Origin: a virus
Length of the DNA stretch: 64,000 bases
Virus record (IMG/VR): IMGVR_UViG_3300046698_000540
Location: 1 to 64,000 of that record
Strand: one strand, 5' to 3'
Shown: piece by piece, positions 1 through 64,000 of the stretch
Layout of the letters: the number at the start of each line of letters is the position of its first letter
Numbering within the stretch: position 1 is the stretch's first letter
The notes under the pieces: model-generated
What the model was told of the DNA's origin: nothing
The model's database searches: none
The model's input: the letters and a program-made list of their open reading frames with translations, nothing else
Program-made: the position numbers and the translations under genes

Positions 1-157
1 CACATGCGACCGCGACCACGTTGGAGTGGCCCGTCGAAATGGTCTGCGAGAGAGTCAAAGTGCCGCTCTGGACATTGCCGAACGAGTTGGACACGTCAAG
101 TGGCGTGACCTGCCCCCACGCCGAAGCACACGCAAAAAGAAAAAGAGCAAGTCGCAT
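1..157 (-). CDS. Exported small protein, C-terminus cut off by the window edge
   Basis: The first 52 codons are visible, beginning MRLALFLFACASAWGQ, a short positively charged and hydrophobic signal peptide with a likely cleavage after the Ala-rich segment. The following region (VTPLDVSNSFGNVQSGTLTL) looks like a beta-rich virion or fibre-associated protein, but no family is recognised. The ATG overlaps the TGA of the fibre-like gene upstream (ATGA), so the two are translationally coupled. It is the last gene of the leftward operon seen here. The function is unknown. Confidence 0.7.
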   Translation of the reverse strand, partial: MRLALFLFACASAWGQVTPLDVSNSFGNVQSGTLTLSQTISTGHSNVVAVAC

Positions 158-2238
158 CACATTCCCCCCTGAACGGAGAACGTGACCCCTATCAGGTCAA
201 AGCCGGCAGTCATGCTGTTGGTGTTCGTGTCGATCGAAAGTTTCACCAATGTGCGATTGCCGGCGGCACACGTCGGGGTGATCGTGCCCGTTGTGACCAC
301 CCGCCCGCTCGCTGCTGTGCCAGTGACGTTGACCGTCGAAACCGCCGTCCAGCTCGGCGCGTCCACCGTCGCGGTCGAGACGCAAGCCCACGATGGCGTG
401 AGAATCGCCGCATGGGTAGAGTCGGTAGAGCGAGACTCGATCGAATACGCAATGGCTGAATTGGAGACGTACCCGGTCGGCAGCACAAACGACCACCAGG
501 CATAGTATGTGGACTGAGCCGTCGGCCACTCCAGCACGGCCGCTGGATCGGTTCCTCCGACGCTGGTGGCCGCCGGCGCGCTGCTGGCCGGGAGATTGGC
601 CGAGAACGCCGGCATGCCAGCATAATAGACGCCCTGGTACGCCCACGTCCACGTTCGCGTAGTACCTCCGCCACCGTTGACCAGAAGCCATCCGGCAGTA
701 GCCACAGAGGTGCAGGCTGGAGCTGCTGTGCCGCTCGGGGCATTGCAAACGTACTCATTGTGGGCTGTGGTGTCAGTGTAGAAATCACCCGGTAGGTTGG
801 TCGCAACACTCCCCGGCGCCGCGCTCCCGAAGAACTTTTGCGCCACCAAAGTCGTACCTGCGCTTGGCACGCGGGAGTTCGTCATCCGCGAATCGTCCCC
901 CGCCGCCACCGTCCCCGCCGTAGTCCCCACGTTCAGCAGCGCCGCGCCGCCAAATGAAGGCCAGGTCCCCGGTGCCCCGCTGATAGGCGCCTGAAATGCG
1001 GACGATGCTGAAAATGCCGCTGTACCAAAAGCATGATCGGCCCCGCCATGCCATACGTGCATACTGGTCGCCGTCGAATCATACCCGAACATGCTGGATG
1101 CGGATGCGGTGAATCCCGCGCCGCTCGGCACCTTCCACGTTGCTGCGCTGAAGTCCTGAAGCCCGGTCGTGAAGGTGTTGGCCTGTCCCGCTCCCACCAA
1201 CGCTCCCGTAGGTGCGGTCAAGGAGGTTCCCCACGCACTTGATCCGCCATACACCGCGATGCCCGCCCCGGCCGGCCAGGTCATGCTGCCGCCGCTGCCG
1301 TTTGCTATCCAGCTCCTCACGCCCAGAGTGGTCGATGAGAGGACGTAACCGCTGACCGATGGGTTGCCAAGCGCCGGCTCAAAGTCCGTAGCCGCGTGCG
1401 AAGACGCCGTGCCCAGCGTCGGCTTATTCGCGATACTCGCCCCGCCGCTGGCAGCGCTCCAGTCCACGTACTGCGAAGTTAGGCCCCCCGCCGTTCCGGA
1501 CGTGTTCTGATTAAACGTTGGCCAGTTCGTCAGTAGGGCCGCGCTCACCGCCGGCAGTTGGGCGCTCCCGTTAAGTTGCACCAGATTGTTCGCCGCCGTC
1601 CCAACCGTGTAAGACGATCCCCACGCGCTCCCAGTCGAGTTTGGCACGCCCGCGGCAGGGTAAACCATACCCCCGCCTCCGCCGCTCTGCGCAACCCAAC
1701 TCCGCGCACCTCCAGTAGTAGATGACAGCACGTACCCGCTCACGCTCGGATTTCCGAGCGCCGCTTCGAAATCCCCTGCCGCGTGTGTAGATGCCGTTCC
1801 GAGCGTCGGCCAGGTCCCCGGCGCTCCCGAGATGGCCGTCTGGAAGTAGCTCGCCGCGTGGGTTCCCCACGTCCCCGTCCAGTCGCCGCTCGTGGTCGGC
1901 GGAAACGTCGATGGGTAGCCCGTCAGGCCAGAGATCGTGGAGTAGTTGGCCAGCGCCGTCTGTTTGCCGCTCAGGGCGCTGGCCAGGTCCGTCTGGTTGC
2001 TCAGCGTGCCGGTGATTGATCCCCATGCGCCTCCACCCCCCGTCGCCATTAGTACCCAGCCGCTGTTCACACATTGGTACATGCCGACTGCAGGAACAAA
2101 ATAAAACGGATAGAGGCCAACCGAAGAACACGTGGCTGGCAAAGAGTTCCCGCCCCGTGTGTACAAAACACGAGACACTGGTTGCGCGAACAAAACGCTC
2201 CAGGCCACCAAGATCAACCCCAAAATTCGTTTACTCAT
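157..2238 (-). CDS. Repetitive tail-fibre-like protein with signal peptide
   Basis: A protein of 693 residues. I place the start at an ATG giving MSKRILGLILVAWSVLFAQ, a plausible signal peptide; the open frame extends further upstream, but that part overlaps the preceding gene. The body is Gly/Ser/Thr/Ala-rich with repeated units around ISGAPGTWP, LGTASTHAA and LGNPSVSGYVLSSTT, which is typical of fibre shafts and host-interaction proteins. The C-terminal 150 residues look like a beta-sandwich domain. A signal peptide is unusual for a virion protein and suggests export or a membrane step. Its partners are the exported protein downstream and the small protein at 2231-2545, which it overlaps by 8 bases. 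Confidence 0.7.
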   Translation of the reverse strand: MSKRILGLILVAWSVLFAQPVSRVLYTRGGNSLPATCSSVGLYPFYFVPAVGMYQCVNSGWVLMATGGGGAWGSITGTLSNQTDLASALSGKQTALANYSTISGLTGYPSTFPPTTSGDWTGTWGTHAASYFQTAISGAPGTWPTLGTASTHAAGDFEAALGNPSVSGYVLSSTTGGARSWVAQSGGGGGMVYPAAGVPNSTGSAWGSSYTVGTAANNLVQLNGSAQLPAVSAALLTNWPTFNQNTSGTAGGLTSQYVDWSAASGGASIANKPTLGTASSHAATDFEPALGNPSVSGYVLSSTTLGVRSWIANGSGGSMTWPAGAGIAVYGGSSAWGTSLTAPTGALVGAGQANTFTTGLQDFSAATWKVPSGAGFTASASSMFGYDSTATSMHVWHGGADHAFGTAAFSASSAFQAPISGAPGTWPSFGGAALLNVGTTAGTVAAGDDSRMTNSRVPSAGTTLVAQKFFGSAAPGSVATNLPGDFYTDTTAHNEYVCNAPSGTAAPACTSVATAGWLLVNGGGGTTRTWTWAYQGVYYAGMPAFSANLPASSAPAATSVGGTDPAAVLEWPTAQSTYYAWWSFVLPTGYVSNSAIAYSIESRSTDSTHAAILTPSWACVSTATVDAPSWTAVSTVNVTGTAASGRVVTTGTITPTCAAGNRTLVKLSIDTNTNSMTAGFDLIGVTFSVQGGM

Positions 2239-2545
2239 AGTAGTACACCAGCGGTTGGCTCCCTGCTCCTTTGATGAAGAAAATCTGCTCGCCGGGCCCC
2301 AATCCCGCCAAAGGCTTGCTGCTCGACATTTCGAACACAAAGGACGATTGTGCCTCCACCGTGTCTACTGAGCTGGCATCGCTCGTATCCGTGCACACGT
2401 AGATCAAATTGGAGCCGTCCAAGTTCCTCAAGACGATCTTGTGGCATTGATTCATGGAAGCCGGCGGGCACACTGGCGACCAGTTGATATTGTTCATTCC
2501 CGTAAACACGAGAATCTGAAACCTGCGCGGTGCTACTTGTCCCAT
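2231..2545 (-). CDS. Small hypothetical protein preceding the fibre gene
   Basis: A protein of 104 residues starting MGQVAPRRF behind a strong ribosome-binding site (TAGGAGGACCTG then ATG). The sequence is beta-rich with no recognisable motif. The central text (KIVLRNLDGSNLIYVCTD) and the end (GPGEQIFFIKGAGSQPLVYYYE) resemble small head- or fibre-attached beta-sandwich proteins of phages. Its ATG overlaps the TGA of the gene upstream and its own stop overlaps the fibre start, so all three are coupled. No function can be assigned. Confidence 0.6.
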   Translation of the reverse strand: MGQVAPRRFQILVFTGMNNINWSPVCPPASMNQCHKIVLRNLDGSNLIYVCTDTSDASSVDTVEAQSSFVFEMSSSKPLAGLGPGEQIFFIKGAGSQPLVYYYE

Positions 2546-2949
2546 CAGGTCCTCCTACTGAACACTCTACCCCAATTTCCGGTCTGTTTCTGCTCCTTGC
2601 CGGCGTTTTTTGTCACGTGAAGACTCGACACGCGCCGGGCGCCTTCCTCCCGCAGGGATATGACCGGTTTCCCTTGGTGAAGAGCATGCTGCGCTTCGGA
2701 AAAAACGCCGGCCGTAACGTGGCCACGGGCGGGCTCGTCAAGCACCACAGCGTCCACCTGGTCCACAATCTTGAAGAATGGTTCCATGCTGTGGGCTTTG
2801 GCAGCATCCTCGCGGCACTCCCTACGAGAAACGATTCGAATTTCCGCACCTGGGAACATGAGGGCTACCCGGCGCAAATTTTCGCGATCGCGGGGAGTGC
2901 CCATCGTCTCGCGGGAGCGCGCGTAGTAGACAGATTTAACCCCAGGCAT
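2545..2949 (-). CDS. Nucleoside 2-deoxyribosyltransferase-like protein
   Basis: A protein of 134 residues. The N-terminus (KSVYYARSRETMGTPRD) and the stretch QVDAVVLDEPARGHVTAGVF followed by EAQHAL and GKPV resemble the nucleotide-binding fold of the nucleoside 2-deoxyribosyltransferase/DUF4406 group, in which an acidic residue after a hydrophobic strand acts on the sugar and a G-x-x-x-E helix follows. If so, it would act on nucleosides or mark nucleotide pools. The family assignment rests on motif order only. It sits between the membrane protein at 2980-3156 and the fibre genes. Confidence 0.45.
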   Translation of the reverse strand: MPGVKSVYYARSRETMGTPRDRENLRRVALMFPGAEIRIVSRRECREDAAKAHSMEPFFKIVDQVDAVVLDEPARGHVTAGVFSEAQHALHQGKPVISLREEGARRVSSLHVTKNAGKEQKQTGNWGRVFSRRT

Positions 2950-2979
2950 GCTTTCAACAATACTTGTAGCCGAGCAACC

Positions 2980-3156
2980 CTAGTGAAGCAACTTCACAAT
3001 GGTCGGCCACACGATGTAAAGAGCGAGAAGGAACATGGCCCAGTAGAACGCGGACCAATTATTCCAGGGAGCAACACCTGGTCCTCTCCACCACCAGGAC
3101 TGCCCAAGCGCGGCGAAGAAAAACAGCAGTAGACAGGCAACTGCGACTAACGGCAT
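2980..3156 (-). CDS. Small two-helix membrane protein, holin candidate
   Basis: A 58-residue protein starting MPLVAVACLLLFFF, with AGGTG four bases before the ATG. Two hydrophobic segments (about residues 3-18 and 37-54) flank a Trp-rich loop (SWWWRGPGVAPWNNW). This is the layout of class II holins or small phage membrane proteins. A lysozyme-like endolysin lies about 2 kb upstream at 5145-5597, which fits a lysis role, but no holin family signature is recognised. The assignment as holin is inference; the membrane topology is seen directly. Confidence 0.55.
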   Translation of the reverse strand: MPLVAVACLLLFFFAALGQSWWWRGPGVAPWNNWSAFYWAMFLLALYIVWPTIVKLLH

Positions 3157-3188
3157 AATGCACCTCGACTCAAGTATAGGCCTTTGTT

Positions 3189-3434
3189 CTATCGGCCGTA
3201 GCCTGCGTGTCCCCCCGGCCGGCCGCTTCCAAAATCAGGACCACCACCCAAGACCTGCCGATCCGCCGCGGTGAACTGACGGTTCAGCGTGGATTCAGGC
3301 GCCGCAAAGGAGCCTGGGTCGATGACCGGATTGATGCGCTCGTGCTTCTCCTCTATCCGGTCGAAAATGTCTTCAATACTCTCGCCCACAAGCTGTTCAC
3401 CTGTGGCCCAAGGATGTTCGATGTCGTGTTGCAC
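3189..3434 (-). CDS. Small protein with degenerate GGHAGYGR C-terminal tag
   Basis: An 81-residue protein. I use a GTG start giving VQHDIEHPWATGEQ because AGGAG stands five bases before it; an ATG 45 bases further upstream has a weaker site. The middle is acidic and helical (GESIEDIFDRIEEKHERI). The C-terminus ends GGGPDFGSGRPGGHAGYGR, a worn version of the tag shared with proteins at 51738, 53167, 59251 and 63162. The function is unknown. A GC-rich hairpin at 3451-3477 lies just upstream. Confidence 0.6.
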   Translation of the reverse strand: MQHDIEHPWATGEQLVGESIEDIFDRIEEKHERINPVIDPGSFAAPESTLNRQFTAADRQVLGGGPDFGSGRPGGHAGYGR

Positions 3435-3450
3435 TTCCGCTCCTTTCAGC

Positions 3451-3477
3451 GGGGCGCCCCCGGAGGAGAGGCGCCCC
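3451..3477 (-). other. GC-rich intergenic hairpin
   Basis: A perfect 8 bp stem (GGGGCGCC with GGCGCCCC) closes an 11-base loop. No T-run follows on either strand, so it is not a classic intrinsic terminator. It lies in the 134-base gap between queE and the small tagged protein, about 17 bases upstream of the latter's start, and could be an RNA-processing or stabilising element. The rest of that gap shows nothing else. Confidence 0.5.
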
Positions 3478-3568
3478 ATCAGGGGCCTACCATATCCGGC
3501 TGCTGTTCAGGCCCTGATTCCTCCCGCAGAGCGTCCTCTACAGGGACCGGAAGAATCCTGCTACTCCT

Positions 3569-4360
3569 TCAGCGTACCGCAAGATCCTTATGCATTTGCG
3601 CCATGAACCGAACTTCCTCAAAACCCAGCGCAAGAACTTTTTTCCAATTCTCGCACTCCACATATTTCCGCATGACCTCTTTGAAGGCTGGCTTGCCACT
3701 GAACCACTCTGCTTGGAAATACAAAGGGATCGTTCTTCGCCGGTCCTCTGGGACATTGCGCTCGCACCAGGAGAGAATCGCTTCGAACATCTGCAAGGAT
3801 TCCACGACGAACTTGAGATGCATAGGCACCGAGGATGAAATCCACTTCTTGACCTCCTTCTCTCCATGCGCGGAAATTTTCGCCGCGGCAGTGCCCTCGG
3901 TGAAGTTGAGAAGCTGGCCCGTGGTCTCAAACTTTGGAGACATGGACAGGTACACTCGGTACTTCATCCCGGCCAGGTCGGGGACGAAGATGGCGCCGTT
4001 CGTCTCGATCGTGATGAGCCTTTCTTGATTGTTCCTGTGGGCGGCGTACTCGAAATCTTGCTGAATTCTGTCCTGCTCCCGGACCAAACCAATAATCTCC
4101 ATCAGGTGGTTCGCCTGCAAGGTGGGCTCGCCGCCAGTGAAGCACGCCGGCACCTGGATGGCGTGGCGCGTAATCAGCTCCGCGATCTCTTCGTTGGCCA
4201 TTTCGTAAAAGCGGAATTGAGGCCTGTCGGAAAGCGTGGAAGGGGAATCGCACCATGCGCAGCTCAAATTACAGGTTGCGAAACGAACGAACTGCATGGG
4301 CACTCCGGCGTACTTCCCCTCTCCTTGAAGCGAAAAAAAAGTTTCATTCAATGTCGCCAC
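3569..4360 (-). CDS. queE: 7-carboxy-7-deazaguanine synthase QueE
   Basis: A radical-SAM enzyme of 263 residues that converts 6-carboxytetrahydropterin to 7-carboxy-7-deazaguanine, the third step toward preQ0. The FeS-binding cysteines C30, C34 and C37 (CNLSCAWCD) follow the typical N-terminus [18 protein letters not shown] and ETNGA are the expected SAM/substrate motifs. The length is slightly above the usual 200-245, with an insertion around residues 95-110 ([19 protein letters not shown]). The GTG start has GGAGG seven bases upstream. The gene overlaps its upstream neighbour by 17 bases. QueD is encoded 1.5 kb upstream, so the two steps are probably coordinated. Confidence 0.93.
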
Positions 4361-5141
4361 TTTTTTCCTCCCGCACGTTCACTGCGGTCGTCACCGTGAT
4401 ATCCTGTCCACTGGCCGTGTCCACACCTACAACCAGGTTTGCATCTTCCACCACAGCCGCAATTTCAGCCAGGCCAGGTGAAATTGCAAGCCTGCCAGAC
4501 ATTCCGCTTTTTTCACGATTCTGCTTCTCCTGGGAATACCTCTCCCACGCTTGCCGATTCCTTTCAAAGCGATCTGCATACTTGAGCTGCGCCGGCGACC
4601 GCGTGTCCACGATGTCTTCCTGAAGAGAAACCATCTCGATGCGGAATTCTCCCGGCCGCCAGGTGTATTTGCCTTCCCAATCATGCTTTTCTTGAAGGAG
4701 CTTTTCAATATCTGGGAACTCCGCGGAATTTGCCGCCTTCAACATCCGGATTTTCTTCGCGTCCGGCTTGGTAATAACGAGCTGCATCCAAGGCCAGTTG
4801 GGATCGTAGACCAGGACGTCGCCGCCCATCGCGGCGCCTGGCCACACGATCGTCTTGGTGTTCTCGAACACGCCGTCGATGAAGCGCCAGTTGCGGCACA
4901 CCATCACGTCCACGCCGGACATGTTTGGTGCCCGCTGGAAATTCTCTGGATGCTTGGTGAATCCACTGCCTAGCGCCAAGGCCAGCGTGTGCTTGAACTT
5001 GTACTCGCCCCTTGCCGGCACGCGCGGCATCCCGGCCAGTTCTTCTGTGTTCGGAGGCCTATAGGGCACCAGCACCTTGCACGTCTCCGCTGGCAGCACC
5101 TCCGAGGCGTACAGCACGGTCATGAATTTCGCGCTGTCCAT
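4344..5141 (-). CDS. Hypothetical protein between endolysin and QueE
   Basis: A protein of 265 residues starting [16 protein letters not shown]. It has a mixed alpha/beta N-terminal half with several Trp residues and a charged helical stretch ([20 protein letters not shown]) followed by a beta-rich end ([20 protein letters not shown]). No family is recognised. It is closely packed between the lysozyme-like gene (3 bases) and queE (17-base overlap), so it is co-translated with them. A role in 7-deazaguanine metabolism would be guessing. Confidence 0.6.
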
Positions 5142-5144
5142 GGT

Positions 5145-5597
5145 TCATCCTTCAGGCGGTGTTCCCAACTGCAAGTAGTTCAACAGCGGAGCGTCTGCGT
5201 CCGTGACTTTGGTCCATCGCTGGACGTTGGCCAGATAACCAACCGTGTCATTCTCGTTCGCCGGCGCCCAACTGGTGACGAGCGCGCGAAGGCTATCTCC
5301 CCGCGCGATGTCCGCCCAAAGCTGGCGGTAGCCCGCTGCGATGCCGTGAGCTAGCGTGTCGTACCGGGCGATCGCGTGAACCTTTTGTGAGGGCTCCACC
5401 GCTTTCATTGGCCAGCACAACGCTGGAACATTGCCCCCTGTTGCCCCACACCTTGGGCAGGCAGCCCCTATCTGCCCGGCGTAGCGCAAATCCAACGGAT
5501 TGTTCTGGAGCTTCGGCACGTCCTGGCCTGGGGCATATTCTCCTTCCTGGCGCGCAATCGCCGTGAACAGGATATCCACGAAGTCGTTAGACGGCAT
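5145..5597 (-). CDS. Lysozyme-like peptidoglycan hydrolase (endolysin)
   Basis: A protein of 150 residues. The helix with a candidate catalytic glutamate (AIARQEGEY, about residues 13-21), then NNPLDLRY, RYDTLAHGIAAGYRQL and SWAPANENDTVGYLANVQRWT, follow the order seen in small phage lysozyme or transglycosylase domains, where NNP-x-N/D-L-R-Y and the APxxENDT-x-Y segment line the active site. A cysteine cluster (C47, C50, C61) is inserted between these motifs and may bind zinc. The ATG is preceded by GGGAG. No signal peptide is seen, so release would need a holin, for which the protein at 2980-3156 is a candidate. Confidence 0.65.
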   Translation of the reverse strand: MPSNDFVDILFTAIARQEGEYAPGQDVPKLQNNPLDLRYAGQIGAACPRCGATGGNVPALCWPMKAVEPSQKVHAIARYDTLAHGIAAGYRQLWADIARGDSLRALVTSWAPANENDTVGYLANVQRWTKVTDADAPLLNYLQLGTPPEG

Positions 5598-5862
5598 TGG
5601 GGCTCCCGTCATCTTTCCGGTACTTACCGTCTGACCGCGGCGCCAATACCACCAAATGCTCAAGCCCAATCAGAGTCCTGCCGGGCTGCGGCATGAAATC
5701 GTCGCGCTCCACCACGCACTCGATTGGCCGTACACCGTACAGCTTCATCAATGCGGCGGCCGGGATGAAGTGCTTCTGACCATCTGCCTGGCTGATAACG
5801 GGCCCAGGCCGCACCACGTACTTTTTCTGGAATTTTTTCGTGTCTTCAACCTTGGTTGGCAT
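5587..5862 (-). CDS. Small hypothetical protein in the queD operon
   Basis: A 91-residue protein. The start is the ATG in the conserved context GGTGAACATG, two codons inside the longest frame. Text such as FIPAAALMKLYGVRPIECVV and GRTLIGLEHLVVLAPRSDGKY suggests a small alpha/beta domain, but no family is recognised. It lies 2 bases after queD and overlaps the endolysin start by 11 bases. Confidence 0.6.
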   Translation of the reverse strand: MPTKVEDTKKFQKKYVVRPGPVISQADGQKHFIPAAALMKLYGVRPIECVVERDDFMPQPGRTLIGLEHLVVLAPRSDGKYRKDDGSPNAV

Positions 5863-5864
5863 GT

Positions 5865-6326
5865 TCACCTCAAACTATACTGCACCGAAGCCCAGGTGCT
5901 CCCGGTCTCGCTCACAGCCACTTCCAGCACACGCGCCGCGGGATTTTCTTCCGCCACCTTCGCCTGGAGGGTGTCTAGGAGGATTGATCCGAATACCTCG
6001 GCCGTCGTCTGATCGAAGAAATCGTTCAGGTTGTGGTGGTCGTACTGGTCCAGAATCGCCTTGACGTGCGTGAAGTCGATCACCATGCCCTCTTTGTTCA
6101 ACTTATCGGCCACAATCACCACGCGGATCCGGTAAGTGTGGCCATGCGGCTCGTTGCACTTCGACTTGTAGGGCAGCTTCAACTGATGCGCGCAGTCGAT
6201 CGACTCGTTGATGGTCACTGCGTACTTGTAGGGGCTCACTCCTGCCATAGGCAGCCCAGCGTTCAAAATGCTAAGCGGAGGAACACCTTGCCCCGGTTTT
6301 TTTGAGTCAAACGGAATTCCTGCCAT
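5865..6326 (-). CDS. queD: 6-carboxytetrahydropterin synthase QueD
   Basis: A 153-residue T-fold enzyme that makes 6-carboxy-5,6,7,8-tetrahydropterin from dihydroneopterin triphosphate, the substrate of QueE. The zinc-binding histidines H47, H61 and H63, catalytic C57 in CNEPHGHTY, the DHHNLND segment (about 96-102), TTAE (107-110) and a C-terminal glutamate (VSETGSTW) are all present. About 25 extra residues precede the conserved domain; an internal ATG at codon 27 is a possible alternative, but the first ATG has a perfect GGAGGTG site. It probably works with QueE at 3569-4360. Confidence 0.93.
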   Translation of the reverse strand: MAGIPFDSKKPGQGVPPLSILNAGLPMAGVSPYKYAVTINESIDCAHQLKLPYKSKCNEPHGHTYRIRVVIVADKLNKEGMVIDFTHVKAILDQYDHHNLNDFFDQTTAEVFGSILLDTLQAKVAEENPAARVLEVAVSETGSTWASVQYSLR

Positions 6327-6340
6327 GAATCACCTCCAAA

Positions 6341-6649
6341 TTATTGCGTTCTGTAATCTATATTCAATACATCCCCAGGCTGCAGCCCGCCGTATTTTGG
6401 CACAAACGTGATCGTAGCTCCGGACACTGTGTAATCAATACCTGGAGTCTGCCTCAGACCATTCCGGTATACCAACTGTGTGCCTGCCACCAAAGGATGT
6501 TTCAAATTGACGCTAGTCCCGTGGAGGGTGCTCCCCAAAACAGTGAATTCGTTATAAACCCACACCACAGGCACAGCCTGCCCATGTGAACCCCAGGTGA
6601 AAGCCAAAAAGCACAGTAAAAACGCAAGGGAAACTCCAACCGCTTTCAT
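6341..6649 (-). CDS. Exported small beta-rich protein
   Basis: A 102-residue protein. The N-terminus MKAVGVSLAFLLCFLAFTWGSHGQA is a clear signal peptide. The rest (VWVYNEFTVLGSTLHGTSV, QLVYRNGLRQTPGIDYTVSG, GDVLNIDYRTQ) resembles the short fibre or knob repeats in which a Gly-Leu-Arg loop and a D-Y-x-V strand alternate. I chose the internal ATG because the longer frame overlaps the HNH gene. It may be an exported surface protein or a virion component secreted through the host system. Confidence 0.6.
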   Translation of the reverse strand: MKAVGVSLAFLLCFLAFTWGSHGQAVPVVWVYNEFTVLGSTLHGTSVNLKHPLVAGTQLVYRNGLRQTPGIDYTVSGATITFVPKYGGLQPGDVLNIDYRTQ

Positions 6650-6650
6650 T

Positions 6651-7142
6651 CTACTTTCTCCCAAGGAATTGAAGCCGCTTGACGGCCGCGCCCGCCTTCA
6701 GCCTCCCGATCACATCCATCATGGATTCTCGCGGCCATTCGTGCATAAGCCGGATCAAGCTCCTGAACTCTCCATCCGTCATCTCCCCCTTCGCCAGATT
6801 GGCCGAACGGGAGCACACGATCAGGTTGTCGAAGCTGGAAACGCTGCCGCCGCGGTGGACTGGCATTGCATGATCGATCGAGAAGTTCCTGACGGTGAGT
6901 TTTTCTTCAGGCAGGTAGGGGCACACCCTCAAATCGTTGAGCGCGGTCTTGATCCGGCCACGGAGTTGCTCCAGCGTAAACGGCAGAATCGCCTTGCTCT
7001 GAATCCCGCGTATTTCCGCATCCCGCCTCTCCAGATTCCGATAAGCATGGTAGGAGCGGCGCATAAAGATCTGATGCCGGCGTTTTTCCAACACACCGGG
7101 CTTTTTTGCCAGCGCGTCCGCGCGAGGCGTGGGGTGTGCCAT
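6651..7142 (-). CDS. HNH endonuclease
   Basis: A 163-residue protein with an HNH nuclease core: SIDHAMPVHRGGS, then FDNLIVCSRSANLAKG, gives the His, Asn and final residues of the beta-beta-alpha metal fold; upstream Cys (VCPYL) and this CS pair could form a partial zinc knuckle. A basic N-terminus (KKPGVLEKRRHQIFMRRSYH) probably binds DNA. It may be a free-standing homing endonuclease. It sits between the SpoVS-like gene and an exported protein, with no sign of interrupting another gene. Confidence 0.85.
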   Translation of the reverse strand: MAHPTPRADALAKKPGVLEKRRHQIFMRRSYHAYRNLERRDAEIRGIQSKAILPFTLEQLRGRIKTALNDLRVCPYLPEEKLTVRNFSIDHAMPVHRGGSVSSFDNLIVCSRSANLAKGEMTDGEFRSLIRLMHEWPRESMMDVIGRLKAGAAVKRLQFLGRK

Positions 7143-7168
7143 CTCGACCTTCTTTCTAATCGGCTTGA

Positions 7169-7489
7169 CTAAACCACGTAAGATTCCAAAACGATAGCGC
7201 TCCAGGTATCTCGCTGGTGCTCTTCCGGGATTTCCTCCCGCTTCGCGTCTTCGGGAATGGGCCGGTCAGTGAAGAAAATCTTCCACCGAACCTCCATGCC
7301 GACCGGAGCGAGATACTGGAGGGAACACGCCGAAGCCTTAACCATCTGGTTTATGGCACCGGCGCCTATGGCGACCATGCGAACTATTTTTCCGCGCTGA
7401 ATGTGCTTGGCGATTGACGCCGCCAGGTTCTTGACGTTCGTCGTCCTGGAGATCTGCATCTGTGCGATGTTGCCCTGCTCGACTGCCAT
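7169..7489 (-). CDS. spoVS: SpoVS-family protein
   Basis: A 106-residue protein. The run QISRTTNVKNLAASIAKHI, then VRMVAIGAGAINQMVKASA, SLQYLAPVGMEV and FFTDR follows the entire SpoVS domain (an Alba-like fold of about 86 residues), including the diagnostic AIGAGAxNQxVKA motif. In sporulating bacteria SpoVS influences septation and coat formation, and members in other organisms are thought to bind nucleic acid. A 25-residue C-terminal extension follows. The start is an ATG behind AGGA, not the longer frame. Its phage role is unknown; nucleic-acid binding is the most cautious inference. Confidence 0.85.
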   Translation of the reverse strand: MAVEQGNIAQMQISRTTNVKNLAASIAKHIQRGKIVRMVAIGAGAINQMVKASACSLQYLAPVGMEVRWKIFFTDRPIPEDAKREEIPEEHQRDTWSAIVLESYVV

Positions 7490-7497
7490 TGTCGGTC

Positions 7498-8037
7498 CTA
7501 TTCCGCGGATACCTCCCTGGTGGAGACTACCCGACTGATCGTTGCATAATTGGCAGCACAATTGCTGCGTATAGCGTCAATCAGATTATAGACCGATTGC
7601 AGATGGTCTGTGCGGTTCTGGTGGAGCTGAGCATCGGGGTGCATTCTGGCGCGCGCCTTTTTTTCGGTTATCGTGCCTCCGGAAACCGTGGAAAGACGGG
7701 CATCCACGAGCTTATCCACCTGGCGTTTGTGCGCCTCCAAATCGTTCCAAACCAGAGTGGCCTGCTCGTTGGCGTAGGACTGCATGGCCGTCCAGTACCC
7801 TAATTCGTCGGCCAGATCGTCGGAACCCATCGAAGAAAGATTCGCCGGCAAGGTCCTGAACGAGGCAGGATCGTCCTTGTTGACAGGCTTTGGAAACGAA
7901 GGAAACCCATGCTTCAGAACAGAATCATACGCCTTGCGGCCTTCTTCGGTGGTGGGCGCCAGCGGAGGCTCGGGCGCTTGTTTCCTCAGTTCTGGAATTG
8001 GGTTATCCCCAGGCTTAAACGGAACTCTTTTTGCCAC
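7498..8037 (-). CDS. Hypothetical protein downstream of the Cas4-like nuclease
   Basis: A 179-residue protein. I chose a GTG start because it stands in the phage's recurrent start context (AAGGTGAACGTGGC) 8 bases after the upstream stop; a longer frame exists. The N-terminus is Pro-rich (PEPPLAPTTEEGRK), followed by a helical region (LADELGYWTAMQSYANEQATL) with basic residues. No family is recognised. It is close to the nuclease and SpoVS genes and may be an accessory DNA-metabolism protein. Confidence 0.55.
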   Translation of the reverse strand: MAKRVPFKPGDNPIPELRKQAPEPPLAPTTEEGRKAYDSVLKHGFPSFPKPVNKDDPASFRTLPANLSSMGSDDLADELGYWTAMQSYANEQATLVWNDLEAHKRQVDKLVDARLSTVSGGTITEKKARARMHPDAQLHQNRTDHLQSVYNLIDAIRSNCAANYATISRVVSTREVSAE

Positions 8038-8045
8038 GTTCACCT

Positions 8046-8939
8046 TCACTTGATCTGTACCAGCTTGGAATATGTGCTGGTAGCGAAGCATGTATTCACC
8101 CAAGGACATTCTTGTGCCCGTTGCACCACTCCCGAGCGGCAAATTCTTTCGGGCAGCCGCTTATCCTTGTGAGCCCGATCAATGTCCACCAGAATCTTTC
8201 GGAACTGGGCCCACTGATCGAGATCCAACCTCAGCACGATCTCCTTCACCAGTTGGGTGTTCTTGCACTCATAAATCAGGTGGCAGGCCTTCAGGTCCAA
8301 TCCCGCCATGTAGACGGTCATCTGGACAGCGTGCTCCGACTGCGGCTCGCTGTGAAGCATCCTCCAGTACTCATCCTTGATGGACTTGATGTCCACCAGA
8401 ACAGGCTCTCCAGCAAACCTCCACTGGCCGCCATTCGACAAAACTTTGAATACGAAACCACCGCTACTCGTGAACTTCGGTGTGCCTTCTTCGTAGTACT
8501 CCAGCTCAACCTTGTTGACCGCCTCAGGGTACACAATGGCATCGGCGTGCCCCAAGACGCCCAACTCTGGATCGTGAACTGGAACCTCCCACCCAACACC
8601 CTTCAACGGATTACAAATTCCCGCTTGAATGAGATAGGCTTGCCAACGGCGATGAACCCATTGGCCGTTGTCCACGATGCGAAAAAATCGCGGGCTGAAA
8701 TCTTCGTGAAGCAACTCTTTCGGCCACTTCTCTATGGGAGCGAACCGCGTGAAAAAAAGCTCCCGCGGACAGATATGCTCCCACCCCTTCTTCCAAGGAA
8801 CCATGGAGGAGGGGTGCAGCCACCCCTCCACTTCCGTGGTCGCCTCGTTGCGCTGAAGCAGCATCCGGTCAACACGAGAAAGAATCGCGTCTCCGGAGGA
8901 TGCCTTGAGCGAATCTATAATCGTTTTTAAGCCTGGCAT
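8046..8939 (-). CDS. Cas4/RecB-type PD-(D/E)XK exonuclease with FeS cysteines
   Basis: A 297-residue nuclease. The catalytic core is GHADAIV (about 128-134) followed by VLVDIKSIK, the D-x(n)-D-x-K signature of the RecB nuclease family, and a QMTVYMAGL helix matches the QxxxY motif IV. A cysteine near the N-terminus (ICPRELFF) plus three at the C-terminus (RICRSG, QECPWVNTCF) is the layout of the Cas4/AddB iron-sulfur cluster. It probably resects DNA ends for recombination with RecA. The ATG used lies directly after hairpin element A (8946-9047), which separates it from the nearest good ribosome-binding site. Confidence 0.85.
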   Translation of the reverse strand: MPGLKTIIDSLKASSGDAILSRVDRMLLQRNEATTEVEGWLHPSSMVPWKKGWEHICPRELFFTRFAPIEKWPKELLHEDFSPRFFRIVDNGQWVHRRWQAYLIQAGICNPLKGVGWEVPVHDPELGVLGHADAIVYPEAVNKVELEYYEEGTPKFTSSGGFVFKVLSNGGQWRFAGEPVLVDIKSIKDEYWRMLHSEPQSEHAVQMTVYMAGLDLKACHLIYECKNTQLVKEIVLRLDLDQWAQFRKILVDIDRAHKDKRLPERICRSGVVQRAQECPWVNTCFATSTYSKLVQIK

Positions 8940-8945
8940 TTTGGA

Positions 8946-9047
8946 AAGAGCGGCCAAGACAGAGCAGCGGAAATTAGCGATCCACTTCCCAGATCAAACG
9001 TACAGATCTTGCTTCAATGGGGCCGCTGCTCTGTCTTGACCGCTCTT
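8946..9047 (-). ncRNA. Structured element A: covarying stem with CRISPR-like core
   Basis: Two 25-base arms (8946-8970 and 9023-9047) pair along their whole length with one difference, which is a G-U pair in the minus-strand RNA but an A-C clash on the plus strand. Inside are GCGGAAATT at 8967-8975 and CTTGCTTCAATGGGGCCGC at 9008-9026 (plus-strand reading), both identical in element B at 31850-31957, separated by 32 unlike bases. It fills the gap between two genes. AGGAG precedes the 5' arm and the nuclease ATG follows the 3' arm, so folding brings the two together. It may be a leader RNA regulating translation. Confidence 0.75.
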
Positions 9048-9053
9048 ACTCCT

Positions 9054-9812
9054 CTAACGCTTCCTACCGGGCGCCTTTTTCTCCCCGCCCTTTGGCTTGC
9101 GGGGCACCAGCCTGGCCTTGCCCGATTTCGTAACCTTCACATCCGCTTCGCCGGTGTGAAGGACATGAACCACCTCCGCGCCGGTGGCTTCCTCCGCCTT
9201 GGGCTGTGCCCCGCGGCCGCGCTTCTTCGGAGGCGCCGGCAACCCCTTCTTGCGCGCCTTTTGTTCCTTGAACTCGCCGCAGGCGCACTCGGGATCAACA
9301 CATTCTTCCGTGTTCACTTCCGTCGTGCCTTCCTTGAACAGGTGAAGGTGCCCGCATGTGCATGCCAAACCCTGCTCCAAAGGCAACTCCTGCTGCAATT
9401 CCTCGATCATGAGACGGCCGCTCCAACCACGCACATCGTCCAGGAATGCGATGATCGCCTTGGCCAGGATGTCTGTCGTGATCTTGAAGGACACTGTGGC
9501 ACCGGAGCCGTCCAACTTCGTCGCCGCGAAACTTTTCACCGAACAGGACGGAATATGCAACAGCGCGTCTTTTTCCGCCGGTGTACCTGGTAGAGGATAA
9601 AACGAAACCCGCGCCGCCTCGATGTCGTGGTCAAAACCATGCGACGTAAATTCCGTCAGGGCGCCGTTTTTCCTGTACAGCTCCCCATTGCCCAATTCTT
9701 TGGCCAGCACTTCGCTCAATGCGCCCTCGATGGGAATCGAGCTGACCAGTTTCTCTCCTGTGCTCCTGAAACCCGTCGTACCTGTGACGGATGCTTCAAA
9801 AATTTCTAACAT
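9054..9812 (-). CDS. Hypothetical protein with C-terminal Cys/basic region
   Basis: A 252-residue protein. The N-terminal 150 residues look like a globular domain (GEKLVSSIPIEGALSEVL, GFDHDIEAARVSFYPLP, WSGRLMIEELQQELPLEQ). A cysteine-rich segment (CTCGHLH, ECVDPECACGEF) could bind zinc, and the last 60 residues are Lys/Pro/Gly-rich, as in DNA-binding tails. No family is recognised. It precedes element A and the exonuclease, suggesting a role in recombination or replication. Confidence 0.6.
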   Translation of the reverse strand: MLEIFEASVTGTTGFRSTGEKLVSSIPIEGALSEVLAKELGNGELYRKNGALTEFTSHGFDHDIEAARVSFYPLPGTPAEKDALLHIPSCSVKSFAATKLDGSGATVSFKITTDILAKAIIAFLDDVRGWSGRLMIEELQQELPLEQGLACTCGHLHLFKEGTTEVNTEECVDPECACGEFKEQKARKKGLPAPPKKRGRGAQPKAEEATGAEVVHVLHTGEADVKVTKSGKARLVPRKPKGGEKKAPGRKR

Positions 9813-9828
9813 GCGGTATTCTCCTTTT

Positions 9829-10371
9829 TCATTTCATTAAGCCGCGCGCCCTTAAAAGCGCCATGGCCCGTGTCTTGCCTGCTCCATGTCCGTTCTTGAA
9901 CTGTTCCTTCAGTTCCAGATCCTCACGTAACCGTTCTACGATAACACCAAGCAACCCAGGCGTACCTTCATCCTGCTGAACAATATCGAAAAGAGTCTGT
10001 AAAGGCGAGCCGCCAGCTACGTTATCTATGTAATTTCGCATACCTGGAACCTTCGTGGTCGCCAGGCCGTCCATGCACTGCTTCAAGTACTGGTCGATGA
10101 TGTGGATCTGAGGATGCTCGACCGAATCGATCTGGTCAACATCGTGTTCCTCCAGGAACTTGTTGCACGCGGCCATCCAAGGGAACATTTCTTCCGCAGG
10201 ATGCGTTTCAGGCACCTCGCTGGCGGCTGGTTTGCCGGATAGCTGTGTTGAGCGCTTTGTCTTTAGGTTCTCGCTTTTTCCGGGAGGCCAAAGCTCCTCC
10301 CATAGATCGTGATCTTCCGGTTTTCTTCCGGTTTTCTTCCGCGAATCTTCCGGACTTTTTTGTTTTGCCAT
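9829..10371 (-). CDS. Hypothetical helical protein
   Basis: A 180-residue protein. The start (MAKQKSPEDSRKK) is supported by AAGGTGGAG just before the ATG, although this places the first 55 codons inside the preceding gene in another frame. Later text (FPWMAACNKFLEEHDVDQI, IHIIDQYLKQCMDGL, GVIVERLREDLELKEQF, AMALLRARGL) is strongly helical. No family is recognised. It is packed 16 bases before the next gene. Confidence 0.55.
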   Translation of the reverse strand: MAKQKSPEDSRKKTGRKPEDHDLWEELWPPGKSENLKTKRSTQLSGKPAASEVPETHPAEEMFPWMAACNKFLEEHDVDQIDSVEHPQIHIIDQYLKQCMDGLATTKVPGMRNYIDNVAGGSPLQTLFDIVQQDEGTPGLLGVIVERLREDLELKEQFKNGHGAGKTRAMALLRARGLMK

Positions 10372-10663
10372 GCTCCACCTTGCCGTCCAACTTGTACCTC
10401 ACCCGGATCTGCAAAAGGCCGGCCGGAATGTTCAATGAGATCGGCTGCTCCGCCAGGATCTGGTCCACAATCTCTTTCGGCGCGTCTCCCACCTTCTCCG
10501 GGTGCTCTCTTTCAAACCACAGATAGTAAGGGCACATGAACTGATCTGGAAGTTTGCAGGCGCCGTTGTCAAACCCGTGGATACACTTCCCGTCCTGAAC
10601 CTGAGGAGCACATGTCAGGGGGATTGGCAGCTTCTTCCGAGGCTCAACTTTTGGTGATGGCAC
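10208..10663 (-). CDS. Hypothetical protein with central cysteines
   Basis: A 151-residue protein starting at a GTG with AAGGAGG six bases upstream. The central part holds four cysteines (TCAPQVQDGKCIHGF, ACKLPDQFMCPYY), which could form a zinc or redox site. The last 50 codons overlap the downstream gene and read as a Lys/Arg-rich tail, so the C-terminal part may be of little functional weight. No family is recognised. Confidence 0.5.
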   Translation of the reverse strand: MPSPKVEPRKKLPIPLTCAPQVQDGKCIHGFDNGACKLPDQFMCPYYLWFEREHPEKVGDAPKEIVDQILAEQPISLNIPAGLLQIRVRYKLDGKVEHGKTKKSGRFAEENRKKTGRSRSMGGALASRKKREPKDKALNTAIRQTSRQRGA

Positions 10664-10838
10664 ACTCAGCCTCCTTGTCACCTTGCCATCTCTTCGTAGG
10701 CTTCTCTTGGTATACCAAAAGTCCGCGAATAAACCCAATCAATATCAGCCCCCTCCTATGGAACTTTTCAAAATCCACAAGCCATCTCGCGGGAACGAAA
10801 TCCCGATCTTGCTCCAATTCCAATAAAGACCAGTTCAT
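10644..10838 (-). CDS. Small hypothetical protein
   Basis: A 64-residue protein starting MNWSLLELEQDRD in an ATGA overlap with the upstream gene. It has a helical N-terminus and an Ile/Leu-rich middle (GLILIGFIRGLLVYQ) too short and interrupted to be a confident membrane helix. No family is recognised. It overlaps the next gene's GTG start by 20 bases, consistent with coupled translation. Confidence 0.5.
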   Translation of the reverse strand: MNWSLLELEQDRDFVPARWLVDFEKFHRRGLILIGFIRGLLVYQEKPTKRWQGDKEAECAITKS

Positions 10839-11572
10839 TGGACCCTTCCCGAAGGTTCTCCTAGCGGCCGCGGAATGACCTTGATCGTCAAGGCACCCTT
10901 ACCAAGACCATACTCTTCCAGCGCCTTCAACGCCTGCTTGCCCATCTCATCCTCCAGGCGGCCCGCCATTGCCAGCTCAGCGATCATCCAGTAGTCTGGC
11001 ACCTCCTTCTCGATCCTGTGCACCAGGCGCCCCAAAGACTCGCGGAGAATGCTGTTGGAACTGTTCCGAATACCGTCAAGCTGGACCAAAACCCATCGGG
11101 CTTGAGCATCTTTCTTTTTGCTGTCCTTCCACTTCTTCGCCCATTCCTCGACGTGGCCCTCCCATACCTCGTGCTTGGGATAAATCAACCTCTCCTGATA
11201 GGGGGGAACACACTTGGCGTCCAGGATCACCTCCAGGGCGCCATTCGTGTTGGCGAACTTGCACCATTGATCGTCTATGATTTGCGGAGGCCATTCTATA
11301 GGTTGCCCACCAAGGATCTTGCAAGCCTCGATCCTGAAATCCGCCGTCAAAACCAGCTCTGCACTTTCCACATGAAACAACACGGGTGGCTTTTCTTTTG
11401 GAATACCATCCTCGTCCAACTCGGCGCCTGCCGTGGCACCGGTATCATGCACTGGATAAGCGTAAGGATTGCCTGTCGCCCACGACATGGATAGATGCCA
11501 CCCACGGATCGGAAAGGGCTCCTCCTTCAGAGCTGTGAAGAGATCCTTTCTGACTTTGCTCGGCTGATTCAT
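10835..11572 (-). CDS. Hypothetical protein following the resolvase-like gene
   Basis: A 245-residue protein starting MNQPSKVRKDLF, coupled to the upstream gene by ATGA behind GGAGG. It contains beta strands and charged helices (LFHVESAELVLTADFRIEA, EEWAKKWKDSKKKDAQARW, SILRESLGRLVHRIEKE). No motif is recognised. The neighbouring RecA, resolvase-like and exonuclease genes suggest a recombination accessory role, but this rests on position only. Confidence 0.55.
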   Translation of the reverse strand: MNQPSKVRKDLFTALKEEPFPIRGWHLSMSWATGNPYAYPVHDTGATAGAELDEDGIPKEKPPVLFHVESAELVLTADFRIEACKILGGQPIEWPPQIIDDQWCKFANTNGALEVILDAKCVPPYQERLIYPKHEVWEGHVEEWAKKWKDSKKKDAQARWVLVQLDGIRNSSNSILRESLGRLVHRIEKEVPDYWMIAELAMAGRLEDEMGKQALKALEEYGLGKGALTIKVIPRPLGEPSGRVQ

Positions 11573-11964
11573 CGCTCCTCCAATAATTGCCTGAAGATCT
11601 CGTATGGAACCAGGGCCCATTTCTCCGGCTCGTACATCATCTGCCCGGTCAATTCCAGCACCAGAGCGGGTTTTTTTCGCTGCTCGAATGCCTCCAGCTT
11701 CAGCTTGCGCAGCGTCTGGAGACTGAGAGAATACGAAAGCGCGCGGGTGATTTTGCTCTCCACCAGGAATTCCGCGGTGAGGACGTCGCCGCCCTTCCCG
11801 TCGAAGCACCCAGAGCCTGGCTGCTGCCGGCCGCCCAAGTCTTTAGCCAGATCCTTCTCCCGCCGGCGGCCTTGTTTCTGCGGAGTCTCGTTGCGGCCCG
11901 CCTTACTAAATGGTAGGGGGCGTTCCCTCGGGCCCGGCTGAAACCGGGGAGAATCTGATCTCAT
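11569..11964 (-). CDS. Resolvase-like PD-(D/E)XK nuclease
   Basis: A 131-residue protein. The sequence GSGCFDGKGGDVLTAEFLVE then SKIT provides the Gly-rich loop, metal-binding Asp and E-x-K of the PD-(D/E)XK fold, followed by SYSLSLQTLRKLKLEAFEQ and PALVLELTG, the arrangement common in phage Holliday-junction resolvase-type proteins (VRR-NUC or RecB-like). It would cleave branched DNA after RecA-driven recombination. The ATG is preceded by GGAG and lies inside the upstream gene, a 59-base overlap. Confidence 0.65.
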   Translation of the reverse strand: MRSDSPRFQPGPRERPLPFSKAGRNETPQKQGRRREKDLAKDLGGRQQPGSGCFDGKGGDVLTAEFLVESKITRALSYSLSLQTLRKLKLEAFEQRKKPALVLELTGQMMYEPEKWALVPYEIFRQLLEER

Positions 11965-12118
11965 AGTCCTCCATCAATCTCTTAATCTCCAAAAGCAAGC
12001 GCCCCGATGCTGTGGCCCCAAATTCCACAATATCCAGGTCGTTCCCCTCCAGAGTCACCCGTATGCATCCACCGGATAGGAGTTGCACTTCCTTGGCCCA
12101 CCAGAGCTTTTCAGCCAC
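11906..12118 (-). CDS. Small hypothetical protein
   Basis: A 70-residue protein that I start at a GTG overlapping the upstream stop codon (GTGGCTGA); a longer frame would run inside the preceding gene. It reads as a small beta domain (WAKEVQLLSGGCIRVTLEG, LDIVEFGATASGRLLLEIKR). No family is recognised. It lies between RecA-linked small genes and the resolvase-like nuclease. Confidence 0.45.
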   Translation of the reverse strand: MAEKLWWAKEVQLLSGGCIRVTLEGNDLDIVEFGATASGRLLLEIKRLMEDYEIRFSPVSAGPEGTPPTI

Positions 12119-12335
12119 GAGGGCACCTTCGCATCTTCCATTCCATGATGTCCGCGATCTCAAGAAATTCATAAGTATCGCAGCACGTAAACGCCACAGC
12201 CGATGCTAACTGATCTGCGTTTTTTCGAATCATCTCCGCAGCTTCCCTATCCGCCATTGTTGCAGACCTGATAAATAGGGCATCCTTAGCCCGTCTTTGA
12301 ATGCAGCCGCGCAACAAGTCCCTCTTACTACTCAT
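12111..12335 (-). CDS. Small hypothetical protein downstream of RecA
   Basis: A 74-residue protein whose ATG is embedded in the end of recA (ATGAGTAG) and preceded by GGAGG. The N-terminus is basic, followed by helical text (DREAAEMIRKNADQLASAV) with a CC pair. No family is recognised. Tight overlap on both sides supports it being translated. Confidence 0.5.
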   Translation of the reverse strand: MSSKRDLLRGCIQRRAKDALFIRSATMADREAAEMIRKNADQLASAVAFTCCDTYEFLEIADIMEWKMRRCPRG

Positions 12336-13542
12336 GTTTTTCCTCCAACACCGGAGCAATCGCTGTGGCAACCACCAGGGAGCCTATCTCTTCCTGCGCT
12401 TTTTTCTGGACGACCGCGCGCAAGACTTCGAACTGATCCTGCTCGTACAGCGCCCCAAAGAACGCTTCCTCCCCTTGAGCCCTGACCTTACCGAAGCTGA
12501 ACCAAGAGCCGGCCTGCACCACAATGCCCCACCGCTTGGCGTAGTCGTAGATCGTAGCGTCGTTGTCGATCGACGCCTCACTGAAATTCACCTGGAAGGA
12601 GCCCATTCGCCGGGGACTGAACACCTTGTTCTTGACCGTCATAAAGTTGAGCCATACCGACTCCGCGGCGGCCTCGTGCGCTTCCTTATCACCGATCATC
12701 GTGAAATCGGAATTGGAAAAGGCCAACTGCAGCTCGATGCTGGCCATGTGCCGAAGCGCGTGGCCGCCAGGAGGCTGCGGAGGCATGGGGTAGCTGCTGT
12801 TGATGACATCGCGGAGCTGATTCAACGCGAAAATGGTGCATAGATTGTCCCACATCTTCGGCTGAGCCTTCCCATCCGGGCCTTCCTCTTTCAGCTTGGG
12901 GTGCGGCTGCTTCACGTTCAACCCAGCTTGCCATGCCCGCGTTCCTCTGGTGACGATTCTCGCCAAGGCGCCGGGGGAAAGCCCATCCGACGCCGATTTT
13001 TCAATCACCTCGGCTGGCGACATGGCAGCAATGGAGTCTATCACGATGATGCTGATCTCTGGACATCGCACCAGGCTGGAAACGTAGTCGATCCCTTCCT
13101 CCCCGAACTCGACCGGAACGTAAAGGAACAGGTCTGGGTCGATGTTCATTTTCTGGCGCCATTCCATCGAATCCGAATGCTCCACATCCACCCATGCCGA
13201 CGCGATCGGATCGTTAGCGCCACAATCGCAGCCTCCCTGCTTCACCAATGTGGTGCACCACTGGCAGAATTTTTGCGCCTCGGCGATTGCTTTGTACGAA
13301 AGGAAGGACTTGCCTGTGGAGGGCTTGCCAAACAGATGATTCAGCCGACCGCGGGGCCAACCTCCGCCAGTCTCCAGATCCAAGGCAAAACAGCCTGTGG
13401 GGATGCGGGGAACCCGCTTGAACATCATGCGGCTGCCCACCATGACCACTTCGGCCTCATACTCCTTGTTGATGCGCGCGGCTACGCGCTCCAACTTGGT
13501 GCGGACAATTCCCGCTTTGGAATTTTTTGACTGTTGCGCCAT
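12328..13542 (-). CDS. recA: RecA-like recombinase with Cys4 insertion
   Basis: A 404-residue strand-exchange ATPase. Walker A is GKPSTGKS (about 72-79), Walker B is IIVIDSIAAM and the L2-like DNA-binding region covers the segment ending ALNQLRD and PPGGHALRH. Between the Walker A helix and the following strand an insertion brings C93, C96, C105 and C107 (CQWC, then CDC), a likely zinc knuckle that E. coli RecA lacks. The start is the ATG after AGGAGTGAAC. The C-terminal domain is short compared with bacterial RecA. It probably acts with the Cas4-like exonuclease and resolvase-like nuclease in the same operon. Confidence 0.92.
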   Translation of the reverse strand: MAQQSKNSKAGIVRTKLERVAARINKEYEAEVVMVGSRMMFKRVPRIPTGCFALDLETGGGWPRGRLNHLFGKPSTGKSFLSYKAIAEAQKFCQWCTTLVKQGGCDCGANDPIASAWVDVEHSDSMEWRQKMNIDPDLFLYVPVEFGEEGIDYVSSLVRCPEISIIVIDSIAAMSPAEVIEKSASDGLSPGALARIVTRGTRAWQAGLNVKQPHPKLKEEGPDGKAQPKMWDNLCTIFALNQLRDVINSSYPMPPQPPGGHALRHMASIELQLAFSNSDFTMIGDKEAHEAAAESVWLNFMTVKNKVFSPRRMGSFQVNFSEASIDNDATIYDYAKRWGIVVQAGSWFSFGKVRAQGEEAFFGALYEQDQFEVLRAVVQKKAQEEIGSLVVATAIAPVLEEKHE

Positions 13543-13544
13543 GT

Positions 13545-13745
13545 TCACTCCTGGTAGAATCCAACCTTGCCCACTGAGTTGCCGTTCACGTCGAGGATCT
13601 TCCGATCCTCACCGCTGTTTGCGATATTGTGAAGCCTTGTCCCTCCTTTGGCGACAAGTTGGACGAGTGCACGGCGCACATCAAACGCCGTCTTCATAGC
13701 TTCATTTCCCAACTCAATCTCGATCCGGAACACCGTTTTTGCCAT
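13545..13745 (-). CDS. Small hypothetical protein upstream of RecA
   Basis: A 66-residue protein starting MAKTVFRIEIELGNEAM in the GAACATGG context. It looks like a small alpha/beta domain (FDVRRALVQLVAKGGTRL, GEDRKILDVNGNSVGKVGFY). Similar small proteins with a K-x-x-F-x-I-E-I start occur in many phages without known function. It stops 2 bases before the recA start, so it is co-translated. Confidence 0.6.
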   Translation of the reverse strand: MAKTVFRIEIELGNEAMKTAFDVRRALVQLVAKGGTRLHNIANSGEDRKILDVNGNSVGKVGFYQE

Positions 13746-13760
13746 GTTCTCCCTCACTAC

Positions 13761-13795
13761 TGCGGCGCCTAGAGCCTCAAACCCTAAGCGCCGCA
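13761..13795 (-). other. GC-rich intergenic hairpin
   Basis: Arms TGCGGCGC and GCGCCGCA (8 bp, perfect) enclose a 19-base loop in the short gap between two small genes. There is no T-run on the minus strand. It belongs to a set of similar hairpins at gene boundaries in this genome, perhaps sites of RNA processing or protection of upstream mRNA ends. Confidence 0.5.
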
Positions 13796-13816
13796 AAGTC
13801 GCCCGGCGCCGGCGGC

Positions 13817-13996
13817 CTACTCGCCCGCCTCGGCCTGAGCCTCTCCAAGAGCATCGTTTAACTGACCTACGAGAAGAATTATCTTCTCCAGGATCTTCGG
13901 AATCTTCTTCGACCCCTCCACGCAAGCCTCCAGGCGGCCCGCGTCATCCGACAACTTGCCGATCAGCTTCACGACTTTCTGAATTTTCTTGTTCAT
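13817..13996 (-). CDS. Small helical protein
   Basis: A 59-residue protein starting MNKKIQKVVKLIGKL after a G-rich ribosome-binding site (GGGGGTGA). It is almost entirely helical with heptad-like hydrophobic spacing (KILEKIILLVGQLNDALGEA) and could form a small coiled coil. The only cysteine is central. No family is recognised. Confidence 0.6.
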   Translation of the reverse strand: MNKKIQKVVKLIGKLSDDAGRLEACVEGSKKIPKILEKIILLVGQLNDALGEAQAEAGE

Positions 13997-14032
13997 CGTA
14001 TCACCCCCTTTCCCAATGAAAACTTCGGAACA

Positions 14033-14056
14033 CCGGGAGGACCGCACACCTCCCGG
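14033..14056 (-). other. GC-rich intergenic hairpin
   Basis: A perfect 8 bp stem (CCGGGAGG with CCTCCCGG) with an 8-base loop stands 37 bases upstream of the small helical protein's start. No T-run follows. The remainder of the 163-base gap to the next gene shows no supported gene. Confidence 0.5.
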
Positions 14057-14159
14057 GTCCTGCCGGCCAGGAATTTTGGTTGTACCTATTCACCTTTCAG
14101 CTGGCCTTGACCGTGGGCCTCGACGTTGCGGCGTTGTACCCATTCCACCCGGCTCGAAC

Positions 14160-14381
14160 TTACTCCGCGGCCTTTTTCTTGCGCCCTTTGCGGGGCTTCT
14201 GTTCGGCACCCTCGGCCGGCAATTCTGCGCCCGCCATGTATTCCTGCTTGCTCTTTTGCTTGCGCGGCCGTTTGGTACCAAATTCCGCCACGGCCAAATT
14301 CAGAACCACCTCGCGCTTCTCCTTGGGAAGGTTGCGAAGCGATTCCATGATTCTCACTTCGTCAGAACTACGTCTCGGCAT
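14160..14381 (-). CDS. Small basic protein
   Basis: A 73-residue protein starting MPRRSSDEVRIMESL behind AGGA. The N-terminal half is helical (LPKEKREVVLNLAVAEF) and the C-terminal half is Lys/Arg-rich (KRPRKQKSKQEY, KPRKGRKKKAAE), suggesting nucleic-acid binding. No family is recognised. It follows the probable ssDNA-binding protein after a 107-base gap in which I see nothing. Confidence 0.55.
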   Translation of the reverse strand: MPRRSSDEVRIMESLRNLPKEKREVVLNLAVAEFGTKRPRKQKSKQEYMAGAELPAEGAEQKPRKGRKKKAAE

Positions 14382-14488
14382 AAATTCCTTTCAAAAACGC
14401 GCCGGAGGTATCTCTAGGCCGACTCGCACGGCTCCAGCGCCTCTGCCAGGGTGTTATCTTCAGCTCGACTCTCACGAGCCTGGCGAAC

Positions 14489-15304
14489 TCAGTACGCAAC
14501 TTCTGTAGTCGATTCCTCGCCGGCGCCGCCCTGCTGGATGTTCTGCGATCCCATCCAGGCCAGAGCTTCCGCCCGAGTCTTCGGCCGCAAAATCGCCGGG
14601 TAGTCGATCGGCTTCACCAGCGCCTTGAACTGCCAGTTGAGCTTCTTGCCCACTGCGGGATTCTGTGTATCCAGGATCGTGATTTCCCGCTCCGGCATCC
14701 CGGTCATCTTGACCTTGATCTTCTTCGTGGGCAGCCGCTCTACGAAATCGAACACGTTGCCCATGTTCGGACTCTTATCTCCCGACCGCGAAACCCTGAA
14801 CCAGCAGCCGGCCAGGTCGCCGCCGCGGGCGTCGGCCAAGATCCGAAGAGCCTTCAGTGCGTCGCCTTTCGCCGGGTACAACGTGGTCTCCCACCGGTGA
14901 ATGGTGCCGTCCTTGGCCTTCCACTCGGATCCATCCAGGACCGTGTAGGCGCCCACGAAATAGTTCTTGTTGCCGGCCTCGTCGAAGCAGCATTTTTCGC
15001 CGGTCCCGATCAAGCACGTATTCCAGTTGCGCCAATGGCCGTCCAGATAAAACTGGTGCTCACGATACGTGAACGGGATTCCGTCCACGAACACCACATT
15101 GTTCACCAGCGTCTTCGGAGGCGTGCCCGTCTTCTCGGGCATCCAATATCGCCGGATGGCGTTGGCCCAATCCTCGCGCTGTTTGTCAAGACGCTGAACT
15201 TCCTGGCCCACTGAATCGTAGCCAGTTTGAAACCACCCCCCGCCTCCGGCAGGAGCTTCGGCAGCGGGGCTACCACCGCCTTTTGTCGTCTGCTTTTTTG
15301 CCAT
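14489..15304 (-). CDS. Probable phage single-stranded DNA-binding protein
   Basis: A 271-residue protein. After a Gly-rich N-terminus come RYWMPEKTGTPPKTLV, VVFVDGIPFTYREHQFY and NWNTCLIGTGEKCC, a layout seen in many phage ssDNA-binding proteins: a conserved WMP/WLP, a strand with an acidic-aromatic pair, an 'EH' and a Cys pair near the OB fold. The later part (ILADARGGDLAGCWFRVSRSG) also fits an OB-type core. Unlike bacterial SSB it lacks the C-terminal DDDIPF tip; that peptide instead ends the uracil-DNA glycosylase at 25878-26846. The assignment is by pattern, not certain. Confidence 0.55.
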   Translation of the reverse strand: MAKKQTTKGGGSPAAEAPAGGGGWFQTGYDSVGQEVQRLDKQREDWANAIRRYWMPEKTGTPPKTLVNNVVFVDGIPFTYREHQFYLDGHWRNWNTCLIGTGEKCCFDEAGNKNYFVGAYTVLDGSEWKAKDGTIHRWETTLYPAKGDALKALRILADARGGDLAGCWFRVSRSGDKSPNMGNVFDFVERLPTKKIKVKMTGMPEREITILDTQNPAVGKKLNWQFKALVKPIDYPAILRPKTRAEALAWMGSQNIQQGGAGEESTTEVAY

Positions 15305-15353
15305 ACTGTTTTTCCTTTGTTGTGAGTTGTCGTTTCCTACACTGACACTACCG

Positions 15354-15713
15354 TCAATATCTCCGCTTGCCGGTTTTTGCCTGCGCGCCTCCTTTGAATG
15401 TGGTCGATGCCGGTTGAGCCTCGCCGGTCCTCTCGTGAAGAGACCTGCGAACGTCGATCGACTGTCCTTCGATCTCGTGAGAAACGAAATCCTTGGCCCT
15501 GAGGAGGGCCTTTTCCAGGGTTTCGTCCGGTCGAACGTCCGTCGCCATTCCCGCGTCTACGCGAGCTGACTCATAGTTGCCGAGATTCAGAGTCAACCCG
15601 CATGAAAAGAAAACCCGATCCGGAATCCCTGTGTTCACGGGCCCCAAGCCGCCTTGCATGCGCAAACGCTCAGCCGCCACCAGGGATTCCTGTCCCGCCT
15701 TCGCTTTTCCCAT
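15354..15713 (-). CDS. Hypothetical protein
   Basis: A 119-residue protein starting at the ATG in GGTGAACATGG. The central segment FFSCGLTLNLGNYESARVD followed by DETLEKALLRAKDFV resembles a phage family in which an N-Y-E-S-x-R-x-D strand precedes a helix; its function is not known to me. The last 30 residues are Lys/Gly-rich. Its first 44 bases overlap the end of the upstream gene. Confidence 0.6.
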   Translation of the reverse strand: MGKAKAGQESLVAAERLRMQGGLGPVNTGIPDRVFFSCGLTLNLGNYESARVDAGMATDVRPDETLEKALLRAKDFVSHEIEGQSIDVRRSLHERTGEAQPASTTFKGGAQAKTGKRRY

Positions 15714-16443
15714 GTTCACCTTTCCTTGCGTAACTTGGCACAGGCAAATTCGGTGTCACCCGCGCCAACAATCCATGTTCAGTAGAAACCGTATACAACG
15801 CCGGGTAAATCCCCAACGGCCGCAAATCGTCCCAGGATGCTTTCACCTGCGCGAGAAGCCCAATTTTCTCAAAGCTCACCGGAGGTCTCAAATCGAACCC
15901 GGCGAAAACTTTCATCAGCATCTCCACCTGATCCTGAGTCCAGAGGCGAGTCATGATGGCCCTCGCCCCTTCCTTACCTCGCCGGTCTTTGTACAGGGTG
16001 TCCGGGAGAACTCCGTCCCTCACCCAAAGCTGAACGGTTTTGGTTTGCTTTCCCAAGCGGCGCGCCAACTCCTTGATGGTGTACATCGCCACGGCATACC
16101 TCTTGCCGACCATTTTATAGATCGGCCGCGGAGGCTTCGGAATCGACTGCAGGCAGGTGGGGCAATACAGGTGACCTGGCGATCTGCTGCTCTTAGGCGG
16201 GGGAGGGCCTACCACCTTTCGGATTTCTTCCTCCAGCTTGCGGCGCCGCTTGTATGCCGCACCGGCGCGCTTTTTGGCCGCTTCCTTGTACGCGGGATCC
16301 GTTGCGTAGCGGTTTTTTTTCGCCTTCGACAGATCCTCGGCGTGCTCGTCGTTGTAATTCTTGTGATAATCGAGCATCTTCTTTCGGGAAGCATTCTTCT
16401 CGTCTCGCTCCTCCCGAACTTTCACGATATTGGGCACGGCCAT
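15670..16443 (-). CDS. MerR-like helix-turn-helix DNA-binding protein
   Basis: A 257-residue protein. The first 90 residues are very basic and helical; CPTCLQSIP offers half a zinc site. The segment MYTIKELARRLGKQTKTVQLW then VRDGVLP is a textbook MerR/excisionase winged helix (about 120-146), used to read DNA. The rest is unassigned. It may regulate the phage's own promoters or act in replication initiation. The C-terminal 15 residues overlap the next gene. Confidence 0.65.
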   Translation of the reverse strand: MAVPNIVKVREERDEKNASRKKMLDYHKNYNDEHAEDLSKAKKNRYATDPAYKEAAKKRAGAAYKRRRKLEEEIRKVVGPPPPKSSRSPGHLYCPTCLQSIPKPPRPIYKMVGKRYAVAMYTIKELARRLGKQTKTVQLWVRDGVLPDTLYKDRRGKEGARAIMTRLWTQDQVEMLMKVFAGFDLRPPVSFEKIGLLAQVKASWDDLRPLGIYPALYTVSTEHGLLARVTPNLPVPSYARKGEHGKSEGGTGIPGGG

Positions 16444-16452
16444 AAAAACCTC

Positions 16453-17088
16453 TTATTTCAGCAGCTTAGGCAGGAGAGCGTAGGTGGGGTCCGGCTTATC
16501 CAGAATCGCCTCCAACTCGGATGGAGATATCAATTGCGCCAGGCATAGACCGTCCACCTTATCTGAGTTGACCTCTTCGACGATCTCCACGCCCATGTCC
16601 CGCAATTGCTTGCGATTCTTCCACAGGAATTTCTGAAACAAATCCCCGCAAGTGGTGATACGCAAATCTACCGCAGCGTCCCACAGCTTCTTCTTTTTCA
16701 GAAGCGTTTCCAGCTTCTCCGGATTCGGCCGCCAGGACCTTTTCTCCTGAATCGTGAGCTGGCCCAGGCCGGGATACTCGAACAGCCTGTGCTGATTCTT
16801 GTCCCCTGTGGGGGAGCCTTCCTCCCGGCGCATTTGAAGGCCGTAGTTTTCCTCTTCCTTGTCCTTGATCTTTTCCAGGAGTTTTGCAATGCGCTTCGCC
16901 ATCGCATCGAGGACGATGTAGAGCGGCACCAGCCGGTTTGTGGGAATAACCGCGACCTCACCGGCCTCCACCAGAGCGATCAACTGCTTAGGCGTGGAAA
17001 CCAGAGCCACTTCCGCGCCGGTCCCTTTCAAGTCTTGAAGCACATCTTCAGACACAACTTCAACCGTCACTGCCGTTTTCTTTGCCAT
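16453..17088 (-). CDS. Hypothetical protein, first gene after promoter P1
   Basis: A 211-residue protein starting MAKKTAVTVEVV in the AAGGTGAACATGG context. It contains a long charged helix (DAMAKRIAKLLEKIKDKEEE), then QHRLFEYPGLGQLTIQ, a WRPNPEKLETLLKKKKLWD helix and a helical C-terminus. No family is recognised. It is the first gene behind promoter P1 and its folded leader, so is probably strongly expressed early. Confidence 0.6.
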   Translation of the reverse strand: MAKKTAVTVEVVSEDVLQDLKGTGAEVALVSTPKQLIALVEAGEVAVIPTNRLVPLYIVLDAMAKRIAKLLEKIKDKEEENYGLQMRREEGSPTGDKNQHRLFEYPGLGQLTIQEKRSWRPNPEKLETLLKKKKLWDAAVDLRITTCGDLFQKFLWKNRKQLRDMGVEIVEEVNSDKVDGLCLAQLISPSELEAILDKPDPTYALLPKLLK

Positions 17089-17197
17089 GTTCACCTTTCC
17101 TGCCCCCACCTTCCCGGCGCCGTTCGGAGTAAGCTGCCTCGAAGGGACGCGCGCTTCTAGCCCTACCGTTTGGCCCGGCACCAAGAAAATGGGGGGT
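17089..17197 (-). promoter_or_regulatory. Folded 5' leader downstream of promoter P1
   Basis: The predicted transcript begins near the C-run at 17185-17195. In the minus-strand RNA this 11-base segment (CCCCCAUUUUC) can pair with GAAGGUGGGGG at 17103-17113 with two G-U pairs, bringing the transcript start next to the ribosome-binding site at about 17091-17097. The same arrangement occurs behind promoter P2. It may protect the 5' end or control ribosome access. Confidence 0.55.
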
Positions 17198-17203
17198 AAT
17201 TTA

Positions 17204-17232
17204 ATGATAGTATATTCTGAAGCCTTTGTAAA
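17204..17232 (-). promoter_or_regulatory. Promoter P1 (sigma70-like)
   Basis: On the minus strand: TTTACA (17227-17232), a 17-base spacer and TATCAT (17204-17209). The -35 box stands in the shared context GACCTTTACAAA, identical in P2. It lies in the gap between the genes at 17242-17598 and 16453-17088 and points at the latter. Confidence 0.85.
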
Positions 17233-17241
17233 GGTCGCCTA

Positions 17242-17598
17242 TCAATCCAGGTCAGAGCAACTGTCGCAGTAGCTCCGACCGGACTTCTCGTTGTACGATC
17301 CTTCGGAGTATGCATTGAAAATTGATTCACAGTTGAAGCACATTTCGTAACTGTCTGGAAGTAAGTGACAGGCTTCTTGAAGAAACCAGATCACTGTGAA
17401 CGCCTGCTTGGCAGTCAACTTCCGAAACCGGAGGACCCTATAACCTTCGGGGACATCTCCCTGGAGGAATCTGTAAAAGGTCCGAATCGCCCCGTATTCG
17501 CGCTCCTGTTCCTGCCGCTCTTTCTGGTGTTCTGCTCTCCAGTCACGAGCCGCAAGTGCTCGCTCTGCATTCTGTTTTTTCCATTCACGTGCTGTCAT
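17242..17598 (-). CDS. Hypothetical protein with C-terminal zinc-ribbon-like cysteines
   Basis: A 118-residue protein with a charged helical N-terminus (ERALAARDWRAEHQKERQEQ) and a C-terminal set of four cysteines (MCFNCESIF, SYCDSCSDLD), the CxxC pairs of a small zinc ribbon. The middle (YRVLRFRKLTAKQAFTVIWF) suggests one folded domain. No family is recognised. It is the last gene before promoter P1 and follows the SF2 helicase by 7 bases. Confidence 0.6.
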   Translation of the reverse strand: MTAREWKKQNAERALAARDWRAEHQKERQEQEREYGAIRTFYRFLQGDVPEGYRVLRFRKLTAKQAFTVIWFLQEACHLLPDSYEMCFNCESIFNAYSEGSYNEKSGRSYCDSCSDLD

Positions 17599-17605
17599 AA
17601 TAACC

Positions 17606-19087
17606 TTACCGGAAAGATTCTCTGTAATCTACCACCATGACCTTGTAGCCTCGCTTGTGGAACTTTTTCAGCCGCGCTTGGGCTAACCTGTGCAACAGGG
17701 GAACATCGTCCACCAGATCCTCCGCAAGCGGATTTTTCTTCGGCACGTCCACCCGCTCAATGCGCCCTACGTTTTGTTCCACCGCCTGTGAGGGAAGCGC
17801 CCAAATCAGTGTGTCCAAATCCGGCTGATCCAAGCCCAGGCCGGCGATCTGCTCGCTGGCGAAGATCACTTTGCGCGTCGTCAGGATTCGCACCCGGTCG
17901 CCCTTGTTCTTCTCCGGGCCCACCACTGTTCCCATCTGGTCCACCGGCACGCCCTTCTGCATCGCCAGGTGATACAGTGCGCCCAAGTGCTGGACCCGCT
18001 TTGAAAGGATCAGGATCTTGCGCCCCGCCTTCCAACAGTTCTTCACTTCCTCGGCGATGATATTGTTCCGGCGATTGTCTTTCGCCAGCGCCGTATACAT
18101 GCGGCCAAAATTCGTCTTCCCATTCCAGGCGTTGGAAATCGCCTGTTGCGGAAGCTGCGTCCCGGTGAGAATCTGGTACACGGTTGGCTGTGAATCCAAT
18201 TCCAACATGGAGTACACGATGTCGCCAATGTGGAGCTTGAACGCCCGATGCATTCCGTCCGGGCGTTCTGGAGTCGCCGACAGACCCCATCGGTACATGG
18301 CGGGAAATTTCGGAACTACCTGAAGCCATGTGGCGGCCCCTATACGGTGCACTTCATCCGATATAAACACTCCGACAGACTTGTACAACTCCGGCGGATA
18401 ATTTTTCTGCGCCAGAGAGTGCACCATCGCCACGATGAATGGGCGGTTCCACTGGCACGTTTCCCCTTGCACCACGCCAATCTCTCCCTTGGTCAGGTTT
18501 GTGAACTGCTGGATGCGCTTGATCCACTGATCCAAGAGAACCTGAGTGGGGACCACCACCAGGGTCCGTCGGCCAATAGCGCACGCCGCATGAATCGCGC
18601 ATACGGTTTTGCCCTTGCCTGGACTGGCGACAAAAATTCCGCCCAAGGAATCCTGAAGCGCTTGAGAAGCTGCCAACTGGTCTTTCCCGGGTTCGTTGAT
18701 TAGCTTACCGTGGAACTCCATGTGCGTTGGGCCTGTGAACAACTGTGTACCACACCCGGTTTCTTCAGCGTGATACTGGCCTATGCCGGGTGACCGCGCA
18801 TCAATGACGTTCTCCCACTCGGCCGCGCCCGGCTCGAGCAGGTCCGCGATCCTCTCCAGGTAGTACCTGGGAACCCTCACGAACCCTTCGTCCATCTCGT
18901 AGCAGAACACGGATTCCTGGCTGTTGCGATCGCTGCCGGTGAAGTCCCTGGTATCCGCGGTCTTGAATACCAAGTCCTTCGCCAGACGATGGCGCAGGCG
19001 ATCCTCGTTCAACACCAGAATGCGGGGAATTTCCACCCAACCAGCAAGTCTCACGCGGGGTACTGTTTCTTCAATTCTTTTGGCCAT
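17606..19087 (-). CDS. Superfamily 2 helicase (UvsW/XPB-type)
   Basis: A 493-residue helicase. Motif I is ASPGKGKTVCA (GKGKT in place of GxGKT), Ia is VVVPTQVLLDQW, motif II is ISDEVHR (DEVH in place of DEAH), motif III is LSATPERPDGM, and the second RecA domain ends with IGRIERVDVPKKN (motif VI). An N-terminal domain of about 150 residues precedes, as in UvsW-like proteins that remodel forks and R-loops. The ATG start is chosen because the longer frame runs into the upstream gap. A hairpin at 19111-19130 lies just upstream. Confidence 0.88.
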   Translation of the reverse strand: MAKRIEETVPRVRLAGWVEIPRILVLNEDRLRHRLAKDLVFKTADTRDFTGSDRNSQESVFCYEMDEGFVRVPRYYLERIADLLEPGAAEWENVIDARSPGIGQYHAEETGCGTQLFTGPTHMEFHGKLINEPGKDQLAASQALQDSLGGIFVASPGKGKTVCAIHAACAIGRRTLVVVPTQVLLDQWIKRIQQFTNLTKGEIGVVQGETCQWNRPFIVAMVHSLAQKNYPPELYKSVGVFISDEVHRIGAATWLQVVPKFPAMYRWGLSATPERPDGMHRAFKLHIGDIVYSMLELDSQPTVYQILTGTQLPQQAISNAWNGKTNFGRMYTALAKDNRRNNIIAEEVKNCWKAGRKILILSKRVQHLGALYHLAMQKGVPVDQMGTVVGPEKNKGDRVRILTTRKVIFASEQIAGLGLDQPDLDTLIWALPSQAVEQNVGRIERVDVPKKNPLAEDLVDDVPLLHRLAQARLKKFHKRGYKVMVVDYRESFR

Positions 19088-19110
19088 ACTTTTTCCGAAC
19101 ACGAGGGCCA

Positions 19111-19130
19111 GCGCCGGCCGAAACCGGCGC
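19111..19130 (-). other. GC-rich intergenic hairpin
   Basis: Arms GCGCCGG and CCGGCGC (7 bp, perfect) with a 6-base loop lie 24 bases upstream of the helicase start. There is no T-run on the minus strand, so termination is unlikely to be its main role. Confidence 0.5.
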
Positions 19131-19162
19131 CGTAAAGGTGCCCTCACGTCATGACAAAATCT

Positions 19163-19441
19163 TTATCGGCGGCGCGCCTCAGCTTCGTCTCGCGTCACTC
19201 CCGACACCAGTTGGGGGCGCTTTTCAACTCTCTCTGGCAAATTGAAAAAGCCGCTCTCGGGCAAAGACACGCCAATCGCTTCCACTAGAGACACTTCCAC
19301 CTTCGCCGTGTTGATGATCGTTTGCGCCACTTCACAGATCGCCTTCGCCCGGTCCAGGTCCATTGGCTTCTCCGGATCCTTCAGCGCTTCCAGAGTTTCA
19401 AACAGATGATCTCGAAGATCGTTGATCTTGTTCCTTGCCAC
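19163..19441 (-). CDS. Small helical phage protein
   Basis: A 92-residue protein with a GTG start (GGAG five bases upstream). The text DLRDHLFETLEALKDPEKPM followed by LDRAKAICEVAQTIINTAKVE fits a small helical family common in phages near replication genes, often annotated only as conserved hypothetical. The C-terminus is basic. It overlaps the HNH gene upstream by 44 bases. Confidence 0.6.
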   Translation of the reverse strand: MARNKINDLRDHLFETLEALKDPEKPMDLDRAKAICEVAQTIINTAKVEVSLVEAIGVSLPESGFFNLPERVEKRPQLVSGVTRDEAEARRR

Positions 19442-20138
19442 TGAGACTCCTTATTTTCCGTTTCAGGACGCCTTGCAACTGAATCACTTCCGCCAATTCC
19501 TGAGGCAGCCGGCCCCACATTTTATTGCGGCGCGCGTTATCGGCCATGGACAGCAACTCTAGGTTCTCGATCACGCAATTCTCGCGCTTGCCGTCCTTGA
19601 AAATCACATGATGCTTCGGCGGAATCGGCCCCTTATGCTTCTCCCACAACCAGCGGTTGTACATCGGCCACACTTCTGAATTGCCATACCCTGTGGGCTC
19701 CTTGCCGGCAACCGCTTCCCTAACTTTGATCCGGCGATATCCTTCAGGATCTATACGAATGGACCCTATAGGAACCCAGTTCTTCGCAGCCCACCCTGAC
19801 CGAGCGCCTTTTTTGAACTGTGTCTCCGCCATGCGGCCTGGAGCATATCCCGGACACTTCACCCCTTTGTTCGCCGGCACGATGCCTTTTTTGAATTGCC
19901 AAGCAACCCCAAAGCTGTGCCCTTTGAATAGCCTACACCGATTCTTGGGATCTTTGACGTACTCGGCCGTTTTTTTCAACCCCAGTTTCCGGGCCTTCTC
20001 ATACACCTTTTGAAGAACACGACTCAGATGTTCCGCGATCGCCGGCGTCGAACCACTGGCATAGTGCTCCCGCAAGTACGCCTCTTCAGCGGAAGTCCAC
20101 ACCTGGCGGTTCTTGATGATACCGCGAGACTTCGACAT
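19398..20138 (-). CDS. HNH endonuclease with Myb/SANT-like N-terminus
   Basis: A 246-residue protein. Residues 12-55 (VWTSAEEAYLREHYAS, IAEHLSR, KVYEKARKLGL) form a SANT/Myb-like DNA-binding domain, followed by conserved spacer blocks (RLFKGHSFGVAWQFKKGIVP) typical of phage HNH homing enzymes, and an HNH core (HKGPIPPKHHVIFKDGKREN, then IENLELLSMADNARRN). It would cut DNA at a specific site and promote spread of its own gene. It is inserted between the small gene before polA and the helicase group. Confidence 0.88.
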   Translation of the reverse strand: MSKSRGIIKNRQVWTSAEEAYLREHYASGSTPAIAEHLSRVLQKVYEKARKLGLKKTAEYVKDPKNRCRLFKGHSFGVAWQFKKGIVPANKGVKCPGYAPGRMAETQFKKGARSGWAAKNWVPIGSIRIDPEGYRRIKVREAVAGKEPTGYGNSEVWPMYNRWLWEKHKGPIPPKHHVIFKDGKRENCVIENLELLSMADNARRNKMWGRLPQELAEVIQLQGVLKRKIRSLSGKEQDQRSSRSSV

Positions 20139-20351
20139 TTACAGACTCTCGGGACCTCTCCGCGATCGGGGCCCACAAAACTTATGCCATTTAGAGGGCA
20201 GAAACCCACCCTTTTCAATCCACTCATTCAGGGCAAGCACCAGCTCTGCAAGTCGCTCCGCTTTTTCCTGCCTATAAGCAAAGGGAACCGTTTCGCTAAA
20301 AAATTCCCGCGAAATTTCGAGCTGTTCTTTCAAATTAGCGTCTGGATCCAT
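20139..20351 (-). CDS. Small hypothetical protein next to the polymerase
   Basis: A 70-residue protein starting MDPDANLKEQLEIS. It is helical (EKAERLAELVLALNEWIEKG) with a basic end. It lies 1 base after the polymerase and abuts the HNH gene. No family is recognised. Confidence 0.5.
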   Translation of the reverse strand: MDPDANLKEQLEISREFFSETVPFAYRQEKAERLAELVLALNEWIEKGGFLPSKWHKFCGPRSRRGPESL

Positions 20352-20352
20352 G

Positions 20353-22308
20353 CTATTTTCCCTCTCTCCATGTTCTGCACAGCTTGGGTTCGCATACCAG
20401 AGGCACCCTCAGCTTCACCACGTTCTCCATGACTTCCTTGACGGCGCCTACTACCTGAAGGGCGTATTTTTGAGTTCCCTCGATCTCCCCCACGATCTCA
20501 TCGTGGATCTGAAGGCATTGCTGAAACTCGGGCACGGCCCGATCCAGGTTGCGCTGCGCCATCTTCACGATGTCGCCGGCCGAACCCTGCCCGCACTTCG
20601 TGTTGAACGCCTGCCTCTCCTGGTGTCCTCGCATGTACTGATCGCCCACGTTTATCAGGGGCAACCGCCGCTTCCGGTACGCCAACGTCCGAACGAACTC
20701 ATCCACGTGCGCCGCGGCATGGACCGCGTTGGTGAACCTTTGCAGAACCTTATAGCGTTCCCGAAGCAGCGGCCACACTTCTTTCGCTTTTTGCTCTCCA
20801 AACTGCTCCACCAGGCTGTAGAACGACAGACCGTACGCCAGAGCGAAGTTGATAACCTTTCCTCCGGCCCTGTCGATGTCCAAGGCATTTGCTGTATCCT
20901 GATGGAGGTCCAAACCCTGCTGATAAGCGTTCACCAAAGCCGGGTCTTGACTGTAATGCGCGAGCAGCCTCAGCTCTAATTGGTTATAATCGCAAACACA
21001 TAAAAACTTTCCTGGCTTTGGAATCACCAGGCTACGGATGTCTATGAACAGCTTCTGCGAGATCAACTGAGCAACTGGCGCTGAATGCCCGCATCCGCAG
21101 ATATAATTGGCCACACCCGCCTCATCCTTCGATGTTGCTCCTGAAGCATACACTCCACAATGGGGGCAGAAAAAGAAGATGTCTCTCGGAACTTGCTGCA
21201 AATCTCCACTGAAGCGGCCGGATTTTGTACCACATTGCCAGAACGAAGGGTGAAAGCGGCCATTTGCGTCCACACCGTCCACGAACTTCATCAGATCCGT
21301 GCCGCGCTTTTTTTCCAGGTCGCCATACTCCATGTAGAACTTGGCGATCGGACACCCGATGCTGGCGAAGTGCTTCATCGCCACGTCATCCGTCTTGTAC
21401 TTCCCGGTGGGCGTCCTGTAGGGGACCATTTCCACTTCCTGGCCCTTTCGCGCGTAGCCCGCGGGCACTTGAAGCTCAGGATACCCCAACTCCTCAATGA
21501 TGATCTTGGCGAGCACCTGGCGCTGCCCCATGTCGAAGGGCCGACCCGCTTCCTTGATAATCAGCCCCTCCAGGATCGTCTGCCTCTCCGCGGCCGCCCC
21601 CAGCTGCCGGTGCGTTTCCTCCGTGTCGATCTGAACACCTCGGATCACCATGTCACGGAGAATGCGGATCATGGGCACTTCGATCTCGATGTAATCCTGC
21701 CAAAGGCCCTGCCGCTTCAACTCGGGCTCGCACCACTCGTGGAGCATGAGACAGTGGATCGTGTCGTCCGTGTTGTACAGCGTCATCATGTCGATGGGAA
21801 CGGTGCCATAGTCCTTCACCTTCCCACCCATGTGCTCCTCGACCGTCTTGATGGGGTGCCTAAGCAAGACTGGAACGATCTCCTTCAGCCGCAAAAAATG
21901 CGGCGGGGAAAGCCATGTCTCCTCGTCGTACAACCAGGTGGCTATCTGGGAACACCTGACGGAATCGCCCAACTCGATCCCGTGCATCTTGGAAATTCCG
22001 CTTTCCACCTCCATGGCATGTGCCACCTTGCGGATTTTTTTGTCCTCCAGGATCGGTTTCAGCTTCGACCAGACCAGCTCCTCCGAAAGATTCTGCCTGT
22101 CCAGAAGTCCTATGTCATGTCCAGTGGGACAATACCATCCGGTGTAGCCATTCTCTTCGTGAACAGCCACACCCATGCCGGCCATGCGCGGCTTGTATAC
22201 CCACCGCCCCGGCCGCGTCTCATAGTCCAGACCAATTTCTTCATGCTTGGAAAGCTGCTCGACCATGCGCGTGAGACCTTCTTCAGACTGCACGCAAATT
22301 CGTCTCAT
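20353..22308 (-). CDS. Family A DNA polymerase with Cys4 insertion
   Basis: A 651-residue replicative polymerase with 3'-5' exonuclease and polymerase domains but no 5' nuclease. Exo I is DYE (28-30) and Exo III is Y178...D182; the Exo II region (AHAMEVES, about 97-103) lacks the usual Asn and Asp. Polymerase motif A is DYNQLELR (from D440), motif B R480...K484...F488...Y492, motif C QIHDE. The O-helix residue is Phe as in E. coli Pol I. C381, C384, C404 and C406 form a probable zinc ribbon inserted just before motif A, absent from standard Pol I. It shares its 3' module with primase and DnaB-like genes. Confidence 0.93.
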   Translation of the reverse strand: MRRICVQSEEGLTRMVEQLSKHEEIGLDYETRPGRWVYKPRMAGMGVAVHEENGYTGWYCPTGHDIGLLDRQNLSEELVWSKLKPILEDKKIRKVAHAMEVESGISKMHGIELGDSVRCSQIATWLYDEETWLSPPHFLRLKEIVPVLLRHPIKTVEEHMGGKVKDYGTVPIDMMTLYNTDDTIHCLMLHEWCEPELKRQGLWQDYIEIEVPMIRILRDMVIRGVQIDTEETHRQLGAAAERQTILEGLIIKEAGRPFDMGQRQVLAKIIIEELGYPELQVPAGYARKGQEVEMVPYRTPTGKYKTDDVAMKHFASIGCPIAKFYMEYGDLEKKRGTDLMKFVDGVDANGRFHPSFWQCGTKSGRFSGDLQQVPRDIFFFCPHCGVYASGATSKDEAGVANYICGCGHSAPVAQLISQKLFIDIRSLVIPKPGKFLCVCDYNQLELRLLAHYSQDPALVNAYQQGLDLHQDTANALDIDRAGGKVINFALAYGLSFYSLVEQFGEQKAKEVWPLLRERYKVLQRFTNAVHAAAHVDEFVRTLAYRKRRLPLINVGDQYMRGHQERQAFNTKCGQGSAGDIVKMAQRNLDRAVPEFQQCLQIHDEIVGEIEGTQKYALQVVGAVKEVMENVVKLRVPLVCEPKLCRTWREGK

Positions 22309-22541
22309 CTGAGCCCAGACCTTACCTCTCCTGGTTTAAGCCCGCAGCCACAATTTTCCGCGCCGGCCTCCAATTTCAACCAGTGGATGTTCTTCTCGGA
22401 AATTCCTTCCTTCCAATTCTCAAAATCTTCCGGCGTGTGGACGTGGTGCTGCCCTTCGTAGGCACCCACCATGTTTGTAACGTGGATGGAACCGTCAGAA
22501 TCCTGGCTCACGTAGAAATGCATCGTCATACTCGACGACAT
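22305..22541 (-). CDS. Small hypothetical protein upstream of polymerase
   Basis: A 78-residue protein starting MSSSMTMHFYVSQDSDGS. The text HVTNMVGAYEGQHHVHTPEDF followed by ENWKEGI resembles a small alpha/beta fold. Two cysteines close together (CGCG) lie near the end. It overlaps the polymerase start by 4 bases (ATGA), so they are co-translated. No family is recognised. Confidence 0.55.
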   Translation of the reverse strand: MSSSMTMHFYVSQDSDGSIHVTNMVGAYEGQHHVHTPEDFENWKEGISEKNIHWLKLEAGAENCGCGLKPGEVRSGLR

Positions 22542-22543
22542 GT

Positions 22544-22768
22544 TTATCTCCCTGTTGTACGTCTCATAGGGGTCTTGAGACTATCCGGCTGAAACTCTCC
22601 GCTATCCACTCGCTCTTGCATCTTCACGAGAGCTTCCAAGGCGCTCAGATTTCCCAAGTTTCCCCCGCCACTTGGCGTAATATAGGTCGCTCCAAAACGA
22701 TCTGTGTAAAGATCTACCCAATGTTTACCTGAACGGGACTCCCAACGCTCTTGAAGAATCTTTTCCAT
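22544..22768 (-). CDS. Small hypothetical protein, first gene after promoter P2
   Basis: A 74-residue protein starting MEKILQERWESRSGKH; I prefer this ATG to the longer frame because GGTGAAC stands directly before it. The sequence (WVDLYTDRFGATYITPSGGG, LEALVKMQERV) suggests one small alpha/beta domain. No family is recognised. It is the first gene behind P2 and its folded leader. Confidence 0.55.
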   Translation of the reverse strand: MEKILQERWESRSGKHWVDLYTDRFGATYITPSGGGNLGNLSALEALVKMQERVDSGEFQPDSLKTPMRRTTGR

Positions 22769-22858
22769 ATGTTCACCAGTCCCCACCCAACCAAACCCCG
22801 TCCTACGATTCGGGGTCCCGGCAGGCTGGCGTAGGAACCAGTTGATGTGGGTGGGGAT
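22769..22858 (-). promoter_or_regulatory. Folded 5' leader downstream of promoter P2
   Basis: The predicted RNA starts near 22858 with AUCAUCCCCACCC. The segment 22848-22856 pairs perfectly over 9 bp with 22781-22789 (CCCCACCCA with UGGGUGGGG), ending about 8 bases before the ribosome-binding site, and an inner stem pairs 22830-22835 with 22802-22807. The layout matches the leader behind P1 although the stem sequences differ. Confidence 0.6.
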
Positions 22859-22864
22859 GATTTA

Positions 22865-22893
22865 AGTATATAGTATTCTGAACTTTTTGTAAA
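22865..22893 (-). promoter_or_regulatory. Promoter P2 (sigma70-like)
   Basis: On the minus strand: TTTACA (22888-22893), 17-base spacer, TATACT (22865-22870), a near-perfect sigma70 promoter in the context GACCTTTACAAA. It points at the polymerase module and sits immediately after the stop codon of the primase gene. Confidence 0.88.
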
Positions 22894-22899
22894 GGTCGC

Positions 22900-24057
22900 C
22901 TACTCCTGCGTGTCCTTCAGAATCACTTGCGCGCCTTGGATCGCTTCTCTGATCGCTTCTGCCTCCATGCCCCCCGGATCTGCACCAGCTTGATTATCAC
23001 CGTAGCGCACACGATGAAACCTAACCCTACATCCGACCAGTTCATAAAGCTCTCTGTCTCCTTTTCTGCCGGCCTGGTCGTTATCCAGGAACGAAACGAT
23101 ACGACGATCCGCCGTCAGTCGAACCAACAGGTTAGCCTGCTCCTGCGAGGGCGAACTTCCGAGTAAGGCCAGCGGAAGAACCGGGAAGCCCATGCTGTCA
23201 CGAAAATCGCGTGTAGCCTGCCACACCATGAGGGCATCCACCACTCCTTCCACCACCACTGCCACGAACCCTGACGGCTGCTTCAAGTATGCCGCTTCCA
23301 ATTTTCCTGACTGAAACCAATGTGCTCCAAAAAGATGCTTCGCCTTCCGGAATCCTTCTTGCGCGTGCTCCCGGTCCACCTGAATTCCTCCACAGCTTTC
23401 ACAGCGGTACGTGTTGTTGTGGCTCTCCAAAGGATACCCGCATGAATGAACTCTGGACCAGAGATTCTTGTACTTTACATCGTGCTCGTGCATCAACCGG
23501 GTGGCTCCGCCCACGGTACCCACCAGTTTTCCCTCAGCATCCCTGACCGGGAATATAATCCTCTGCGTCTTCCTGTCGAAACCCAGACCCCAGGCCCTGC
23601 AGGTTTCCAACGTCACCCCGCGGTCTAAAAGCCTCTGCGCCACCCGGCCCTGGTAGGGGGCCAGCCAGGATTCCGGAAAAATCCGGTAAGGCTCCCGAGC
23701 GGCGCCGGCAAAATGGCTCTCAAAGGGGGGAACACTGGCGGCGATCGCCTCTGGATCCTGGTACAGCAGCGCGGCCAGGCGCTCCAGGGCCTTGGAGCAA
23801 TCGTAGCCTAGTTCTCGTTCCAGGAGGCGAAAGAAGTGCTCCACAGGGCCTTTCCGGCCGCAAGCCAGGCAATTCCAGGTGCCTCCGTTCTCCTCGTCGT
23901 CCGGTTTGACCCCGAGCGAGGGCGTCCGGTCCACCTGGTGGGAATGGCCGGACACCGCCGCGAAAGGACATCGCATGGTGACGTTACTCGACCGGATCAT
24001 ACCCGCCATGGGGGGATTTACCAGCGCCAGCAGCTCCACCACATCATCCACGTTCAC
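22900..24057 (-). CDS. DnaG-like primase with zinc finger and TOPRIM
   Basis: A 385-residue primase. An N-terminal zinc site (RCPFAAVSGHSH, WNCLACGRKG) recognises template. A TOPRIM core follows: VVVEGVVDALMVW provides the Glu, and VSFLDNDQAGRKG the D-x-D. A second Cys set (CGYPLESH, YRCESCGG) lies between them and is an insertion relative to DnaG. There is no fused helicase; the DnaB-like protein is encoded separately at 27069. It would lay RNA primers for the family A polymerase. Confidence 0.88.
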   Translation of the reverse strand: MNVDDVVELLALVNPPMAGMIRSSNVTMRCPFAAVSGHSHQVDRTPSLGVKPDDEENGGTWNCLACGRKGPVEHFFRLLERELGYDCSKALERLAALLYQDPEAIAASVPPFESHFAGAAREPYRIFPESWLAPYQGRVAQRLLDRGVTLETCRAWGLGFDRKTQRIIFPVRDAEGKLVGTVGGATRLMHEHDVKYKNLWSRVHSCGYPLESHNNTYRCESCGGIQVDREHAQEGFRKAKHLFGAHWFQSGKLEAAYLKQPSGFVAVVVEGVVDALMVWQATRDFRDSMGFPVLPLALLGSSPSQEQANLLVRLTADRRIVSFLDNDQAGRKGDRELYELVGCRVRFHRVRYGDNQAGADPGGMEAEAIREAIQGAQVILKDTQE

Positions 24058-24067
24058 TTATTACCCC

Positions 24068-25870
24068 CTATTTCGCCGGGCGCGCTTTCTTGGTTTTGGA
24101 AGGTTTCTTGACGGCCTCGGCCTTTGTTTTCTTCGCCTTACTGCCGGGCGCTTCCTGTTTTTTTCCTGACTTTGAGGGCGACTCCCCGAGCCCAAGCCTG
24201 GACGCTGCGCGCTGCTTCCGGACACCGTACTTCTCCGCCAATGGAACCCACAGCTCCTTGAACTCCACACCCCGGTTTTTGGCTATCAGGTAGATCGGAT
24301 TTGGCTTCGAATACCTGTCCTTGGCCTCCTTGATCTCCCGGCTACGGCCAATATGATTGAACAACTGCAACTCCAGCAGGAACAGCGAGAGCGACACAGG
24401 ATCCTTCACCATCTCCTCGGCCCGCTTCTCGACGGCGCCTGCATAGTCCCGACCTTCCTTGACGCTCCCAATCGTGCCAGCGCCGAAGATGGCATCGCAG
24501 TACCTCTTCAGCATGTCGTGATAGGTTCGGGCAATGCACTCGTGAGCCACCAGCACCAGCTCATCCAAAGCAAGCCGCCCGGTCCCTTCCTTTATGGCCT
24601 GCACAAGGAAGGGCACGGCCAACATGTCCTCTTCGTTGTGCTGCTTCGTCTCCAGCTCGCGGTTTTTTTGCTCCAGGTTCGATTTCCTCGTCGTAAGGGG
24701 CTGGGAAGCCGCCGCGGAAGTGCCCTTCTGAGGCTCCCGAAACGAAACGATCTTGCCGATATCGTCACCGGCAACCACAATGCCTGACTTCACACCGGGC
24801 GCCTTTGCATCCTTGCCCTTGACGATCTCGTATTCGTCACAAGACAGAACACCTTTTACTGGATTTCTGTAGCGAACCGTGGACACGGGAACCAGTGCTT
24901 CTCCGTGATGAGAATTCAGCCACAGTTGCTTTGTATTGGCAATTTGCGTACCTACCTTTGCATCAAAGCACTTGGGGTCCGTGCAGGTGTCCTGCTCCTT
25001 GACGTCTGGGAACAAGAGCGTGTTCGCCCCTGTGCGCTTCGGACAAGTAGTGCACGGCCCCGCCGCGGGAATCAACTCAGCGTCCTCCAGGCTGAACGGC
25101 GCCTTCGTCAGTTGCAGATGAAAATTCCGCTGGATGAACTCCTTCAACCTGCGAATCGGTATCAGCCCGTCCCATCCCCCCGCGCACTCCTTCATCGTCT
25201 GTTTCTGCTCATCTTCCGTGAGCCTGGCGATCTCCAGAGCGTGCTCCAAATGGAGCTGACCTTTCCAAAACGCTTTCTTGGCCGGCTCGATCAGTTGATT
25301 AAGCTGCAACCGAAGCTTCACATAGGTGGGCTTTTTTCCCACCTTGCCGGCGAGAACTTCCATATCCTGATAGGTCTTGGACAACGCCAAATACCCTTCG
25401 GCCTCTTCCAGGGGATGCACGTCTTCCCGCTGAATGTTTTCGATCAGAATGATCTCGCGTGCATCGTCGTCGGATAAATCCCTGATGGAGGCGGGAATTT
25501 TCTCGAGACCTGCTATCACGGCCGCCTTCCAGCGCCGGTTGCCTGCTATCACCTGATAGCCTAGGACCTCCCGAACGTGCGACTCATCTGGACCCTCAAA
25601 AATCGGCCGCAAGACCAAATTCTCCAGAATGCCATGCGCCCGAACGGAGGCAACCAGGTCCTCCATCTTCTGCTTGTTGAACTCCCTGCGTTGATTCAAA
25701 CCCGACTCCCGCAGCAATTTGACTTCAACATCGTGCTGCCCGGACGCGGGTAGTTGTGTTACCGTCTGTGTGTCCATTTTCTGTCCTTTCTCGATGTAAT
25801 AAGCCGCATCCAATCTGCATCCTGGCGAGGCGGCGATCTCCGCCGAGGAAACTATTCGTGTTCTTACCAT
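24068..25870 (-). CDS. Large ParB-like protein with zinc-finger segment
   Basis: A 600-residue protein starting MVRTRIVSSAEI in GGTGAACATGG. ParB motifs are clear: EDLVASVRAHGILENLVLRP, QVIAGNRRWKAA and LIENIQREDVHPLEEAEGY (about 65-170), then an HTH-like region (LAGKVGKKPTYVKLRLQLN). Cysteines in CTTCPKRTG and DTCTDPKCF suggest a zinc site near residue 275-310. The C-terminal half is long and ends in a Lys-rich tail. ParB proteins bind DNA and CTP; here it could organise replication or regulate transcription. No ParA-type gene is in the window. Confidence 0.85.
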   Translation of the reverse strand: MVRTRIVSSAEIAASPGCRLDAAYYIEKGQKMDTQTVTQLPASGQHDVEVKLLRESGLNQRREFNKQKMEDLVASVRAHGILENLVLRPIFEGPDESHVREVLGYQVIAGNRRWKAAVIAGLEKIPASIRDLSDDDAREIILIENIQREDVHPLEEAEGYLALSKTYQDMEVLAGKVGKKPTYVKLRLQLNQLIEPAKKAFWKGQLHLEHALEIARLTEDEQKQTMKECAGGWDGLIPIRRLKEFIQRNFHLQLTKAPFSLEDAELIPAAGPCTTCPKRTGANTLLFPDVKEQDTCTDPKCFDAKVGTQIANTKQLWLNSHHGEALVPVSTVRYRNPVKGVLSCDEYEIVKGKDAKAPGVKSGIVVAGDDIGKIVSFREPQKGTSAAASQPLTTRKSNLEQKNRELETKQHNEEDMLAVPFLVQAIKEGTGRLALDELVLVAHECIARTYHDMLKRYCDAIFGAGTIGSVKEGRDYAGAVEKRAEEMVKDPVSLSLFLLELQLFNHIGRSREIKEAKDRYSKPNPIYLIAKNRGVEFKELWVPLAEKYGVRKQRAASRLGLGESPSKSGKKQEAPGSKAKKTKAEAVKKPSKTKKARPAK

Positions 25871-25877
25871 GTTCACC

Positions 25878-26846
25878 TCAAAATGGAACGTCGTCATCGT
25901 TGGGATCGAACAACGGCGTTGCGGCTTGCTTCCTCGGCTTCGCCGGTTTCTTCTCCATCAGGAATTTGTCGTAAGGCGTCAACTGCACCACGTCCTTCAC
26001 CTTCTCCACGCCGTCTTCCCCTTCCACCTCGATCGACGTGATGTATTTGTCCTTCTGTGAGGCCAAAAGTTTCCCCGGTCGCTGGCTGTTCACCTCAGCC
26101 TCATGCTTCGCCGATTCCGACCGCGGCAATGGTTTGTCCGCCCAACCCCTGTCGGGGTCATAGACGAAATCGTGCTTTGACTTCAAATCCAGCTCGAAGT
26201 ACTCGCCGCACTTGCCGGCCAAATAATCTCGGGCCAGTTTGAAGTCTTCGTAAACCTGAGTCTTCATCTCGGCGTTTTCTTCCCTGAGCAGGTATGACGG
26301 ATGGTACGTGGCCAATCCAACCACTTCGCCATACCCGATCGTAAGAAATTTTCCGCGCACTGAACCAATCCGAAGAGTGGCGGGATCCGCGCCAAGCAAA
26401 CCATGCATCGCTGTGGACCCAACCGCCAGGATCAGCCTCTTATTGGGCAGAGCTTCCAATTGCCGGCGCAAAAATCCCGCGCAATTGCTGGATTCCTCCG
26501 CGGTGGGCGTCCTGTTCTTGGCCCAACCCGAGTCCATGATGTCGCAACAGCGGCATTTGCACATGTTCAGGAAATATGTGTTCGTCTCGTTGTATCCGAT
26601 CGACTCAAGACCCCTGTGAAGCAATTTTCCAGCGCGGCCGACAAATGGGATGCCCTGCTTATCCTCATCGTCTCCAGGGCCTTCGCCGAGAATCACCAGG
26701 CGCGCCAGGGGACTTCCCTTGCCGAACACCGAATGTTTCCGGGTGAGGGCGATCTGGCACTTGTGGCAACTGGCCGCCTCCCGCTCGATTTGCGTGAGCA
26801 GCTTCAACGTGCGTTTGCGAACCTCTTCTCCCGTTTCCATGACCAT
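25878..26846 (-). CDS. Uracil-DNA glycosylase (FeS family 4/5) with SSB-like acidic tip
   Basis: A 322-residue protein. Residues 27-30 (CHKC) plus later cysteines (MCKCRCC) are the iron-sulfur ligands of family 4/5 UDGs; [22 protein letters not shown] holds the uracil-binding loop and [10 protein letters not shown] the DNA-intercalating HPS motif. It removes uracil from DNA. About 110 extra residues follow the catalytic domain and end in DPNDDDVPF, the same type of peptide with which bacterial SSB (DDDIPF) recruits repair proteins. That tip on a glycosylase is unusual. Confidence 0.9.
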
Positions 26847-27060
26847 GTATCCTTGCTAAGACCTGCAGGTGCCTGATTTCGCTGCGGAGATTTGCAATGC
26901 GCCGCTCCAAACGATACCTCTCGCCGCGGTGAAGCTGCTTTTCGTCCTCCACCTGTCTTTCCAGGTCACCTATCCGACTATGAAGTTTAGCTAGTGCCAC
27001 ATCAAAATCTTTGGACATCTGAACAGACGCCCTGGCTGCCTCGTTGATAATACCGCTCAT
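26665..27060 (-). CDS. Coiled-coil protein overlapping the UDG gene
   Basis: A 131-residue protein starting [12 protein letters not shown] after GAGGAGATCT. The first 70 residues are a coiled coil ([37 protein letters not shown]). The rest overlaps the UDG start by 182 bases in another frame and is His/Gly/Arg-rich, as expected for a frame not shaped by selection, so the functional part is probably the N-terminus. No family is recognised. Confidence 0.5.
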
Positions 27061-27068
27061 AGATCTCC

Positions 27069-28307
27069 TCAGTATTTCATCTCGCTGGGGTCAATTCCCG
27101 AAGAATATCCGCCACCTTCTTCATCCTCCAGGGAATCGAACTCCATGCCTTCCAGGTCCCACTTGATACGGACCGGATAAGTAGGCAAGTCCTCTTCGCG
27201 GATTTTCAGGAACTGCGCCAGCATCTCTTTGTTGATCCGCTCATCAGAACCTTGCACCAGCTTCAAAGCCCAATCGCAGAACTGGCTGTAGGCATCCGAA
27301 TAGGCAGCGTTGTCCAAAGTGGCATTCCGCGGATCTTCTTCCCTGTTCAACTGGTTGTTCACCACCCATTTGGAGCGATCCTGCTTCGCGGCCGCTTTTA
27401 TTCCACGGGCAACCGACATGCGGCCTTCCCAACCGGTGAGGCCTTCGTCGTTGTCCACCAGATATACACCGTCGATCCCGATCCAGGTAACGCCGGCCTG
27501 GCGGGCCATGGCTTGAATCGAAAGAGGCGTGCAGGGGCCGTCGAACTCCGGAAAATACAACGACGCCATTCCTTCCATCTCGGAAAGCGCCTGGTAGTAT
27601 TGCTTTTCCAGAACGTTGCCAAGTTCACCGCGGCGAAACGCCTGGTAGGGAAGTTTCGCATGAAGAGCGTCGTACCGATTCTCCAACGCTAGGCGATCCA
27701 TTTCCCGGGAAACCAGCATCACGCGCTCGCCGGAAAGTTGCGCCGCGTGCGCCATCATCATAAGCTGCCAGGTTTTTCCGGTTCCCCGTTTGCCTAGAAC
27801 GTATCCGAAGTCCCCAGGTTGCACACCCAACGTCCATTTATCAAACCAGGCGAACCCTGAGGGTGTGCCATAGAGGTTGATCTTGTCTCTACGCTGCTCA
27901 TAGCGGAATTTTCTTTCCGCCATGTTTCGGGTGACGTCCAGCAGCCGTGTGGAGGATCTGAGCGCGGCGATCTCCATGCTGCCTTTGGCCAGGACGTCGG
28001 CCGCCAGGTCCACGTCATCCACCTTCATGGCGGCGCCCATGGAGGCCATGATGCCGGAAATCCGGTTGTAACGAGTCCTCTTCCTCAGCTCCTCCACTAC
28101 CCACTCGGGCTGCTCCTTGTGATGTTCCAGCGCATAGCTGGCATGTTTCCTGCGGATGATCGACTCTGCCGGCAGCTTGCCGTGAAACTTGGGATTCGCC
28201 CAATAGGCCCAGATGAACGCGGCGACTTCCTTCATAGGCCCCTGGAAATCCTCAACTGTGAGTCCACCGGAGACGAAGGGTTCCAGCTTCCCCTCCGTCA
28301 GGATCAC
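27069..28307 (-). CDS. DnaB-like replicative helicase
   Basis: A protein of at least 412 residues. Walker A is LGKRGTGKTW, Walker B is WIGIDGVYLV, and LVSREMDRLALENR and WVVNNQLNRE match DnaB/RecA-fold helicase motifs. An N-terminal helical domain precedes. The start is unclear: no ATG lies near the upstream stop at 28316, and I use a GTG (VILTEGKLEPF) lacking a good ribosome site; the open frame runs on to 28490. It probably is loaded by the DnaC-like ATPase at 32107. Confidence 0.8.
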   Translation of the reverse strand: MILTEGKLEPFVSGGLTVEDFQGPMKEVAAFIWAYWANPKFHGKLPAESIIRRKHASYALEHHKEQPEWVVEELRKRTRYNRISGIMASMGAAMKVDDVDLAADVLAKGSMEIAALRSSTRLLDVTRNMAERKFRYEQRRDKINLYGTPSGFAWFDKWTLGVQPGDFGYVLGKRGTGKTWQLMMMAHAAQLSGERVMLVSREMDRLALENRYDALHAKLPYQAFRRGELGNVLEKQYYQALSEMEGMASLYFPEFDGPCTPLSIQAMARQAGVTWIGIDGVYLVDNDEGLTGWEGRMSVARGIKAAAKQDRSKWVVNNQLNREEDPRNATLDNAAYSDAYSQFCDWALKLVQGSDERINKEMLAQFLKIREEDLPTYPVRIKWDLEGMEFDSLEDEEGGGYSSGIDPSEMKY

Positions 28308-28315
28308 GTCTATGG

Positions 28316-28516
28316 CTATCTTGTCAAGATCCGTGGCACACCTCCCGGACCAACAGGCACCTTCACCATGGCGAGATCCGCCGGCGCCCCGCAATGATCG
28401 CAGTGAAACACCACGCCATCGAACAGACTTGAGAGACAGTACCCCGTGAGCATGAGCGGATGATATTGGCAGCAACAGGTCATGCACCAATCCTGATAGG
28501 GGCTATTTTGCGCCAC
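28316..28516 (-). CDS. Small cysteine-rich protein
   Basis: A 66-residue protein starting at a GTG (GGAGG seven bases upstream). It contains CMTCCCQYH, a second Cys in GYCLSSL and CDHCGAP, probably one or two zinc sites. Such small zinc-ribbon proteins are frequent among phage early genes. It overlaps the upstream gene by 14 bases. Confidence 0.6.
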   Translation of the reverse strand: MAQNSPYQDWCMTCCCQYHPLMLTGYCLSSLFDGVVFHCDHCGAPADLAMVKVPVGPGGVPRILTR

Positions 28517-28673
28517 TGAAATACCTCCGCAGAATGGCGCTCACCTGTCCTTTCCTTGCTTCTCCCGGAGGCGGCAGCTCGTCTTCTGAAGGGAACAACA
28601 CCTTGCAAATTTCTTCCGTAATGTCATCAAAGCTGTCGTGCTTCCGACTTAAAATCTTTCGTATCTTAGCCAT
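28503..28673 (-). CDS. Very small hypothetical protein
   Basis: A 56-residue protein starting MAKIRKILSRKHDSF in the GAACATGG context. It is helical with a basic N-terminus (DDITEEICKVLFPSEDEL, VSAILRRYF). No family is recognised. Confidence 0.5.
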   Translation of the reverse strand: MAKIRKILSRKHDSFDDITEEICKVLFPSEDELPPPGEARKGQVSAILRRYFSGAK

Positions 28674-28681
28674 GTTCCCCC

Positions 28682-28987
28682 TCAATAAATCGCCGTTACC
28701 GCGCAACCTCGACCGTGCCTGGACGCCACCTGAAGGAGGTTCATCTTCTCGGGCGGATTTCCGGCGCCATTGTTGATGAGCACGTAACAGGAATCGTCCA
28801 CGAGGATGTCATTCTTGGGATCTGAAATTCCCAGGAACGCCTGCGGAGGCATGGCGTCCGGCTTGTACGCGTAGATGCAGAAGTTTCCATCCGGATCTCT
28901 TTGCGCACCCAAATAATCCAGCGACTCCAGGAGCTCCTTCTGCGAAATAAGCCGGCCTTGCCGGAGTGGTGGCAGAGGTTTACTCAA
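28682..28987 (-). CDS. Small hypothetical protein
   Basis: A 101-residue protein that I start at a TTG (LSKPLPPLRQGRL) because AAGGAG stands six bases upstream and the longer frame overlaps the preceding gene. It has alternating strands and helices (ISQKELLESLDYLGAQRD, NFCIYAYKPDAMPPQAFLG, DDSCYVLINNG). No family is recognised. Confidence 0.5.
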   Translation of the reverse strand: MSKPLPPLRQGRLISQKELLESLDYLGAQRDPDGNFCIYAYKPDAMPPQAFLGISDPKNDILVDDSCYVLINNGAGNPPEKMNLLQVASRHGRGCAVTAIY

Positions 28988-29243
28988 GGCCGTCTCCTTC
29001 CTTCGGTAAATCCGCGATTTTTCCGTGTTTGGAAGCCCACGCCTCCATGCGGTCCGCCTGCCGCATTGCTGACGACGTGCATACATCCGAACCGCCGTTG
29101 ACTTTGTTCAGATGTGCCCACGCCCTAACCGTCGCGGCACCCACCATATCCCGGCCCAGAACCAAAAACACTGGCTCCTCGTCCGGAATCAGGTGTGCCG
29201 AATCCTGGATCCGTTCCGTATAGTCTTTTCTCGCGTGCTGCAT
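28980..29243 (-). CDS. Small hypothetical protein
   Basis: An 87-residue protein starting MQHARKDYTERIQDS in the GTGAACATG context, with GGAGG upstream. PVFLVLGRDMVGAATVRAWA followed by SAMRQADRMEAWASKHG resembles small phage proteins thought to modulate host enzymes, without a named family. It overlaps the next start by 8 bases. Confidence 0.55.
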   Translation of the reverse strand: MQHARKDYTERIQDSAHLIPDEEPVFLVLGRDMVGAATVRAWAHLNKVNGGSDVCTSSAMRQADRMEAWASKHGKIADLPKEGDGLE

Positions 29244-29245
29244 GT

Positions 29246-29437
29246 TCACTTCCTCCTGATCTTTTGGCTGCTCACCAACTCGAAAGACTCGACCTTGACG
29301 TCCACCCCCGCCACATCCGCCATTTCCAACTGCTTTCGCAACTGGCCCTCTTCCGAAGGCTTTTCGCCGGCGTCAACGAAAGTTTCCTCTGTCAGAAGCA
29401 CAACCGCGCGATACTTCGTAACTAAAACGTTTTCCAT
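29246..29437 (-). CDS. Small hypothetical protein
   Basis: A 63-residue protein starting MENVLVTKYRAVVLLTE in AAGGTGAACATGG. It is a mixed beta/alpha sequence with a basic end. No family is recognised. It follows the zinc-ribbon gene by 2 bases. Confidence 0.5.
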   Translation of the reverse strand: MENVLVTKYRAVVLLTEETFVDAGEKPSEEGQLRKQLEMADVAGVDVKVESFELVSSQKIRRK

Positions 29438-29439
29438 GT

Positions 29440-29613
29440 TCACCTTTCCATAGCGCAGGCAGGACACCTGTACTCAATTATCTCCTTGCCATAACCTAAG
29501 GGCACCACAACAGCACAAGTGTGACCACACTCCAATTCAAGAATCACCGCCTCCTGGTCTGGAGCCATAATCCCTAGGGGGTCTCCTTTAGACCTACGCA
29601 AAACTTTCTTCAT
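29440..29613 (-). CDS. Tiny zinc-ribbon protein
   Basis: A 57-residue protein starting MKKVLRRSKGDPLG; AGGAG lies 7 bases before the ATG. It has ECGHTCAVVV and RCPACAMER, so Cys/His and a CxxC pair that fit a zinc ribbon. Its stop codon (TGA) overlaps the GGTGAACATG start signal of the next gene, indicating coupled translation. Confidence 0.55.
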   Translation of the reverse strand: MKKVLRRSKGDPLGIMAPDQEAVILELECGHTCAVVVPLGYGKEIIEYRCPACAMER

Positions 29614-29626
29614 TGGATTGCTCCTT

Positions 29627-29839
29627 CTACCTTTCCATGGTTGACCCGATCAAAATACCTAGTACGAGAGCTTGGTGGATCTTAGCTGCCAGCCCTGTGG
29701 TGGCATTATCTATGAGAGCCAGGGTCATAGTCAGAACCCAAGTTTCCCTTCCGAGTTCTTGAAACGACTCAACTATCGCAGGATCTTGCGCGGCGAATTT
29801 TTCGAAAATAGATGTGCCTGCTTCTTCCAAAGTCATCAT
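29627..29839 (-). CDS. Small hypothetical protein
   Basis: A 70-residue protein starting MMTLEEAGTSIFEKF, with its ATG overlapping the TGA upstream. The second half is hydrophobic (TWVLTMTLALIDNATTGLAA, ALVLGILIGS), perhaps one or two weak membrane segments. No family is recognised. Confidence 0.5.
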   Translation of the reverse strand: MMTLEEAGTSIFEKFAAQDPAIVESFQELGRETWVLTMTLALIDNATTGLAAKIHQALVLGILIGSTMER

Positions 29840-30321
29840 CGAAGTATGCTCGCATCCCACTGATCCACGTATATAACCAGCGACGTGGGCAGGTACTTGG
29901 CCAACTCCTTGTCGCGCGTATAGAAGCGCAGCGCGCGCTCGCCTCGGCAGTATTGGTGCACGTCCATCGCCTGTCCTCCATAGTCCGGCGAAGGCACCAA
30001 ATGAAATCCGCTGTTGGGGAACTCTCCTAAGACGTACTCCACCGCCTTGACCAAACCGGCCGCGTAGGGCGCCCGCACAAGAACTTCAATACGAAGGCCC
30101 TTGTCCAACAGCCACCAGCCTGCCGTTTCCGCTTCCTTGGTGAGCTTGTACCTGGCGATGTAGAAAGGCAGCAGTTTCCGGAACAACCAACGAGTCCAAC
30201 GGTGATCTCGGAGCCATTCGTAAATCTTGAGGCCCCAACCTGGCTCTGGCGCCTTAACCAGAGCATCGAAGTCTATCACCACCAGGGGCGCCAACTTGTT
30301 GGAAATATCTCTACGCATCAT
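29836..30321 (-). CDS. Hypothetical protein, possible HAD-like fold
   Basis: A 161-residue protein starting MMRRDISNKLAPLVV. VVIDFDALVKAPEPGWG followed by WLRDHR gives a strand with acidic residues near the N-terminus, as in HAD-like phosphatases, but the second Asp of DxDxT is replaced. The remainder (LLDKGLRIEVLVRAPYA, VKAVEYVLGEFPNSGFHL) fits a Rossmann-like protein that may be catalytically inactive. The start could also be the ATG 24 bases upstream. Confidence 0.5.
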   Translation of the reverse strand: MMRRDISNKLAPLVVIDFDALVKAPEPGWGLKIYEWLRDHRWTRWLFRKLLPFYIARYKLTKEAETAGWWLLDKGLRIEVLVRAPYAAGLVKAVEYVLGEFPNSGFHLVPSPDYGGQAMDVHQYCRGERALRFYTRDKELAKYLPTSLVIYVDQWDASILR

Positions 30322-30469
30322 AAGGCACCAGAGCGTGCGAACCATTGCTCGAATTAGGGCACTTCGTTACCTTATCGACCTGACTGAAAACTTGCAAGCA
30401 TCGGACGCATTGAATAGCCTTAGCATATTGCAATGCCACCAGAGCGTAGGCATAATCCTTTTCTTTCAC
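30311..30469 (-). CDS. Tiny CxxC protein
   Basis: A 52-residue protein starting at a GTG (KEKDYAYALVALQYAKA), AGGAG eight bases upstream. It has IQCVRCLQVF and a later Cys/His (KCPNSSNGSHA), consistent with a small zinc site. Its end overlaps the start of the next gene. It follows the hairpin at 30489-30516. Confidence 0.5.
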   Translation of the reverse strand: MKEKDYAYALVALQYAKAIQCVRCLQVFSQVDKVTKCPNSSNGSHALVPYDA

Positions 30470-30488
30470 TTAGCAGTCTCCTAAAAGG

Positions 30489-30516
30489 AGGGCGCGGCGA
30501 TACTCTGTCGCGCCCT
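30489..30516 (-). terminator. Possible bidirectional intrinsic terminator
   Basis: Arms AGGGCGCG and CGCGCCCT (8 bp) around a 12-base loop. On the minus strand the stem is followed by CCTTTTAGG, a short T-run; on the plus strand it is followed by TTTTT, which is stronger, but no plus-strand gene is supported. It may attenuate transcription leaving the DUF932 gene. The tiny CxxC gene starts 20 bases downstream. Confidence 0.5.
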
Positions 30517-30527
30517 TTTTCGCCCGA

Positions 30528-30677
30528 CTAAAGGGTACGGGGGCTATGGTCTGCCGAGTCAAACTCCGAAGAGCGCCCGTTCCAAACCGAATCTGCCGGG
30601 GCTCGCCATTCGATGTGCGCCCCCAATCGGATCCCCTGGCCTCGGTCATCTCCCGTATCGAGACTCCTCAATGGCAC
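30528..30677 (-). CDS. Doubtful tiny protein downstream of the DUF932 gene
   Basis: A 49-residue frame from a GTG (PLRSLDTGDDRGQGIRLG) with AAAGGA eight bases upstream, ending directly before the hairpin at 30489-30516. It reads as a plausible hydrophilic protein (AHIEWRAPADSVWNG) but has no recognised motif. A second frame of 58 codons also spans this area, so the call is weak. Confidence 0.3.
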   Translation of the reverse strand: MPLRSLDTGDDRGQGIRLGAHIEWRAPADSVWNGRSSEFDSADHSPRTL

Positions 30678-30717
30678 TCAGGTTTTCCTTTACAGAGTTC
30701 TTACGCCCCCGATAAAT

Positions 30718-31821
30718 TCAGGCGGCTACAAGTTCCTGCCAGTCGCGCTGGCTCAATTCAATCACCTGGCCGCCGGCGCGTTCCAAATCCACCGAGCGCT
30801 CGTAGGAAACCGACTCGTCATTCGCCACGGCCGTTATCGCTTGCGCAAGGCCCCACTGGGATAAATCTCCCCCCTGAATCAGATTCTTCAGGATCGAGTC
30901 CCCTTCCGTGTCGGTAAACCCGTACTTGGACTGCACCACTTCCTGAACTTCCTGAAGGGATGCGCCACCTTTGGGGATCTGGTTATCCGCCGCGGCGCGC
31001 ATTTTCTCGATGAACTTCTGGAAGTTGGCTTCATCGAAGCTGCCGCGCACCACGTCCACCACCTTGCGCCAGAATGCATTGTCGTCGGCCCTCCGCGTGG
31101 CGTCCGTGAAGAACTCCTCGACGCCTTCCATGTCCCCAACGCCGCGGCCTACATGGCGCCGCTTCAGAGAAGAGTCTGGACGGATCATCCCGTTGTAGCA
31201 AACCAAGCGGTAGAACGCCGGCTCGATCGAGATCTGCGAGTGGCCCACTTCCGAATTGGTGATGACCACGCCGGCCTGCACCACGTCGTTCAGCTTCACG
31301 GCCGCGGTGAGCCTGCTGGTGAACGCCTTGATGAAAAACCGCGTCTCGGTGATCTGAATGGACTCGATCCTCATGCCCTGCGCGTGCTCTCCCATCAGCG
31401 TAGGCACCACCGCTTTGAACAGGTCGTAGTTGTCGAGCGGCCGATACTTGTCGCCAAGGTACGCCCGAGCCTGGCCATCTAGAGTCCTGACCAAGCGCGT
31501 TTCATCCTGGTGTTGGAACCAGTAGTTCACGTTCAGAGGGACCAGCTCCGGACCGTTGTCCATCATGCGCTCGTAGTACTCCCATCGAATTTTGGTGCGC
31601 TCCGCGACCTGTTGGTGCGCCAATCTGCGCATAGGAAAAACACCCTGATCGCCTATGCTGAGAGCATATTTCATTTGGAACCCTTCCGGCGACTGCACCA
31701 CCTGGTAAGGATCCAAAACCTGGACTTGGAGTTTCGAGGACGGAGCCTTGAAATCCCGCTTAGTGTCCGCTTGCCTTTGAACTTCTTTAGCGAAATCGCC
31801 TAATGCCATTCCTTGTTTCAT
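30718..31821 (-). CDS. DUF932 phage/plasmid-like protein
   Basis: A 367-residue protein of the DUF932 family (phage/plasmid-like protein, TIGR03299-type), recognised by the run ARAYLGDKYRPLDNYDLF, RIESIQITETRFFIKAF, QAGVVITNSEVGHSQISIEP and RLVCYNGMIRPDSS. Members are widespread on phages and plasmids; their biochemical role is unknown, though they occur near replication and recombination genes. The ATG has GGAGAAGAAAC before it, and structured element B lies 29 bases upstream of the start. Confidence 0.9.
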   Translation of the reverse strand: MKQGMALGDFAKEVQRQADTKRDFKAPSSKLQVQVLDPYQVVQSPEGFQMKYALSIGDQGVFPMRRLAHQQVAERTKIRWEYYERMMDNGPELVPLNVNYWFQHQDETRLVRTLDGQARAYLGDKYRPLDNYDLFKAVVPTLMGEHAQGMRIESIQITETRFFIKAFTSRLTAAVKLNDVVQAGVVITNSEVGHSQISIEPAFYRLVCYNGMIRPDSSLKRRHVGRGVGDMEGVEEFFTDATRRADDNAFWRKVVDVVRGSFDEANFQKFIEKMRAAADNQIPKGGASLQEVQEVVQSKYGFTDTEGDSILKNLIQGGDLSQWGLAQAITAVANDESVSYERSVDLERAGGQVIELSQRDWQELVAA

Positions 31822-31849
31822 GTTTCTTCTCCATGTTCTGTTCTCTTGA

Positions 31850-31957
31850 TTGGGCTTCTTCGACTCATTGAAGCGGAAATTTTGCTTGCTCGCCTATCAA
31901 AACCGGAGCCACAGCCTTGCTTCAATGGGGCCGCTCCAATGAGCCGAAGAAGCCCAA
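31850..31957 (-). ncRNA. Structured element B: covarying stem with CRISPR-like core
   Basis: Two 27-base arms (31850-31876 and 31931-31957) are complementary with two differences, both G-U pairs if the RNA is read from the minus strand. The outer stem sequence is unrelated to that of element A, but the inner boxes are identical: GCGGAAATT (31873-31881) and CTTGCTTCAATGGGGCCGC (31916-31934), here 34 bases apart. It lies in the 285-base leader between the helicase loader and the DUF932 gene. Conserved core plus covarying stem indicates a functional RNA. The rest of the gap contains a smaller GGGCAC/GTGCCC hairpin and no supported gene. Confidence 0.75.
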
Positions 31958-32106
31958 CCATTTTCCTGACCGGAACCGCCAGCCTACCGGGGGCTACCAA
32001 GCCCGAATTTTCCCACAAACGGGGCACCAGGAGTGCCCATCATCGTGAGGCCCTGCCGAAACACGGGGATGCGTAAAAGCGCACACCCACCAAAACCAAA
32101 ACTTTT

Positions 32107-32763
32107 TCATCCTTTCACCCCCGATCTGTCCAGGAGTTCCTGCCGGCCTTCCCGGCGCCGATCCGCCCCGGTCATCGAAATGGTCACCATCCCCTGCTGA
32201 AGAAGGCTGGCAAACCCTTTGCCATAGGTTTCCTGAAGCTGCTCCGTGTTCATGTTCGTGGTCAACACCGTAGCGCGCTTGTAAGTAATTCGGTACCTGA
32301 TGAGGTTGACCAGGTTCTGCTCACTGTACCCGGATCCGCTACCCCGGTACTCCTGGCCGAGATCGTCAACCACCAGCAATCGACGAGTCCGGAAGGCGGC
32401 CGCCAGAGTGATATCGTCGTCGAACATCCAGTCGTGAATGTAGGCTTGCACCACGTCCGGCGCCGAAATATAAAGAACGCGGGCCGTGAAATCCAACACA
32501 CTTTTAGCAAGAGCACACGCCGCGAATGTTTTTCCCACACCGTTGGGGCCTACCAGGAGAAGTCCGACACCCTCGGACACATTGAGAACGATCTGGGAAA
32601 CATAGCCGGCGATCGCGCCGCTGGTGGGAAGCTCCGCGCCCCAATACAACGGAGGAATGCGCGCGTGCCTATACAGCTTCGTGGGATCTTTTGAGCGGTC
32701 CTTCAAATAGGCGGTGCCGTCCTCAGGAGACTGCTTCGGTGTACTCGCCTTCGACTTCGCCAT
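32107..32763 (-). CDS. DnaC-like AAA+ helicase loader
   Basis: A 218-residue ATPase. Walker A is LVGPNGVGKTFAA (about 70-82), Walker B LLVVDDLGQEY, sensor-1 region ATVLTTNMN. The size and motif order match DnaC/IstB-type loaders that open and load DnaB helicase at an origin. The short N-terminus is Lys-rich. It is translated after the gene at 32723-33301, overlapping it by 41 bases, and probably partners the DnaB-like helicase at 27069. Confidence 0.88.
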   Translation of the reverse strand: MAKSKASTPKQSPEDGTAYLKDRSKDPTKLYRHARIPPLYWGAELPTSGAIAGYVSQIVLNVSEGVGLLLVGPNGVGKTFAACALAKSVLDFTARVLYISAPDVVQAYIHDWMFDDDITLAAAFRTRRLLVVDDLGQEYRGSGSGYSEQNLVNLIRYRITYKRATVLTTNMNTEQLQETYGKGFASLLQQGMVTISMTGADRRREGRQELLDRSGVKG

Positions 32764-33301
32764 TCCAGTGTCCTCCCCATTTCCGTGTCTTCCCGACCTG
32801 CTGCATCCGCTTGTAAAAAACCCGGCGAAAGCCCCAAATGATGTTCATGGTCGGATGCTCAGCGTCTATCTCGAACTCTTCCTTTAGGGGCTCCCACATG
32901 CGAACCGCATAAGCCACGATCTGCTCACAGATCTGATGGCCGTCCGCACGAAGCCATTCGAGAATTTTGGGGCGGAGGTAAAACGGGAAGGGGAGGGACG
33001 GGGTCTGCTGTCTGAAGTGCTGAGCCATGCAAGCTCGCCAGAGCTGCACCAGGTCCTCGACCCGGTACACAGTTTGGACAGGAAAGCCGGCGTTATACCA
33101 GCCTCCTGTCATTACGACAGTTTCACGTTGGGGGGATTTCCTGCGGGGCCTGTGGTGGGATACTTCTGCTGTGGACCTTGCCAAAGCGCTTTGAAGCCGC
33201 TGGCACTTCTGTGTATGAGGGGCGGCCTGACGGTTGAATTCTCTTCCGCGGGCCGGTTGAAGGGATGCTGCAAGCGAACGCAGCTTCGTTGACTTTTCCA
33301 T
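32723..33301 (-). CDS. Hypothetical protein upstream of helicase loader
   Basis: A 192-residue protein starting MEKSTKLRSLAASLQ. The first 65 residues are Arg/Gln/Ser-rich and probably disordered; the C-terminal half (VYRVEDLVQLWRACMAQHF, YLRPKILEWLRADGHQIC, MWEPLKEEFEIDAEHPTM) is helical. Its place directly before a DnaC-like gene suggests a replication-initiation protein, as in many phages, but no initiator family is recognised. Confidence 0.55.
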   Translation of the reverse strand: MEKSTKLRSLAASLQPARGREFNRQAAPHTQKCQRLQSALARSTAEVSHHRPRRKSPQRETVVMTGGWYNAGFPVQTVYRVEDLVQLWRACMAQHFRQQTPSLPFPFYLRPKILEWLRADGHQICEQIVAYAVRMWEPLKEEFEIDAEHPTMNIIWGFRRVFYKRMQQVGKTRKWGGHWNGEVEGEYTEAVS

Positions 33302-33303
33302 GT

Positions 33304-33816
33304 TCAGTGGATTCCTTTCGCCGCAAAATTGACTTTATTGCCATGTTCAAAACCTGAATAATAGCGCTGTTCCGCTATCTCACGTTTTTTCCATGCGCCA
33401 TATTCACTTAAGGCAGTACCCAAGTGGATGTGCCTACCATCAACATGGATGTAAGCCCTCCACCTGTGCGTAGACTTGTGCCAAGACACTCCTCGAAACT
33501 GAGAGGATCCTTCCTGTTTTCTGCTGTTGAAGCGATTCTGACTCTTGCTCGCCGGCCGCAAATTTTGGCGCCTATTATTCAGACCGTTTCCATCCTTATG
33601 GTCTAGGCGACCACGCAATCCCGGCCTAATGAGGTTGTGCATAAGCCCGCACAATCTGCTTGCTGCATACCAGAGGTCTTTACGATATTGCTGAGCATGC
33701 CAACGATACGCTGCAACAAGGGGGTAAGCATTCGTATCGATAATTGCAGTCTTGCCTTGGGTGAGTTGGATTTCGGTAGTTCCATCAGAACGATGGTTGA
33801 CTTTGTTGAGAACCAT
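33304..33816 (-). CDS. HNH-AP2 homing endonuclease
   Basis: A 170-residue protein. A HNH core (LMHNLIRP, then RLDHKDGNGLNNRRQNLRPA) is followed by SKSQNRFNSRK and an AP2 DNA-binding domain (SSQFRGVSWHKSTHRWRAYI, IHLGTALSEYGAWKKREIA). This fusion is a known class of phage homing endonucleases. The ATG lies in the GAGGAACATGG context. It is the first gene behind the promoter cluster P3-P5, an odd place for a selfish gene, and a hairpin at 33840-33861 sits in its leader. Confidence 0.9.
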   Translation of the reverse strand: MVLNKVNHRSDGTTEIQLTQGKTAIIDTNAYPLVAAYRWHAQQYRKDLWYAASRLCGLMHNLIRPGLRGRLDHKDGNGLNNRRQNLRPASKSQNRFNSRKQEGSSQFRGVSWHKSTHRWRAYIHVDGRHIHLGTALSEYGAWKKREIAEQRYYSGFEHGNKVNFAAKGIH

Positions 33817-33839
33817 GTTCCTCTCCGTAAAACGGTCCC

Positions 33840-33861
33840 GGGGCACCCCGAAAGGCGCCCC
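33840..33861 (-). other. Leader hairpin before the HNH-AP2 gene
   Basis: GGGGC (33840-33844) and GCCCC (33857-33861) close a stem that can be extended by further G-C pairs around a GAAA-type loop. It is 24 bases before the ATG. No T-run follows; a regulatory or stabilising role is likely. Confidence 0.45.
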
Positions 33862-33916
33862 GGTGGTGAACATGGATGTGAGAAGCCGTGCCGCTGCGCG
33901 ACCCGCCCTCATCTGA

Positions 33917-33945
33917 ACTATAGCAAGAATTGTCCGCTAAAGCAA
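33917..33945 (-). promoter_or_regulatory. Promoter P5 (sigma70-like)
   Basis: Minus strand: TTGCTT (33940-33945), 17-base spacer, TATAGT (33917-33922). It is weaker than P2 and P4 and lacks the CTTTACAAA box. It lies closest to the HNH-AP2 gene. A 62-codon frame that overlaps it is probably not coding. Confidence 0.6.
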
Positions 33946-34009
33946 TATCCATGTCCTTGATCCGTCTCACCAAACTCGAAACCCCCTGGTGAGGGAGGGG
34001 TAAAGAATA

Positions 34010-34039
34010 AGTGTAGAATACCTGGAGCGCCTTTGTAAA
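34010..34039 (-). promoter_or_regulatory. Promoter P3 (sigma70-like)
   Basis: Minus strand: TTTACA (34034-34039), 18-base spacer, TACACT (34010-34015). The -35 box has the shared CTTTACAAA context. The transcript would start with UUUACCCCUCCC, again a C-rich start as behind P1 and P2, followed by a CTCACCA/TGGTGAG stem. Confidence 0.7.
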
Positions 34040-34119
34040 GGAGCCGTCTCTCCAAGCCGTCCGACCGCGTATAAATAGTAAAGAGAAATCAGGAGAGAAG
34101 ATAAAAAGGAAGTGGTTTT

Positions 34120-34148
34120 ATTATATAGGATCGAAAAATCTTTGTAAA
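34120..34148 (-). promoter_or_regulatory. Promoter P4 (consensus sigma70 with flanking inverted repeat)
   Basis: Minus strand: TTTACA (34143-34148), 17-base spacer, perfect TATAAT (34120-34125). An inverted repeat, GATCGAAAAA at 34129-34138 and TTTTCCGATC at 34157-34166 (9 of 10 paired), brackets the -35 box and could be an operator. The gap 33817-34171 between the early and late modules holds P3, P4 and P5 and no supported gene. Confidence 0.85.
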
Positions 34149-34171
34149 GGGCGCGCTTTTCCGATCAAGGG

Positions 34172-34594
34172 CTAGCTCAAATCGTTTAGGCTCTTGAGTT
34201 GAAACGTCTTCTGCCAGACGACAGAACTGTTGTTGTATGGAATCGTGGCCCGAGCAAGGCCTTGGGTTGGATCCACACCTGGAGAAGTTGCTTCCAGCAG
34301 AGTGGTGTCGAACTCGAAGACGTAATGGCCGGGCACGGGAACGCCTTCCAGTTCCATCTGCGTGGCTACCCCCTGAGAAACGGGATCCGTTTCGGGCGCC
34401 GCCGAGGCCACGCGGTACACTTCCACGAAGATAGATCCGTCCGGATCGTAAGGTTCCCCATCCAGATCGCGGATTTCCATTTGGATCGCGACCGTTGTTC
34501 CAAGAAAAATCATGTCGCCTTCCAGCATATAGAATGTCACCTCAAGTGCCGGCTGCACCACGAAATCGAGATCGAGTTGTTGCCCGCGGCTCAT
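34172..34594 (-). CDS. Hypothetical late protein, last gene of the tail module
   Basis: A 140-residue protein starting MSRGQQLDLDFVVQPALE. It reads as a beta-sandwich (DMIFLGTTVAIQMEIRDLDG, DPDGSIFVEVYRVAS, PGHYVFEFDTTL), the pattern of an Ig-like or carboxypeptidase-regulatory domain with an added fibre-like end. It probably is a virion surface or tail-accessory protein. The start overlaps nothing and is 2 bases from the upstream stop. Confidence 0.6.
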   Translation of the reverse strand: MSRGQQLDLDFVVQPALEVTFYMLEGDMIFLGTTVAIQMEIRDLDGEPYDPDGSIFVEVYRVASAAPETDPVSQGVATQMELEGVPVPGHYVFEFDTTLLEATSPGVDPTQGLARATIPYNNSSVVWQKTFQLKSLNDLS

Positions 34595-34596
34595 AG

Positions 34597-35325
34597 CTAC
34601 CCCTCGTCCCAAGCCGCCCGGTAAGTGGATGGGGTCAACAGCGCAAATGCTTGGATCTGTGCTTCCGTTGCGAGCGCCGCTGGTGGAACCCGCGCCGTGT
34701 AGAGCCACTGAAGCGCTATCAGGTTGGGCACTGGTCCGGCGACCTTCAGCGGGCCGCCATAGATCAGAACGGGATCTGTAGGCGCGGCGCCATACACGTG
34801 GCTGCCGTCCGACGCCCACGGAGTGTCATCGGCCGGCGAATAGCTGGTCGCAACCTGGTACTGGTCAAAAATCCCGGCCGGCAGGGGTTGAGTGCGGGAA
34901 AAACGCACGTTTGACACCGAATTTGAGGGTGAAGTGACCAAATTTACCCTTAAAACCTTGGAAAACGAGGCCAAAACCTTCAGCATGAGCGATCCCGCAG
35001 GATGGCTCCGCCGAAAAACCGCCGTAATGGAGCCGGCAAGAGGTACAGCAGTCGCCAAAATCACCTCCTGGCGGGCCGTTCCAGGCTCCACAATCGCGTA
35101 GTCGCTGGCTGCGAGGGCTGTGGTGGTCAGAAGCGTGAGAGCCACGTCCTGGGGCAGTGTGGCTCCAGTGATGGCCGGCGTAGTCGCCTCCACGTCTGGA
35201 GGCAGGGTAATCGGCGCGCCTGTGTCCACGCCGCTGGTATCGTCGCTGCGAAACCGCACGGCCACCACTGGAACCACTGTGGGACCGCTACCTTGCAAAT
35301 GCTCGAGCTGCACTGTAGCAGGCAT
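34597..35325 (-). CDS. Hypothetical tail-module protein
   Basis: A 242-residue Thr/Ala/Pro-rich, beta-dominated protein starting MPATVQLEHLQGSGP. It has no recognised motif; the composition fits a tail accessory or fibre-linked protein. It lies 2 bases after the large tail protein. Confidence 0.6.
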   Translation of the reverse strand: MPATVQLEHLQGSGPTVVPVVAVRFRSDDTSGVDTGAPITLPPDVEATTPAITGATLPQDVALTLLTTTALAASDYAIVEPGTARQEVILATAVPLAGSITAVFRRSHPAGSLMLKVLASFSKVLRVNLVTSPSNSVSNVRFSRTQPLPAGIFDQYQVATSYSPADDTPWASDGSHVYGAAPTDPVLIYGGPLKVAGPVPNLIALQWLYTARVPPAALATEAQIQAFALLTPSTYRAAWDEG

Positions 35326-35327
35326 AC

Positions 35328-38300
35328 CTATACTGTAAACCTCTTGGAGACCCTTCCGTAACGGAAATGATGAAACTTGCGAATCTCATTGGGGTCGATC
35401 TGCGTTCTTGGAATGGGAACTGGTATGCTCATGAGACAGAACTGATCCAAGGCCCAAAGAGCCAAGGAGCCTGTACCCACCCCTAGCACAGATTTTCTCC
35501 AAGCCCAAAATTCCGTTTGCACGGGCGCGCCTGGAACATAAATCCCCTGAAGGAAAGCACATTGCCCTACCGGCCGGCCCAAAACGCTGTAGGGGTACAA
35601 TGCAGTGACCATGGCCTGCGCGATATTGTGCTGCACCACATCGTAGTCGTAACCCTCGACCCGAAAATAGGCGATCCCGCTGGCGTTTGTTTTCCACTGA
35701 TCGGGAAGATTCACGTAATCGTTGAGTTGCCTGTAGCCCGTCAGGCCGACACCAGGCCCCTGGTTGGCGTCCCGCGGCCACAGGACCTCGAACTGCGCCG
35801 CGGGGTACACGGCTTGGACTGCGGCCATCACGTAGGAGCAATATGCCCAGATCCGGGCTTTCAGGAAATCCGCCGTTTCATGAGCGTGCGAGGGGTCGCC
35901 GGACGGATTATCTGTGTTCGATACGAACGGCCAGATCTGATGCCCTTTGGCGGCCAAAAAATCCGCAATGGTGCTGGCATCGTAGTATGGCATACCTCCA
36001 CTGGCATCGACCGCGGTTTCCGACATGTTTGGGGTGTGCTTATCGTCGTCGTACCACCACTGGGTTTCCCCAAACTGAAGAACGATCGGGGACATTCCCC
36101 CGGCCGCGATTTGAGCTGCCGCTTCCAGGTACATTGCCGCCATGTAGGCTTGCACCTGTGAGCCGAAGTGCATCTGGTAGTCGGGAACGCTCGACAGGTA
36201 CACGTCACTGCCTGGGGAAACGACGCCCCCCGAATTGTGCAAAAATTTCGCGCGCATGGCGGCCGGAGGAAGGTAGCACTCCATGGAGAACGCCCAACTC
36301 GCGGGGATCCCTGCTGCCACAAGTTGGGCCGCCAGGTCCTGGAACCAATCCCGAGCACCCTGGGTCATGACCGGCGTAGCTGTATCCAGCATTTGCCAGT
36401 CTCCGTCTGCCCCCATCGTGGTTCCGTTCAAGTCCGGAGAGCCTGCTGTTTTGGTGACTACCGAGCCGCCACTCACCGAAACCGTGACTGCAAAATTCCA
36501 GGCGGGGGCCCGGGATTTGATCGTCAACGTGGTGCTCGTGTTGAAAGCGTTGTCGCACCACACCGTACCAAACGCCGCATTCAGATTTGCGCGCATGGCG
36601 CTGCATACTGACTGTGGCGTTTCTCCGTACCCCACGGCATGCTGAACAAGAGTCGCCCCCACGTGAATCGTGATGATGTCCCCTGGCACTACGGACGTGA
36701 ACGCTATGGCGCAACTTGGATACGTGGCGTTCACCCGGCGCCTTTTGTTGTTCCAGAATACCCCCATATAGACGTCGGCCCGGCCCAGAAAGCCGAGCTT
36801 TTGCAGAACCCATGCCACCCAAAAGGGCGGTTTTTTGATGCCATGGTCGGTATCGAAGTCCAAGGCCAGTCCTACATTGAAAAGCGTCCAGGGTGCATCT
36901 GGAATATCTTGCTGTACCAAAGGCCACAGGTAGTCATAGTAAAAGTAGTAACCACTCGACGCGGAATTTTTCGCGAAAAGAGCTTTCAGGGTGACTACGT
37001 GTTTGCCGCCCGTCAAGCCTGTGCGCACCAGGAGCATTCCGTTCGATTCGTTGCCGGGATTCGTGTTCAGGAACAGATCGTGAACCGTGGGGGTATCGCC
37101 GTCCACCGAAACCTGAAGGTGGCCGCAATTTTCCCCAAACTGAGTTCCTACCACCAGATCGTGCGTTCCATTCTTTGTATAGGTGACTACGACCTGGCGC
37201 ACGTCTCCTGAGCTGGCCGGCGCGGTTCTTTTTGCGTATCCACCGCTCCACCACCCGACCGGCGCCGTTTCCCAATAACCGGTGTAGATCGCATTTTTGC
37301 TCTCCTCCAGGCGGTCGTTTTCTCCAGGTCCTCCCACTTTCAAAGCCGGGGAAGATCCCGTGAGCGTGATGTTGGAAACTGTGACTTTCCACTCCGTATC
37401 TGGTGTGAGGGGGACCGCCCCGCTACCTTCCAGGTTGGCCTCTTCATTTTCAAATCGTGGCGTGAACGCCATGGTGATCTTGCGCACGTCCGTCATGCCG
37501 GCGCTGGTGGTTACGCCATGCAGTACCACGCCTGTGTCTAAAGGGGACTGTCGGCCGATCATTGTGTTGAAGGGAAGCACAACCCGGTACACACTCGTAT
37601 CGTCGCCACCCGTGAAGCGTACACCTGCGCCCTCCGTGCCATTGGTCCATGCCCATCCAGCCCAGTCACTCGACGTGAACAGTCTATCTCTGCTGCCGTC
37701 CTTTCCAAACCCCACAAAAGTGACTACCAGAGACCCTGCCCCCGCAGATGCGGAAATCCAATTGAGCCCGGCGCCTCCGTAATCTGTTCCGTTACCCATG
37801 TAGATGGATCCGTGCGCCGCCACTCCGGTATTGATCTGCGCTGCAAACTCTTGTGCGACCTGAAGAGTTGTTGGACCTCCTACCCATGTGCTGGTGTCCA
37901 CCACGTAGCGATTTTCTCTGAAGTACAAATACAGCAGGCCACTTGCTCCACTACCTGCAAACGTCATAGTGGCCGTTGCGTCCGTCTCAGCCCCAGACAA
38001 TACTGTGGCATAATCGAGCAACCTGACCATCCAAGGATCCAACGTGGGGCCAAAATAAAAAATCATGGAATCCCACGCGATCGTAGGATACAACATGCAC
38101 CCCAACCTGGTGTTGCCGTCCAAAGTGTGGTCAACTTCGATGTCAAATTGAAGAGTGATACCCGACAGATCTGTTCTCGGCAGAGGTTTGAATCTCAGGT
38201 GGTTGTAAAAGTCGTAAGCGTTGTGCCACTCCAGCACGGCGAAATCTTCCGCCCCCTGAAAAATTCCGGAAATGACGAAGCCTGTCTCTGTAGCGCTGGT

Positions 38301-38384
38301 AAGCGTGGTGGTCGCCGCGCGCTCGCTAAATCCCCCGAGCTGCATCGTTTTGCGCGGATCGAACAGGTGAATCGCTTCGCTCAT
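35328..38384 (-). CDS. Large tail protein with TIM-barrel-like hydrolase region
   Basis: A 1018-residue protein. The N-terminal half is made of beta domains. Residues about 690-930 resemble the TIM-barrel domain of non-contractile tail or fibre proteins related to glycoside hydrolases (GETQWWYDDDKHTPNMSETA, AKGHQIWPFVSNTDN, QFEVLWPRDANQGPG); Glu in GETQWW and EVLWP would sit at the ends of strands 4 and 7, as in clan A glycosidases. It could bind or degrade host surface glycans. The ATG overlaps the upstream stop. Confidence 0.65.
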   Translation of the reverse strand: MSEAIHLFDPRKTMQLGGFSERAATTTLTSATETGFVISGIFQGAEDFAVLEWHNAYDFYNHLRFKPLPRTDLSGITLQFDIEVDHTLDGNTRLGCMLYPTIAWDSMIFYFGPTLDPWMVRLLDYATVLSGAETDATATMTFAGSGASGLLYLYFRENRYVVDTSTWVGGPTTLQVAQEFAAQINTGVAAHGSIYMGNGTDYGGAGLNWISASAGAGSLVVTFVGFGKDGSRDRLFTSSDWAGWAWTNGTEGAGVRFTGGDDTSVYRVVLPFNTMIGRQSPLDTGVVLHGVTTSAGMTDVRKITMAFTPRFENEEANLEGSGAVPLTPDTEWKVTVSNITLTGSSPALKVGGPGENDRLEESKNAIYTGYWETAPVGWWSGGYAKRTAPASSGDVRQVVVTYTKNGTHDLVVGTQFGENCGHLQVSVDGDTPTVHDLFLNTNPGNESNGMLLVRTGLTGGKHVVTLKALFAKNSASSGYYFYYDYLWPLVQQDIPDAPWTLFNVGLALDFDTDHGIKKPPFWVAWVLQKLGFLGRADVYMGVFWNNKRRRVNATYPSCAIAFTSVVPGDIITIHVGATLVQHAVGYGETPQSVCSAMRANLNAAFGTVWCDNAFNTSTTLTIKSRAPAWNFAVTVSVSGGSVVTKTAGSPDLNGTTMGADGDWQMLDTATPVMTQGARDWFQDLAAQLVAAGIPASWAFSMECYLPPAAMRAKFLHNSGGVVSPGSDVYLSSVPDYQMHFGSQVQAYMAAMYLEAAAQIAAGGMSPIVLQFGETQWWYDDDKHTPNMSETAVDASGGMPYYDASTIADFLAAKGHQIWPFVSNTDNPSGDPSHAHETADFLKARIWAYCSYVMAAVQAVYPAAQFEVLWPRDANQGPGVGLTGYRQLNDYVNLPDQWKTNASGIAYFRVEGYDYDVVQHNIAQAMVTALYPYSVLGRPVGQCAFLQGIYVPGAPVQTEFWAWRKSVLGVGTGSLALWALDQFCLMSIPVPIPRTQIDPNEIRKFHHFRYGRVSKRFTV

Positions 38385-39628
38385 ACCACAATGGTAATAA
38401 CCAGCGTGTCACCAGGAGACGTGGAGCCCACCTGGGTAACGTCCACCCCTACCAAAGTGCCGGCGGGCATTCTCGGGAAAGGAAATTCCATGCCGTAGGG
38501 AGAATTCGTCACAGACGGATCCGTGCTCTCGGCCGCGTAGCTGTTCAAATTGCTGTCTGTGATCTCCAGCGTGTGAGGAGTGGGTGTGCCTGCCAGAACT
38601 GTCCAAGTTGTTCCATTGTCCAATGAAATGCGCACATCAATCAGAATCGGGGATCCTGTGGGGGCACTTAAAACCTCTGCGTACAGTACTCTCGGTGTGG
38701 CATCGAAATTCAACCGATATTGCGTGTCTGCATCCGTGGCTACAGCCAAAGTGCCGGGAACCCTGAACCGGATCTCTCCACCTGAGCAAGTTCGGATTCC
38801 CAAACGAGTCTGAGTGACCAGGCCGTAGTAGGGAAAATCAGAGTACCCCAACCTGTTGGCCAGGCCTGCCAGCACAAAGGCGACCATGGCATTGGGTTGA
38901 ATGCAGTCGTAAATGGGGGCAATCTGATTGGTTAGATCGAAAGCGCCCGGCTGCGTCTTGAAAATGTGGTGCCCCAGCGTCAACTTGAAAAAGTTCTTGC
39001 CTATTGCGTGGGCATTCAAATAGGAACCGAACGTCGCCCGATCGGGGAGCCCTTCCCCTGGATACACCCTCTGAATATTCACCACCCCGCCTGTGATGGG
39101 GTCACCTGCACTTCCTGGACCTGTGATCTGAACCGCTTCGTATCGGCGCCAACCCGCCGGGTTGACTCCATATGGCTGCCCGTAGCTGGGAACCAAGTCC
39201 TCATCGTTAAACACCAAAAAATCGCCGACGTGAAACTGCCAACCATCCGCGATTGCCTGTGCAGAGTACGAAAATCCGAGATCGCTGATCGAAGCCGCTC
39301 CTACAGCATAGGGACTTTCCATACCTATCACGGCCGTTAAGGTGCCGAAATATTCCGTGGCCAGTTCATCCACGAACACCAGCACCCCGTGGAATTCAGT
39401 GATGCCGGCCATATTGAGGTTGTCGAACACCGAGACGTCGGAAAACTCCAACTGGCCGTAGGTCACCAACGCAGGCGTGAAGATGGGATAGCCGGGCGCA
39501 TCTGTGTCCAACGTGTTATCTGGTCCCACCACCTGGATGGATTGACTGGCCGATTTTTGCCCTGGAATCCCCGTCAGGTTCACAGGAACCAACCAGTACC
39601 ACCAAGTCTCCTTTGTATGGACTGCCAT
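38381..39628 (-). CDS. Tail protein, probable receptor-side component
   Basis: A 415-residue protein starting MAVHTKETWWYWLVP with AGGA before the ATG. It is beta-rich (GYPIFTPALVTYGQLEFSDV, GITEFHGVLVFVDEL, LFDE absent) with Gly/Asn-rich turns. No family is recognised. It directly follows the hub protein and precedes the TIM-barrel protein, a place typical for tip or fibre-attachment proteins. Confidence 0.6.
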   Translation of the reverse strand: MAVHTKETWWYWLVPVNLTGIPGQKSASQSIQVVGPDNTLDTDAPGYPIFTPALVTYGQLEFSDVSVFDNLNMAGITEFHGVLVFVDELATEYFGTLTAVIGMESPYAVGAASISDLGFSYSAQAIADGWQFHVGDFLVFNDEDLVPSYGQPYGVNPAGWRRYEAVQITGPGSAGDPITGGVVNIQRVYPGEGLPDRATFGSYLNAHAIGKNFFKLTLGHHIFKTQPGAFDLTNQIAPIYDCIQPNAMVAFVLAGLANRLGYSDFPYYGLVTQTRLGIRTCSGGEIRFRVPGTLAVATDADTQYRLNFDATPRVLYAEVLSAPTGSPILIDVRISLDNGTTWTVLAGTPTPHTLEITDSNLNSYAAESTDPSVTNSPYGMEFPFPRMPAGTLVGVDVTQVGSTSPGDTLVITIVV

Positions 39629-39636
39629 CTGATTTC

Positions 39637-42561
39637 CTACGTTGTGGTGCTCGAAGTCGTCGTGCTGGTCGTTGTCGTTTCCTCCCACGGATCCATGTAT
39701 TGCGTGGCTGAAACCAGAGCTTGAAGCTGGCTAGGGTGCGGAAGCTGGTCCAACAACGAAATACTGGCGATCTGATCGTACTTCAAATGAGGTTCGGCAT
39801 TCGTGCTGTTGTACCCGCGTGTCACCGTGAGCGTTGCGGTACCATCGCCATGCCACACACAATTAGTGGCCAACACCTGTTCCGAGCCTACCTGATAAAC
39901 ACTTCGCGTTCCTATTCCTGTGACGTCGAAATCGTCCCAGGTGTTGTCCACCGTCCAAGCCGTCGCTGAAGCATCCACATCCGCGAGTAAAAATCCGCCG
40001 GCCGCCAGGTTGTTATCTGGAGTTCTGAAAATCTGAACCGCTTGCAGGAGTTTTTGCTTGCTCAGATCACTATATGCCTGCCAGGAAAGGCGCACGCCCA
40101 CACTGGGAAGCGAAACACAGGGATTTTGTGCCGCCCAAAGCAGAGCGGGCAATGGGGGATACACGAAACCCTTTGATCCGCGGATGTACACATTGCGCGG
40201 AAATCTCGCCAGCTCAACGAAAGGATCCCCTGAAAGAATATCGTCGTACTCACTCGATCGCCAGGAGCGAACCTTGAAAGTCATGCCCCAATCGTCATTG
40301 AGCGCTTTTTCTTCGATCCTGATCCAATCTCCACCGTTAGGCATGAGCGTGTGGGCCAGGTACGTGATGTCGCCCACTTCCAGCTCATCCATGAGGAGAG
40401 TGCTGTCCAGCTCAACATTGCGAACTTGCGCCCATAATTGGGGACTGGTGCCACCCAATTCATGGCGCAGCATCCTGAGGCCGAGGCGCGCCGCCTGTTC
40501 CGTGAAGCAAGTTCCCACCAGGTTGTAGCTCTGCGCCATTTTGAACGGATAGCCATTCAATCCGATCAACTTCTGGTAGTCGATCGAATAAACCGTCGCC
40601 ATGTTCTGCTGGAAATCGAAGTCGTGATCGGCGAAGTTCAAATCCAGTTCATTATAGGAGGGCGTGGGAATGTCCGGCTTCAAGCTGTTGTGCTTGACGT
40701 TGACGAACTCTTGAAAGGCCGGCCTTACTGTGGCATCCTGACATGCGCTGAATTGCCGGACCGCCAGTTTTCCATTGCGGAAAAATCGGAATCCGTGGCA
40801 ATCCCTGAGCGCCGAATCGATCTGATCCATTGCCGGCGCCAGTTCACTGAACTGCCCAGCAAACTGGTAGCGCTGCACCGTGCTTCCGTCCAGGCCCGTG
40901 ATATTGTCCGCGGCATAAGTCGCAAAATCTATGAAACTTTGAAGGTCTATGAACGTGGCGTGCGTTGCGATCGACGTGTACTTGATGTTGAACGCTTCCA
41001 ACACCATGTCCAGGATGATCCACACGGGATTGCCGCTTCCGCCGTAGATCCCGCCAACGCCATAAACTCTGCTGGTTGTGCTGCCGTACTGCCATACCCG
41101 GCGGCCTGCCGCCAGGTTGGCATAAACCGAAGGAGCCGAGCTGGCGCCTGTGCTTTTGCTGGCATCTGGGCTATTCACACCCGAGCTTGTGTCCTTCACC
41201 CGAGCAAAAAATCCGGCCCTGGAGGAAATATAAACCTGTGGGTCTCCTGGGGAATCTGTCTGAAGCATGTCCCCTTCGATCTGCGTCCACACATGAGGCT
41301 CGCCAATACGACCGGGGGATCTGCCTACTCCCTTATCGCAACCCGGCGCCGGCCAAGCCGGGGCGGGAAATTCCCCGTTGGTAGGAAGCAGGCTGTTGAC
41401 CTGGACATCTTGAATGGCCCCAATGTTCACATCTCCGCTGGCGGCCGGGGCATTTCCCAACACCCCTTCCCCAACGATGCACTCTACGGACACATAATCC
41501 GATTCTGGCCGCCATTCCAGAATCAAGGGCGTGCACGTGAATCCTGTAGCGGCGCCGGCATACACCAAGGGCACGGCCTGATCGAAGATCGTGGAAGTCT
41601 GAGAACTATAGGACGTGTAGGGGTCGCCGCCGCCAAGAAACCTGGTCAAAAAATTTCCGCCCAAATAGCCTGTGGCCCAAGAACAAACATACCTCTGACC
41701 ACCATAGAACCGGGCCATTCCGCGGCCAAGGCAACCCGTAGCCGGCCCCACATAGCTCCAATATGTGGGCGAAGAATCCGGCTGGTGCTCGTTATTGGTC
41801 ACCGAAGCTTGCCAAATTCCGCCATTCTGGTAAACTTGGCTTCCTGCCTGATACACCACGGAATGAAACCATGAGGAAGGTCCGAACGTCTTGTCGCACG
41901 TCGTTAGATAGGGCCGGCCTTTATACCCCTCTGTGGAACTTATGTCGGGTCCGAAGTCGTCAGGTACGCTTGCCTCTCCGAGAACTCCCAATATTTCAGG
42001 GATGGCCACACGCGGCCCTGCGCCTGCGCCTGTGTACCCGAAGCCGGAATAGGGGCAGTACAGCCCGTCGTCGAACTGAAGATCGCAGTTCCTGCTGAAT
42101 CGCCGCCGCGGAAGTGGCAAGGTCAAATCGAATAGACCGTCCTTACAGGAGAGCGAAAATGTCTGCTGATCGTAGGGCGTTTTGTCTATGAAGCCGATCC
42201 ACTCGATGCGCGTGGCGTCCGCGAGGGAACCTCCACCGGTCACCACGTCGGGCATGTAGACTTTGAACACAACCACGCCGCGTTGGAACATGTGATCGCG
42301 CGCCGCCAATTCTAGAGTGCGATCGACGTTGGACAAAGTGAACGTGGCCGTGGAACTGGATCCTGTGATATTGGAACTGATGGGCCCCCACTTCACCAGG
42401 CGCGGCAAATAAAGATGCCCGCCAATACCCGTCAGATCGACCCGGCGATCGCTCATGTACCCTGTGGCGCCGTCCACCAGGGTTACCTCCAGCAGAGGTA
42501 CAGGCTCCACCGTGCGCCCGCGGACGGCATTCCAATACGCGGTGCTGGGAAACGGGTTCAT
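39637..42561 (-). CDS. Tail tip/hub protein with Thr/Ser-run C-terminus
   Basis: A 974-residue protein. The N-terminus (VEPVPLLEVTLVDGATGYMS, WIGFIDKTPYDQQTFSLSCK, RNCDLQFDDGLYCPYSG) matches the DUF2163/BR0599-type hub proteins of siphoviruses, in which the Cys-flanked segment closes a small domain. The centre resembles a tail-tip attachment protein (LRDCHGFRFFRNGKLAVRQF, KMAQSYNLVGTCFTEQAA). The last 14 residues are almost only Thr/Ser (TTTTSTTTSSTTT), a feature shared with three other virion proteins here. Confidence 0.75.
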   Translation of the reverse strand: MNPFPSTAYWNAVRGRTVEPVPLLEVTLVDGATGYMSDRRVDLTGIGGHLYLPRLVKWGPISSNITGSSSTATFTLSNVDRTLELAARDHMFQRGVVVFKVYMPDVVTGGGSLADATRIEWIGFIDKTPYDQQTFSLSCKDGLFDLTLPLPRRRFSRNCDLQFDDGLYCPYSGFGYTGAGAGPRVAIPEILGVLGEASVPDDFGPDISSTEGYKGRPYLTTCDKTFGPSSWFHSVVYQAGSQVYQNGGIWQASVTNNEHQPDSSPTYWSYVGPATGCLGRGMARFYGGQRYVCSWATGYLGGNFLTRFLGGGDPYTSYSSQTSTIFDQAVPLVYAGAATGFTCTPLILEWRPESDYVSVECIVGEGVLGNAPAASGDVNIGAIQDVQVNSLLPTNGEFPAPAWPAPGCDKGVGRSPGRIGEPHVWTQIEGDMLQTDSPGDPQVYISSRAGFFARVKDTSSGVNSPDASKSTGASSAPSVYANLAAGRRVWQYGSTTSRVYGVGGIYGGSGNPVWIILDMVLEAFNIKYTSIATHATFIDLQSFIDFATYAADNITGLDGSTVQRYQFAGQFSELAPAMDQIDSALRDCHGFRFFRNGKLAVRQFSACQDATVRPAFQEFVNVKHNSLKPDIPTPSYNELDLNFADHDFDFQQNMATVYSIDYQKLIGLNGYPFKMAQSYNLVGTCFTEQAARLGLRMLRHELGGTSPQLWAQVRNVELDSTLLMDELEVGDITYLAHTLMPNGGDWIRIEEKALNDDWGMTFKVRSWRSSEYDDILSGDPFVELARFPRNVYIRGSKGFVYPPLPALLWAAQNPCVSLPSVGVRLSWQAYSDLSKQKLLQAVQIFRTPDNNLAAGGFLLADVDASATAWTVDNTWDDFDVTGIGTRSVYQVGSEQVLATNCVWHGDGTATLTVTRGYNSTNAEPHLKYDQIASISLLDQLPHPSQLQALVSATQYMDPWEETTTTSTTTSSTTT

Positions 42562-42749
42562 TGCACGGAAACCTTCAGGTCGCAGAAATGAGGCGCACAG
42601 GACTTACAAAAATAATATCTGTGAAGCTCTTCACAGCATGGTAACTTTAGCATGTAGCATACCTCTGCAACATTGTTGCAAGGTTGCATGTTCTCTCGGG
42701 TGTCCCCACAAGTTGCCTCGCATATTTGACCAGCAGGAACTTCCATCAT
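42558..42749 (-). CDS. Small cysteine-rich protein in the tail tip module
   Basis: A 63-residue protein starting MMEVPAGQICEATCGD with ten cysteines (CEATC, PCNN, VCYM, PCCEE, FCKSC, FCDL), which could bind two zinc ions or an iron-sulfur cluster. Small Cys-rich proteins are common at siphovirus tail tips. It overlaps both neighbours by ATGA junctions. Confidence 0.7.
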   Translation of the reverse strand: MMEVPAGQICEATCGDTRENMQPCNNVAEVCYMLKLPCCEELHRYYFCKSCAPHFCDLKVSVQ

Positions 42750-43222
42750 CCGGGAAAACCTCCAATTTTCAACTGAGCTTTTCGCAACTTGTACTCGAAT
42801 AGCTCCACGCTCATCTCATCCTCGTCGAACAACGCGACGTAGCGCCCGAGCGTGGCGTGTGAGGGGTGCGTCAACCTGGTGGTGGGATCGTCGCGGTAGG
42901 GGTTCGGATACGTGGACCAAGGAACCGGATCGTAGTACCAGAAGGAAACCGCCCGGCCCTGGTGGTCGTTGAAAAATTTCCAGAGAATGCCCGACCGGCT
43001 GGCGATGATATCCGTCAACTCCCCCTTCAGGACGTCGAAGCCTATCTCGAACGTGATGAGCGGCGATCCTCCAATCACGAAGCGCTGCTCGAGAATCGGA
43101 GAGAACTGGTGAACCTTGTTTTCCCATTTCCGGCCACGCTTGAAATTGTAGTCGGGATCGAACGGAAAAACCCCGACAGGAGTGTATGCTGGAACGGGCT
43201 CGCCGAACAAAAAATCGCTCAT
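42746..43222 (-). CDS. Distal tail/tip component
   Basis: A 158-residue protein starting MSDFLFGEPVPAYTP. FDPDYNFKRGRKWENKVHQF and FEIGFDVLKGELTDIIA followed by WKFFNDHQGRAVSFWYYDP are the features of a minor tail/distal-tail family (DUF2460-like), which docks the hub onto the tube. I place the start at the ATG overlapping the preceding stop; a much longer frame exists but is antisense-like. Confidence 0.65.
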   Translation of the reverse strand: MSDFLFGEPVPAYTPVGVFPFDPDYNFKRGRKWENKVHQFSPILEQRFVIGGSPLITFEIGFDVLKGELTDIIASRSGILWKFFNDHQGRAVSFWYYDPVPWSTYPNPYRDDPTTRLTHPSHATLGRYVALFDEDEMSVELFEYKLRKAQLKIGGFPG

Positions 43223-43704
43223 GTCGTTGTCGTGGTCGTGCTGCTCGTGGTGATGTTCTCCACATACACAGGATACGCCGCATCGTTGTCGATCGAGTTG
43301 TCGATGTCCCCGATCGTAACCAACACCAGCTCCCCGGTGCGCAGCGTGGCGGCCGGGACGGAGTACCCTTGTGGATCCTCCTTGAACCGGACGTTGTACA
43401 TCGTGTCGTCGTCCGGCGCGAAAAACTGGAAAGGGTAAGCGGACCCCTTCAGGGTGTCTATGAAGGTTTCCAAGGTGGCAATGTCGTTTGTCGTCCATCG
43501 GTCCATCTTGATCGTGAACTCGTACATCGCCACGATCTGGTTGGGCATCAGCTCAAACGCCTGGTCCTTGTATCTCTGCACCACGGTAACCCACTTCACC
43601 TTGCGGCTGAAGCTGTAGTCCATCTTGGTGAAGACCAGCTCAGGGCCCGGCGTTTGCGGGAGGAGCTGGTAGTTCGCAACCGAAGCAGTGGGAGCCGGAC
43701 ACAT
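43219..43704 (-). CDS. Tail protein with Thr-run C-terminus
   Basis: A 161-residue protein starting MCPAPTASVANYQLLPQ. VFTKMDYSFSRKVKWVTVVQ and VAMYEFTIKMDRWTTNDIATL followed by GSAYPFQFFAPDDD suggest a tail-tip beta-barrel protein of the distal tail family. It ends ITTSSTTTTTT. Its ATG overlaps the TGA of the tape measure by one base. Confidence 0.65.
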   Translation of the reverse strand: MCPAPTASVANYQLLPQTPGPELVFTKMDYSFSRKVKWVTVVQRYKDQAFELMPNQIVAMYEFTIKMDRWTTNDIATLETFIDTLKGSAYPFQFFAPDDDTMYNVRFKEDPQGYSVPAATLRTGELVLVTIGDIDNSIDNDAAYPVYVENITTSSTTTTTT

Positions 43705-46700
43705 CAAATGCCTCCGTTCCCGAGTGCGCGCCCCATTGCCTGCCGATTCACGTTTTGCTGCGTGGCCGTGGTGACGGCGCCGGCGACGGCCCTGTTGTAC
43801 GTGGCCGTGTTTTTCAAGAACCCGCTGGTGGTCAAAGTGTTCAAAGCGCCCGCGTCCAAAACTGTGGAAGCATCCACGGACACCACCATATTCTTTTCGT
43901 TGGCTTTCTGCAACTCCGTCAACTGCTGCCGAGCCAAGCCGATCATGACCTGGCCACTCTCGTTCTGGACTTTTTGAGCGCCCCTCAAATTTTCCGCCAG
44001 GCGATCCGCAAGAAGAGTTGGCATGGAGCGCGCCTGGCTGTTCTGCTGCTGTGAGGACTCCAGCAAATTGGTATTGATCGAAGTAAGAATGCCCGCATAC
44101 TGGACAGAATGCTGCCCTTCTGCGACCAGGTAGGTACTCAGGTTGTTGAACAACTGATTCATCTGCCCGGGTTGAAAACCCGCCTGTGTGCGCCGCGCCA
44201 ATTGATCCGCCAACTGGTCGGCAAAATTCCGGTCGCCTTCGCTACGGGATGCCGCCAGCATGTTGATGTCCTTCACCATCTGGAACATCTGCGCGCCGGT
44301 TTTGTCGTAGGCCTGACCGGCGTACTGCATCACGCGGTTGTTCACCACCAGGTTGTCGTTGAGCTTGATGATGTTGTCCTCCATGGCGGTCTTGGTAGAC
44401 ACGGGCGCTGGCGTTCCTACGGCCGTGCCTCTGGAGCCCGAAGCAGCTCCGCCACCTCCGCCCCCTGCTGCTCCCGATAGAACTCCTCCAGCAAAGCCGG
44501 CTGCCGCTGCCGCAGCGGTCCACAAAGCAGCTGCTCTATACTCCCCAGCAGCTGCTGCCGCGGTAAGAGGACTGGAAGCGTCGGCAAGCCCTGCCATGAG
44601 ATGTATTCCCGCCTGCTTCAAGCAGTATTTAGAGAGCGCCTGTAACACCTCCGCGCCCATGTTCTCCACGAACTGCGCCATGGCCTTCCCAACATTTCCG
44701 CCCGAGCCAACAGCCTTGCCTAAAGCATTGGTCGCCTGTACCGCGAGATCCATACCGGCCTTGTAGGCGCCCATCGTGGTAAGAGTGCCCTCAAACAGGT
44801 GGTTCAAGGCCTCCGCCGTCGTTTCCAATGGCTGCGTGAGATCCCGGACGGCGCCGGCATACTTTTGCCACGTGATCGTGCCTTCCTCAAGCTTCTTGTT
44901 CAGCTCCTCAATCTGGCTCTGAACGGGAGCCAACCGAGCCGTCAGATCCTCCATGATTCCCGAAACTGCTTTCGTCGAAGCGCCATACTCCTGCGCTGTT
45001 TTTGCGGCATCCAACTGCGCTTGCCCTTTTACATCTCCGCCGACCAACCGCTGAGCTTGTGCCTGCTGCTTCGTGATCTCGGCGAGTTCTTTCTGATAGT
45101 CTAGCCACTTCTTGACCTGATCCGCGGTGAGCGTGGTATTTTTCAAGAGGTCCAGGGCTTGCACGCTCGAATCCCGTCCGGCCTTGTTCCGGGCGGCTTC
45201 TTCCGCGGTTAATTTCCCCTGAGCCACCGAAGTTTGTTCCAGAATGTCCAACTCCCGATTCCGCATCGTGAGGAGAGCGGTTTCGGTGGTGAATTGCAAA
45301 TCGGCAATCTGCCGCTGCGCCGCGAGCCTCAGTTCATCCTGGCGTGCTTGAATTTCCTTATCGGCCGCCTCAACGGAGCCTGTCTGCTTGATGAGCGCGA
45401 GTCTGAGAGCCGCATCCTTTCCCAGGGCTTGCGCTTGTGCTTCCGCCAGGGAGGTAATGGCCCTCTTTTGCTGATCTACGTTTTCGAGCTGCTTCGAAGC
45501 GTTCGTATTTTGAACCTCAATCAGGTGCAGCTCCCGATTGAAACGGGCTTCATCCAAGGATGCTAGTTCTGTTGCGCGTTGCACTCGGGCCTGGAAGACG
45601 GCTGTGTCGGCCTCTTCCATTTTTTGCGCGACCTGCGCTTCCATCAGAACTTTATCGGCCGTGGTGTTGCGAATCAAGTCGATTTCGTTCTGATACCTCC
45701 TCCGGATCGCCTCTTCTTCCTGATCGTACGTTTGCCCGGTGCGCTCCGCGATCGAAGTCTGCGTAGCGAGTAAAATTTCCTGAACCTGCAAAACTGAGTC
45801 GAGGAGGGCTCGTGCATGTTCTATTGCTGCCACTTGCGCCTGCGAAGCTGCCGTGGTCAAGACCGTTTTGGCGGCCCAGGCATCCTGCATAATCACGATG
45901 GCAGTTTGCAGATCCGCGATCTTCCCCTCGTTTTTGTAGATCGTCTCTATGTCCGCGGCCGTCTTGCTGCGAGCGCCCAGCAGAGCGTTTTCCGCTTGCA
46001 ACCCTTGGATGTCGTTGTTGATCTCGCGTACCTGGTTTTCGACGATCTTCTGATGCGTCGAAAGTCTCATCTCCTGCAAAGACTGAAGGGCTTGCTGTAC
46101 CCCCTCGACGACATTCTGATAGATCAAAGCGTTTTCGCCGGCCTTGGCCAAACTCGTGGCAATTTTTTCGACCTGCTGGGCCAGCAGAGCGGAAGTTTCC
46201 TGTGCAGATTGTGTTTTGGCCCCTAAAGCGGCAGTGAACTCAACAGCTTGCTGTGCAAAATCTTTCTGATCCTGGTGGGCGCGAGCGACCATAGTCTCTG
46301 TCAGATTGAGTTCTTTCCGTCTCTGGATAACATTGGTAAGGTTTCGGTCCAAATCGGCATAAACCGTCGTGACTGCCTGTGCCGCCTGCAATGCGGCCGT
46401 CTTATCCACGTCCGTGACTTTTATGTGCGCGCGCATCAGCGCTTCGTTGGTGGAGATCGCCGACGACAGGCGCCCCAAAGCTCCTATGGTCACATTCAAA
46501 TCGACGGGAACTAGCTGCACGCCACTGGCCGAGTGCTTCAAGCCTTCGATCTCCTTCTCCAAAGAAGCCACGCCGGCCTTCAAGTTCTCTATCTGTTTGG
46601 TGGACTTTTCCGCCTCATCCCCGTAGCTGCTAAAAAGTCCTCTGCTAACCGTAGGATGCGCAAGAGGAGAAGCTCCGCCCGCCGCCAATTTTTGCAGCTT

Positions 46701-48269
46701 CTCATTACGAGCTTGTTCCGTCTCCAGAGCTTGTTTTCGCAAATCTAGGTCATGCTCAAGACCCGGTATGGCTGCGGCTGCTTTTGCTTGCCTGTCGGCT
46801 TCTACGCTTTTTAGCCGCTCCTGGAGAGCCAGAATGTTTGTGACATGATTGCCCTCTTTGTCCAAGAGATCGTTGATGTCTATCTTTGCTTGTTTAGCCT
46901 CCAATATACTTCGTGCTTCCGCTCCCTGGGCATTTGCAATCATGCGCTCCAAAGCGAGCTGGTTCTTTTCCTCCGTGGAAATAAAGTGGTACACGCCCAA
47001 CTCGGCTTCTGTAAACTGGGACTTCCCGCTGCGAATATCTTGCAGGCGCGTCTGCAAGTCGATCATGTTCTGAACTTCTTTTTCCAGATCCTGGGTCAAT
47101 GCCACGCTGCCCTGCAACTGCTGCGCCAAGGTAATCAGCGCTTTCGTTTCTCCCGCGGTGTGAATTTCCCACGCGGTAAATGCGGAAACGACCGTGAGCA
47201 CCGCCATCGCCGCCAGAACATAAGGGTTCGTCGCCATGAAAACGCCTAGAGCTCTGAGCTTCAGCAATGTGGTGGCGCCTTCAAACCCGAGGACGGTCAG
47301 GCCAACGGATAGAGCTTTGACGGCCCCTAGAAAGGCCATCGTGCCTGTGATCGTGGCTACGAAAGATCCTCCCACAACATAGACCCAGGGGGGAATGCTT
47401 TTCAGAATCGCCGCCAAACCTTCAAGAGCTTTGATTCCTTGCAGCATCACCGGAACAAAACCCTGCCCGATCTGTTCCTGGACATCCTCTACCAGTCTTG
47501 GAAGGGACGTTATGCGCTTGCCCGCGTCCTCCATGGCGGTGGTGTATGCACCCGAAACCTTCCCGGCCTCCACCAGAATCACATTGAGAATGGCTTGGCT
47601 TCTCTCCAACTGCGTAAGTGAATCCGCCGTCCGGTTTATGGACGAAGCGTATTCCTCAAAAATCGAAGGAAGGTTCTTGACGATTCCGTACTGCCGCAAC
47701 TGCATCACGTAGTTCGTTTGAATCGCATCGGTCAAGGTTCCCAGGGCCTGGGAAGTATCCTCTCCGGAAACCACGGCAAGATCCCGCGCTGCCGTCGCCA
47801 ACTTGGTAGCATCCGTAAGCTGCAATTGCGACCTGATAAATTGCAGGGTGATATCGATCGATTCTTTGTGTGTGATGTTCAAAGCCCGCAAACCTGAGAT
47901 TTGCGCCTGCGCCGCGCCTGTGGAATAGTTCATGGTCTGCGCCGTCAGACCCATGACCGTATTCAGCACTTCGATTCGAGCCGCGAGAGCCGTGGACTCG
48001 ACTATGGTGCTGTGGATCATCTCCTTTACACCGTGAAGAGCCTCCCCAAGCAGTTGAGTTTGGGCATACAACTTCAACCAGCCCCCCGCGGATTTTTCCG
48101 CTTCCTGGCCGGAATCAAGAGCAGATTGACCCAGCCCCTTCAAGTCCTTGGACACATTCTGGATTGTGACCTGGCCGGTCTTGGCGTCCACCGCAATGGT
48201 GAGCTGGATCGTGCTGCCGGGCCCGCCACTACCAGGCGGAGGGGTTGGGGTCGTTGGCGCCACCGTCAT
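43704..48269 (-). CDS. Tape measure protein
   Basis: A 1521-residue protein that sets tail length and later helps pass DNA into the cell. Long helical stretches with Ala/Gln/Glu bias fill most of the sequence (RATELASLDEARFNRELHLI, LAEAQAQALGKDAALRLAL). A membrane-like segment lies near residues 300-330 (WVYVVGGSFVATITGTMAFL). The Gly/Ala-rich part near 1290-1330 resembles a hinge. By the usual 0.15 nm per residue the tail would be about 0.2 micrometres, an inference. The start may be the GTG two codons downstream, since GGAGG touches the ATG. Confidence 0.92.
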   Translation of the reverse strand: MTVAPTTPTPPPGSGGPGSTIQLTIAVDAKTGQVTIQNVSKDLKGLGQSALDSGQEAEKSAGGWLKLYAQTQLLGEALHGVKEMIHSTIVESTALAARIEVLNTVMGLTAQTMNYSTGAAQAQISGLRALNITHKESIDITLQFIRSQLQLTDATKLATAARDLAVVSGEDTSQALGTLTDAIQTNYVMQLRQYGIVKNLPSIFEEYASSINRTADSLTQLERSQAILNVILVEAGKVSGAYTTAMEDAGKRITSLPRLVEDVQEQIGQGFVPVMLQGIKALEGLAAILKSIPPWVYVVGGSFVATITGTMAFLGAVKALSVGLTVLGFEGATTLLKLRALGVFMATNPYVLAAMAVLTVVSAFTAWEIHTAGETKALITLAQQLQGSVALTQDLEKEVQNMIDLQTRLQDIRSGKSQFTEAELGVYHFISTEEKNQLALERMIANAQGAEARSILEAKQAKIDINDLLDKEGNHVTNILALQERLKSVEADRQAKAAAAIPGLEHDLDLRKQALETEQARNEKLQKLAAGGASPLAHPTVSRGLFSSYGDEAEKSTKQIENLKAGVASLEKEIEGLKHSASGVQLVPVDLNVTIGALGRLSSAISTNEALMRAHIKVTDVDKTAALQAAQAVTTVYADLDRNLTNVIQRRKELNLTETMVARAHQDQKDFAQQAVEFTAALGAKTQSAQETSALLAQQVEKIATSLAKAGENALIYQNVVEGVQQALQSLQEMRLSTHQKIVENQVREINNDIQGLQAENALLGARSKTAADIETIYKNEGKIADLQTAIVIMQDAWAAKTVLTTAASQAQVAAIEHARALLDSVLQVQEILLATQTSIAERTGQTYDQEEEAIRRRYQNEIDLIRNTTADKVLMEAQVAQKMEEADTAVFQARVQRATELASLDEARFNRELHLIEVQNTNASKQLENVDQQKRAITSLAEAQAQALGKDAALRLALIKQTGSVEAADKEIQARQDELRLAAQRQIADLQFTTETALLTMRNRELDILEQTSVAQGKLTAEEAARNKAGRDSSVQALDLLKNTTLTADQVKKWLDYQKELAEITKQQAQAQRLVGGDVKGQAQLDAAKTAQEYGASTKAVSGIMEDLTARLAPVQSQIEELNKKLEEGTITWQKYAGAVRDLTQPLETTAEALNHLFEGTLTTMGAYKAGMDLAVQATNALGKAVGSGGNVGKAMAQFVENMGAEVLQALSKYCLKQAGIHLMAGLADASSPLTAAAAAGEYRAAALWTAAAAAAGFAGGVLSGAAGGGGGGAASGSRGTAVGTPAPVSTKTAMEDNIIKLNDNLVVNNRVMQYAGQAYDKTGAQMFQMVKDINMLAASRSEGDRNFADQLADQLARRTQAGFQPGQMNQLFNNLSTYLVAEGQHSVQYAGILTSINTNLLESSQQQNSQARSMPTLLADRLAENLRGAQKVQNESGQVMIGLARQQLTELQKANEKNMVVSVDASTVLDAGALNTLTTSGFLKNTATYNRAVAGAVTTATQQNVNRQAMGRALGNGGI

Positions 48270-49100
48270 CCTCCTTCTTGATGGGGAAAGTAATCGAGTG
48301 CACCAGGTTCACCTTGTCGAGCACGTCGGTGTGCTGTTCCTTGGGCACATCCATGCTCTCCATTACCTGGTAAATCGCGCTGATGTTGATGCCAAGGACG
48401 GTTCCCAGACCTGCGACGATTACTTGATTCCAGCACCTGGCGTAGACTTCCCATGCCACGATATTTCCGGGCATCAGTTCCACGGCCGGGCAGTCTGCGC
48501 AGCGCTGGAACTTCGCGCTTTCCACCGCTTGGGTTTCGCCCACGGCTATGAGCTGGCTCCTGCACTGCTCGAAGATCTCCTGGCAGATTGCGCACGTTTT
48601 TGCGTATCCGCCCTGCTTCTGCCAGCGGGCGAACGCGGTCAGTTTCCCAGTTCGGCGGCCTTTTTCTGCTCGTTGAAGGTATCGACCTTCTGCGTCACCG
48701 AGGCGAGCCACTGGTCGAATTCCAGGCTGTGCTCGATGAGCATTTCCTTGTTCTCGTCCGTGCAGGGAACTTCCAAATCGCCGGCCAGGGAAGAATCCAA
48801 CTTCAGAATCACCATGCTGCGCAGGACATCGATGGTGAGCCCCTTCCACTCCTGAATGACCTTGCGGGCATAGAGCTTCCGGAACTTCAACTTGTCCATC
48901 TCCTCCTCTTCCCGGAGGGTCCGCATGTTCAGCTTCGTGGTCTTGGCGGCCTCGAACATTTTCTGCATCTGCTGCTTGCCGTAGTAGGTGACTCGCAACC
49001 AGAACGGCGTATTTTGATACTGAACCCACACGCCTTCGTTTTCGGGGCGCGCGGTGTCAATGAGATCGGCTAATCGTACAGCTTGCTGTTGATCGTTCAC
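48229..49100 (-). CDS. Tail assembly chaperone fusion G-T, made by -1 frameshift
   Basis: Frameshifting at GGGAAAC (48642-48648), one codon before the stop of the shorter protein, continues translation for about 137 codons into the -1 frame, giving a protein of about 290 residues. The extension starts LTAFARWQKQGGYAKT and carries cysteine pairs (CAICQEIFEQC, RCADCPAVEL), probably a zinc site. In lambda the analogous G-T fusion loads the tape measure; the tape-measure gene follows here as expected, overlapping by 41 bases. Confidence 0.75.
48639..49100 (-). CDS. Tail assembly chaperone G
   Basis: A 153-residue protein starting at a GTG (NDQQQAVRLADLIDTARP) with GGAGG nine bases upstream. It is helical (YYGKQQMQKMFEAAKTTKLN, HSLEFDQWLASVTQKVDTFN) and lies between tail tube and tape measure, the invariant position of lambda G-type chaperones. 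Its last codons carry the slippery heptamer. Confidence 0.8.
   Translation of the reverse strand: MNDQQQAVRLADLIDTARPENEGVWVQYQNTPFWLRVTYYGKQQMQKMFEAAKTTKLNMRTLREEEEMDKLKFRKLYARKVIQEWKGLTIDVLRSMVILKLDSSLAGDLEVPCTDENKEMLIEHSLEFDQWLASVTQKVDTFNEQKKAAELGN
48642..48648 (-). other. Programmed -1 frameshift heptamer
   Basis: GGGAAAC in the correct X-XXY-YYZ phase (CT-G GGA AAC-TGA) immediately before the stop codon of the chaperone; lambda uses GGGAAAG. After slipping back one base the frame stays open for 137 codons. Confidence 0.75.
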
Positions 49101-49131
49101 GTGAAAAAGCCTCCTGATTCATTCTACATGG

Positions 49132-49157
49132 GAGGGGCGCCTATCCTGACGCCCCTC
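49132..49157 (-). other. Hairpin after the tail tube gene
   Basis: GAGGGGCG and CGCCCCTC form a perfect 8 bp stem with a 10-base loop; a second, smaller hairpin (CCAGGG/CCCTGG) is at 49161-49178. Both are in the 133-base gap between tail tube and chaperone. No T-run follows, so partial termination or mRNA protection, giving more tube than chaperone, is plausible. Confidence 0.5.
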
Positions 49158-49233
49158 TCCCCAGGGTTCACGCCCTGGCACGTTGCCTGGCACCGGGAAA
49201 GGATCGGCCCAGGCGCGCGGACGCGGGGTATAC

Positions 49234-50550
49234 CTACGAATGCGATACGGTCGTTGTCGAAGAAGTGACCGTGCTCGAAGCCGCCGGCGCGAACATGAGC
49301 GCCGCCTCATCGTCGTACGACGGGCTGGCCGTGCTCTTGAACGAAATGGTGGCTGTCTTTTCGTCTTCGCCCGCCACGTTGGGGGATCCCCACTCGACCC
49401 GCGGACAGTGAATCTCGGCCAGGCGCCCGGTAGTTGCCGAACGATCCTGCATCGGGATAATCACGTAGTCCTGGTAAAGCGGATCGCGCAAAGCCTTGTA
49501 CATGAAGACAGGCAAATCGCGGTAGGCAAACACCGTGATCTCGCCTTCACAGGTCCTGGCCGCCGGCCGAACCACTTCCGTGGGATAGGGCTGGTTGTCT
49601 TTCAGATCGGCGTGGTACTTGTAGTTGTTGGTGATCGTCACCCTGGCCGACTGGATGATGTACGGCGTCGTAGGCAGGCTGGCGATCGCCTTCGTGGAGA
49701 TCGTGCCGCCGATGCGCATGATGCCGTACTTGCCGTACATCGGGATGCCCACTTCCGTGCCAGCGGGGAGGTACGGCGCCACGATGTCACCGCTTCCACG
49801 TGTGGCTGTGCTCGCCAGGGTGAGGATATTGTTCACGTAGTCTACCGCCGTCACTGTAGCCGTCGCTCCAAGCGCGCCTGTGGCGTATGTGATGAACTGG
49901 ATCATGAACTGGTCACCAGTCTGGCTGAGGAAGAACTTGCTGGCGTTCTCCACTTTGAGAGATGTGCCTGAGCCGGAATCCGCGGCGGTTACGGCATCCG
50001 TGCCGCAGAAACCATGCCGCATGAACTCGCCGGAAAAATTCGCCTTTGCCAGGTCGTTGCCCGCGCAGTTGAACTCTCCGACATTGGTGGTGGCTCCGCA
50101 GGCGTAGTACATCATGTGGCCCACTTTGAACCACAGCGTGAAGGTGAGGGGGACGGTGCCAGCCGGTGAAACCGACTGCAACAGGTATGCCCGGCTGTTG
50201 GCGCCGAACCAGGCGGTTTGCGTGGTGTCCGCAATTTTTCCAAACAGGCTGGCCAGAATGGGGTCCAATTCCGGAGCCGCCGGCGTTCCTGATGCGGCTA
50301 CGGTTTTGATAACCGCGGGGAAACTCCACTTGCCGACGTCGAACGATCCTGGGGTTGGGTCCAACTTCGACAAGGTGTTTCGGTATTGCGGGTCGTCAAC
50401 CATCCGCATCAACTGCTGTACCGATCCGGCGCCCGCCGCGAGAATGAGATTCATGCCTGACGCATTGGGAAGCACCTGTGTGCCGGGCGTCGTTTCCAGA
50501 CCGGCAAAAAGCTTGGTCTCCCGTGCTACTGCTACTACTAAGTTGTTCAA
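49234..50550 (-). CDS. Major tail tube protein with Ser/Thr tail
   Basis: A 438-residue protein, TTG start with AAGGAG upstream. It has the repeated-strand pattern of tail tube proteins (RETKLFAGLETTPGTQVLP near the N-terminus, PLTFTLWFKVGHMMYYACGA, PYIIQSARVTITNNYKYHADL, EGEITVFAYRDLPVFMYKAL). It is longer than a typical 150-250 residue tube protein, so an extra domain is likely between residues 170 and 270. It ends STVTSSTTTVSHS. The position before the G/T chaperones fits. Confidence 0.75.
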   Translation of the reverse strand: MNNLVVAVARETKLFAGLETTPGTQVLPNASGMNLILAAGAGSVQQLMRMVDDPQYRNTLSKLDPTPGSFDVGKWSFPAVIKTVAASGTPAAPELDPILASLFGKIADTTQTAWFGANSRAYLLQSVSPAGTVPLTFTLWFKVGHMMYYACGATTNVGEFNCAGNDLAKANFSGEFMRHGFCGTDAVTAADSGSGTSLKVENASKFFLSQTGDQFMIQFITYATGALGATATVTAVDYVNNILTLASTATRGSGDIVAPYLPAGTEVGIPMYGKYGIMRIGGTISTKAIASLPTTPYIIQSARVTITNNYKYHADLKDNQPYPTEVVRPAARTCEGEITVFAYRDLPVFMYKALRDPLYQDYVIIPMQDRSATTGRLAEIHCPRVEWGSPNVAGEDEKTATISFKSTASPSYDDEAALMFAPAASSTVTSSTTTVSHS

Positions 50551-50565
50551 TGTTTTCTCCTTTCT

Positions 50566-51561
50566 TTAACCGATCAAGAAACTTTGGATGTACATAATCT
50601 GCAAGTCCAATTCTACGTCCACCACGGGGTACTCGCAACGATCCGTGCGAATCGCCAGGATGTCCACAGTTGCCACGCGGCCCCCCAAATCGGCATTGGT
50701 GCCCAAGCAGCTCTTGAGAGCCGCCACCCAAGTATCCACCGAAGCTGTGAATGTGGCCAGGTTCGTGTCCACTGCCAGAAGCCTTGTCGTGATGAACAGG
50801 GTCTTCTTGGTGTCCATCGAACCCTGGTACTGATACGGCTCGTTCGTGTCCTTGAACCAGATGCCGGGCGTGTAACGCGCGGAAATCTGCTCTGGGGAAA
50901 TGGGCCAGTTCCGCGCTTTTTCCACCCATACCAAGCTGGGAATGGCCCTGAAAGCGTTGCCCAGTGCATTGACGATCGTCTCCCTCCAAGGCTGCGTAAA
51001 AGGACCTGAAGGAAGCGCGCTTGTTGAGTCGGTGGAAAACGCGGCCGGAAGGGTCACTGTTGTGCCGGCGCCGGAGTCCACCACCTCGATATAGTCCGCC
51101 TCGTAGAGCACGGCAAACGCCGGGCTCTCATCGTCGGTGGATGTGTCTGCTTCGAGCCGGGTAATTCTTCCGCGGCGGGAAAGGCCGCCCCAGGTGGGAT
51201 CGGAGACCAGGACGGCGCGGGTATCGTCTATCAGGTCATCAAGCTGCACCACGGCGGATTTTCCCGTGCGGCCCGTGTCTTGCCGCGTGGGGACTTTAAC
51301 CTCGCCGGCGACGGTCATCTGGACCGTCTGCTGCAAGATGTCGGCCAGCATATGCCGGCCGCTTTCGACCGGATCCACCAGAAAAAGGCCGGGAAACTTG
51401 TCGTCGGAGATGCCGAACATCGAACGGTTCACGCTGCGCACAGTCGAGAGAAAGATGTGGGCGCTCCCGGAGGCGAGATTCGGGACGGGATTGCCGGCCT
51501 TGATCTTGCCCAAGGCCGTCTCCACCGCCTCAATAATCAGCGTGCGCGTTGACTTCGGCAT
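50566..51561 (-). CDS. Probable tail terminator, two similar halves
   Basis: A 331-residue protein starting MPKSTRTLIIEAVETAL. Both halves look like tail-terminator/completion folds: in the first, LADILQQTVQMTVAGEVKVP and VVQLDDLIDDTRAVLVSDP; in the second, TTRLLAVDTNLATFTASVD then WVAALKSCLG and VVDVELDLQIMYIQSFL. The duplication is inferred from pattern only. It sits next to the tube gene where terminators are expected. A much longer frame upstream is not used because it overlaps two genes. Confidence 0.6.
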   Translation of the reverse strand: MPKSTRTLIIEAVETALGKIKAGNPVPNLASGSAHIFLSTVRSVNRSMFGISDDKFPGLFLVDPVESGRHMLADILQQTVQMTVAGEVKVPTRQDTGRTGKSAVVQLDDLIDDTRAVLVSDPTWGGLSRRGRITRLEADTSTDDESPAFAVLYEADYIEVVDSGAGTTVTLPAAFSTDSTSALPSGPFTQPWRETIVNALGNAFRAIPSLVWVEKARNWPISPEQISARYTPGIWFKDTNEPYQYQGSMDTKKTLFITTRLLAVDTNLATFTASVDTWVAALKSCLGTNADLGGRVATVDILAIRTDRCEYPVVDVELDLQIMYIQSFLIG

Positions 51562-51728
51562 TTCAACAATTCTCTGCGCAATTCCTCTGTGGTCATTGCC
51601 CGGTCCAGGTCCACGTAATAGTGGTGACCCAAAACGGCGTCTTCCACAGCGATCGCCAAAGGGCCTCCGTTGCTCAGAGCCTTGCGGACTTCTCCGACAA
51701 GAACATATTCCGAGGAGCTGGGTTCCAC
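51537..51728 (-). CDS. Small hypothetical protein
   Basis: A 63-residue protein starting at a GTG with AGGAG seven bases upstream. The sequence (YVLVGEVRKALSNGGPLAIA, HHYYVDLDRAMTTEELRREL) suggests one small alpha/beta domain. It overlaps the next start by 25 bases. No family is recognised. Confidence 0.5.
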   Translation of the reverse strand: MEPSSSEYVLVGEVRKALSNGGPLAIAVEDAVLGHHYYVDLDRAMTTEELRRELLKCRSQRAR

Positions 51729-51737
51729 GTGCTTCTC

Positions 51738-52100
51738 CTACATCGAACGACCGTAGCCGGCATGGCCGCCAGGAAGCGCCGCGTGACCAAGGATGTTGAA
51801 ATCCTGGCCGGACTTTTTTCCTTTTCCTTTTCCATGGTGGGGGGTCCTCCATCCTCTGAATCCACCACCTTTGGCACCTGAATTGTCTCTTTCCAATTCA
51901 CTGATGTGCCCCAAGTGATGCAAGGATCCCCCGTATTTGCTTTTCTGGTACACATTACCTGTGGGCTTATGCAAAAACTGGCCGCCGGGATGACTTTTAC
52001 CCTGCTGCTCAAACTCATGAGCGGGTAACATCTCGCCGCCTTTTCCGTGACCGCTACCTTGGACGTGGTACTCGTTTAATTTACCTCTTGGAAATCCCAT
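51738..52100 (-). CDS. Tagged small His/Gly-rich protein (paralogue of 53167)
   Basis: A 120-residue protein starting MGFPRGKLNEYHVQG behind GGAGGTTTGAA. It is His/Gly/Lys-rich and low in hydrophobic residues. The C-terminal 25 residues are the shared tag (begins KSGQDFN, ends LPGGHAGYGRSM). The first 14 residues and 68 bases of flanking DNA recur at the start of the gene at 53167-53553. No catalytic motif is seen; a virion-packaged or assembly protein is plausible. Confidence 0.7.
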   Translation of the reverse strand: MGFPRGKLNEYHVQGSGHGKGGEMLPAHEFEQQGKSHPGGQFLHKPTGNVYQKSKYGGSLHHLGHISELERDNSGAKGGGFRGWRTPHHGKGKGKKSGQDFNILGHAALPGGHAGYGRSM

Positions 52101-52129
52101 TTCAAACCTCCAAAACCATTGTGTCGGCC
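52061..52129 (-). repeat. Duplicated segment, copy 1
   Basis: About 69 bases nearly identical to 53502-53582, covering the ribosome-binding site and first codons of the tagged gene plus noncoding bases upstream. Copy 2 differs mainly by two 6-base in-frame tandem insertions (AAGTAC and TTTACC). Confidence 0.85.
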
Positions 52130-52131
52130 CG

Positions 52132-52644
52132 CTAGGCCGGTCCTACTACCGTCTTCTCCGAAGCCAGAGCCTCGGCAATTCTCTTCTTCAACCTGGTCAA
52201 CTCCGTCTGCACTTCCCGGTCCATTGCCACCTTGTCCACGGACTTTTTGGCGCCAGGGTGCCTCACTCGCGGCCCAAAAAACTGATCTCCGCTGGCGAAC
52301 TGGAAAGCCAGCACCTTGGCATGAACCGCCTGGATAGCGTGCCTTTTGGTCCCACTCTGCAACAGCGGCCAAATTTTCGCCGCTCGTGGGTCAATGTTCC
52401 GAATCAGGATCTTCAGCTTCGCGTGCGGCTCGTCCGTCTCCACTTCGCCTTTCCACCCGGCGCGCAATTTTCCCGGCGAAGGCTGGTTGGGATCCTTCGA
52501 CACCGGCGTATATTTCCGGTAGAGCTTTTCCAGGATGGCTGAGGACTCGACGGCGACACCCTTCAGCCGGGTGAACTTCAGCATGTTCTCCATCCGTTTC
52601 AGAACGGCGTCCATGCTGACCGAGATTTTGATGCCGTCGATCAT
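52132..52644 (-). CDS. HK97-gp10-like tail completion protein
   Basis: A 170-residue protein starting MIDGIKISVSMDAVLKRM. AVESSAILEKLYRKYTPVSK followed by KLRAGWKGEV and a His/Arg region (GTKRHAIQAVHAKVLAFQFA) matches the gp10/minor tail completion family, which joins head connector and tail. The stretch SGTKRHAI then GP-R-HPGAKK is its usual end. The position between connector and tail tube genes fits. Confidence 0.75.
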   Translation of the reverse strand: MIDGIKISVSMDAVLKRMENMLKFTRLKGVAVESSAILEKLYRKYTPVSKDPNQPSPGKLRAGWKGEVETDEPHAKLKILIRNIDPRAAKIWPLLQSGTKRHAIQAVHAKVLAFQFASGDQFFGPRVRHPGAKKSVDKVAMDREVQTELTRLKKRIAEALASEKTVVGPA

Positions 52645-52645
52645 T

Positions 52646-53170
52646 TCAAACCTGCGCGATCGCGGAAAAATCTTTGACTGAGTTCATGGCCGCCATGGCT
52701 GCCGGCGTAATGGCGTCCGTGTTGCCGCTCCACCACCAGTCCCAGGCCATGCTGGCGCGCATCGCAGCGATAAAAGAAAAAGCCCGCTCCTTCACCGCCG
52801 CTTCTTCCAAACCGAAGAACGGGTTGCTGTGAAGAACATCGCCGTCAAGGTTGGCGTATTCCTCCACCGATCCGAGCAGCCAGCACCTGAACGTCTTGCA
52901 TGTGGGCGGTTTTACGCCTTGAATTTCACAGGAGTGCTTGCCTTCCGTTCGGCTCAAAAAAGCGCAGCGCCCGTGAGACCTGGTGTTAAGAACCGGCAGA
53001 CTACCCGGCCTGTCTTGGGCTACCTCCACAGCCTCCACTCGGAGCAAAAAATCCGCTGTGGTGTTCAGGTGATCTGCTACCTCTTCCAAGTTGGGAACAG
53101 GAACCCCGTGCGCTACGTAGCAGCAGGCTCCGCACTGCTGGCAGAGTTCTTCGGTCCAGGGGAACTTCAT
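52646..53170 (-). CDS. YkgJ-family cysteine cluster protein
   Basis: A 174-residue protein with the YkgJ zinc/iron-chelating pattern: LCQQCGACC near the N-terminus, GRCAFL, HSCEIQGVKPPTCKTFRCW. These eight cysteines hold a metal in the family. The biological role of YkgJ proteins is unclear; an oxidoreductase or metal-binding role is inferred. An embedded place in a head-tail joining module is unusual. ATGA overlap with the tagged gene upstream. Confidence 0.8.
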   Translation of the reverse strand: MKFPWTEELCQQCGACCYVAHGVPVPNLEEVADHLNTTADFLLRVEAVEVAQDRPGSLPVLNTRSHGRCAFLSRTEGKHSCEIQGVKPPTCKTFRCWLLGSVEEYANLDGDVLHSNPFFGLEEAAVKERAFSFIAAMRASMAWDWWWSGNTDAITPAAMAAMNSVKDFSAIAQV

Positions 53171-53553
53171 CGGCCGTAACCCGCATGCCCACCGGGAAGC
53201 CCCGCATGACCCAGGATGTTGAAGTCCTGACCGGATTTGCGACCAAATGGATTGTGCCCCGGCTTGCTGTGCGATTTGCCGGGATGTTTTTTGCCAAACT
53301 TGCCATGCTTGCCACCGGCGTTATGGTCGCCTGTTACCGGATCGAAGGTGCCTCCGTTCATAACATCATTGGTATAGTAGTGACCTAACTCACCGTGAAT
53401 GGTGTACCTCTCACCCGAGGAGTTTGGCCCAAAGTACTTTTCTGCTTCCTTATGCGAACCGAATGAGGGAGTCCCCATAGGCCCGTGCTTACTACCGCGT
53501 GGGACGTGGTACAAGTACTCGTTTAATTTACCTTTACCTCTTGGAAATCCCAT
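53167..53553 (-). CDS. Tagged small His/Gly-rich protein (paralogue of 51738)
   Basis: A 128-residue protein starting MGFPRGKGKLNEYLYHV. It is rich in His, Gly and Lys (GGKHGKFGKKHPGKSHSKPG) with a short folded part (SHKEAEKYFGPNSSGERYTI). It ends with the shared tag (KSGQDFN...LPGGHAGYGR). The N-terminus and flanking DNA duplicate the gene at 51738. Function unknown. Confidence 0.7.
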   Translation of the reverse strand: MGFPRGKGKLNEYLYHVPRGSKHGPMGTPSFGSHKEAEKYFGPNSSGERYTIHGELGHYYTNDVMNGGTFDPVTGDHNAGGKHGKFGKKHPGKSHSKPGHNPFGRKSGQDFNILGHAGLPGGHAGYGR

Positions 53554-53582
53554 TTCAAACCTCCAAAACCATTGTGTCGGCC
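53502..53582 (-). repeat. Duplicated segment, copy 2
   Basis: Partner of 52061-52129. In this copy the upstream part also encodes the last ten residues of the connector-like gene (LADTMVLEV and stop), so this is probably the source copy and 52061-52129 the derived one. Confidence 0.8.
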
Positions 53583-54469
53583 AGCAAGTCGATGAAGTTC
53601 TCTACCTTCAGAGAAACTGGATCGCTCATCGCGGCCAGCATGTTCCAGTTGACCGCCGCCAGGATGAAGTACCACGTCCCGGTCGGCAGCAGAGTGTACT
53701 CCATCCACAATTCGTTCTTGGCCATCTGCGCTTCCCCTGTCGAAATCCAGGGGCCTGAAACGCGCTCGAAGGCCAGCGTGTCGGAGTAATAGTCGTAGAT
53801 CGTGCGGATCACCTGCCAGGTTTCAAGAGGCGCCCGTGGATTCTGCGAAGCGTAGAAGCGAAGGTATGCGAGATCGCCTGTGTCCATCCGGGCCCAGTCC
53901 AAAACCAGGCGCCCGAAAGGAACGGCGATGTTCTGGAATCCTCCTGTGTCGGCCGGCGGATTCACCCTGGCGTTCGGATAGTAGAGGTAGGAAACCGACA
54001 GGAGTTTCGGCTTCGGAGGCGGCGGCGCAATCTGCACGGGAACCTTGGCGTGAATAAGCCTACTGTCCCGGACCAGGTTGCCAATCACGATGTCCCCGCT
54101 CACATTGTCTTGTGCGGCGATGCGATCGCGCTGGTAGTCGTACTCGTCCCGCAGCTCGTTAGCGGCGGTAATGAGCATCTGTGAATTGCCCGTCTTGTCT
54201 GCGGAAAAATTCGCGCCTACGGAAACTCGGGTATCTAGAGCATATTCCAGCGCCTTATCCCGGGCGATGCGGACCTTCGCCAGCAGCAGGATGAGCTGTT
54301 CTTCCTCCACGGGAACTGTTGCCCACGTGTAAGACTTGTTGTGCTGGCGAAGGGCCTCGAACAGGGCCTCGTTCAGGAGAGCATTGTCGAAACGCCGCTC
54401 TCCCGTGAGCCAGGAGATGTCTCCAAGCTGGCCCCGCATCGTTTCCCGTAATGCTGAAATAGTGGCCAC
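53555..54469 (-). CDS. Probable head-tail connector/structural protein
   Basis: A 304-residue protein starting MATISALRETMRGQLGD. The N-terminal helices (SWLTGERRFDNALLNEALFE, KVRIARDKALEYALDTRV) resemble head completion/adaptor proteins that recognise gp6-like helical bundles, followed by a beta-sandwich domain (PKLLSVSYLYYPNARVNPPA, GPWISTGEAQMAKNELWMEY) that may be a decoration domain. It lies between capsid-side and tail-side genes, where adaptors are expected. Confidence 0.65.
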   Translation of the reverse strand: MATISALRETMRGQLGDISWLTGERRFDNALLNEALFEALRQHNKSYTWATVPVEEEQLILLLAKVRIARDKALEYALDTRVSVGANFSADKTGNSQMLITAANELRDEYDYQRDRIAAQDNVSGDIVIGNLVRDSRLIHAKVPVQIAPPPPKPKLLSVSYLYYPNARVNPPADTGGFQNIAVPFGRLVLDWARMDTGDLAYLRFYASQNPRAPLETWQVIRTIYDYYSDTLAFERVSGPWISTGEAQMAKNELWMEYTLLPTGTWYFILAAVNWNMLAAMSDPVSLKVENFIDLLADTMVLEV

Positions 54470-54481
54470 TGCACCATCCGA

Positions 54482-55078
54482 TTATTCGTAGTACGGGTAA
54501 GCCAGTTCCTCCCGTATCAAGCCGTCGCGAACACTCTTCGGCACCTCGCACACCACGTCCTTCGTGAAGTAGTAGCGGTACGGCCCAATGAACCTGCTGC
54601 CGGTGAACCTGGGCCTCACCTTCACTACCTTTTCCTCCGAAACCAGAGCCTCATCGATGGGGCCAATCTGGATCTTCGTGCGAAGGTCCGCCCTGGAAGC
54701 CGGCCCGACCGGGGGAGGAGCTTGTGTGCTTGGATCGGTGAACACCGGCTTGGGCGCCGGCGGAGGGTCGTTGTAAAGGTTGGACGTTGTCGTAAGGCCC
54801 TGCGGAGGAAGCGGGATGTCGTTTGCCCGCGCGCCTTCGGCGAGCTGATCCATAACCGAACTGTTGAAAGCGGCCGGGGGGACTTCTCCCTTGAACGGCT
54901 TGCCTTCCTCGGTCTTTCCCGTGATTTCCCGCCCTCTTACAGAGTGTGACGTATCGGGTTCAGAATTCGTGTTTCTCGTGCCAGCAGGCAGCGGAACTTC
55001 AATCATTCGTTTCGGCTGCGGAAGTTTTGTCCGCTCCGGAACTGCCTCTGGAATATCCAGCGTTGTGTTCTTTGCCAT
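54482..55078 (-). CDS. Hypothetical head-module protein
   Basis: A 198-residue protein starting MAKNTTLDIPEAVPERTK. It is Pro-rich and probably disordered for the first 140 residues; the end (VVKVRPRFTGSRFIGPYRYY, DVVCEVPKSVRDGLIREEL) looks folded and resembles short C-terminal domains of phage head proteins. The ATG is chosen over the longer frame. No family is recognised. Confidence 0.55.
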   Translation of the reverse strand: MAKNTTLDIPEAVPERTKLPQPKRMIEVPLPAGTRNTNSEPDTSHSVRGREITGKTEEGKPFKGEVPPAAFNSSVMDQLAEGARANDIPLPPQGLTTTSNLYNDPPPAPKPVFTDPSTQAPPPVGPASRADLRTKIQIGPIDEALVSEEKVVKVRPRFTGSRFIGPYRYYFTKDVVCEVPKSVRDGLIREELAYPYYE

Positions 55079-55105
55079 GGTTTTACCTTTCCTCGTTGCA
55101 ATCAC

Positions 55106-55120
55106 CGCCCCTTTCGGGCG
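55106..55120 (-). other. Short hairpin after the decoration gene
   Basis: CGCCC and GGGCG enclose a CTTTC-type loop in the 81-base gap after the gene at 55160. The remainder of the gap holds nothing recognisable. Confidence 0.4.
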
Positions 55121-55159
55121 ATACCTGATTGTACCGAAGCAGTGTTCAAGTTTGCGCTG

Positions 55160-55618
55160 TTACGCGCGGATGCGAATGCGCACGGCCATCTGAGGCGTAG
55201 CCACTCCGCCAGCGGAATGCTCGACGGAGAAGGTCAACACATCGTTCAGTTTGGGTGGCGCCTTCGTAGCGTCCAGTGTGAGAGTGAACGGAACGTACGC
55301 AGCCTGTGACACGGAGGCCGTGGTCAGGGAAGCCAGAACATCGGTCCCTGTGCCATCGCCCTTCCGGTTATACAGCTTGAACGTAACGTAGTTCGATCCA
55401 TTTGCGGCGATCGCAGCCTGCGCAATGACCTCAACCGAATCGATCTGAATGGGATCCGCGGCGGCGCCGCTTCCCTTCAGCATTTTGTCAAGGACCGTTT
55501 CCGCATCCGTGCCCGCGGTTCCCCGCGCGGCGATGGAATACTGCTTTTCTATGAAGTTGCGAACGGCCCCCTTATCGACAGGAACCGTTCCGACATAACC
55601 GAGTGCACCTATAGGCAT
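55160..55618 (-). CDS. Probable capsid decoration protein
   Basis: A 152-residue protein starting MPIGALGYVGTVPVDKG, directly after the major capsid gene, the usual place of decoration or head-fibre proteins. It is beta-rich (SVEVIAQAAIAANGSNYVTF, LKLYN absent, FTLTLDATKAPPKLNDVLTF, QMAVRIRIRA). No family is recognised; assignment is from position and composition. Confidence 0.6.
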   Translation of the reverse strand: MPIGALGYVGTVPVDKGAVRNFIEKQYSIAARGTAGTDAETVLDKMLKGSGAAADPIQIDSVEVIAQAAIAANGSNYVTFKLYNRKGDGTGTDVLASLTTASVSQAAYVPFTLTLDATKAPPKLNDVLTFSVEHSAGGVATPQMAVRIRIRA

Positions 55619-55663
55619 TTTTCTCCTTTCATTTCGACCAGACTTTGACCAAACGCCCTGGCG

Positions 55664-56605
55664 CTACGCCGACACGATCGGCAGAATGTTGTCGCCGTTG
55701 ATGATCTTCGACCCCATGATCGAATACCACCCAAGCGAATGCTTGCGGCCGAAGTCCTCGACGCCGTTGTCCCGCATCTCGACCGGAAGCCCGACCGCCC
55801 ATGCGTAACTGTTGTCGCCCATCAGGACCGCTTTGTACAGATTGACGGAGCCTGCGCCGGCCGTAACCAGGGTGGCATCGTAAGCCGGATCGGTGGAGAG
55901 AACCGCGCCATTGTTCATGTGCCCGGTGCCCACAAAACGAACATCGTCGAAGCGGCCGAGTTCGCCGCGGAAGAGCTGTTCGGTGGCGCCGTAAGTCGAA
56001 GCCGACACCCATTCCGGATCGCGCTTCAGGCTGGAAGCCTGATGCGGGTGAACGAAACAGGCGAAAAAGTCCCCATTGAACTTGGGAACGTTGAGGGTGT
56101 ACAGACGCTCGACACCGGCGCGCAGGTCGTCGATGCGCAACGGCTGGGAAATGCTGGACAGCGGCCAGGCGCCGCCCGAGCCGATGGAGTTTGCCGATGC
56201 CATCACAGCATTGCGCAACAGCAAGTCGGTGACACGGGCGTAGTCGCGCCCCAACTGGTACGCGGCCTCGGTCAACACATCGTCGTATGCGGACTGGAGC
56301 AACAGTTCCGAAATGGCAATTGCGTTGCCATACTCGGTCACCGTTACAAAGACCTGCGAGGCGGTCATGGCCTGCGTGGTCATGTTGACGCCTTCGGTGA
56401 GGGGTCCGCCGAGCGCCAGGTTCTCGTAGATCGTGAAATAAATGGTCAGGCCGGGCTGCCGGGTCAGTTCGTCCTTGATGACGGCGAACTGCTCGAACCG
56501 CATGGCCGGAAGCGCGCGGTGCTGAATTTCGCGCGAATAGACGTTCAGAATTGCTTGCGGCAAACCGGTTACCACACCGGCTGTCGCCGTACCCGTAAGT
56601 GCCAT
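55664..56605 (-). CDS. Major capsid protein, N4-gp56 family
   Basis: A 313-residue coat protein. The order QAILNVYSREIQHRALPAMR, then FEQFA, DELTRQPGLTIYFTIYENLA, EYGNAIAISELLLQSAYDD and ARVTDLLLRNAV matches the N4-gp56 branch of the HK97 fold. Later text (NGDFFACFVHPHQASSLKRD and GTGHMNNGAV) is typical as well. No prohead-protease site is seen, so scaffold removal may not need cleavage. Scaffold gene lies 33 bases upstream. Confidence 0.92.
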   Translation of the reverse strand: MALTGTATAGVVTGLPQAILNVYSREIQHRALPAMRFEQFAVIKDELTRQPGLTIYFTIYENLALGGPLTEGVNMTTQAMTASQVFVTVTEYGNAIAISELLLQSAYDDVLTEAAYQLGRDYARVTDLLLRNAVMASANSIGSGGAWPLSSISQPLRIDDLRAGVERLYTLNVPKFNGDFFACFVHPHQASSLKRDPEWVSASTYGATEQLFRGELGRFDDVRFVGTGHMNNGAVLSTDPAYDATLVTAGAGSVNLYKAVLMGDNSYAWAVGLPVEMRDNGVEDFGRKHSLGWYSIMGSKIINGDNILPIVSA

Positions 56606-56638
56606 TGACGTAGCTCCTTAAGCAAAGTCCTGCGCCTT

Positions 56639-57382
56639 TCAGCGCGGCTGCTTCATTGGGAGCCCTGCATCCTGGAAAATCTTCGCTTTGATATCTTTCT
56701 TTTTCTGATCCCACTCTTGAGGGGACATGTCCCGCCAAGCTTCTAACCCGCCTGCTGTTACGGCTGCGTCACCTGAGGGTGTGCCCGGAAATACCGGTTT
56801 TGGCAGAGCTTCACGAAGTGGCGCCCCAAGTTCCTTTCTTACGCGCTCAGCTTCTCTGTCGGCGATTTCCTTGTACTTCGCCTTCGCGCGCTCGAAACTT
56901 GCCTGTAGCTCCTCGGGTGTGTTGCCGGCCACCATTTCCGGGATCAGCTCTTGTGTACTCTGGAGGAGGCCCGTGCGCTGCGCCTCAAGCCGATCTCTGC
57001 GGCGCTGCTCCTCATTTTCCTTGCGCTGATTGTCCAGCGCGTCGTCCATTGCCTTACTGAACTGGTCCGTCATGCTGGAAACCTGGCCCGTGAGGGCCGC
57101 GATTTGTTGTTCCAGCGTCTGAGCTTTCCGGCTTCCATCCTGCGCGGTCTCGAGGGCCGCGCGGGCGTCCGCCAGTTCCCGCTCCTTTTTCTGCAGGTCG
57201 GCTTTGTGACGTTCGATCTCGGGATAAAGCTTGGCCTTCTCATCCCGTCTGGCTTCTGCAAGCCTGCGTTCTACCTCTTCCGCCGAGATGCCCCCATTAC
57301 CGGCTGCTGCCTGATGCGGCGGGGCTCCTGCGGGTGATCCTGGTTGTTCTCCGGCTGCTGGTGTGACCTGTGATGTTGCCAT
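56639..57382 (-). CDS. Scaffolding protein
   Basis: A 247-residue, highly charged helical protein starting MATSQVTPAAGEQPGSP. Coiled-coil heptads fill residues 35-150 (KADLQKKERELADARAALET, DDALDNQRKENEEQRRRDRL), and a basic C-terminal helix (WDQKKKDIKAKIFQDAGL) would bind the coat protein. It sits between portal and capsid genes, the standard place. Confidence 0.88.
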   Translation of the reverse strand: MATSQVTPAAGEQPGSPAGAPPHQAAAGNGGISAEEVERRLAEARRDEKAKLYPEIERHKADLQKKERELADARAALETAQDGSRKAQTLEQQIAALTGQVSSMTDQFSKAMDDALDNQRKENEEQRRRDRLEAQRTGLLQSTQELIPEMVAGNTPEELQASFERAKAKYKEIADREAERVRKELGAPLREALPKPVFPGTPSGDAAVTAGGLEAWRDMSPQEWDQKKKDIKAKIFQDAGLPMKQPR

Positions 57383-57422
57383 GGTTTCCTTATCCTTCGT
57401 GAAAATTCTTCACCTAGCTGAA

Positions 57423-57608
57423 CTACGCCAGGCGGGGATCCACTGCCACCCGAACCAGGGCGTCCGGATCGAGCGAGTTGGTGGTGGCCCGCGGAGTGGC
57501 GTCCGGGCGATACCCGGTCTTCCGCTGACTCTTGTTGGCGCCCGCTTCCACCCCGATGCCCCGTTCGTCATTCACGCGGCCCGGCTGAGGGTTAATCGCT
57601 TTCTGCAT
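57423..57608 (-). CDS. Small protein between portal and scaffold
   Basis: A 61-residue protein starting MQKAINPQPGRVNDERG behind GGAGGCAAC. It is Pro/Arg/Asp-rich and probably mostly disordered. No family is recognised. Its good ribosome site and its place in the packed head operon support it. Confidence 0.6.
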   Translation of the reverse strand: MQKAINPQPGRVNDERGIGVEAGANKSQRKTGYRPDATPRATTNSLDPDALVRVAVDPRLA

Positions 57609-57666
57609 GTTGCCTCCTTACTGTTCATACACCCTTTCGGGTCCAAAACACAACTTCATGCTACCA

Positions 57667-59241
57667 CTACACTCCCGAGGCCTGCGCTCCTGCCTGTTTT
57701 TCGGCTTTGGCTGAGGACTCCTCGGCTGCCGCCGCCTCTGTCTTTGGCGGCTTTTTTCCGGGCGGCTTGGGACCTCCCGCACCGCCTGCTCCACCACTCA
57801 CACCAGCTTCCTGAAGATTCACGGCGTGGTTCAACTGCAACTCGTTTTCTTGCTCTGTTGCCTTTTGAAGCTCTTCGTCCACTTCGTCCAAAACCTTTTG
57901 TGCGTCGCTCACATCCAACTCGGCTGGCGCGATGTCATCGTGGATCAATTCCCGCAAGATCATGGCCCGGGAAAGCAGTTTCATCTGCTGCATGACGGTC
58001 AGCTCGTTCAACCGAAGCTGCTTGTCGCGCGGCAGGGGGTCCGGCCACTTCACGCCGCTGTAGTAAGGCAGGGGACGGCCATTGGCCTTGTAGTCTCCCA
58101 AAATTTCCCGGACGCGGAGAATTTGGTAGTTCACGTACTGGATGCCCTTCGTATACGTGAGCCGCTTCTTCTTCATGTGCTCCAGGATCGGAGCGAACTG
58201 GATGGCCAGGGCAACGCCAGACGTATTCGAGATCGGAACGTCGCCCCCAAAGGCAACCTTCGGCATGGAGCCAAGCTGGAACAACGTGTCCTTCAGATTC
58301 ATCAGGTACTCGCGTGCCGCCGCCAAATCGCCCTGCAGCTCCAGGTTCTCCACCCTGGCGTCCTTCGGCAGACCACTCCACACCTTACGGGCGCCTTTTT
58401 GCAGCGTGGAAGCCTTCGCGCCATAAATCACGGTCACCGGCGCCGCGTGGTAGTTGATGATGTCGCCCAAGTCGGTGGTCTTCTCGTTGAACTCCCGATT
58501 CGAGTCCACCACCTGGCCGATGTCCGACATGCCGAAAAATTCCGTGCCCACCATCAGGTTCGGAATATGCGTGAACGGAATTTCCCCCAAAAGGTTCGGC
58601 TTGGAATTGCTGATGGGCTGGCCGTCCCGCAGTTCCCAAACCTCATCCTTCGTCCAATACTGCCCCGCGACGTAGGTCCGAACCCTGACGCGGCCGAAAG
58701 CATTGCTCACCACTTCCGATTCGGGCCACTGCACCAGCAAACCGGAAAATCCGCGGTCGGAATTTCTGAAAAAAATCGGGAAAACAAATTCGCTTGGAAA
58801 GACGGTCAACTTTACGCGATCGCCAAAGACCGCATCGTTGTCGATCCCGACGTTTACCCAACAGTCGCCTGTCACCCCTCCGACTTGGCCCATCTGGAAA
58901 CCAAGCTGCCCAATGTGGTTTTTTTCCCACTCCTCGTTCAACAGGTCTTCGGCTGCCTGATAGGCGCTGCCGCGAAAATTCGCGTGGATCGTGAACTGAT
59001 TGCCGAACAGATATTGCGAGTGCTTGTCCACGAAAAGCTGCACGAAGTTCGCGGTGGTCACAGGCTCGCCGGCCTCGGGAACATAGTTCCAGTGGTTGCC
59101 CTTGTAGAAGTTCCAGAGCCTGCCGTATTGCAGAATGCGGGCGGCGTTCTGATGCCAGATGTCTATTTCGTGCCCCGACGTGATCGGGTAGTCCCGGTTC
59201 ACGCGATTCAGCGTGAACCTGGTCATGTCGCCCATGCTCAT
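57667..59241 (-). CDS. Portal protein (SPP1-gp6-like)
   Basis: A 524-residue protein forming the DNA entry ring at one capsid vertex. Text such as WHQNAARILQYGRLWNFYKG, FVQLFVDKHSQYLFGNQFTI, PFTHIPNLMVGTEFFGMSDI and GDVPISNTSGVALAIQFAPI is characteristic of the SPP1-like portal family, with the helical crown near the C-terminus (LNELTVMQQMKLLSRAMILR). The last 60 residues are Gly/Pro/Lys-rich. Neighbours: scaffold and capsid. Confidence 0.92.
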   Translation of the reverse strand: MSMGDMTRFTLNRVNRDYPITSGHEIDIWHQNAARILQYGRLWNFYKGNHWNYVPEAGEPVTTANFVQLFVDKHSQYLFGNQFTIHANFRGSAYQAAEDLLNEEWEKNHIGQLGFQMGQVGGVTGDCWVNVGIDNDAVFGDRVKLTVFPSEFVFPIFFRNSDRGFSGLLVQWPESEVVSNAFGRVRVRTYVAGQYWTKDEVWELRDGQPISNSKPNLLGEIPFTHIPNLMVGTEFFGMSDIGQVVDSNREFNEKTTDLGDIINYHAAPVTVIYGAKASTLQKGARKVWSGLPKDARVENLELQGDLAAAREYLMNLKDTLFQLGSMPKVAFGGDVPISNTSGVALAIQFAPILEHMKKKRLTYTKGIQYVNYQILRVREILGDYKANGRPLPYYSGVKWPDPLPRDKQLRLNELTVMQQMKLLSRAMILRELIHDDIAPAELDVSDAQKVLDEVDEELQKATEQENELQLNHAVNLQEAGVSGGAGGAGGPKPPGKKPPKTEAAAAEESSAKAEKQAGAQASGV

Positions 59242-59250
59242 ATTAGAGCC

Positions 59251-59670
59251 TCACTGTCCGTATCCTGCGTGCCCGCCTGGAAGTCCTGCGTGACCTAAGA
59301 CGTTGAAATCCTGACCAGACTTGTGCGTTCTGCTCCCTCGCTCGCCTATGACAACTGGCAGTTTTGCCATTCCCATCTCGCGTCCTATAGCCAGACGGTG
59401 GTGCCCGTCTTCTATATGGTAGTGTCCTTCACCCTCGTGGCGCAGAATGATAGGTGCCATACCGTGCTTGCGTACGTGCTCCTTGAACTTTTCCAAATAG
59501 GGGCGCTCGAATTTCTGAATGGAAGCGACCCTACCTGCATCCTGCAACTTCATCAGGTGTGCCTTGGTGGCCATAAAGCCCGAGGCACCTTGAGACTCGT
59601 GGATTGCTCGAGCAGCTCTGTGCGCTTCGCGCCGCTCGTGATCATCCCGTGCTTCTTCATCAACCGTCAT
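59251..59670 (-). CDS. ParB-like-domain protein with C-terminal tag
   Basis: A 139-residue protein starting MTVDEEARDDHERREAH, ATGA-coupled to the glycosyltransferase gene. Residues 45-110 resemble the small ParB/sulfiredoxin nuclease-like fold (YHIEDGHHRLAIGREMGMAK, LPVVIGERG), with the DG-x-HR motif. The last 23 residues are the shared tag (KSGQDFN, then VLGHAG, LPGGHAGYGQ). It may nick or bind DNA inside the virion; that is inference. Confidence 0.7.
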   Translation of the reverse strand: MTVDEEARDDHERREAHRAARAIHESQGASGFMATKAHLMKLQDAGRVASIQKFERPYLEKFKEHVRKHGMAPIILRHEGEGHYHIEDGHHRLAIGREMGMAKLPVVIGERGSRTHKSGQDFNVLGHAGLPGGHAGYGQ

Positions 59671-60905
59671 TTCCGCACTGTCTCCGTGAGGATAGCTTGC
59701 TCGATCTGACTCCAGACCGCTTCCCATCGGTAATGCTGGCGGTAGAACGTCTTAGCCCGAAGAACGTGGTTCGACTCCATCGTGTGCACGATGATCTTCG
59801 CCATGTCCCGGAAAAAAGCCGCCTTGTCTGGCATCTCCACCTGCTGCTGGTAGCTGCCGAACGTGAAATGCAGAGCGCTCCCTGGGCCGGCGATTTCCTG
59901 GAACATGGGCAGATTTTGGTTCAGCACCAAAAGCTGTCCACACAGAGCCGCCTCTGCGGGCGCGTATCCAAAAGATTCTGACTTCGATGGGCAAATAAAA
60001 AGGTTGCCTATCTGCATCAAATCGTGCACCACGGCCTGTGAAACTCCAACCTCAAACTCGGGATCGAACCGGCTGGTGAAAATCACTTCCCGGTCAGTGA
60101 GCCCCTGGTCGAACGCGTGGTTGATCAGAAACTTCACGTCGGCCCGGCGCTCATCCGTGTTGCACCAAGCGTTGCAGAAAATCAGGCGCACGCTTTTTCC
60201 GTGGCGTTTCAGTTGGCCGAACAACTCGATCACTTCCTTGGCGCCTTTTGGCTCGTAGCGATCGGTGGGGATCGGGTACACCTGAATGATGTCCGCCGCC
60301 AGCACGTCGTACTCGGTCACCAAACGCTCCGCCAGATCGGTGCGGAACATGTACTCGCGGGGATCTTTTGAATGCGGAATTATCAGCACGTTCTCCTGCC
60401 AGGTCCGAAAATGTTCCGCGCATCGAATGCGGTCCTGGTGGTTCGGATAAACGAGCTTCCCGTTGGGTGGCACCCGCCAGTAATCGCGCATGCCTCCACC
60501 CGGAACGGAATGCACCCAGTGAAAATGCGGAAAAGGCCAGAACGTAGCCGCTTCCTGCATTCCCAGGTTCAGCGGCAAATTCCAGCCCGTGAATAGAATG
60601 TCGTGCGAGAACAGGGCGTTCAGATCGCCGAGGCTGCCGGCCATCCACCGGCAAGCTGCTCTGCCCACGTCGATATGCTCCATGGGCAGTTCCGAAAGGC
60701 TTTTGTAATCCTTCTTGGCCCAAACAGGCAGCCCGGCGCGGATCTCAACCCAATCCGGCGCCTCGGGCCATTTGAAATCTTCAAGCCCAATCAATACGGG
60801 CGTGTGACCAGCGTGGTGAATCATCCGCAACTGCCCGAGCACCACAGCGGTTAAGCTGTAGTGATCCAACATTGCGGAGAAGGCCGTCAAAAGTCCAATT
60901 TTCAT
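59667..60905 (-). CDS. GT4-type glycosyltransferase
   Basis: A 412-residue enzyme. The N-terminus (MKIGLLTAFSAMLDHYSLTA) and the second Rossmann domain (FICPSKSESFGYAPAEAALC) carry the nucleotide-sugar E-x7-E signature of retaining GT-B family 4 transferases. It may glycosylate virion proteins such as the Thr/Ser-run tails or modified DNA bases. A glycosyltransferase between portal-side and S74-protein genes is unusual. It starts 69 bases after the S74 protein, with a hairpin between. Confidence 0.85.
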   Translation of the reverse strand: MKIGLLTAFSAMLDHYSLTAVVLGQLRMIHHAGHTPVLIGLEDFKWPEAPDWVEIRAGLPVWAKKDYKSLSELPMEHIDVGRAACRWMAGSLGDLNALFSHDILFTGWNLPLNLGMQEAATFWPFPHFHWVHSVPGGGMRDYWRVPPNGKLVYPNHQDRIRCAEHFRTWQENVLIIPHSKDPREYMFRTDLAERLVTEYDVLAADIIQVYPIPTDRYEPKGAKEVIELFGQLKRHGKSVRLIFCNAWCNTDERRADVKFLINHAFDQGLTDREVIFTSRFDPEFEVGVSQAVVHDLMQIGNLFICPSKSESFGYAPAEAALCGQLLVLNQNLPMFQEIAGPGSALHFTFGSYQQQVEMPDKAAFFRDMAKIIVHTMESNHVLRAKTFYRQHYRWEAVWSQIEQAILTETVRK

Positions 60906-60924
60906 GCCTCTCCAATCGAATGCG

Positions 60925-60949
60925 GGCGGCGCTTTTTTGGGGCGCCGCC
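60925..60949 (-). other. Strong hairpin between S74-protein and glycosyltransferase genes
   Basis: GGCGGCGC and GCGCCGCC form a perfect 8 bp stem; the loop contains a run of six T/A. In the minus-strand RNA no U-run follows the stem, so strong termination is not predicted. Confidence 0.5.
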
Positions 60950-60974
60950 TACACGGAGGTTAGCAGGTTTTCGG

Positions 60975-61913
60975 TCAGATGACCGGGCCATGGTAGCTTC
61001 GCCTGCGAACCGACGACGCTACTTCTTGCTGAGGTTCCTCGACCAGCGGCCCATCTTCAACGTAGGGGCCCACCAGAGCCATCAGGATCTGGGTATTCAC
61101 ATTGCCCAACCCCAACAGCTCGAACAGCTTGCCGTAGTTGATCTGCCACGGCTCATTCTCCGGAACAGGACCGCCAACAACAACGGCTTCCGGATAGCGC
61201 TCGTAAACTTCTTGCGCGAGAAGACCCACGTATACTTTCTTTTCGAGGTCGGCCTTGAAATAGAACGCGTACACGTTCAAGCCGAACACCTGTGCGATCT
61301 TGGACAGGATCTCCTTCAACCGGGCATCCGAGGTCGTGGTAGTCGTAGTGGTTGAAGTCGTAGTGGTCGAAGTCGTAGTGGTCGTGCTGGTCGAAGTGGT
61401 GCTGGAACTGGTCGTGCTCGTCAACCCGGTGAACGTGTTGACGAAAACCGCCAGCCAACTGCCGCCGCGGACATAGTTGTCAACCAGCTTTTTCGCCAGC
61501 CATTGGGAAATGTCCGGCGAAGGAATCATCGCGTATGCTCTTTCCACGATGTCCCTTTGGCGCACGATGCACGTGTAGGTGACACCGCCGATGGTCCCCG
61601 TGATCTGCACCCGGTCGTAGCCTGCCACCAGGGAGTAGCACGTCGCCTTGTTGCCAAATGTCACCGCAACCTGCGTCGTCGAACGCGGGTGTGTGATGTT
61701 GACCGTTCGGCTTGCCACGAGATTGTTGATGAGCTGGTCCATGCGGGCCCAGTCATCCAAGAACGCTTGCGCCACGCTGGTACCCGTCAGTTCCGTGGGG
61801 TTGAAAGGCTTGGTCCATTCCATCAGATGCGAATTGCCGTCAACCGTACCCGACAAGAGCCAGGAGCCTTCGGCATCGAAAGGAACAGCCGCTGTAATAA
61901 TCACTGTAGACAT
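60975..61913 (-). CDS. Virion protein with Thr/Ser linker and S74 self-cleaving chaperone
   Basis: A 312-residue protein. Residues 1-160 form a beta domain (MSTVIITAAVPFDAEG start). Residues 165-195 are almost all Thr and Ser. Then SDARLKEILSKIAQVFGLNV, YAFYFKADLEKKVYVGLLAQ, EVYERYPEAV and INYGKLFELL match the intramolecular chaperone domain of endosialidase-type (peptidase S74) fibres, in which a Ser at the start of the domain cleaves the chain. Cleavage before S195 would leave the Thr/Ser run as a new C-terminus. S74 proteins usually sit among tail-fibre genes, not next to terminase and portal. Confidence 0.85.
   Translation of the reverse strand: MSTVIITAAVPFDAEGSWLLSGTVDGNSHLMEWTKPFNPTELTGTSVAQAFLDDWARMDQLINNLVASRTVNITHPRSTTQVAVTFGNKATCYSLVAGYDRVQITGTIGGVTYTCIVRQRDIVERAYAMIPSPDISQWLAKKLVDNYVRGGSWLAVFVNTFTGLTSTTSSSTTSTSTTTTTSTTTTSTTTTTTTSDARLKEILSKIAQVFGLNVYAFYFKADLEKKVYVGLLAQEVYERYPEAVVVGGPVPENEPWQINYGKLFELLGLGNVNTQILMALVGPYVEDGPLVEEPQQEVASSVRRRSYHGPVI
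61329..61421 (-). repeat. Thr/Ser codon run
   Basis: About 31 consecutive Thr/Ser codons written with varied ACN and AGC/TCN codons (many ACGACTTC and ACGACC steps), a low-complexity tract prone to slippage. Similar but shorter runs end the proteins at 39637, 43219 and 49234. Confidence 0.85.
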
Positions 61914-61950
61914 GGTTTTCTGCTTACCTCCTCTTTTCGTCAATGAAGCG

Positions 61951-62154
61951 CTATCGTGTTTCGGTGTCCACGCGGGTACGCTCCTGGCTCGCGCGGTTCT
62001 GATCGCCATGCCCTCCCGGAGGGGGACCTTTCCGCGGACTTCCTACTCGGGAGCCTGGAGGAACGCGGGGATTTCCGGGCGGCGTAGAAAAACCGCGGCC
62101 GGAGGTATTGTCTTGCGAGAATGCGCCCTCGCCGGGGCGCGCTTTGACTGCCAT
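61951..62154 (-). CDS. Small Gly/Pro/Arg-rich protein
   Basis: A 67-residue protein starting MAVKARPGEGAFSQDN after GAGGAATAAGCT. It is Gly/Pro/Arg-rich with no hydrophobic core and contains PPPGGHGDQ, loosely like the Gly/His tag of other small proteins here. No family is recognised. Confidence 0.5.
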   Translation of the reverse strand: MAVKARPGEGAFSQDNTSGRGFSTPPGNPRVPPGSRVGSPRKGPPPGGHGDQNRASQERTRVDTETR

Positions 62155-62157
62155 AGC

Positions 62158-62355
62158 TTATTCCTCCTTGGCGCCTTCGTGCTCTTCCTTGGCGGCCTGC
62201 TTGTGCTTGTGGTGCTGGGCCAGGTGGTGCTTGTGCTTCGCCGAGTGGTGCTTCTCTTCGTCCCACTCTCCCTGTTTGGCCGCTTCGTCCGCCAGGCCTT
62301 TGTGATGCTCCGCGAGCTTGCCGTGCATATCTGCTTCGTCACAATGAGAACACAT
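62158..62355 (-). CDS. Small His-rich protein with N-terminal CxxC
   Basis: A 65-residue protein starting MCSHCDEADMHGKLAEH with 16 histidines, many in HKHHLAQHHKHK, and alternating Lys/Glu. It could bind metal ions or act as a charged packaging protein. No family is recognised. GAGGA precedes the ATG. Confidence 0.55.
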   Translation of the reverse strand: MCSHCDEADMHGKLAEHHKGLADEAAKQGEWDEEKHHSAKHKHHLAQHHKHKQAAKEEHEGAKEE

Positions 62356-62364
62356 GGTTCCTCC

Positions 62365-62826
62365 TCAGAAACTTCCGGTATACCCAGACAGTGGGCCGGT
62401 CAGGCTCTGCTTCGCCAGCAGGGCGAGGATCTGTGCCACTCGCTGCGTGAAGAGCGGCGTCGTCATCAGCGACCAGTCCAGGAAGCTCACCGTGCTCATG
62501 GTGATCGTGAAGGACGTGCTGTACACCGTGGCCGTGATCGACACCTGACCGTAGCCCGGATTCGTAACCGGCGATGCACCAAATGTCACCGTTGGTAAAT
62601 CCGGCAGATTGGAAACCGTAACCACCTGATTCGCCAACTGCGCGATCGCCGCAAGGTAGGCCGCGATTTCGGCCAAGACCATGGCGGCCAGTTTGGACGC
62701 CGGCATGGAGATTTGATCGAGGGCCACGTTGTCTTTGGCGTACAAATAATTGGTCACCCCGCCGCCCGTTGCTTTCACGTAGAGCCGGTTCAGATCCGGG
62801 TCCACGCTGAGACTCGTTACTGTCAT
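62365..62826 (-). CDS. Hypothetical head-module protein
   Basis: A 153-residue protein starting MTVTSLSVDPDLNRLYV. It has beta-strands and one hydrophobic helix (SKLAAMVLAEIAAYLAAIAQ). No motif is recognised. It lies among terminase-proximal genes. Confidence 0.5.
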   Translation of the reverse strand: MTVTSLSVDPDLNRLYVKATGGGVTNYLYAKDNVALDQISMPASKLAAMVLAEIAAYLAAIAQLANQVVTVSNLPDLPTVTFGASPVTNPGYGQVSITATVYSTSFTITMSTVSFLDWSLMTTPLFTQRVAQILALLAKQSLTGPLSGYTGSF

Positions 62827-62835
62827 AAAACGCTC

Positions 62836-63165
62836 CTATTGACTGATTTTTCCGCGCGCCTCGGCGCGGCGTTGCTGAAACTCGCTGCCCCGGTACTCTT
62901 CCCGGCCGTCGTGCATCTCGTGGGTCGCCGCCGGCGCATGGCCCGGTTCGCCAAGCACGAAGTGATCCTGGAAGGAAATAGCCGTGCCCACCTTGGCCAG
63001 ACCTTGAACAGCACCTCTCACAGACCACTTGTGCGGGGTTTTATCCAGATGTCCAGGGGCTTTGTGCTTGTGCGTTTCGACCAGACCACAATCCGTGCAC
63101 ACCCTTGGTTCGGGGCTGCCCGTCATGAAATTTGCGAACTTTTGACCTTTGCTTCGAATGCTCAC
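62836..63165 (-). CDS. Small CxxC protein
   Basis: A 109-residue protein starting MSIRSKGQKFANFMTGS. VCTDCGLVETHKH offers a CxxC-x(n)-H-x-H metal site. It has an ATGA junction with the tagged gene upstream. No family is recognised. Confidence 0.55.
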   Translation of the reverse strand: MSIRSKGQKFANFMTGSPEPRVCTDCGLVETHKHKAPGHLDKTPHKWSVRGAVQGLAKVGTAISFQDHFVLGEPGHAPAATHEMHDGREEYRGSEFQQRRAEARGKISQ

Positions 63166-63452
63166 ATGGACCTCCCGTAGCCGGCGTGCCCGCCCGGCAA
63201 CGCGGCATGGCCCAGAATGTTGAAGTCTTGACCGGACCGCTCTAAACTGGATTTGGCGCCTGTTCTGGCAAACTTCAACTGGGAATGCGTTTGCCTGTGC
63301 GGGCCGAACCGCGGTTCTGCGCCGGCCTTTTTCGCCTTAGCACTCCAGTTCTTTCCGTGGTGTGCCTTCAGCATTTTCTTGTGCTCTGGGGTGGCTCGAC
63401 CTTGTGCATGAGCCTCTTCCGCTTCCGTTAAAAAATCCGCTGTTCTGGACAT
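63162..63452 (-). CDS. Tagged small basic protein next to terminase
   Basis: A 96-residue protein starting MSRTADFLTEAEEAHAQ, chosen over a GTG nine bases upstream because GAGGG lies just before this ATG. The body is Lys/Ala-rich and helical (EHKKMLKAHHGKNWSAKAKK). The C-terminal 25 residues are the shared tag (RSGQDFN, ILGHAA, LPGGHAGYGRSM). It lies 5 bases after the terminase stop. Confidence 0.7.
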   Translation of the reverse strand: MSRTADFLTEAEEAHAQGRATPEHKKMLKAHHGKNWSAKAKKAGAEPRFGPHRQTHSQLKFARTGAKSSLERSGQDFNILGHAALPGGHAGYGRSM

Positions 63453-63457
63453 GGCCC

Positions 63458-64000
63458 TCACAATCTATGAAACGGCATTTCACGATCCGACGCAAGTCCT
63501 CGCTGGTGGCGGCCCTTGCCGGGATTCAGGAAGAAGTTGTCGTGCTCCTCGATCTCCCTGTTCTCATCGGCAACAAAGTCGCACGCCAAACAGCCAAGCA
63601 TCAAGCTGGAACAGAAGTCCTTATAGGAGGTCTCGTCCCCGGCCTCCACGGCCAAATAAGCGCCACGGTAGACCTTTTGCAGATTCGTCATCTGCGAGAC
63701 GAAATTGCGCTGCTTCTGGCCCTTTCGGGCTCGTTCGCTGTTGGGGTATTCGAATCGTTCGTTCTGCAGGTCCGCTAGAAGGCGTGAGTAACCGTCGTGG
63801 TTGGTCGATTGGTCCGCAATGAACCGTATCAGCTCCAGCTCGTTCGCGGCAATTTGCGCCTGGAAATAATTCTCCAGCATATCCGCCATTGCCTCGCCGA
63901 CGCCCGTGGCGTCGATCATGATCCGCTTCAATCCCCGGTAGTTGACCAAGAAGTCCCGGATCTGGCTGAACTGCGCGACATAATCGTCGCCAGTGATCTG
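63458..64000 (-). CDS. terL: Terminase large subunit, C-terminal nuclease part (cut by window edge)
   Basis: About 180 C-terminal residues are visible. IMIDATGVGEAMADMLENYF carries the conserved acidic residue and G-x-G helix of the RNase H-like nuclease of large terminases; the frame continues upstream without a start (DDYVAQFSQIRDFLVNYRG), so the ATPase domain lies outside the window. It cuts concatemeric DNA during packaging. The end of this gene begins the tagged-protein and structural operon. Confidence 0.8.
   Translation of the reverse strand, partial: QITGDDYVAQFSQIRDFLVNYRGLKRIMIDATGVGEAMADMLENYFQAQIAANELELIRFIADQSTNHDGYSRLLADLQNERFEYPNSERARKGQKQRNFVSQMTNLQKVYRGAYLAVEAGDETSYKDFCSSLMLGCLACDFVADENREIEEHDNFFLNPGKGRHQRGLASDREMPFHRL

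Follow-up and report, generated by a model that had tools for sequence, protein, structure and literature searches.

CRISPR components carried by viruses are known as whole repeats or as mini-arrays. In the virus mini-arrays of SPV1 and SPV2, a cas-less virus carries host-type repeat sequence around one spacer (PMC6858448; review PMC11656645), and the SPV1/SPV2 account describes spacers that match genes near the array in close relatives and not in the carrier (PMC6858448). Solitary repeat units consist of one whole repeat without a spacer; the associated Racr RNAs are phage-borne, repeat-derived and expected to engage a host Cas6-type nuclease, RacrIF1 being described without a 5' handle (PMC10651486). 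Outside arrays, crRNA-like units with altered repeats are represented by the delocalized crRNAs of CRISPR-associated transposons (PMC11656645) and by CreA RNAs (PMC9458426). A further parallel is found in the free-standing homing endonucleases of T4, intergenic elements that target the adjoining gene in a sibling phage, in what is called intronless homing (PMC2988022).

We analyzed a window of 64,000 nucleotides from a viral record (IMGVR_UViG_3300046698_000540, positions 1 to 64,000) and found two minus-strand elements, W1 (8946..9047) and W2 (31847..31960), that resemble each of these systems in part. Each is an inside-out CRISPR unit with one spacer, in which the half-repeats pair with each other across that spacer, and contains no whole repeat. 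Mini-arrays, as described in PMC6858448, have whole repeats, at least one on each side of the spacer and each with its own hairpin, whereas W1 and W2 have half a repeat per side and far longer stems. Solitary repeat units have no second or partial repeat nearby, whereas here two half-repeats stand at spacer distance, together with a handle, a spacer-length guide and a 3' stem. Neither the delocalized crRNAs nor CreA are described in the accounts cited above as permuted, and the own-genome site found here is badly mismatched in its first eight positions. Compared with the T4 endonucleases, specificity would reside in an RNA and the nuclease would be that of the host, spread by homing being a proposal. 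Finders of whole repeats, such as SRUFinder as described in PMC10651486, would probably miss permuted units, and guides of this kind may be more frequent than currently assumed.

Architecture of the two type I-G units

The boxes shared by W1 and W2 represent the halves of a CRISPR repeat of type I-G, 36 nt long (ATTTCCGC-hairpin-GCGGCCCCATTGAAGC), which occurs in bacterial arrays beside type I-G cas genes. Array repeats identical to the half-repeats of the elements were present in 88 stretches (1,085 repeats counted), and all nine of the tested ORFs chosen beside arrays scored above the NCBIfam cut-offs for type I-G families. The record, 100,369 bp long, contains two copies of the 16-nt box GCGGCCCCATTGAAGC, both on the minus strand. 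On the plus strand, the boxes GCGGAAATT and GCTTCAATGGGGCCGC have the same letters in both elements, as an earlier note on this DNA had reported.

Read on the minus strand, both elements follow the order 5' arm, GCGGCCCC, ATTGAAGC, guide, ATTTCCGC and 3' arm. In W1, the 5' arm (9023..9047) ends in GCGG, the 3' half of the repeat hairpin, and is followed by CCCC and the 8-nt handle ATTGAAGC (9011..9022), a 36-nt guide (8975..9010) and ATTT with the 3' arm (8946..8974), whose initial CCGC is the 5' half of the repeat. In W2, the corresponding parts are the 5' arm (31931..31960), CCCC with the handle ATTGAAGC (31919..31930), a 38-nt guide (31881..31918) that encodes KAVAPVLIGEQA in frame 0, and ATTT with the 3' arm (31847..31880). 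The outer stem of W1 has 25 uninterrupted pairs (24 Watson-Crick and one G-U on the minus strand) and that of W2 has 30 (27 Watson-Crick and three G-U). The two inverted-repeat elements recognized in the earlier note are thus real, W2 being slightly longer than it had stated, with a stem of 30 bp, and its three imperfections, read as minus-strand G-U pairs, number four, none of them A-C on that strand.

W1 and W2 share with the type I-G arrays of Thioalkalivibrio sulfidiphilus, as described in PMC9638904, the repeat letters, the spacer length, and the cut site and handle by position, and differ from them by the permuted order, the single spacer, and the absence of a leader and of any cas genes seen. 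Both guide lengths fall within the distribution of 1,037 array spacers (mode 36), and across ten viral units the guides measure 35-42 nt. In sequence and spacing, the placement CCCC^ATTGAAGC corresponds to the cut published for Csb2, which lies 4 nt beyond the stem and leaves an 8-nt handle. By analogy with the T. sulfidiphilus enzyme, the predicted cut lies between 9019 and 9018 in W1 and between 31927 and 31926 in W2.

No Rfam family reached its gathering score in the window, nor in two array-bearing and two unit-bearing loci; because arrays also went unrecognized, this silence neither names nor excludes anything. A tRNA scan of the window returned none, and no promoter was recognized for the elements.

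Stem pairing, covariation and recurrence

Scans with a short core pattern and no stem requirement gave 39 distinct non-array viral matches, W1 and W2 included, of which eight scored 12-30 for their stems and the remaining 31 scored 0-2, the blind count being 6/37; the six further viral contigs thus carry such stems. When arms were re-paired between loci (1,482 pairings), a score of 10 was reached once and never exceeded. This bimodality against the re-paired controls establishes that the stems are not due to chance. Both sides had changed in 12 of 14 pairs, with a covariation score of 0.929 vs 0.213 after shuffling, which answers the statistical check that had been proposed for the elements. 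Among 140 cells from ten units, eight were G-U and one was A-C when read on the minus strand. This asymmetry of G-U over A-C favours the minus strand and puts the RNA on the CRISPR sense. Since some guides looked self-complementary, a structured loop was also considered and rejected, the ten unit guides showing no stronger folding than 100 array spacers (mean z of -0.48 and -0.10, respectively).

A covariance model built from ten copies (R1) scored W1 at 76.2 bits and W2 at 71.5 bits, both being in its training set, and found two units outside that set. Covariation, strand asymmetry and this recurrence bear out the earlier description of a conserved RNA, which had missed the CRISPR repeat halves and the spacer interior. 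All 11 IMG/VR stretches with full boxes were arrays, two-repeat mini-arrays (true examples being L004 and L008) or stemmed units; full boxes with unpaired arms, which would have spoken against a conserved RNA, were seen in 0/11. Over four groups of 247, 146, 288 and 294 bacterial genomes, the last of which contained no known positive, R1 returned arrays, seed loci and candidate matches in two genomes, G043 and G109. A search of six MAGs for Csb2 found none, the control also being silent; three of these MAGs, L029, L039 and L080, hold candidate units. The L080 unit, one arm of which is palindromic, may be what is left of an array, and the contigs of L039 and L080 have a chromosomal look.

Our analysis found no type I-G host for the unit-bearing phages. 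When 1,156 extracted sequences (array spacers and chance pattern matches) were compared with the window, only short, chance-level matches were obtained. The DNA polymerase of the window has distant phage relatives only, at ≤26% identity among the matches listed; none was confirmed in IMG/VR, and our searches found neither a related virus nor a relative with an empty site.

The units lie in gaps between genes, and W1 and W2 are both sense to their operon. Downstream of W1 is a Cas4-like phage exonuclease ORF (8046..8957, minus strand; phrog_1706, E 3e-17), whose in-frame ATG at 8939 is 6 nt from the end of the element, and directly downstream of W2 is a DUF932 gene (30718..31821, minus strand; PF06067, E 4e-11; phrog_1362), which starts 25 nt from it. 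Both neighbours are as the earlier note had described them, a location upstream of same-strand genes not being general, as 5/10 viral units are antisense to the neighbouring genes. The intergenic position and the sense orientation in the window would also suit an unrelated structured RNA or an mRNA-processing hairpin of phage operons, with an accidental likeness to a CRISPR repeat. We regard this as barely credible, since in unrelated phages the conserved positions match the type I-G repeat, each half in its proper place and the two a spacer length apart, and half of the viral units run antisense to their neighbours.

Predicted crRNAs and the adjoining genes

With a probability of about two in three, we consider that the RNAs load into a host type I-G Cascade and target the orthologue of the neighbouring gene in sibling phages. 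Each element would be a permuted crRNA precursor for the host system. Whereas every repeat of a normal array contains the hairpin, here the open end of the stem would replace the hairpin loop. Since the stem base, CCCC and the ATTGAAGC handle are in their normal places, host Csb2, a fusion of Cas5 and Cas6, would be expected to bind the stem and to make a single cut before ATTGAAGC. The product would be an ordinary crRNA with an 8-nt handle, a 36-38-nt guide and a 3' stem now made of two strands, which host Cas7, Cas8g and Cas3 could then use. From the features of the DNA we infer transcription, Csb2 cutting, Cascade loading and the sibling-phage target alike. With one cut in about 80-115 nt, the unit offers a compact and testable crRNA design.

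Three of the ten viral units (W2, L011 and L108) carry as their guide a diverged copy of the next downstream gene, the matched genes of L011 and L108 being head and portal-like ones. The counterpart of the W2 guide is in frame in the DUF932 gene (31379..31416, minus strand), with TTC on its 5' side at 31417-31419. Identity to the own site is 24/38 for W2, 25/38 for L011 and 24/36 for L108, and the adjoining trinucleotides of the latter two are TTA and TTC; TTN is the motif used by type I-G, as described in PMC9638904. Pooled over the three guides, differences fall on 25/36 third codon positions vs 14/76 others (p 2e-7). Because the L011 and L108 guides have a stop in the frame of the matched gene, neither is a straightforward copy of a functional gene. 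These features suggest that the virus borrows the host immune system against competing viruses, each guide being aimed at the sibling orthologue while the carrier's diverged own copy would be spared. They also offer a concrete handle on phages turning host immunity on each other, and on why viral spacers target an adjoining gene, the cause of which was called unclear in the 2019 mini-array paper (PMC6858448).

The other seven viral guides, W1 included, had no significant match to their own contig, and no perfect or near-perfect protospacer was found for any guide searched. The best own match of the W1 guide (22/36, beside CCG and with no codon bias) was rejected as chance. A masked-guide scan of IMG/VR returned nothing for W1 and one match for W2 (L170, 23/38), which was rejected as it is not a DUF932 gene. 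The missing target, and a different guide in every unit, would be expected if the RNA were an anti-CRISPR decoy, a non-targeting crRNA of irrelevant guide sequence that protects the phage by occupying Csb2 and Cas7. In the published account of RacrIF1, this RNA acts through sequestration of Cas6f and Cas7f, and interference was likewise weakened by a non-targeting crRNA (PMC10651486). The units, however, have the 5' handle absent from RacrIF1 and keep spacer length, and a decoy does not predict that three guides should share homology with the gene beside them, show codon-position bias and have TTN next to the own site. We consider this explanation unlikely.

In each case the match is to the next downstream gene and TTN is present beside the site, which would also fit self-regulation, host Cascade being guided to the adjacent gene of the phage itself and the partial match allowing binding without destruction. 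A CreA-type regulator has a partial match to a nearby promoter of its own, with the seed kept. Here, the own sites fall within genes at a distance of 70-450 nt from the unit, and the first eight guide positions hold two (W2), four (L011) and three (L108) mismatches. Despite the precedent of CreA repressing creT (PMC9458426), we hold self-regulation to be very improbable, as the mismatches are mainly at third codon positions, as for diverged orthologues.

Targeting of sibling phages could be extended, tentatively and at somewhat less than even odds, to RNA-guided homing. A protein-less unit of ~100 bp would direct the type I-G Cascade and Cas3 of the host to cut the neighbouring gene of unit-less siblings, and repair from the carrier would copy the unit along with the diverged, cut-proof gene. 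If so, the permuted fold would need just one Csb2 cut to give a complete crRNA, would leave no whole repeat in the DNA, and would thereby avoid loss by repeat recombination and host spacer insertion.

A six-base periodicity was also observed in the three matched guides, with mismatches at 14/18 positions divisible by six vs 11/18 other third positions; as third codon positions are multiples of three in all three guides, periodicity and codon position are inseparable as its cause.

Elements of the window and identity of their boxes

The two stemmed elements with shared boxes proposed in an earlier note are present on the minus strand: W1 (8946-9047), at the coordinates first proposed, with 25 uninterrupted pairs, and W2 with 30, which spans 31847-31960 instead of 31850-31957. 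On this strand, both have the order [arm]-GCGGCCCC-ATTGAAGC-[guide]-ATTTCCGC-[arm']. A half-repeat pattern scanned against one genome per bacterial or archaeal species returned 88 stretches, most of them CRISPR arrays, from Acidobacteria, Planctomycetes, Verrucomicrobia, Nitrospira and others. The array repeat has the form ATTTCCGC-hairpin-GCGGCCCCATTGAAGC, and 1,085 such repeats were counted in the genome loci that were retrieved. These comprise 63 different inner hairpins, of which 58 give a 36-nt repeat and 62 form 6-8 pairs. All nine array-adjoining ORFs tested, which were picked for recurrence beside arrays, scored above the NCBIfam cut-offs for type I-G families (Cas4g/Cas1g, Csb2, Csb1, Cas3g, Csx17 and Cas8g2). 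The boxes are thus type I-G repeat halves, and each phage element is therefore a single repeat, opened at the hairpin loop and with its former ends joined through a spacer. Counted to ATTTCC, the guides measure 36 nt (W1) and 38 nt (W2), the commonest and third commonest lengths among 1,037 array spacers. Overall, the identity of the units as permuted type I-G CRISPR RNAs is near certain. Titles and abstract starts of the open-access PMC literature yielded no description of permuted, half-repeat, inverted-repeat or delocalized phage crRNAs of this form, and any claim of novelty is limited to that scope.

We also observed that AAG opens both window guides directly after the handle (9008-9010 and 31916-31918, minus strand), by common ancestry or by chance. 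Ordinary forms of the same repeat family occur on viral contigs as well: a two-repeat, one-spacer mini-array (L004 1695-1752, same in L006, L007, L009 and L013), a second two-repeat mini-array (L008 308-366, same in L012), and a type I-G array with five or more spacers at the end of L001 (10305-10674, minus strand), which may be host DNA.

Pairing of the arms in other copies

None of the IMG/VR pattern scans required outer pairing. Together with the two window units, they produced 47 distinct matches whose flanks were long enough for a stem test; eight of these were array or mini-array rows (L106 only by a loose array rule). Among the 39 non-array matches, stem scores were 12-30 in eight and 0-2 in 31, while a score of 10 was reached once in 1,482 re-paired arm controls. 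The eight stemmed viral matches are W1, W2, L005, L010, L011, L107, L108 and L118; the closing GCGG:CCGC is replaced by CGTGG:CCACG in L107 and by GTCGG:CCGAC in L108. Bacterial MAG contigs provided three candidates, L029 (10 bp), L039 (12 bp) and L080 (14 bp), the last possibly an array remnant. The L039 unit (6640-6717, minus strand) lies on a Methylacidiphilales contig that looks chromosomal and would be a prophage remnant or a host-owned unit.

The eight viral units, L029 and L039 were aligned (A1). In this alignment 95% of 140 cells pair (125 Watson-Crick, 8 G-U, 1 A-C and 6 other), both sides change in 12 of 14 pairs, and the covariation score is 0.929 compared with 0.213 after shuffling and 0.05-0.15 after sliding. 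Since the sequences were picked partly for pairing, these figures describe the set, and the independent test of pairing is the re-paired-arm comparison of the non-array matches. The covariance model search suggested earlier was carried out with the ten-unit model R1 and recovered two units outside its training set. One is a second unit in L010 (2827-2907 by the model, 2824-2910 in full, minus strand; 55.9 bits, 17-bp stem, CCTC before the handle), in addition to the first at 1367-1449 (plus strand). The other, in L118 (7618-7697, plus strand; 31.1 bits, 15-bp stem), has degenerate boxes, starts 14 nt past the first model match and stands in tandem with the first unit (7527-7601, plus strand). 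Three of the seven unit-bearing viral contigs (window phage, L010 and L118) therefore carry two.

Guides and the adjacent genes

Every guide was compared with the contig or locus that carries it. For the W2 guide, the highest-scoring site in the window is 31379-31416 (24 of 38 identical; next best 23), inside the DUF932 gene directly downstream of W2 and in frame with it (KAVAPVLIGEQA versus KAVVPTLMGEHA). Within this gene, 33 of 20,000 shuffled guides scored as high; the score was reached by none of 160 array spacers there, nor by the guide in any of 109 other window segments. The L011 guide matched the next gene downstream, for a head protein, at 25 of 38 positions, and the L108 guide also matched its next downstream gene, putatively portal-like though without family match, at 24 of 36. 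Within about 3 kb, the own value was reached by 45 (W2), 3 (L011) and 4 (L108) of 4,000 dinucleotide shuffles, and by 4/290, 0/290 and 2/805 array spacers, respectively. For the other seven viral units, shuffle fractions ranged from 0.041 (W1) to 1.0 (Fisher over all ten, 4e-4). In a test independent of how the matching places were chosen, the three guides differed at 25 of 36 third codon positions versus 14 of 76 other sites (p 2e-7). Relative to four GenBank phage homologues, the window DUF932 protein has a two-residue insertion, which the W2 guide encodes too, so the source of the guide resembles the window phage more than those four. The three guides most likely originate from orthologues of their neighbouring genes. 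The same pattern has been reported for viral mini-arrays, whose spacers match adjacent genes in close relatives and not in the carrier (PMC6858448).

The bases preceding the own sites are TTC (W2), TTA (L011) and TTC (L108); type I-G uses TTN, according to passages of PMC9638904. Differences in the first eight guide positions number 2, 4 and 3, respectively, and the carrier should therefore be spared. Stops in the matched gene's frame occur within the L011 and L108 guides, through guide positions 6 and 30; Cas7 is described to flip every sixth base out of pairing (same passages), and the stops, two cases only, fit drift at positions of no consequence. The viral and genome scans yielded neither a guide target nor a host or relative of the window phage. 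A guide role of the units is likely, and we hypothesize that they act in homing.

Proposed processing and gene surroundings

The Csb2 of T. sulfidiphilus cleaves 4 nt beyond the stem, leaving an 8-nt handle, and stays bound to the stem with a KD of about 43-55 nM (PMC9638904). Compared with the normal repeat, the permuted RNA keeps the stem base, 4-nt linker and handle unchanged, and only the far end is open. A single Csb2 cut would yield a standard crRNA with a 3' stem composed of two strands, the longer stem presumably compensating for the absent loop. The 25- and 30-bp stems would also suit RNase III.

The window belongs to a 100,369-bp virus contig, whose scanned ORFs include a UvsX-like recombinase, helicases, DNA polymerase, primase, helicase loader, portal and tail functions; among the selection of its proteins that was scanned, there was no type I-G cas gene product. 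Nine of the ten viral units occupy intergenic gaps. The L005 unit (6295-6380, plus strand; 14-bp stem), with the longest guide (42 nt), lies within a Mu Gam-like ORF in antisense orientation, which would require its sequence to code as well. Among the genes next to the units are those for a major head protein (L011) and large terminases (L107, L108). Judged by these ORFs, W1, W2, the second L010 unit and the two L118 units are read in the same sense as their neighbours. The remaining five run antisense, so that several units would require a promoter of their own. A simple sigma-70 scan detected no promoter at the window units; W1 and W2 are each flanked by genes read in one common direction and could be cut out of an operon transcript. 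W2 shares its operon region with a free-standing HNH endonuclease gene (33304-33912, minus strand); protein-based homing may also occur in the window phage. A further stretch of the record (L172 3744-4817, minus strand; record position about 86744-87817) encodes a queuine tRNA-ribosyltransferase-like protein (phrog_887), whose role is perhaps DNA modification.

Follow-up and report, generated by a model that had tools for sequence, protein, structure and literature searches.

The window, by which we mean the whole 64,000-nt stretch of viral DNA analysed here, contains two cores of one kind (A, 8967-9026; B, 31873-31934), confirming what the first-pass annotation had observed, and these are the only cores of this kind in the full IMG/VR virus record of 100,369 bp. 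The features of the two elements and of the genes beside them are as follows.

8046-8939, minus strand: gene directly downstream of A (ORF list; without a Pfam match)
8946-9047, minus strand: element A, core and closing stem
8946-8970, minus strand: 3' stem arm of A, beginning CCGC (inverted repeat and fold)
8971-8974, minus strand: ATTT of A, the opening four bases of the type I-G repeat (repeat ATTTCCGC... in viral contig L014 and in bacterial arrays)
8975-9010, minus strand: predicted spacer of A, 36 nt, open in frame 0 as KICTFDLGSGSL (spacer comparison)
9011-9018, minus strand: ATTGAAGC of A, the 8-nt crRNA 5' handle of the repeat class (identical in type I-G arrays)
9019-9022, minus strand: CCCC linker of A, 4 nt, from the helix base to the predicted Csb2 cut (sequence and published Csb2 cut position)
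9023-9047, minus strand: 5' stem arm of A, 25 nt (inverted repeat of 96% on the plus strand, fully paired with G.U on the minus strand)
9054-9812, minus strand: gene upstream of A, in the same direction and ending 7 nt from A (ORF list; without a Pfam match)
30718-31821, minus strand: DUF932 gene directly downstream of B (PF06067, E 4e-11; phrog_1362, E 6e-45)
31379-31416, minus strand: site in the virus's own genome resembling spacer B, within the DUF932 gene (24/38 nt, the top match of spacer B in the 100-kb record; peptide KAVVPTLMGEHA; TTC before the site)
31847-31960, minus strand: element B, core and closing stem
31847-31876, minus strand: 3' stem arm of B, 30 nt (inverted repeat and fold)
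31877-31880, minus strand: ATTT repeat start of B (sequence)
31881-31918, minus strand: predicted spacer of B, 38 nt, reading KAVAPVLIGEQA in frame 0 (translated spacer comparison)
31919-31930, minus strand: handle ATTGAAGC of B (31919-31926) and its CCCC linker (31927-31930) (sequence)
31931-31960, minus strand: 5' stem arm of B, 30 nt (inverted repeat and fold)

Read as RNA from the minus strand, both elements have the order stem-GG-CCCC-ATTGAAGC-insert-ATTT-CC-stem; on the plus strand, A runs from GCGGAAAT (8967-8974) through its insert (8975-9010) to GCTTCAATGGGGCCGC (9011-9026). The inserts are of spacer length, as had been claimed, but the span of 35-37 nt given for them is corrected to 36 nt in A and 38 nt in B. 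The 16-nt box is weak by itself (28 of 100 shuffles give at least two matches with up to three mismatches); both boxes at the spacing seen in A and B occur exactly twice in the window, against 0.00 expected from shuffles.

The stems that close the two cores are the two strongest short-range inverted repeats in the whole window, extending over 25 nt at 96% identity in A and 30 nt at 90% in B. Folding of the minus strand gives -61.3 (A) and -63.5 (B) kcal/mol, with z-scores of -8.0 and -7.0, compared with -54.4 and -48.8 kcal/mol for the plus strand, because mismatches on the plus strand turn into G.U pairs on the minus strand. The better RNA strand is thus the one carrying the CRISPR-like 5' handle, and it is also the strand of the neighbouring genes. 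The 5' stem arm of A terminates in GCGG, as does the 3' half of the hairpin in type I-G repeats, and its 3' arm ends immediately before the ATG of the next gene (8939). No Rfam family reached its gathering score in the window, the matches to miRNA hairpins being weak and far below threshold.

Type I-G repeat ends in a permuted order

The ends of the A and B cores are identical to the ends of a CRISPR repeat of the form ATTTCC-hairpin-GGCCCCATTGAAGC. Our viral scan found a clear array of this repeat in contig L014 (ATTTCCGCGATCACATGATCGCGGCCCCATTGAAGC, six repeats, 36-37-nt spacers), and the same ends recur in more than 100 stretches among the genome matches listed, from Acidobacteriota, Planctomycetota, Nitrospira, Verrucomicrobiota and others. 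These bacterial arrays belong to type I-G, since genes for Cas4g/Cas1g fusions, Csb2 (Cas5/6g) and Csb1 (Cas7g) adjoin them. The first-pass annotation had taken the boxes for CRISPR-repeat ends and had suggested comparing them with known repeats; that comparison bears it out, as bacteria have repeats with precisely this form. The type I-G enzyme acts on a 36-nt repeat, cutting 4 nt 3' of the hairpin base (the site determined for Csb2 of T. sulfidiphilus) to leave an 8-nt handle; the PAM is TTN, and every sixth guide base is unread by type I effectors, type I-G included (PMC9638904). A and B carry exactly the order helix-CCCC-ATTGAAGC. A search for Csb2 in the virus's own genome (G000) gave no match, but its control likewise matched nowhere.

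In an array the two halves of the repeat hairpin are joined by a loop and their outer ends reach different spacers. In A and B there is no loop: the half beginning ATTTCCGC... follows the spacer, the half ending ...GCGGCCCCATTGAAGC precedes it, and the two halves pair with each other over 25-30 bp. Around neither A nor B does a spacer lie between two direct repeats; the halves are inverted-complementary. Judged by its sequence, each of A and B is one type I-G repeat, circularly permuted around one spacer. The earlier interpretation therefore holds for the repeat ends and for the spacer-like insert but fails for the degenerate mini-array that it derived from them, as the repeat is permuted rather than degenerate, is held by a long stem, has no direct repeat and recurs in at least 19 elements.

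Ordinary two-repeat mini-arrays of the same repeat do occur, in viral contigs L003 and L011. One such type I-G-like mini-array is common to L003, L006, L009, L012 and L018, with the same spacer in all five, and this spacer has no match to the neighbouring genes in the L003 and L012 copies. A contig labelled as the archaeon Nitrosopumilus (L043, L071) bears a long array of this repeat, which elsewhere is mostly bacterial; the contig may be wrongly binned or labelled.

With the relaxed scans the permuted elements number 19: A, B and a further 17 spread over 13 viral contigs other than that of the window. In some, CCTC takes the place of CCCC. A closing-stem score of at least 9 was reached by 19 of 28 solitary viral cores but by only 4 of 756 cross-paired control arms, so the closing stems are not due to chance. 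The 19-row alignment takes in the arms, the core and the spacer ends only. Within its 13-bp inner stem 95.1% of pair cells are paired, a percentage inflated because the elements were chosen by their stems; the count of independent stem sequences does not suffer from this bias. Eleven of the 13 inner-stem pairs change on both sides, and stem covariation is 0.932, compared with 0.182 after shuffling and at most 0.15 when the arms are slid. Stem sequences are unrelated between elements and 9-30 bp long. The first-pass annotation had seen differing outer stems as an argument against an array; differ they do, yet rather than a mere counter-argument they are the covarying feature by which the elements are defined. 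Two further cores, L156 and the L146 group, have bulged stems by eye, while core matches without a stem (L005/L016/L019, L138, L139, L140, L142) were taken as chance.

Spacers, neighbouring genes and relatives of the carrier

Spacer lengths across the elements range from 35 to 42 nt with a mode of 36-38, like those of 1,380 array spacers, and the spacers show no likeness to one another. The earlier view of the insert as spacer-like is thus upheld, and what had been named as telling against it was not found: repeats with matching ends exist, and the inserts vary among elements instead of being conserved. Several spacers are similar to part of the gene beside them in their own virus. Ten translated spacers (B, three in L157, and those of L015, L151, L007, L160, L149 and L156) have, within 3 kb, a peptide match stronger than that at every control locus, with the match in the neighbouring gene; such a peptide match is present in about half of the elements, and about a third are without any neighbour match. 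The genes matched include those for a major head protein, a P22-like portal, head closure and, for B, the DUF932 protein, with others besides. The spacer-to-own-site gap is 32-603 bp in most elements.

For B the peptide KAVAPVLIGEQA scores 40 against KAVVPTLMGEHA of its own DUF932 protein, a small margin over the control maximum of 38, and this is the best peptide match in the whole 100-kb record (40, with 28 for the next). The TTC before this site is PAM-like and is a Phe codon. Spacer A gave no convincing neighbour-gene match and no site above background across the 100-kb record; a peptide match of A above controls was not counted, as it sits in a 66-residue frame overlapping a larger ORF, and that of L155 was set aside for low complexity. 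L152 was barely above shuffles (22 vs 21) and without a codon pattern. There was no match to neighbouring genes for the bacterial solitary cores L039, L060, L063, L135 and L044, nor for the true repeat-pair phage loci L003, L011 and L150.

TT precedes the own site in 7 of the 14 nucleotide-supported cases (p 9e-6). Four of the closest own sites (L151, L156, L157-6849, L160) are without a TTN flank, which fits escape by PAM loss, though this was not predicted. Mismatches gather at every third position of the spacer (93/169, vs 29/180 and 34/176 at the others), and these are wobble positions in all ten peptide-supported cases when orientation, frame and length are considered. A TTN PAM in GC-rich genes by itself favours the wobble phase, with a baseline of 52%, so that the surplus is only modest (residual p about 0.0015 for 10/10 and 0.003 for the nine TTN cases), and we have scaled down the idea of codon phasing as pure design, which this PAM effect partly explains. 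By inspection, the stop codon in the guide's frame in L015 and L010 falls on a sixth position.

Searches for the targets themselves found no exact protospacer for any guide of the family, and host array spacers compared with the window gave short, chance-level matches only (longest exact match 18 nt). A degenerate peptide pattern found no target for B; IMG/VR has no close DUF932 relatives, phage homologues reaching at most 40% identity, and the gene beside A (9054-9812) has no relatives among phages.

Comparison of self with relatives was possible for L157, whose head-protein guide of 36 nt has 30 read positions once every sixth base is omitted. Against L180, L181 and L185, whose head proteins are 84-85% identical to that of L157, this guide matches at 28/30 read positions, with TTC and no mismatch in the read seed; against the head gene of L157 itself it matches at 24/30 with a seed mismatch at position 3, which ranks 16th of 80. 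In the comparison with 76 relatives, differences from the spacer fall on 2.62 of the 6 wobble positions that are read and on 4.20 of the 6 that are unread, an asymmetry of 1.58 that is greater than that of all 62 natural alleles used as query, and at position 6 the spacer has a base found in no relative. For a second L157 spacer the seven relatives compared, each of which has TTN, show the same trend. All of this evidence that the carrier is spared stems from one virus group, through two elements of a single virus.

None of the 79 head-gene loci of the L157 relatives carries an element, nor does L164, an 86% relative of L151, have one at the matching intergenic site. The L151 and L157 elements thus adjoin their putative targets and are absent at the matching sites of relatives, as homing-type elements are. 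The L151 guide matches L164, its one close relative, no better than it matches self, and therefore L151 neither supports nor excludes the sparing of the carrier.

A proposed guide and its alternatives

We propose that each element is a single-cut guide unit for the type I-G Cascade of the host, directed against competing relatives while the carrier is spared, and would put the probability of this at roughly 0.7. In a normal array each spacer's end is joined through the repeat hairpin to the handle of the spacer that follows, whereas here the loop would be open and the spacer would close the other side. The unit would fold as a long stem with the base CCGC:GCGG, followed by CCCC and then by AUUGAAGC, presenting a normal Csb2 substrate. 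If host Csb2 cut once, at the junction of CCCC with AUUGAAGC, the product would be 5'-AUUGAAGC-spacer-AUUUCCGC..., a mature crRNA in which the other stem arm would complete the 3' 'hairpin' and the long stem would stand in for the missing loop. Host Cascade/Cas3 carrying this guide could then attack a competing related phage that bears another allele of the neighbouring gene, while the carrier would be spared by an allele that diverges at read guide positions or is without a PAM. Element and resistant allele, being linked, would stay together and might spread by recombination.

What the sequences show is the permuted order of the repeat, the covarying stems, the agreement with type I-G repeats, the spacer length, the likeness of guides to neighbouring genes, the enriched PAM and, for two elements of L157, a guide that fits some relatives better than the carrier itself. 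From these we infer transcription, cutting, loading, killing of relatives and spread. For B the proposed target would be relatives of its DUF932 gene, as suggested by the one adjacent-gene peptide match and the TTC flank. In many elements a promoter-like hexamer pair ends just before the stem (mean 6.95 vs 5.18 of 12, p 1e-8), and these may therefore be small RNAs. A and B are without promoter-like hexamers (5 of 12), which we count against the guide reading, and so they would rely on read-through or on release from gene transcripts.

The same features bear on what else the elements might be. An RNA anti-CRISPR (Racr), shielding the virus from host type I-G immunity as a decoy that occupies Csb2 or sequesters incomplete Cascade, whatever its loop sequence, would be consistent with display of the Csb2 site on a very stable stem, with the tight binding of Csb2 to its own hairpin product (KD 43 nM; PMC9638904) and with the solitary phage repeats that act in this way in types I-F and I-C (PMC10651486). 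However, a decoy has no need of a loop length that tracks array spacers, of loops that encode neighbour-gene peptides with a PAM and codon phase, or of a loop (seen once) that fits relatives best at read positions, and known Racrs keep the linear repeat order. We therefore consider the crRNA mimic against host immunity, which the first-pass annotation had suggested, to be conceivable but unlikely, and less probable than a working guide, as spacer length, neighbour coding content, the TTN PAM and codon phase point to related phages. We give least credence of all to regulatory or processing hairpins of mRNA (RNase III sites, for example) whose likeness to type I-G would be a coincidence or a fossil: A and B do lie between co-directional genes, A filling its gap completely, and neither has its own promoter-like sequence, but 16 columns that never vary fall on the functional ends of the type I-G repeat, spaced as in an array, and several elements are antisense to the neighbouring gene.

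Cascade guided by the element might instead bind and repress the carrier's own neighbouring gene, as CreA guides repress a neighbour (PMC8501985, PMC9458426), and the nearby own sites of most elements would suit this. Those sites, however, lie inside coding sequences on either strand with seed mismatches or no PAM, they can match worse than the sites in relatives, and no toxin-like RNA was noted, all of which makes such regulation very improbable. A homing-like selfish element, in which Cascade attacks an element-free relative and recombination copies in the element with its resistant flank, would be an extension compatible with the proposed guide. The element adjoins the target gene and is present or absent at matching sites, the carrier allele is self-resistant and the guide wobble-tolerant, and for archaeal viruses the nearness of viral spacers to their targets has been noted and left unexplained (PMC6858448); yet type I effectors degrade their target instead of making a clean break, and the empty sites concern the elements of two viruses, so that we regard homing as somewhat unlikely. 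The broader idea of a class of selfish phage elements, permuted single-cut crRNA units that would use host type I-G Cascade for RNA-guided homing or exclusion and would place unread positions and the free PAM base on wobble bases of conserved codons, we offer tentatively, as a possibility with the odds against it.

Relation to known elements

With type I-G (formerly I-U) arrays the elements share the ends ATTTCC and GGCCCCATTGAAGC, the 4-nt linker, the 8-nt handle, the spacer length and the TTN PAM; they differ in being a single repeat opened in its loop and permuted, in a stem (9-30 bp) that differs per element, and in that no cas genes were seen beside them. Virus-borne mini-CRISPR arrays (SPV1/SPV2 and phage mini-arrays) are also without cas and have a single spacer, and theirs is aimed at related viruses, with an altered own locus and a target close to the element, as we propose for the permuted elements; but their spacer is flanked by two direct repeats, of which A and B have none, and codon phasing is not described in the available parts of these reports (PMC6858448, PMC11656645). 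The former reports that viral mini-arrays aim at relatives, spare self and sit near their target, and leaves open how this nearness arose and what follows from it (PMC6858448).

The solitary repeat units described as Racrs are, like the elements, phage-borne single repeats mimicking that of the host; they were found by whole-repeat alignment, no guide function was claimed for them, and they are intact and linear, whereas A and B have their halves permuted around 36 or 38 nt (PMC10651486). CreA of the CreTA modules, like the guides proposed here, derives from a repeat outside an array and works on its neighbour by way of host Cascade, but its one or two degenerate repeats keep the normal order and its effect is to repress the module's own toxin (PMC8501985, PMC9458426); CreA guides partially match the neighbour's promoter, whereas the elements' own sites are mismatched and in coding sequence. 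The att-site guides of type I-F3 CRISPR transposons resemble the proposed guides as Cascade guides on conserved coding sites that tolerate wobble variation, but serve transposition and lie inside transposons with their own Cas proteins (PMC11406308). We found no earlier description of a permuted CRISPR repeat in the freely readable full-text literature, which leaves subscription papers mostly outside, and so this appears to be a new architecture among virus-borne CRISPR guides.

In T4-like phages, free-standing homing endonucleases adjoin their target, sensitive relatives are without them and the carrier allele is resistant (marker exclusion). The elements would share this position beside the target, this absence from sensitive relatives and this resistance of the carrier allele; the difference is that a protein nuclease acts in T4-like phages, where a host-supplied RNA-guided complex would act here, and homing is for the elements a tentative proposal.

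Searches for phage repeats and mini-arrays recognise them as linear repeats and would be expected to miss a permuted one with a free stem; virus-encoded guides may therefore have been overlooked as an entire class, and perhaps similar permuted guides in other CRISPR types too. The proposed guide would have a one-cut, one-repeat format with a stem of free sequence, and its linkage to the resistant allele may be why viral spacers lie near their target gene, an answer that can be tested.

Elsewhere in the window, a 50-nt repeat with an AT-rich core (TTTGTAAAGG...), 60-80% alike, is found at 17192-17241, 22853-22902 and 34108-34157, and has the appearance of a common promoter or regulatory site of the phage. 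A 65-nt stretch in four copies, 77-83% alike (at 51751, 53174, 59258 and 63175), is probably a repeated protein domain, and a 56-nt direct repeat, 96% identical, occurs at 52080-52135 and 53533-53588, 1.45 kb apart. The minus-strand ORFs at 3569-4360 and 5865-6326 resemble QueE and QueD by eye, which would suggest 7-deazaguanine modification of the DNA.

Follow-up and report, generated by a model that had tools for sequence, protein, structure and literature searches.

Four small minus-strand genes of a phage genome, at positions 51738, 53167, 59251 and 63162, encode proteins with non-homologous bodies that share the C-terminus SGQDFN[IV]LGHA[AG]LPGGHAGYG[RQ]. The codons of this peptide (the tag) show selection on its amino acid sequence, and comparison with a sister lineage shows that bodies were exchanged while the tag was kept. 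We propose, with slightly less than even confidence, that the tag serves in C-terminal sorting or docking and joins exchangeable late proteins to a common head-assembly partner, as head cargo. The window analyzed here is a stretch of 64,000 nucleotides, bases 1–64000 of the 100,369-bp virus record IMGVR_UViG_3300046698_000540.

A C-terminal peptide shared by small late proteins

In the four strong copies, a 22-residue core is followed by zero to two residues and then the stop codon. Across the tagged proteins, the core motif PGGHAG[YF]G is positioned one to three residues from the protein end. Peptide search and codon comparison located the copy SGQDFNILGHAALPGGHAGYGRSM at both 51741..51812 and 63165..63236, SGQDFNILGHAGLPGGHAGYGR at 53170..53235, and SGQDFNVLGHAGLPGGHAGYGQ at 59254..59319, all on the minus strand. 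A 24-residue search of the whole record returned exactly four matches (E 8e-14 to 3e-11), confirming the strong copies of the original prediction on the minus strand next to stop codons. Their position-matrix scores were 105–109, compared with at most 36.5 in shuffled copies of the genome.

The bodies that carry the tag differ in composition. Tagged protein 1 (51738..52100, minus strand; 120 aa, pI 9.9) is rich in Gly, His, and Lys and belongs to no family, and tagged protein 2 (53167..53553, minus strand; 128 aa, pI 9.8) has the same composition and a 5′ end in common with protein 1. The stop codon of the latter gene overlaps the start of the next (ATGA). Tagged protein 3 (59251..59727, minus strand; 158 aa), encoded directly upstream of the portal gene, contains a ParB_N domain at residues 65–129 (E 4e-6). 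Tagged protein 4 (63162..63461, minus strand; 99 aa, pI 10.5) is rich in Lys, Arg, and His; its gene, correctly placed at first but given too short an extent, continues to 63461, lies directly downstream of the terminase gene and overlaps the terminase end with its start. Apart from the protein at 59251, the window's tagged bodies matched no family above the cut-off in Pfam, PHROGs, NCBIfam, or PADLOC, and searches with two of the bodies against phage records found no relatives.

A fifth tagged protein, acidic and 81 aa long, is encoded at 3189..3434 on the minus strand. Its GTG start codon is preceded by the Shine-Dalgarno-like AAAGGAGCGGAA, and it reads as a small gene. The protein carries a short-form tag, GSGRPGGHAGYGR, and ends in GRPGGHAGYGR. 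The matrix score of this tag (33.75) is inside the shuffled-genome range, so the call depends on the exact C-terminal PGGHAGYGR before the stop codon. The shared ending of this copy holds, but its description as worn does not: it is better termed a variant, because a comparable short form (SGSTVLTGKPGGHAGYGQ followed by the stop codon) occurs in a sister phage. Taken across the five bodies, three are strongly basic (pI 9.8–10.5), one is neutral, and one is acidic.

That the bodies are unrelated is correct in the sense that they are non-homologous, but the genes at 51738 and 53167 do have some sequence in common: a 56-nt block comprising their upstream region and first codons (window 52080–52135 and 53533–53588) is 96% identical. 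Their 5′ ends were therefore shared recently, unlike their diverged tags.

The four strong copies all fall within a minus-strand run that extends from the terminase through the portal, scaffold-like, and capsid protein genes to the tail genes, as the original prediction of their operon placement had it. The large terminase gene occupies 63458–65278 of the record, with its C-terminal part in the window (63458..64000). The 524-aa portal protein (57667..59241) is SPP1 Gp6-like. The gene for a scaffold-like protein (56639..57382) was assigned from its position between the portal and capsid genes and from comparison with relatives, and the major capsid protein is encoded at 55664..56605 (phrog_1357, E 2e-50); both proteins are candidate partners of the tag, and these genes are all on the minus strand. 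The copy at 3189 is outside the head module and adjoins a QueE-like gene. We recognized by eye this gene (3569–4360) and a QueD-like gene (5865–6326), both of the 7-deazaguanine pathway; modified phage DNA is therefore suggested. Separately, window 1–180 is 89% identical to record 96663–96845, at the far record end.

Selection on the tag and its distribution

Between any two of the four strong copies, 10–14 of the 22 codons differ synonymously, compared with 0–3 non-synonymously, in agreement with the synonymous differences noted originally. Third codon positions have pairwise identities of 0.36–0.50, and first and second positions of 0.82–1.00. The tag dN is 0.02–0.10 and dS is saturated or nearly so, values that indicate purifying selection. 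Codon matches number 7–10, compared with 7.1–8.0 (s.d. about 2) expected from random draws from this phage's codon usage, and the longest exact DNA run common to any two copies is 12 nt. Because third positions are saturated while the first two are 82–100% identical, selection acts on the tag peptide. The synonymous saturation and the short shared runs exclude that the tag copies arose recently by duplication or gene conversion. Both halves of the earlier claim, selection on the peptide and no recent copying, are therefore upheld.

Neither the 50,697 phage records nor the 72,556 plasmids searched contained the tag. Against Pfam, PHROGs, and PDB sequences, the tag had no match above the cut-off (best DUF7682, E 0.37). 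These searches revealed no longer known domain containing the tag, and they support the statement that it belongs to no described family. We also scanned 2.9 million viral contigs with degenerate DNA encoding PGGHAGYG, GGHAGYG, GGHAGFG, and GQDFN..LGHA. Outside the clade, the matches listed were short or random frames or internal positions, and none of those listed placed GGHAGYG within four residues of the stop codon of an open frame of at least 60 codons.

Distant relatives encode a homologous terminase (29–40% identity) or capsid protein (36–54%). When 35 terminase and 77 capsid relatives were surveyed with the tag profile and by comparing C-terminus against C-terminus, neither the tag nor an analogous shared C-terminus was found, including in Streptomyces phage LuckySocke and Bacteroides phage BS162P1; the C-terminus matches that did occur were homologous domains or out-of-frame repeats. 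A prophage search with the capsid protein and terminase in 84,980 genomes found no relatives. The tag seems to have arisen within a single small phage clade, although tags diverged past recognition would escape these searches.

Tagged genes in a sister lineage

Two further contigs are near-identical to the window (99.8–100%). One diverged lineage is represented by IMGVR_UViG_3300041809_001829 (L022) and by a fragment in another metagenome (L012). At the protein level, L022 and the window are 94% identical in the capsid protein, 78% in the terminase, 78% in the portal, and 55% in the scaffold. Most genes from terminase to capsid are 55–94% identical in protein, whereas the tagged genes match solely in the tag region.

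At the position after the terminase, L022 encodes a 78-aa DUF6496 protein (E 1e-10) ending in SNQDACILGSHGLAGGHAGFGRSI, and the window encodes the Lys-rich protein at 63162, ending in GHAGYGRSM. Before the portal gene, L022 encodes a HAD-like phosphatase (phrog_1238, E 3e-6) that carries the short form described above, where the window encodes the ParB-like protein at 59251, ending in GHAGYGQ. DNA homology between the lineages restarts inside the tag and stops again near the gene start. Because these gene pairs match in the tag region alone, two syntenic positions have kept the tag and exchanged the body, a result that strengthens the original observation. The HAD matches in other phages end before the tag, and a Rhizobium phage HAD relative is without it. 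Single-sequence AlphaFold2 models of the ParB-like and HAD proteins had mean pLDDT values of 41 and 52, respectively, which are of low confidence and uninformative on a bound form.

A preference for body swaps in tagged genes was not significant among the terminase-to-capsid genes (2 of 2 tagged compared with 2 of 11 untagged; Fisher p about 0.08, calculated by hand). The window and L022 lineages have themselves diverged at synonymous sites, and a codon-level orthology test is thus uninformative.

A third L022 tag copy, SGQDSTELTGKQKAGGHAGRGQ, occurs close to the beginning of the following open frame (L022:5061-5180, tag-like MKKAMRKKSGQDSTELTGKQKAGGHAGRGQ...), resembling a mini-gene of the tag alone whose stop codon has been lost. 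In the gene after tagged protein 4 (window 62836–63165; L022:5061-5294), the bodies differ and the C-terminal EYRGSEFQ[QS]RRA[EA]A is kept, possibly as a second shared C-terminal signal.

Candidate functions of the tag

A recognition signal for one partner fits best, because the tag is a selected short peptide at a fixed protein end and the bodies are exchangeable. The earlier suggestion of a targeting signal is, on these sequence features, a reasonable interpretation. In the model that we favor, the approximately 22 C-terminal residues would act as a portable docking peptide for exchangeable small late proteins, and all tagged proteins would share one common partner through it. Since head genes surround the four strong copies, a head partner is the first candidate; the partner would most likely be a head-assembly component, namely the scaffold, the inner capsid wall, or the portal. 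Tagged proteins would then be loaded into the prohead and perhaps delivered along with the DNA. Three elements of this model are inferences, namely binding by the tag, a virion location for its partner, and the role of the tagged proteins as head cargo. The three strongly basic bodies of the five could fit DNA-associated head proteins, and the others are neutral or acidic. The main points against head loading are that the 3189 copy lies away from the head module and that the tag is confined to one small clade. Since distant relatives with a homologous terminase or capsid protein do not have the tag, this clade alone would have to exploit a conserved capsid site.

The known systems offer partial parallels. 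T4 internal proteins have short shared N-terminal capsid-targeting sequences and differing mature parts, and T4-type packaged proteins vary between related phages (PMC9026906). In Family 1 encapsulins, short C-terminal peptides load unrelated cargo into HK97-fold shells (PMC8346489). The tag resembles the capsid-targeting sequence of T4 IPI, IPII, and IPIII in being one short peptide on small, divergent proteins in a late or head context, with bodies that vary between related phages. However, the T4 sequence is N-terminal, 10–19 residues long, and cut off by the protease gp21, whereas all strong copies of the tag are C-terminal and have another sequence, and no protease was recognized among the head-module proteins scanned. 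Like encapsulin cargo-loading peptides, the tag is a short C-terminal peptide on unrelated proteins, but those peptides have other sequences and serve cellular compartments, whereas the tagged genes are in a tailed-phage head operon with a portal, a terminase, and a phage capsid protein, to which binding of the tag is a candidate interaction. Being neither N-terminal nor in a cellular context, the tag belongs to neither system. By analogy, the T4 internal proteins would be the closest working model. Polymorphic effectors and toxins combine a constant trafficking part, usually N-terminal and long, with exchangeable domains. The tag is similar in that a constant part is kept while the functional domain is swapped at the same locus, but here the constant part is a 22-residue C-terminal peptide.

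Among the alternatives, the partner could lie outside the virion: the tag might dock these late proteins to a complex for host takeover, to a compartment made by the phage, or to a chaperone or protease adaptor that they share and that controls them. The bodies do include enzyme-like domains without a known structural role (ParB/Srx-like and HAD phosphatase), and the 3189 copy sits beside the QueE-like gene, away from the head module. We nevertheless consider this reading unlikely: the four strong copies fall in the terminase-to-tail interval, a region that encodes virion proteins, and no candidate adaptor or compartment gene was recognized. The tag could instead be a site of modification or cleavage, for example trimmed at head maturation or glycosylated by the glycosyltransferases that flank the terminase and portal genes. 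A glycosyltransferase gene adjoining 59251 is conserved in both lineages (78% identity), and more glycosyltransferase-like genes were recognized by eye ahead of the terminase. This is improbable, since conservation peaks at the extreme C-terminus and at Gly, His, and Tyr rather than at a Ser/Thr-rich or cleavage-like site; the absence of a prohead-protease match among the head-module proteins scanned, a subset of the record's genes, slightly lowers the processing idea. Separate from the tag, runs of 10–31 residues consisting of only Ser and Thr occur in tail-region proteins, either internally or at the C-terminus (window 61421, 43251, and 39678, minus strand), and a 35-residue Ser/Thr run at L022:7833 matches them. 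With glycosyltransferase genes nearby, these runs could be glycosylation sites.

Shared ends might also be a by-product of modular recombination, in which a short sequence in common serves as the exchange point for bodies and the peptide has little function of its own. Recent DNA-level sharing of the 5′ ends of 51738 and 53167 shows that recombination is active at this locus, and it is ahead of the portal gene that homology between the lineages restarts inside a tag. We find this explanation decidedly improbable, because the longest identical run between tags is 12 nucleotides, which is little for homologous recombination to use, and because the residues are conserved despite synonymous saturation, which shows selection on the peptide. 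Finally, conservation could act on the nucleic acid, with the tag DNA serving in ribosome binding or translational coupling for the gene that follows, since the start codon of that gene adjoins or overlaps the tag end (ATGA after 53167, GTGA after 63162). However, third positions vary as much as random codon choice would, and the Shine-Dalgarno-like stretches are dissimilar and, in two copies, are found at the stop codon or beyond it. The codon analysis has largely refuted this highly improbable explanation.

On the docking model, the sequence pattern may, tentatively and short of an even chance, represent an undescribed C-terminal trafficking tag with which a tailed phage plugs unrelated small proteins, among them basic, phosphatase-like, and ParB-like ones, into a common late destination such as the capsid. 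Such a tag could, on an equally tentative footing, be a naturally occurring cargo-loading system of a true phage that acts through protein C-termini, with bodies exchanged and the tag kept. Should the tag prove to direct head loading, it would form a C-terminal equivalent of the T4 capsid-targeting sequence, could reveal which small phage proteins of unknown function travel in the virion, and would provide a new peptide for putting cargo into phage shells. Even without head loading, a tag that is kept while the attached protein is swapped is a clear and testable case of modular protein evolution in phages.
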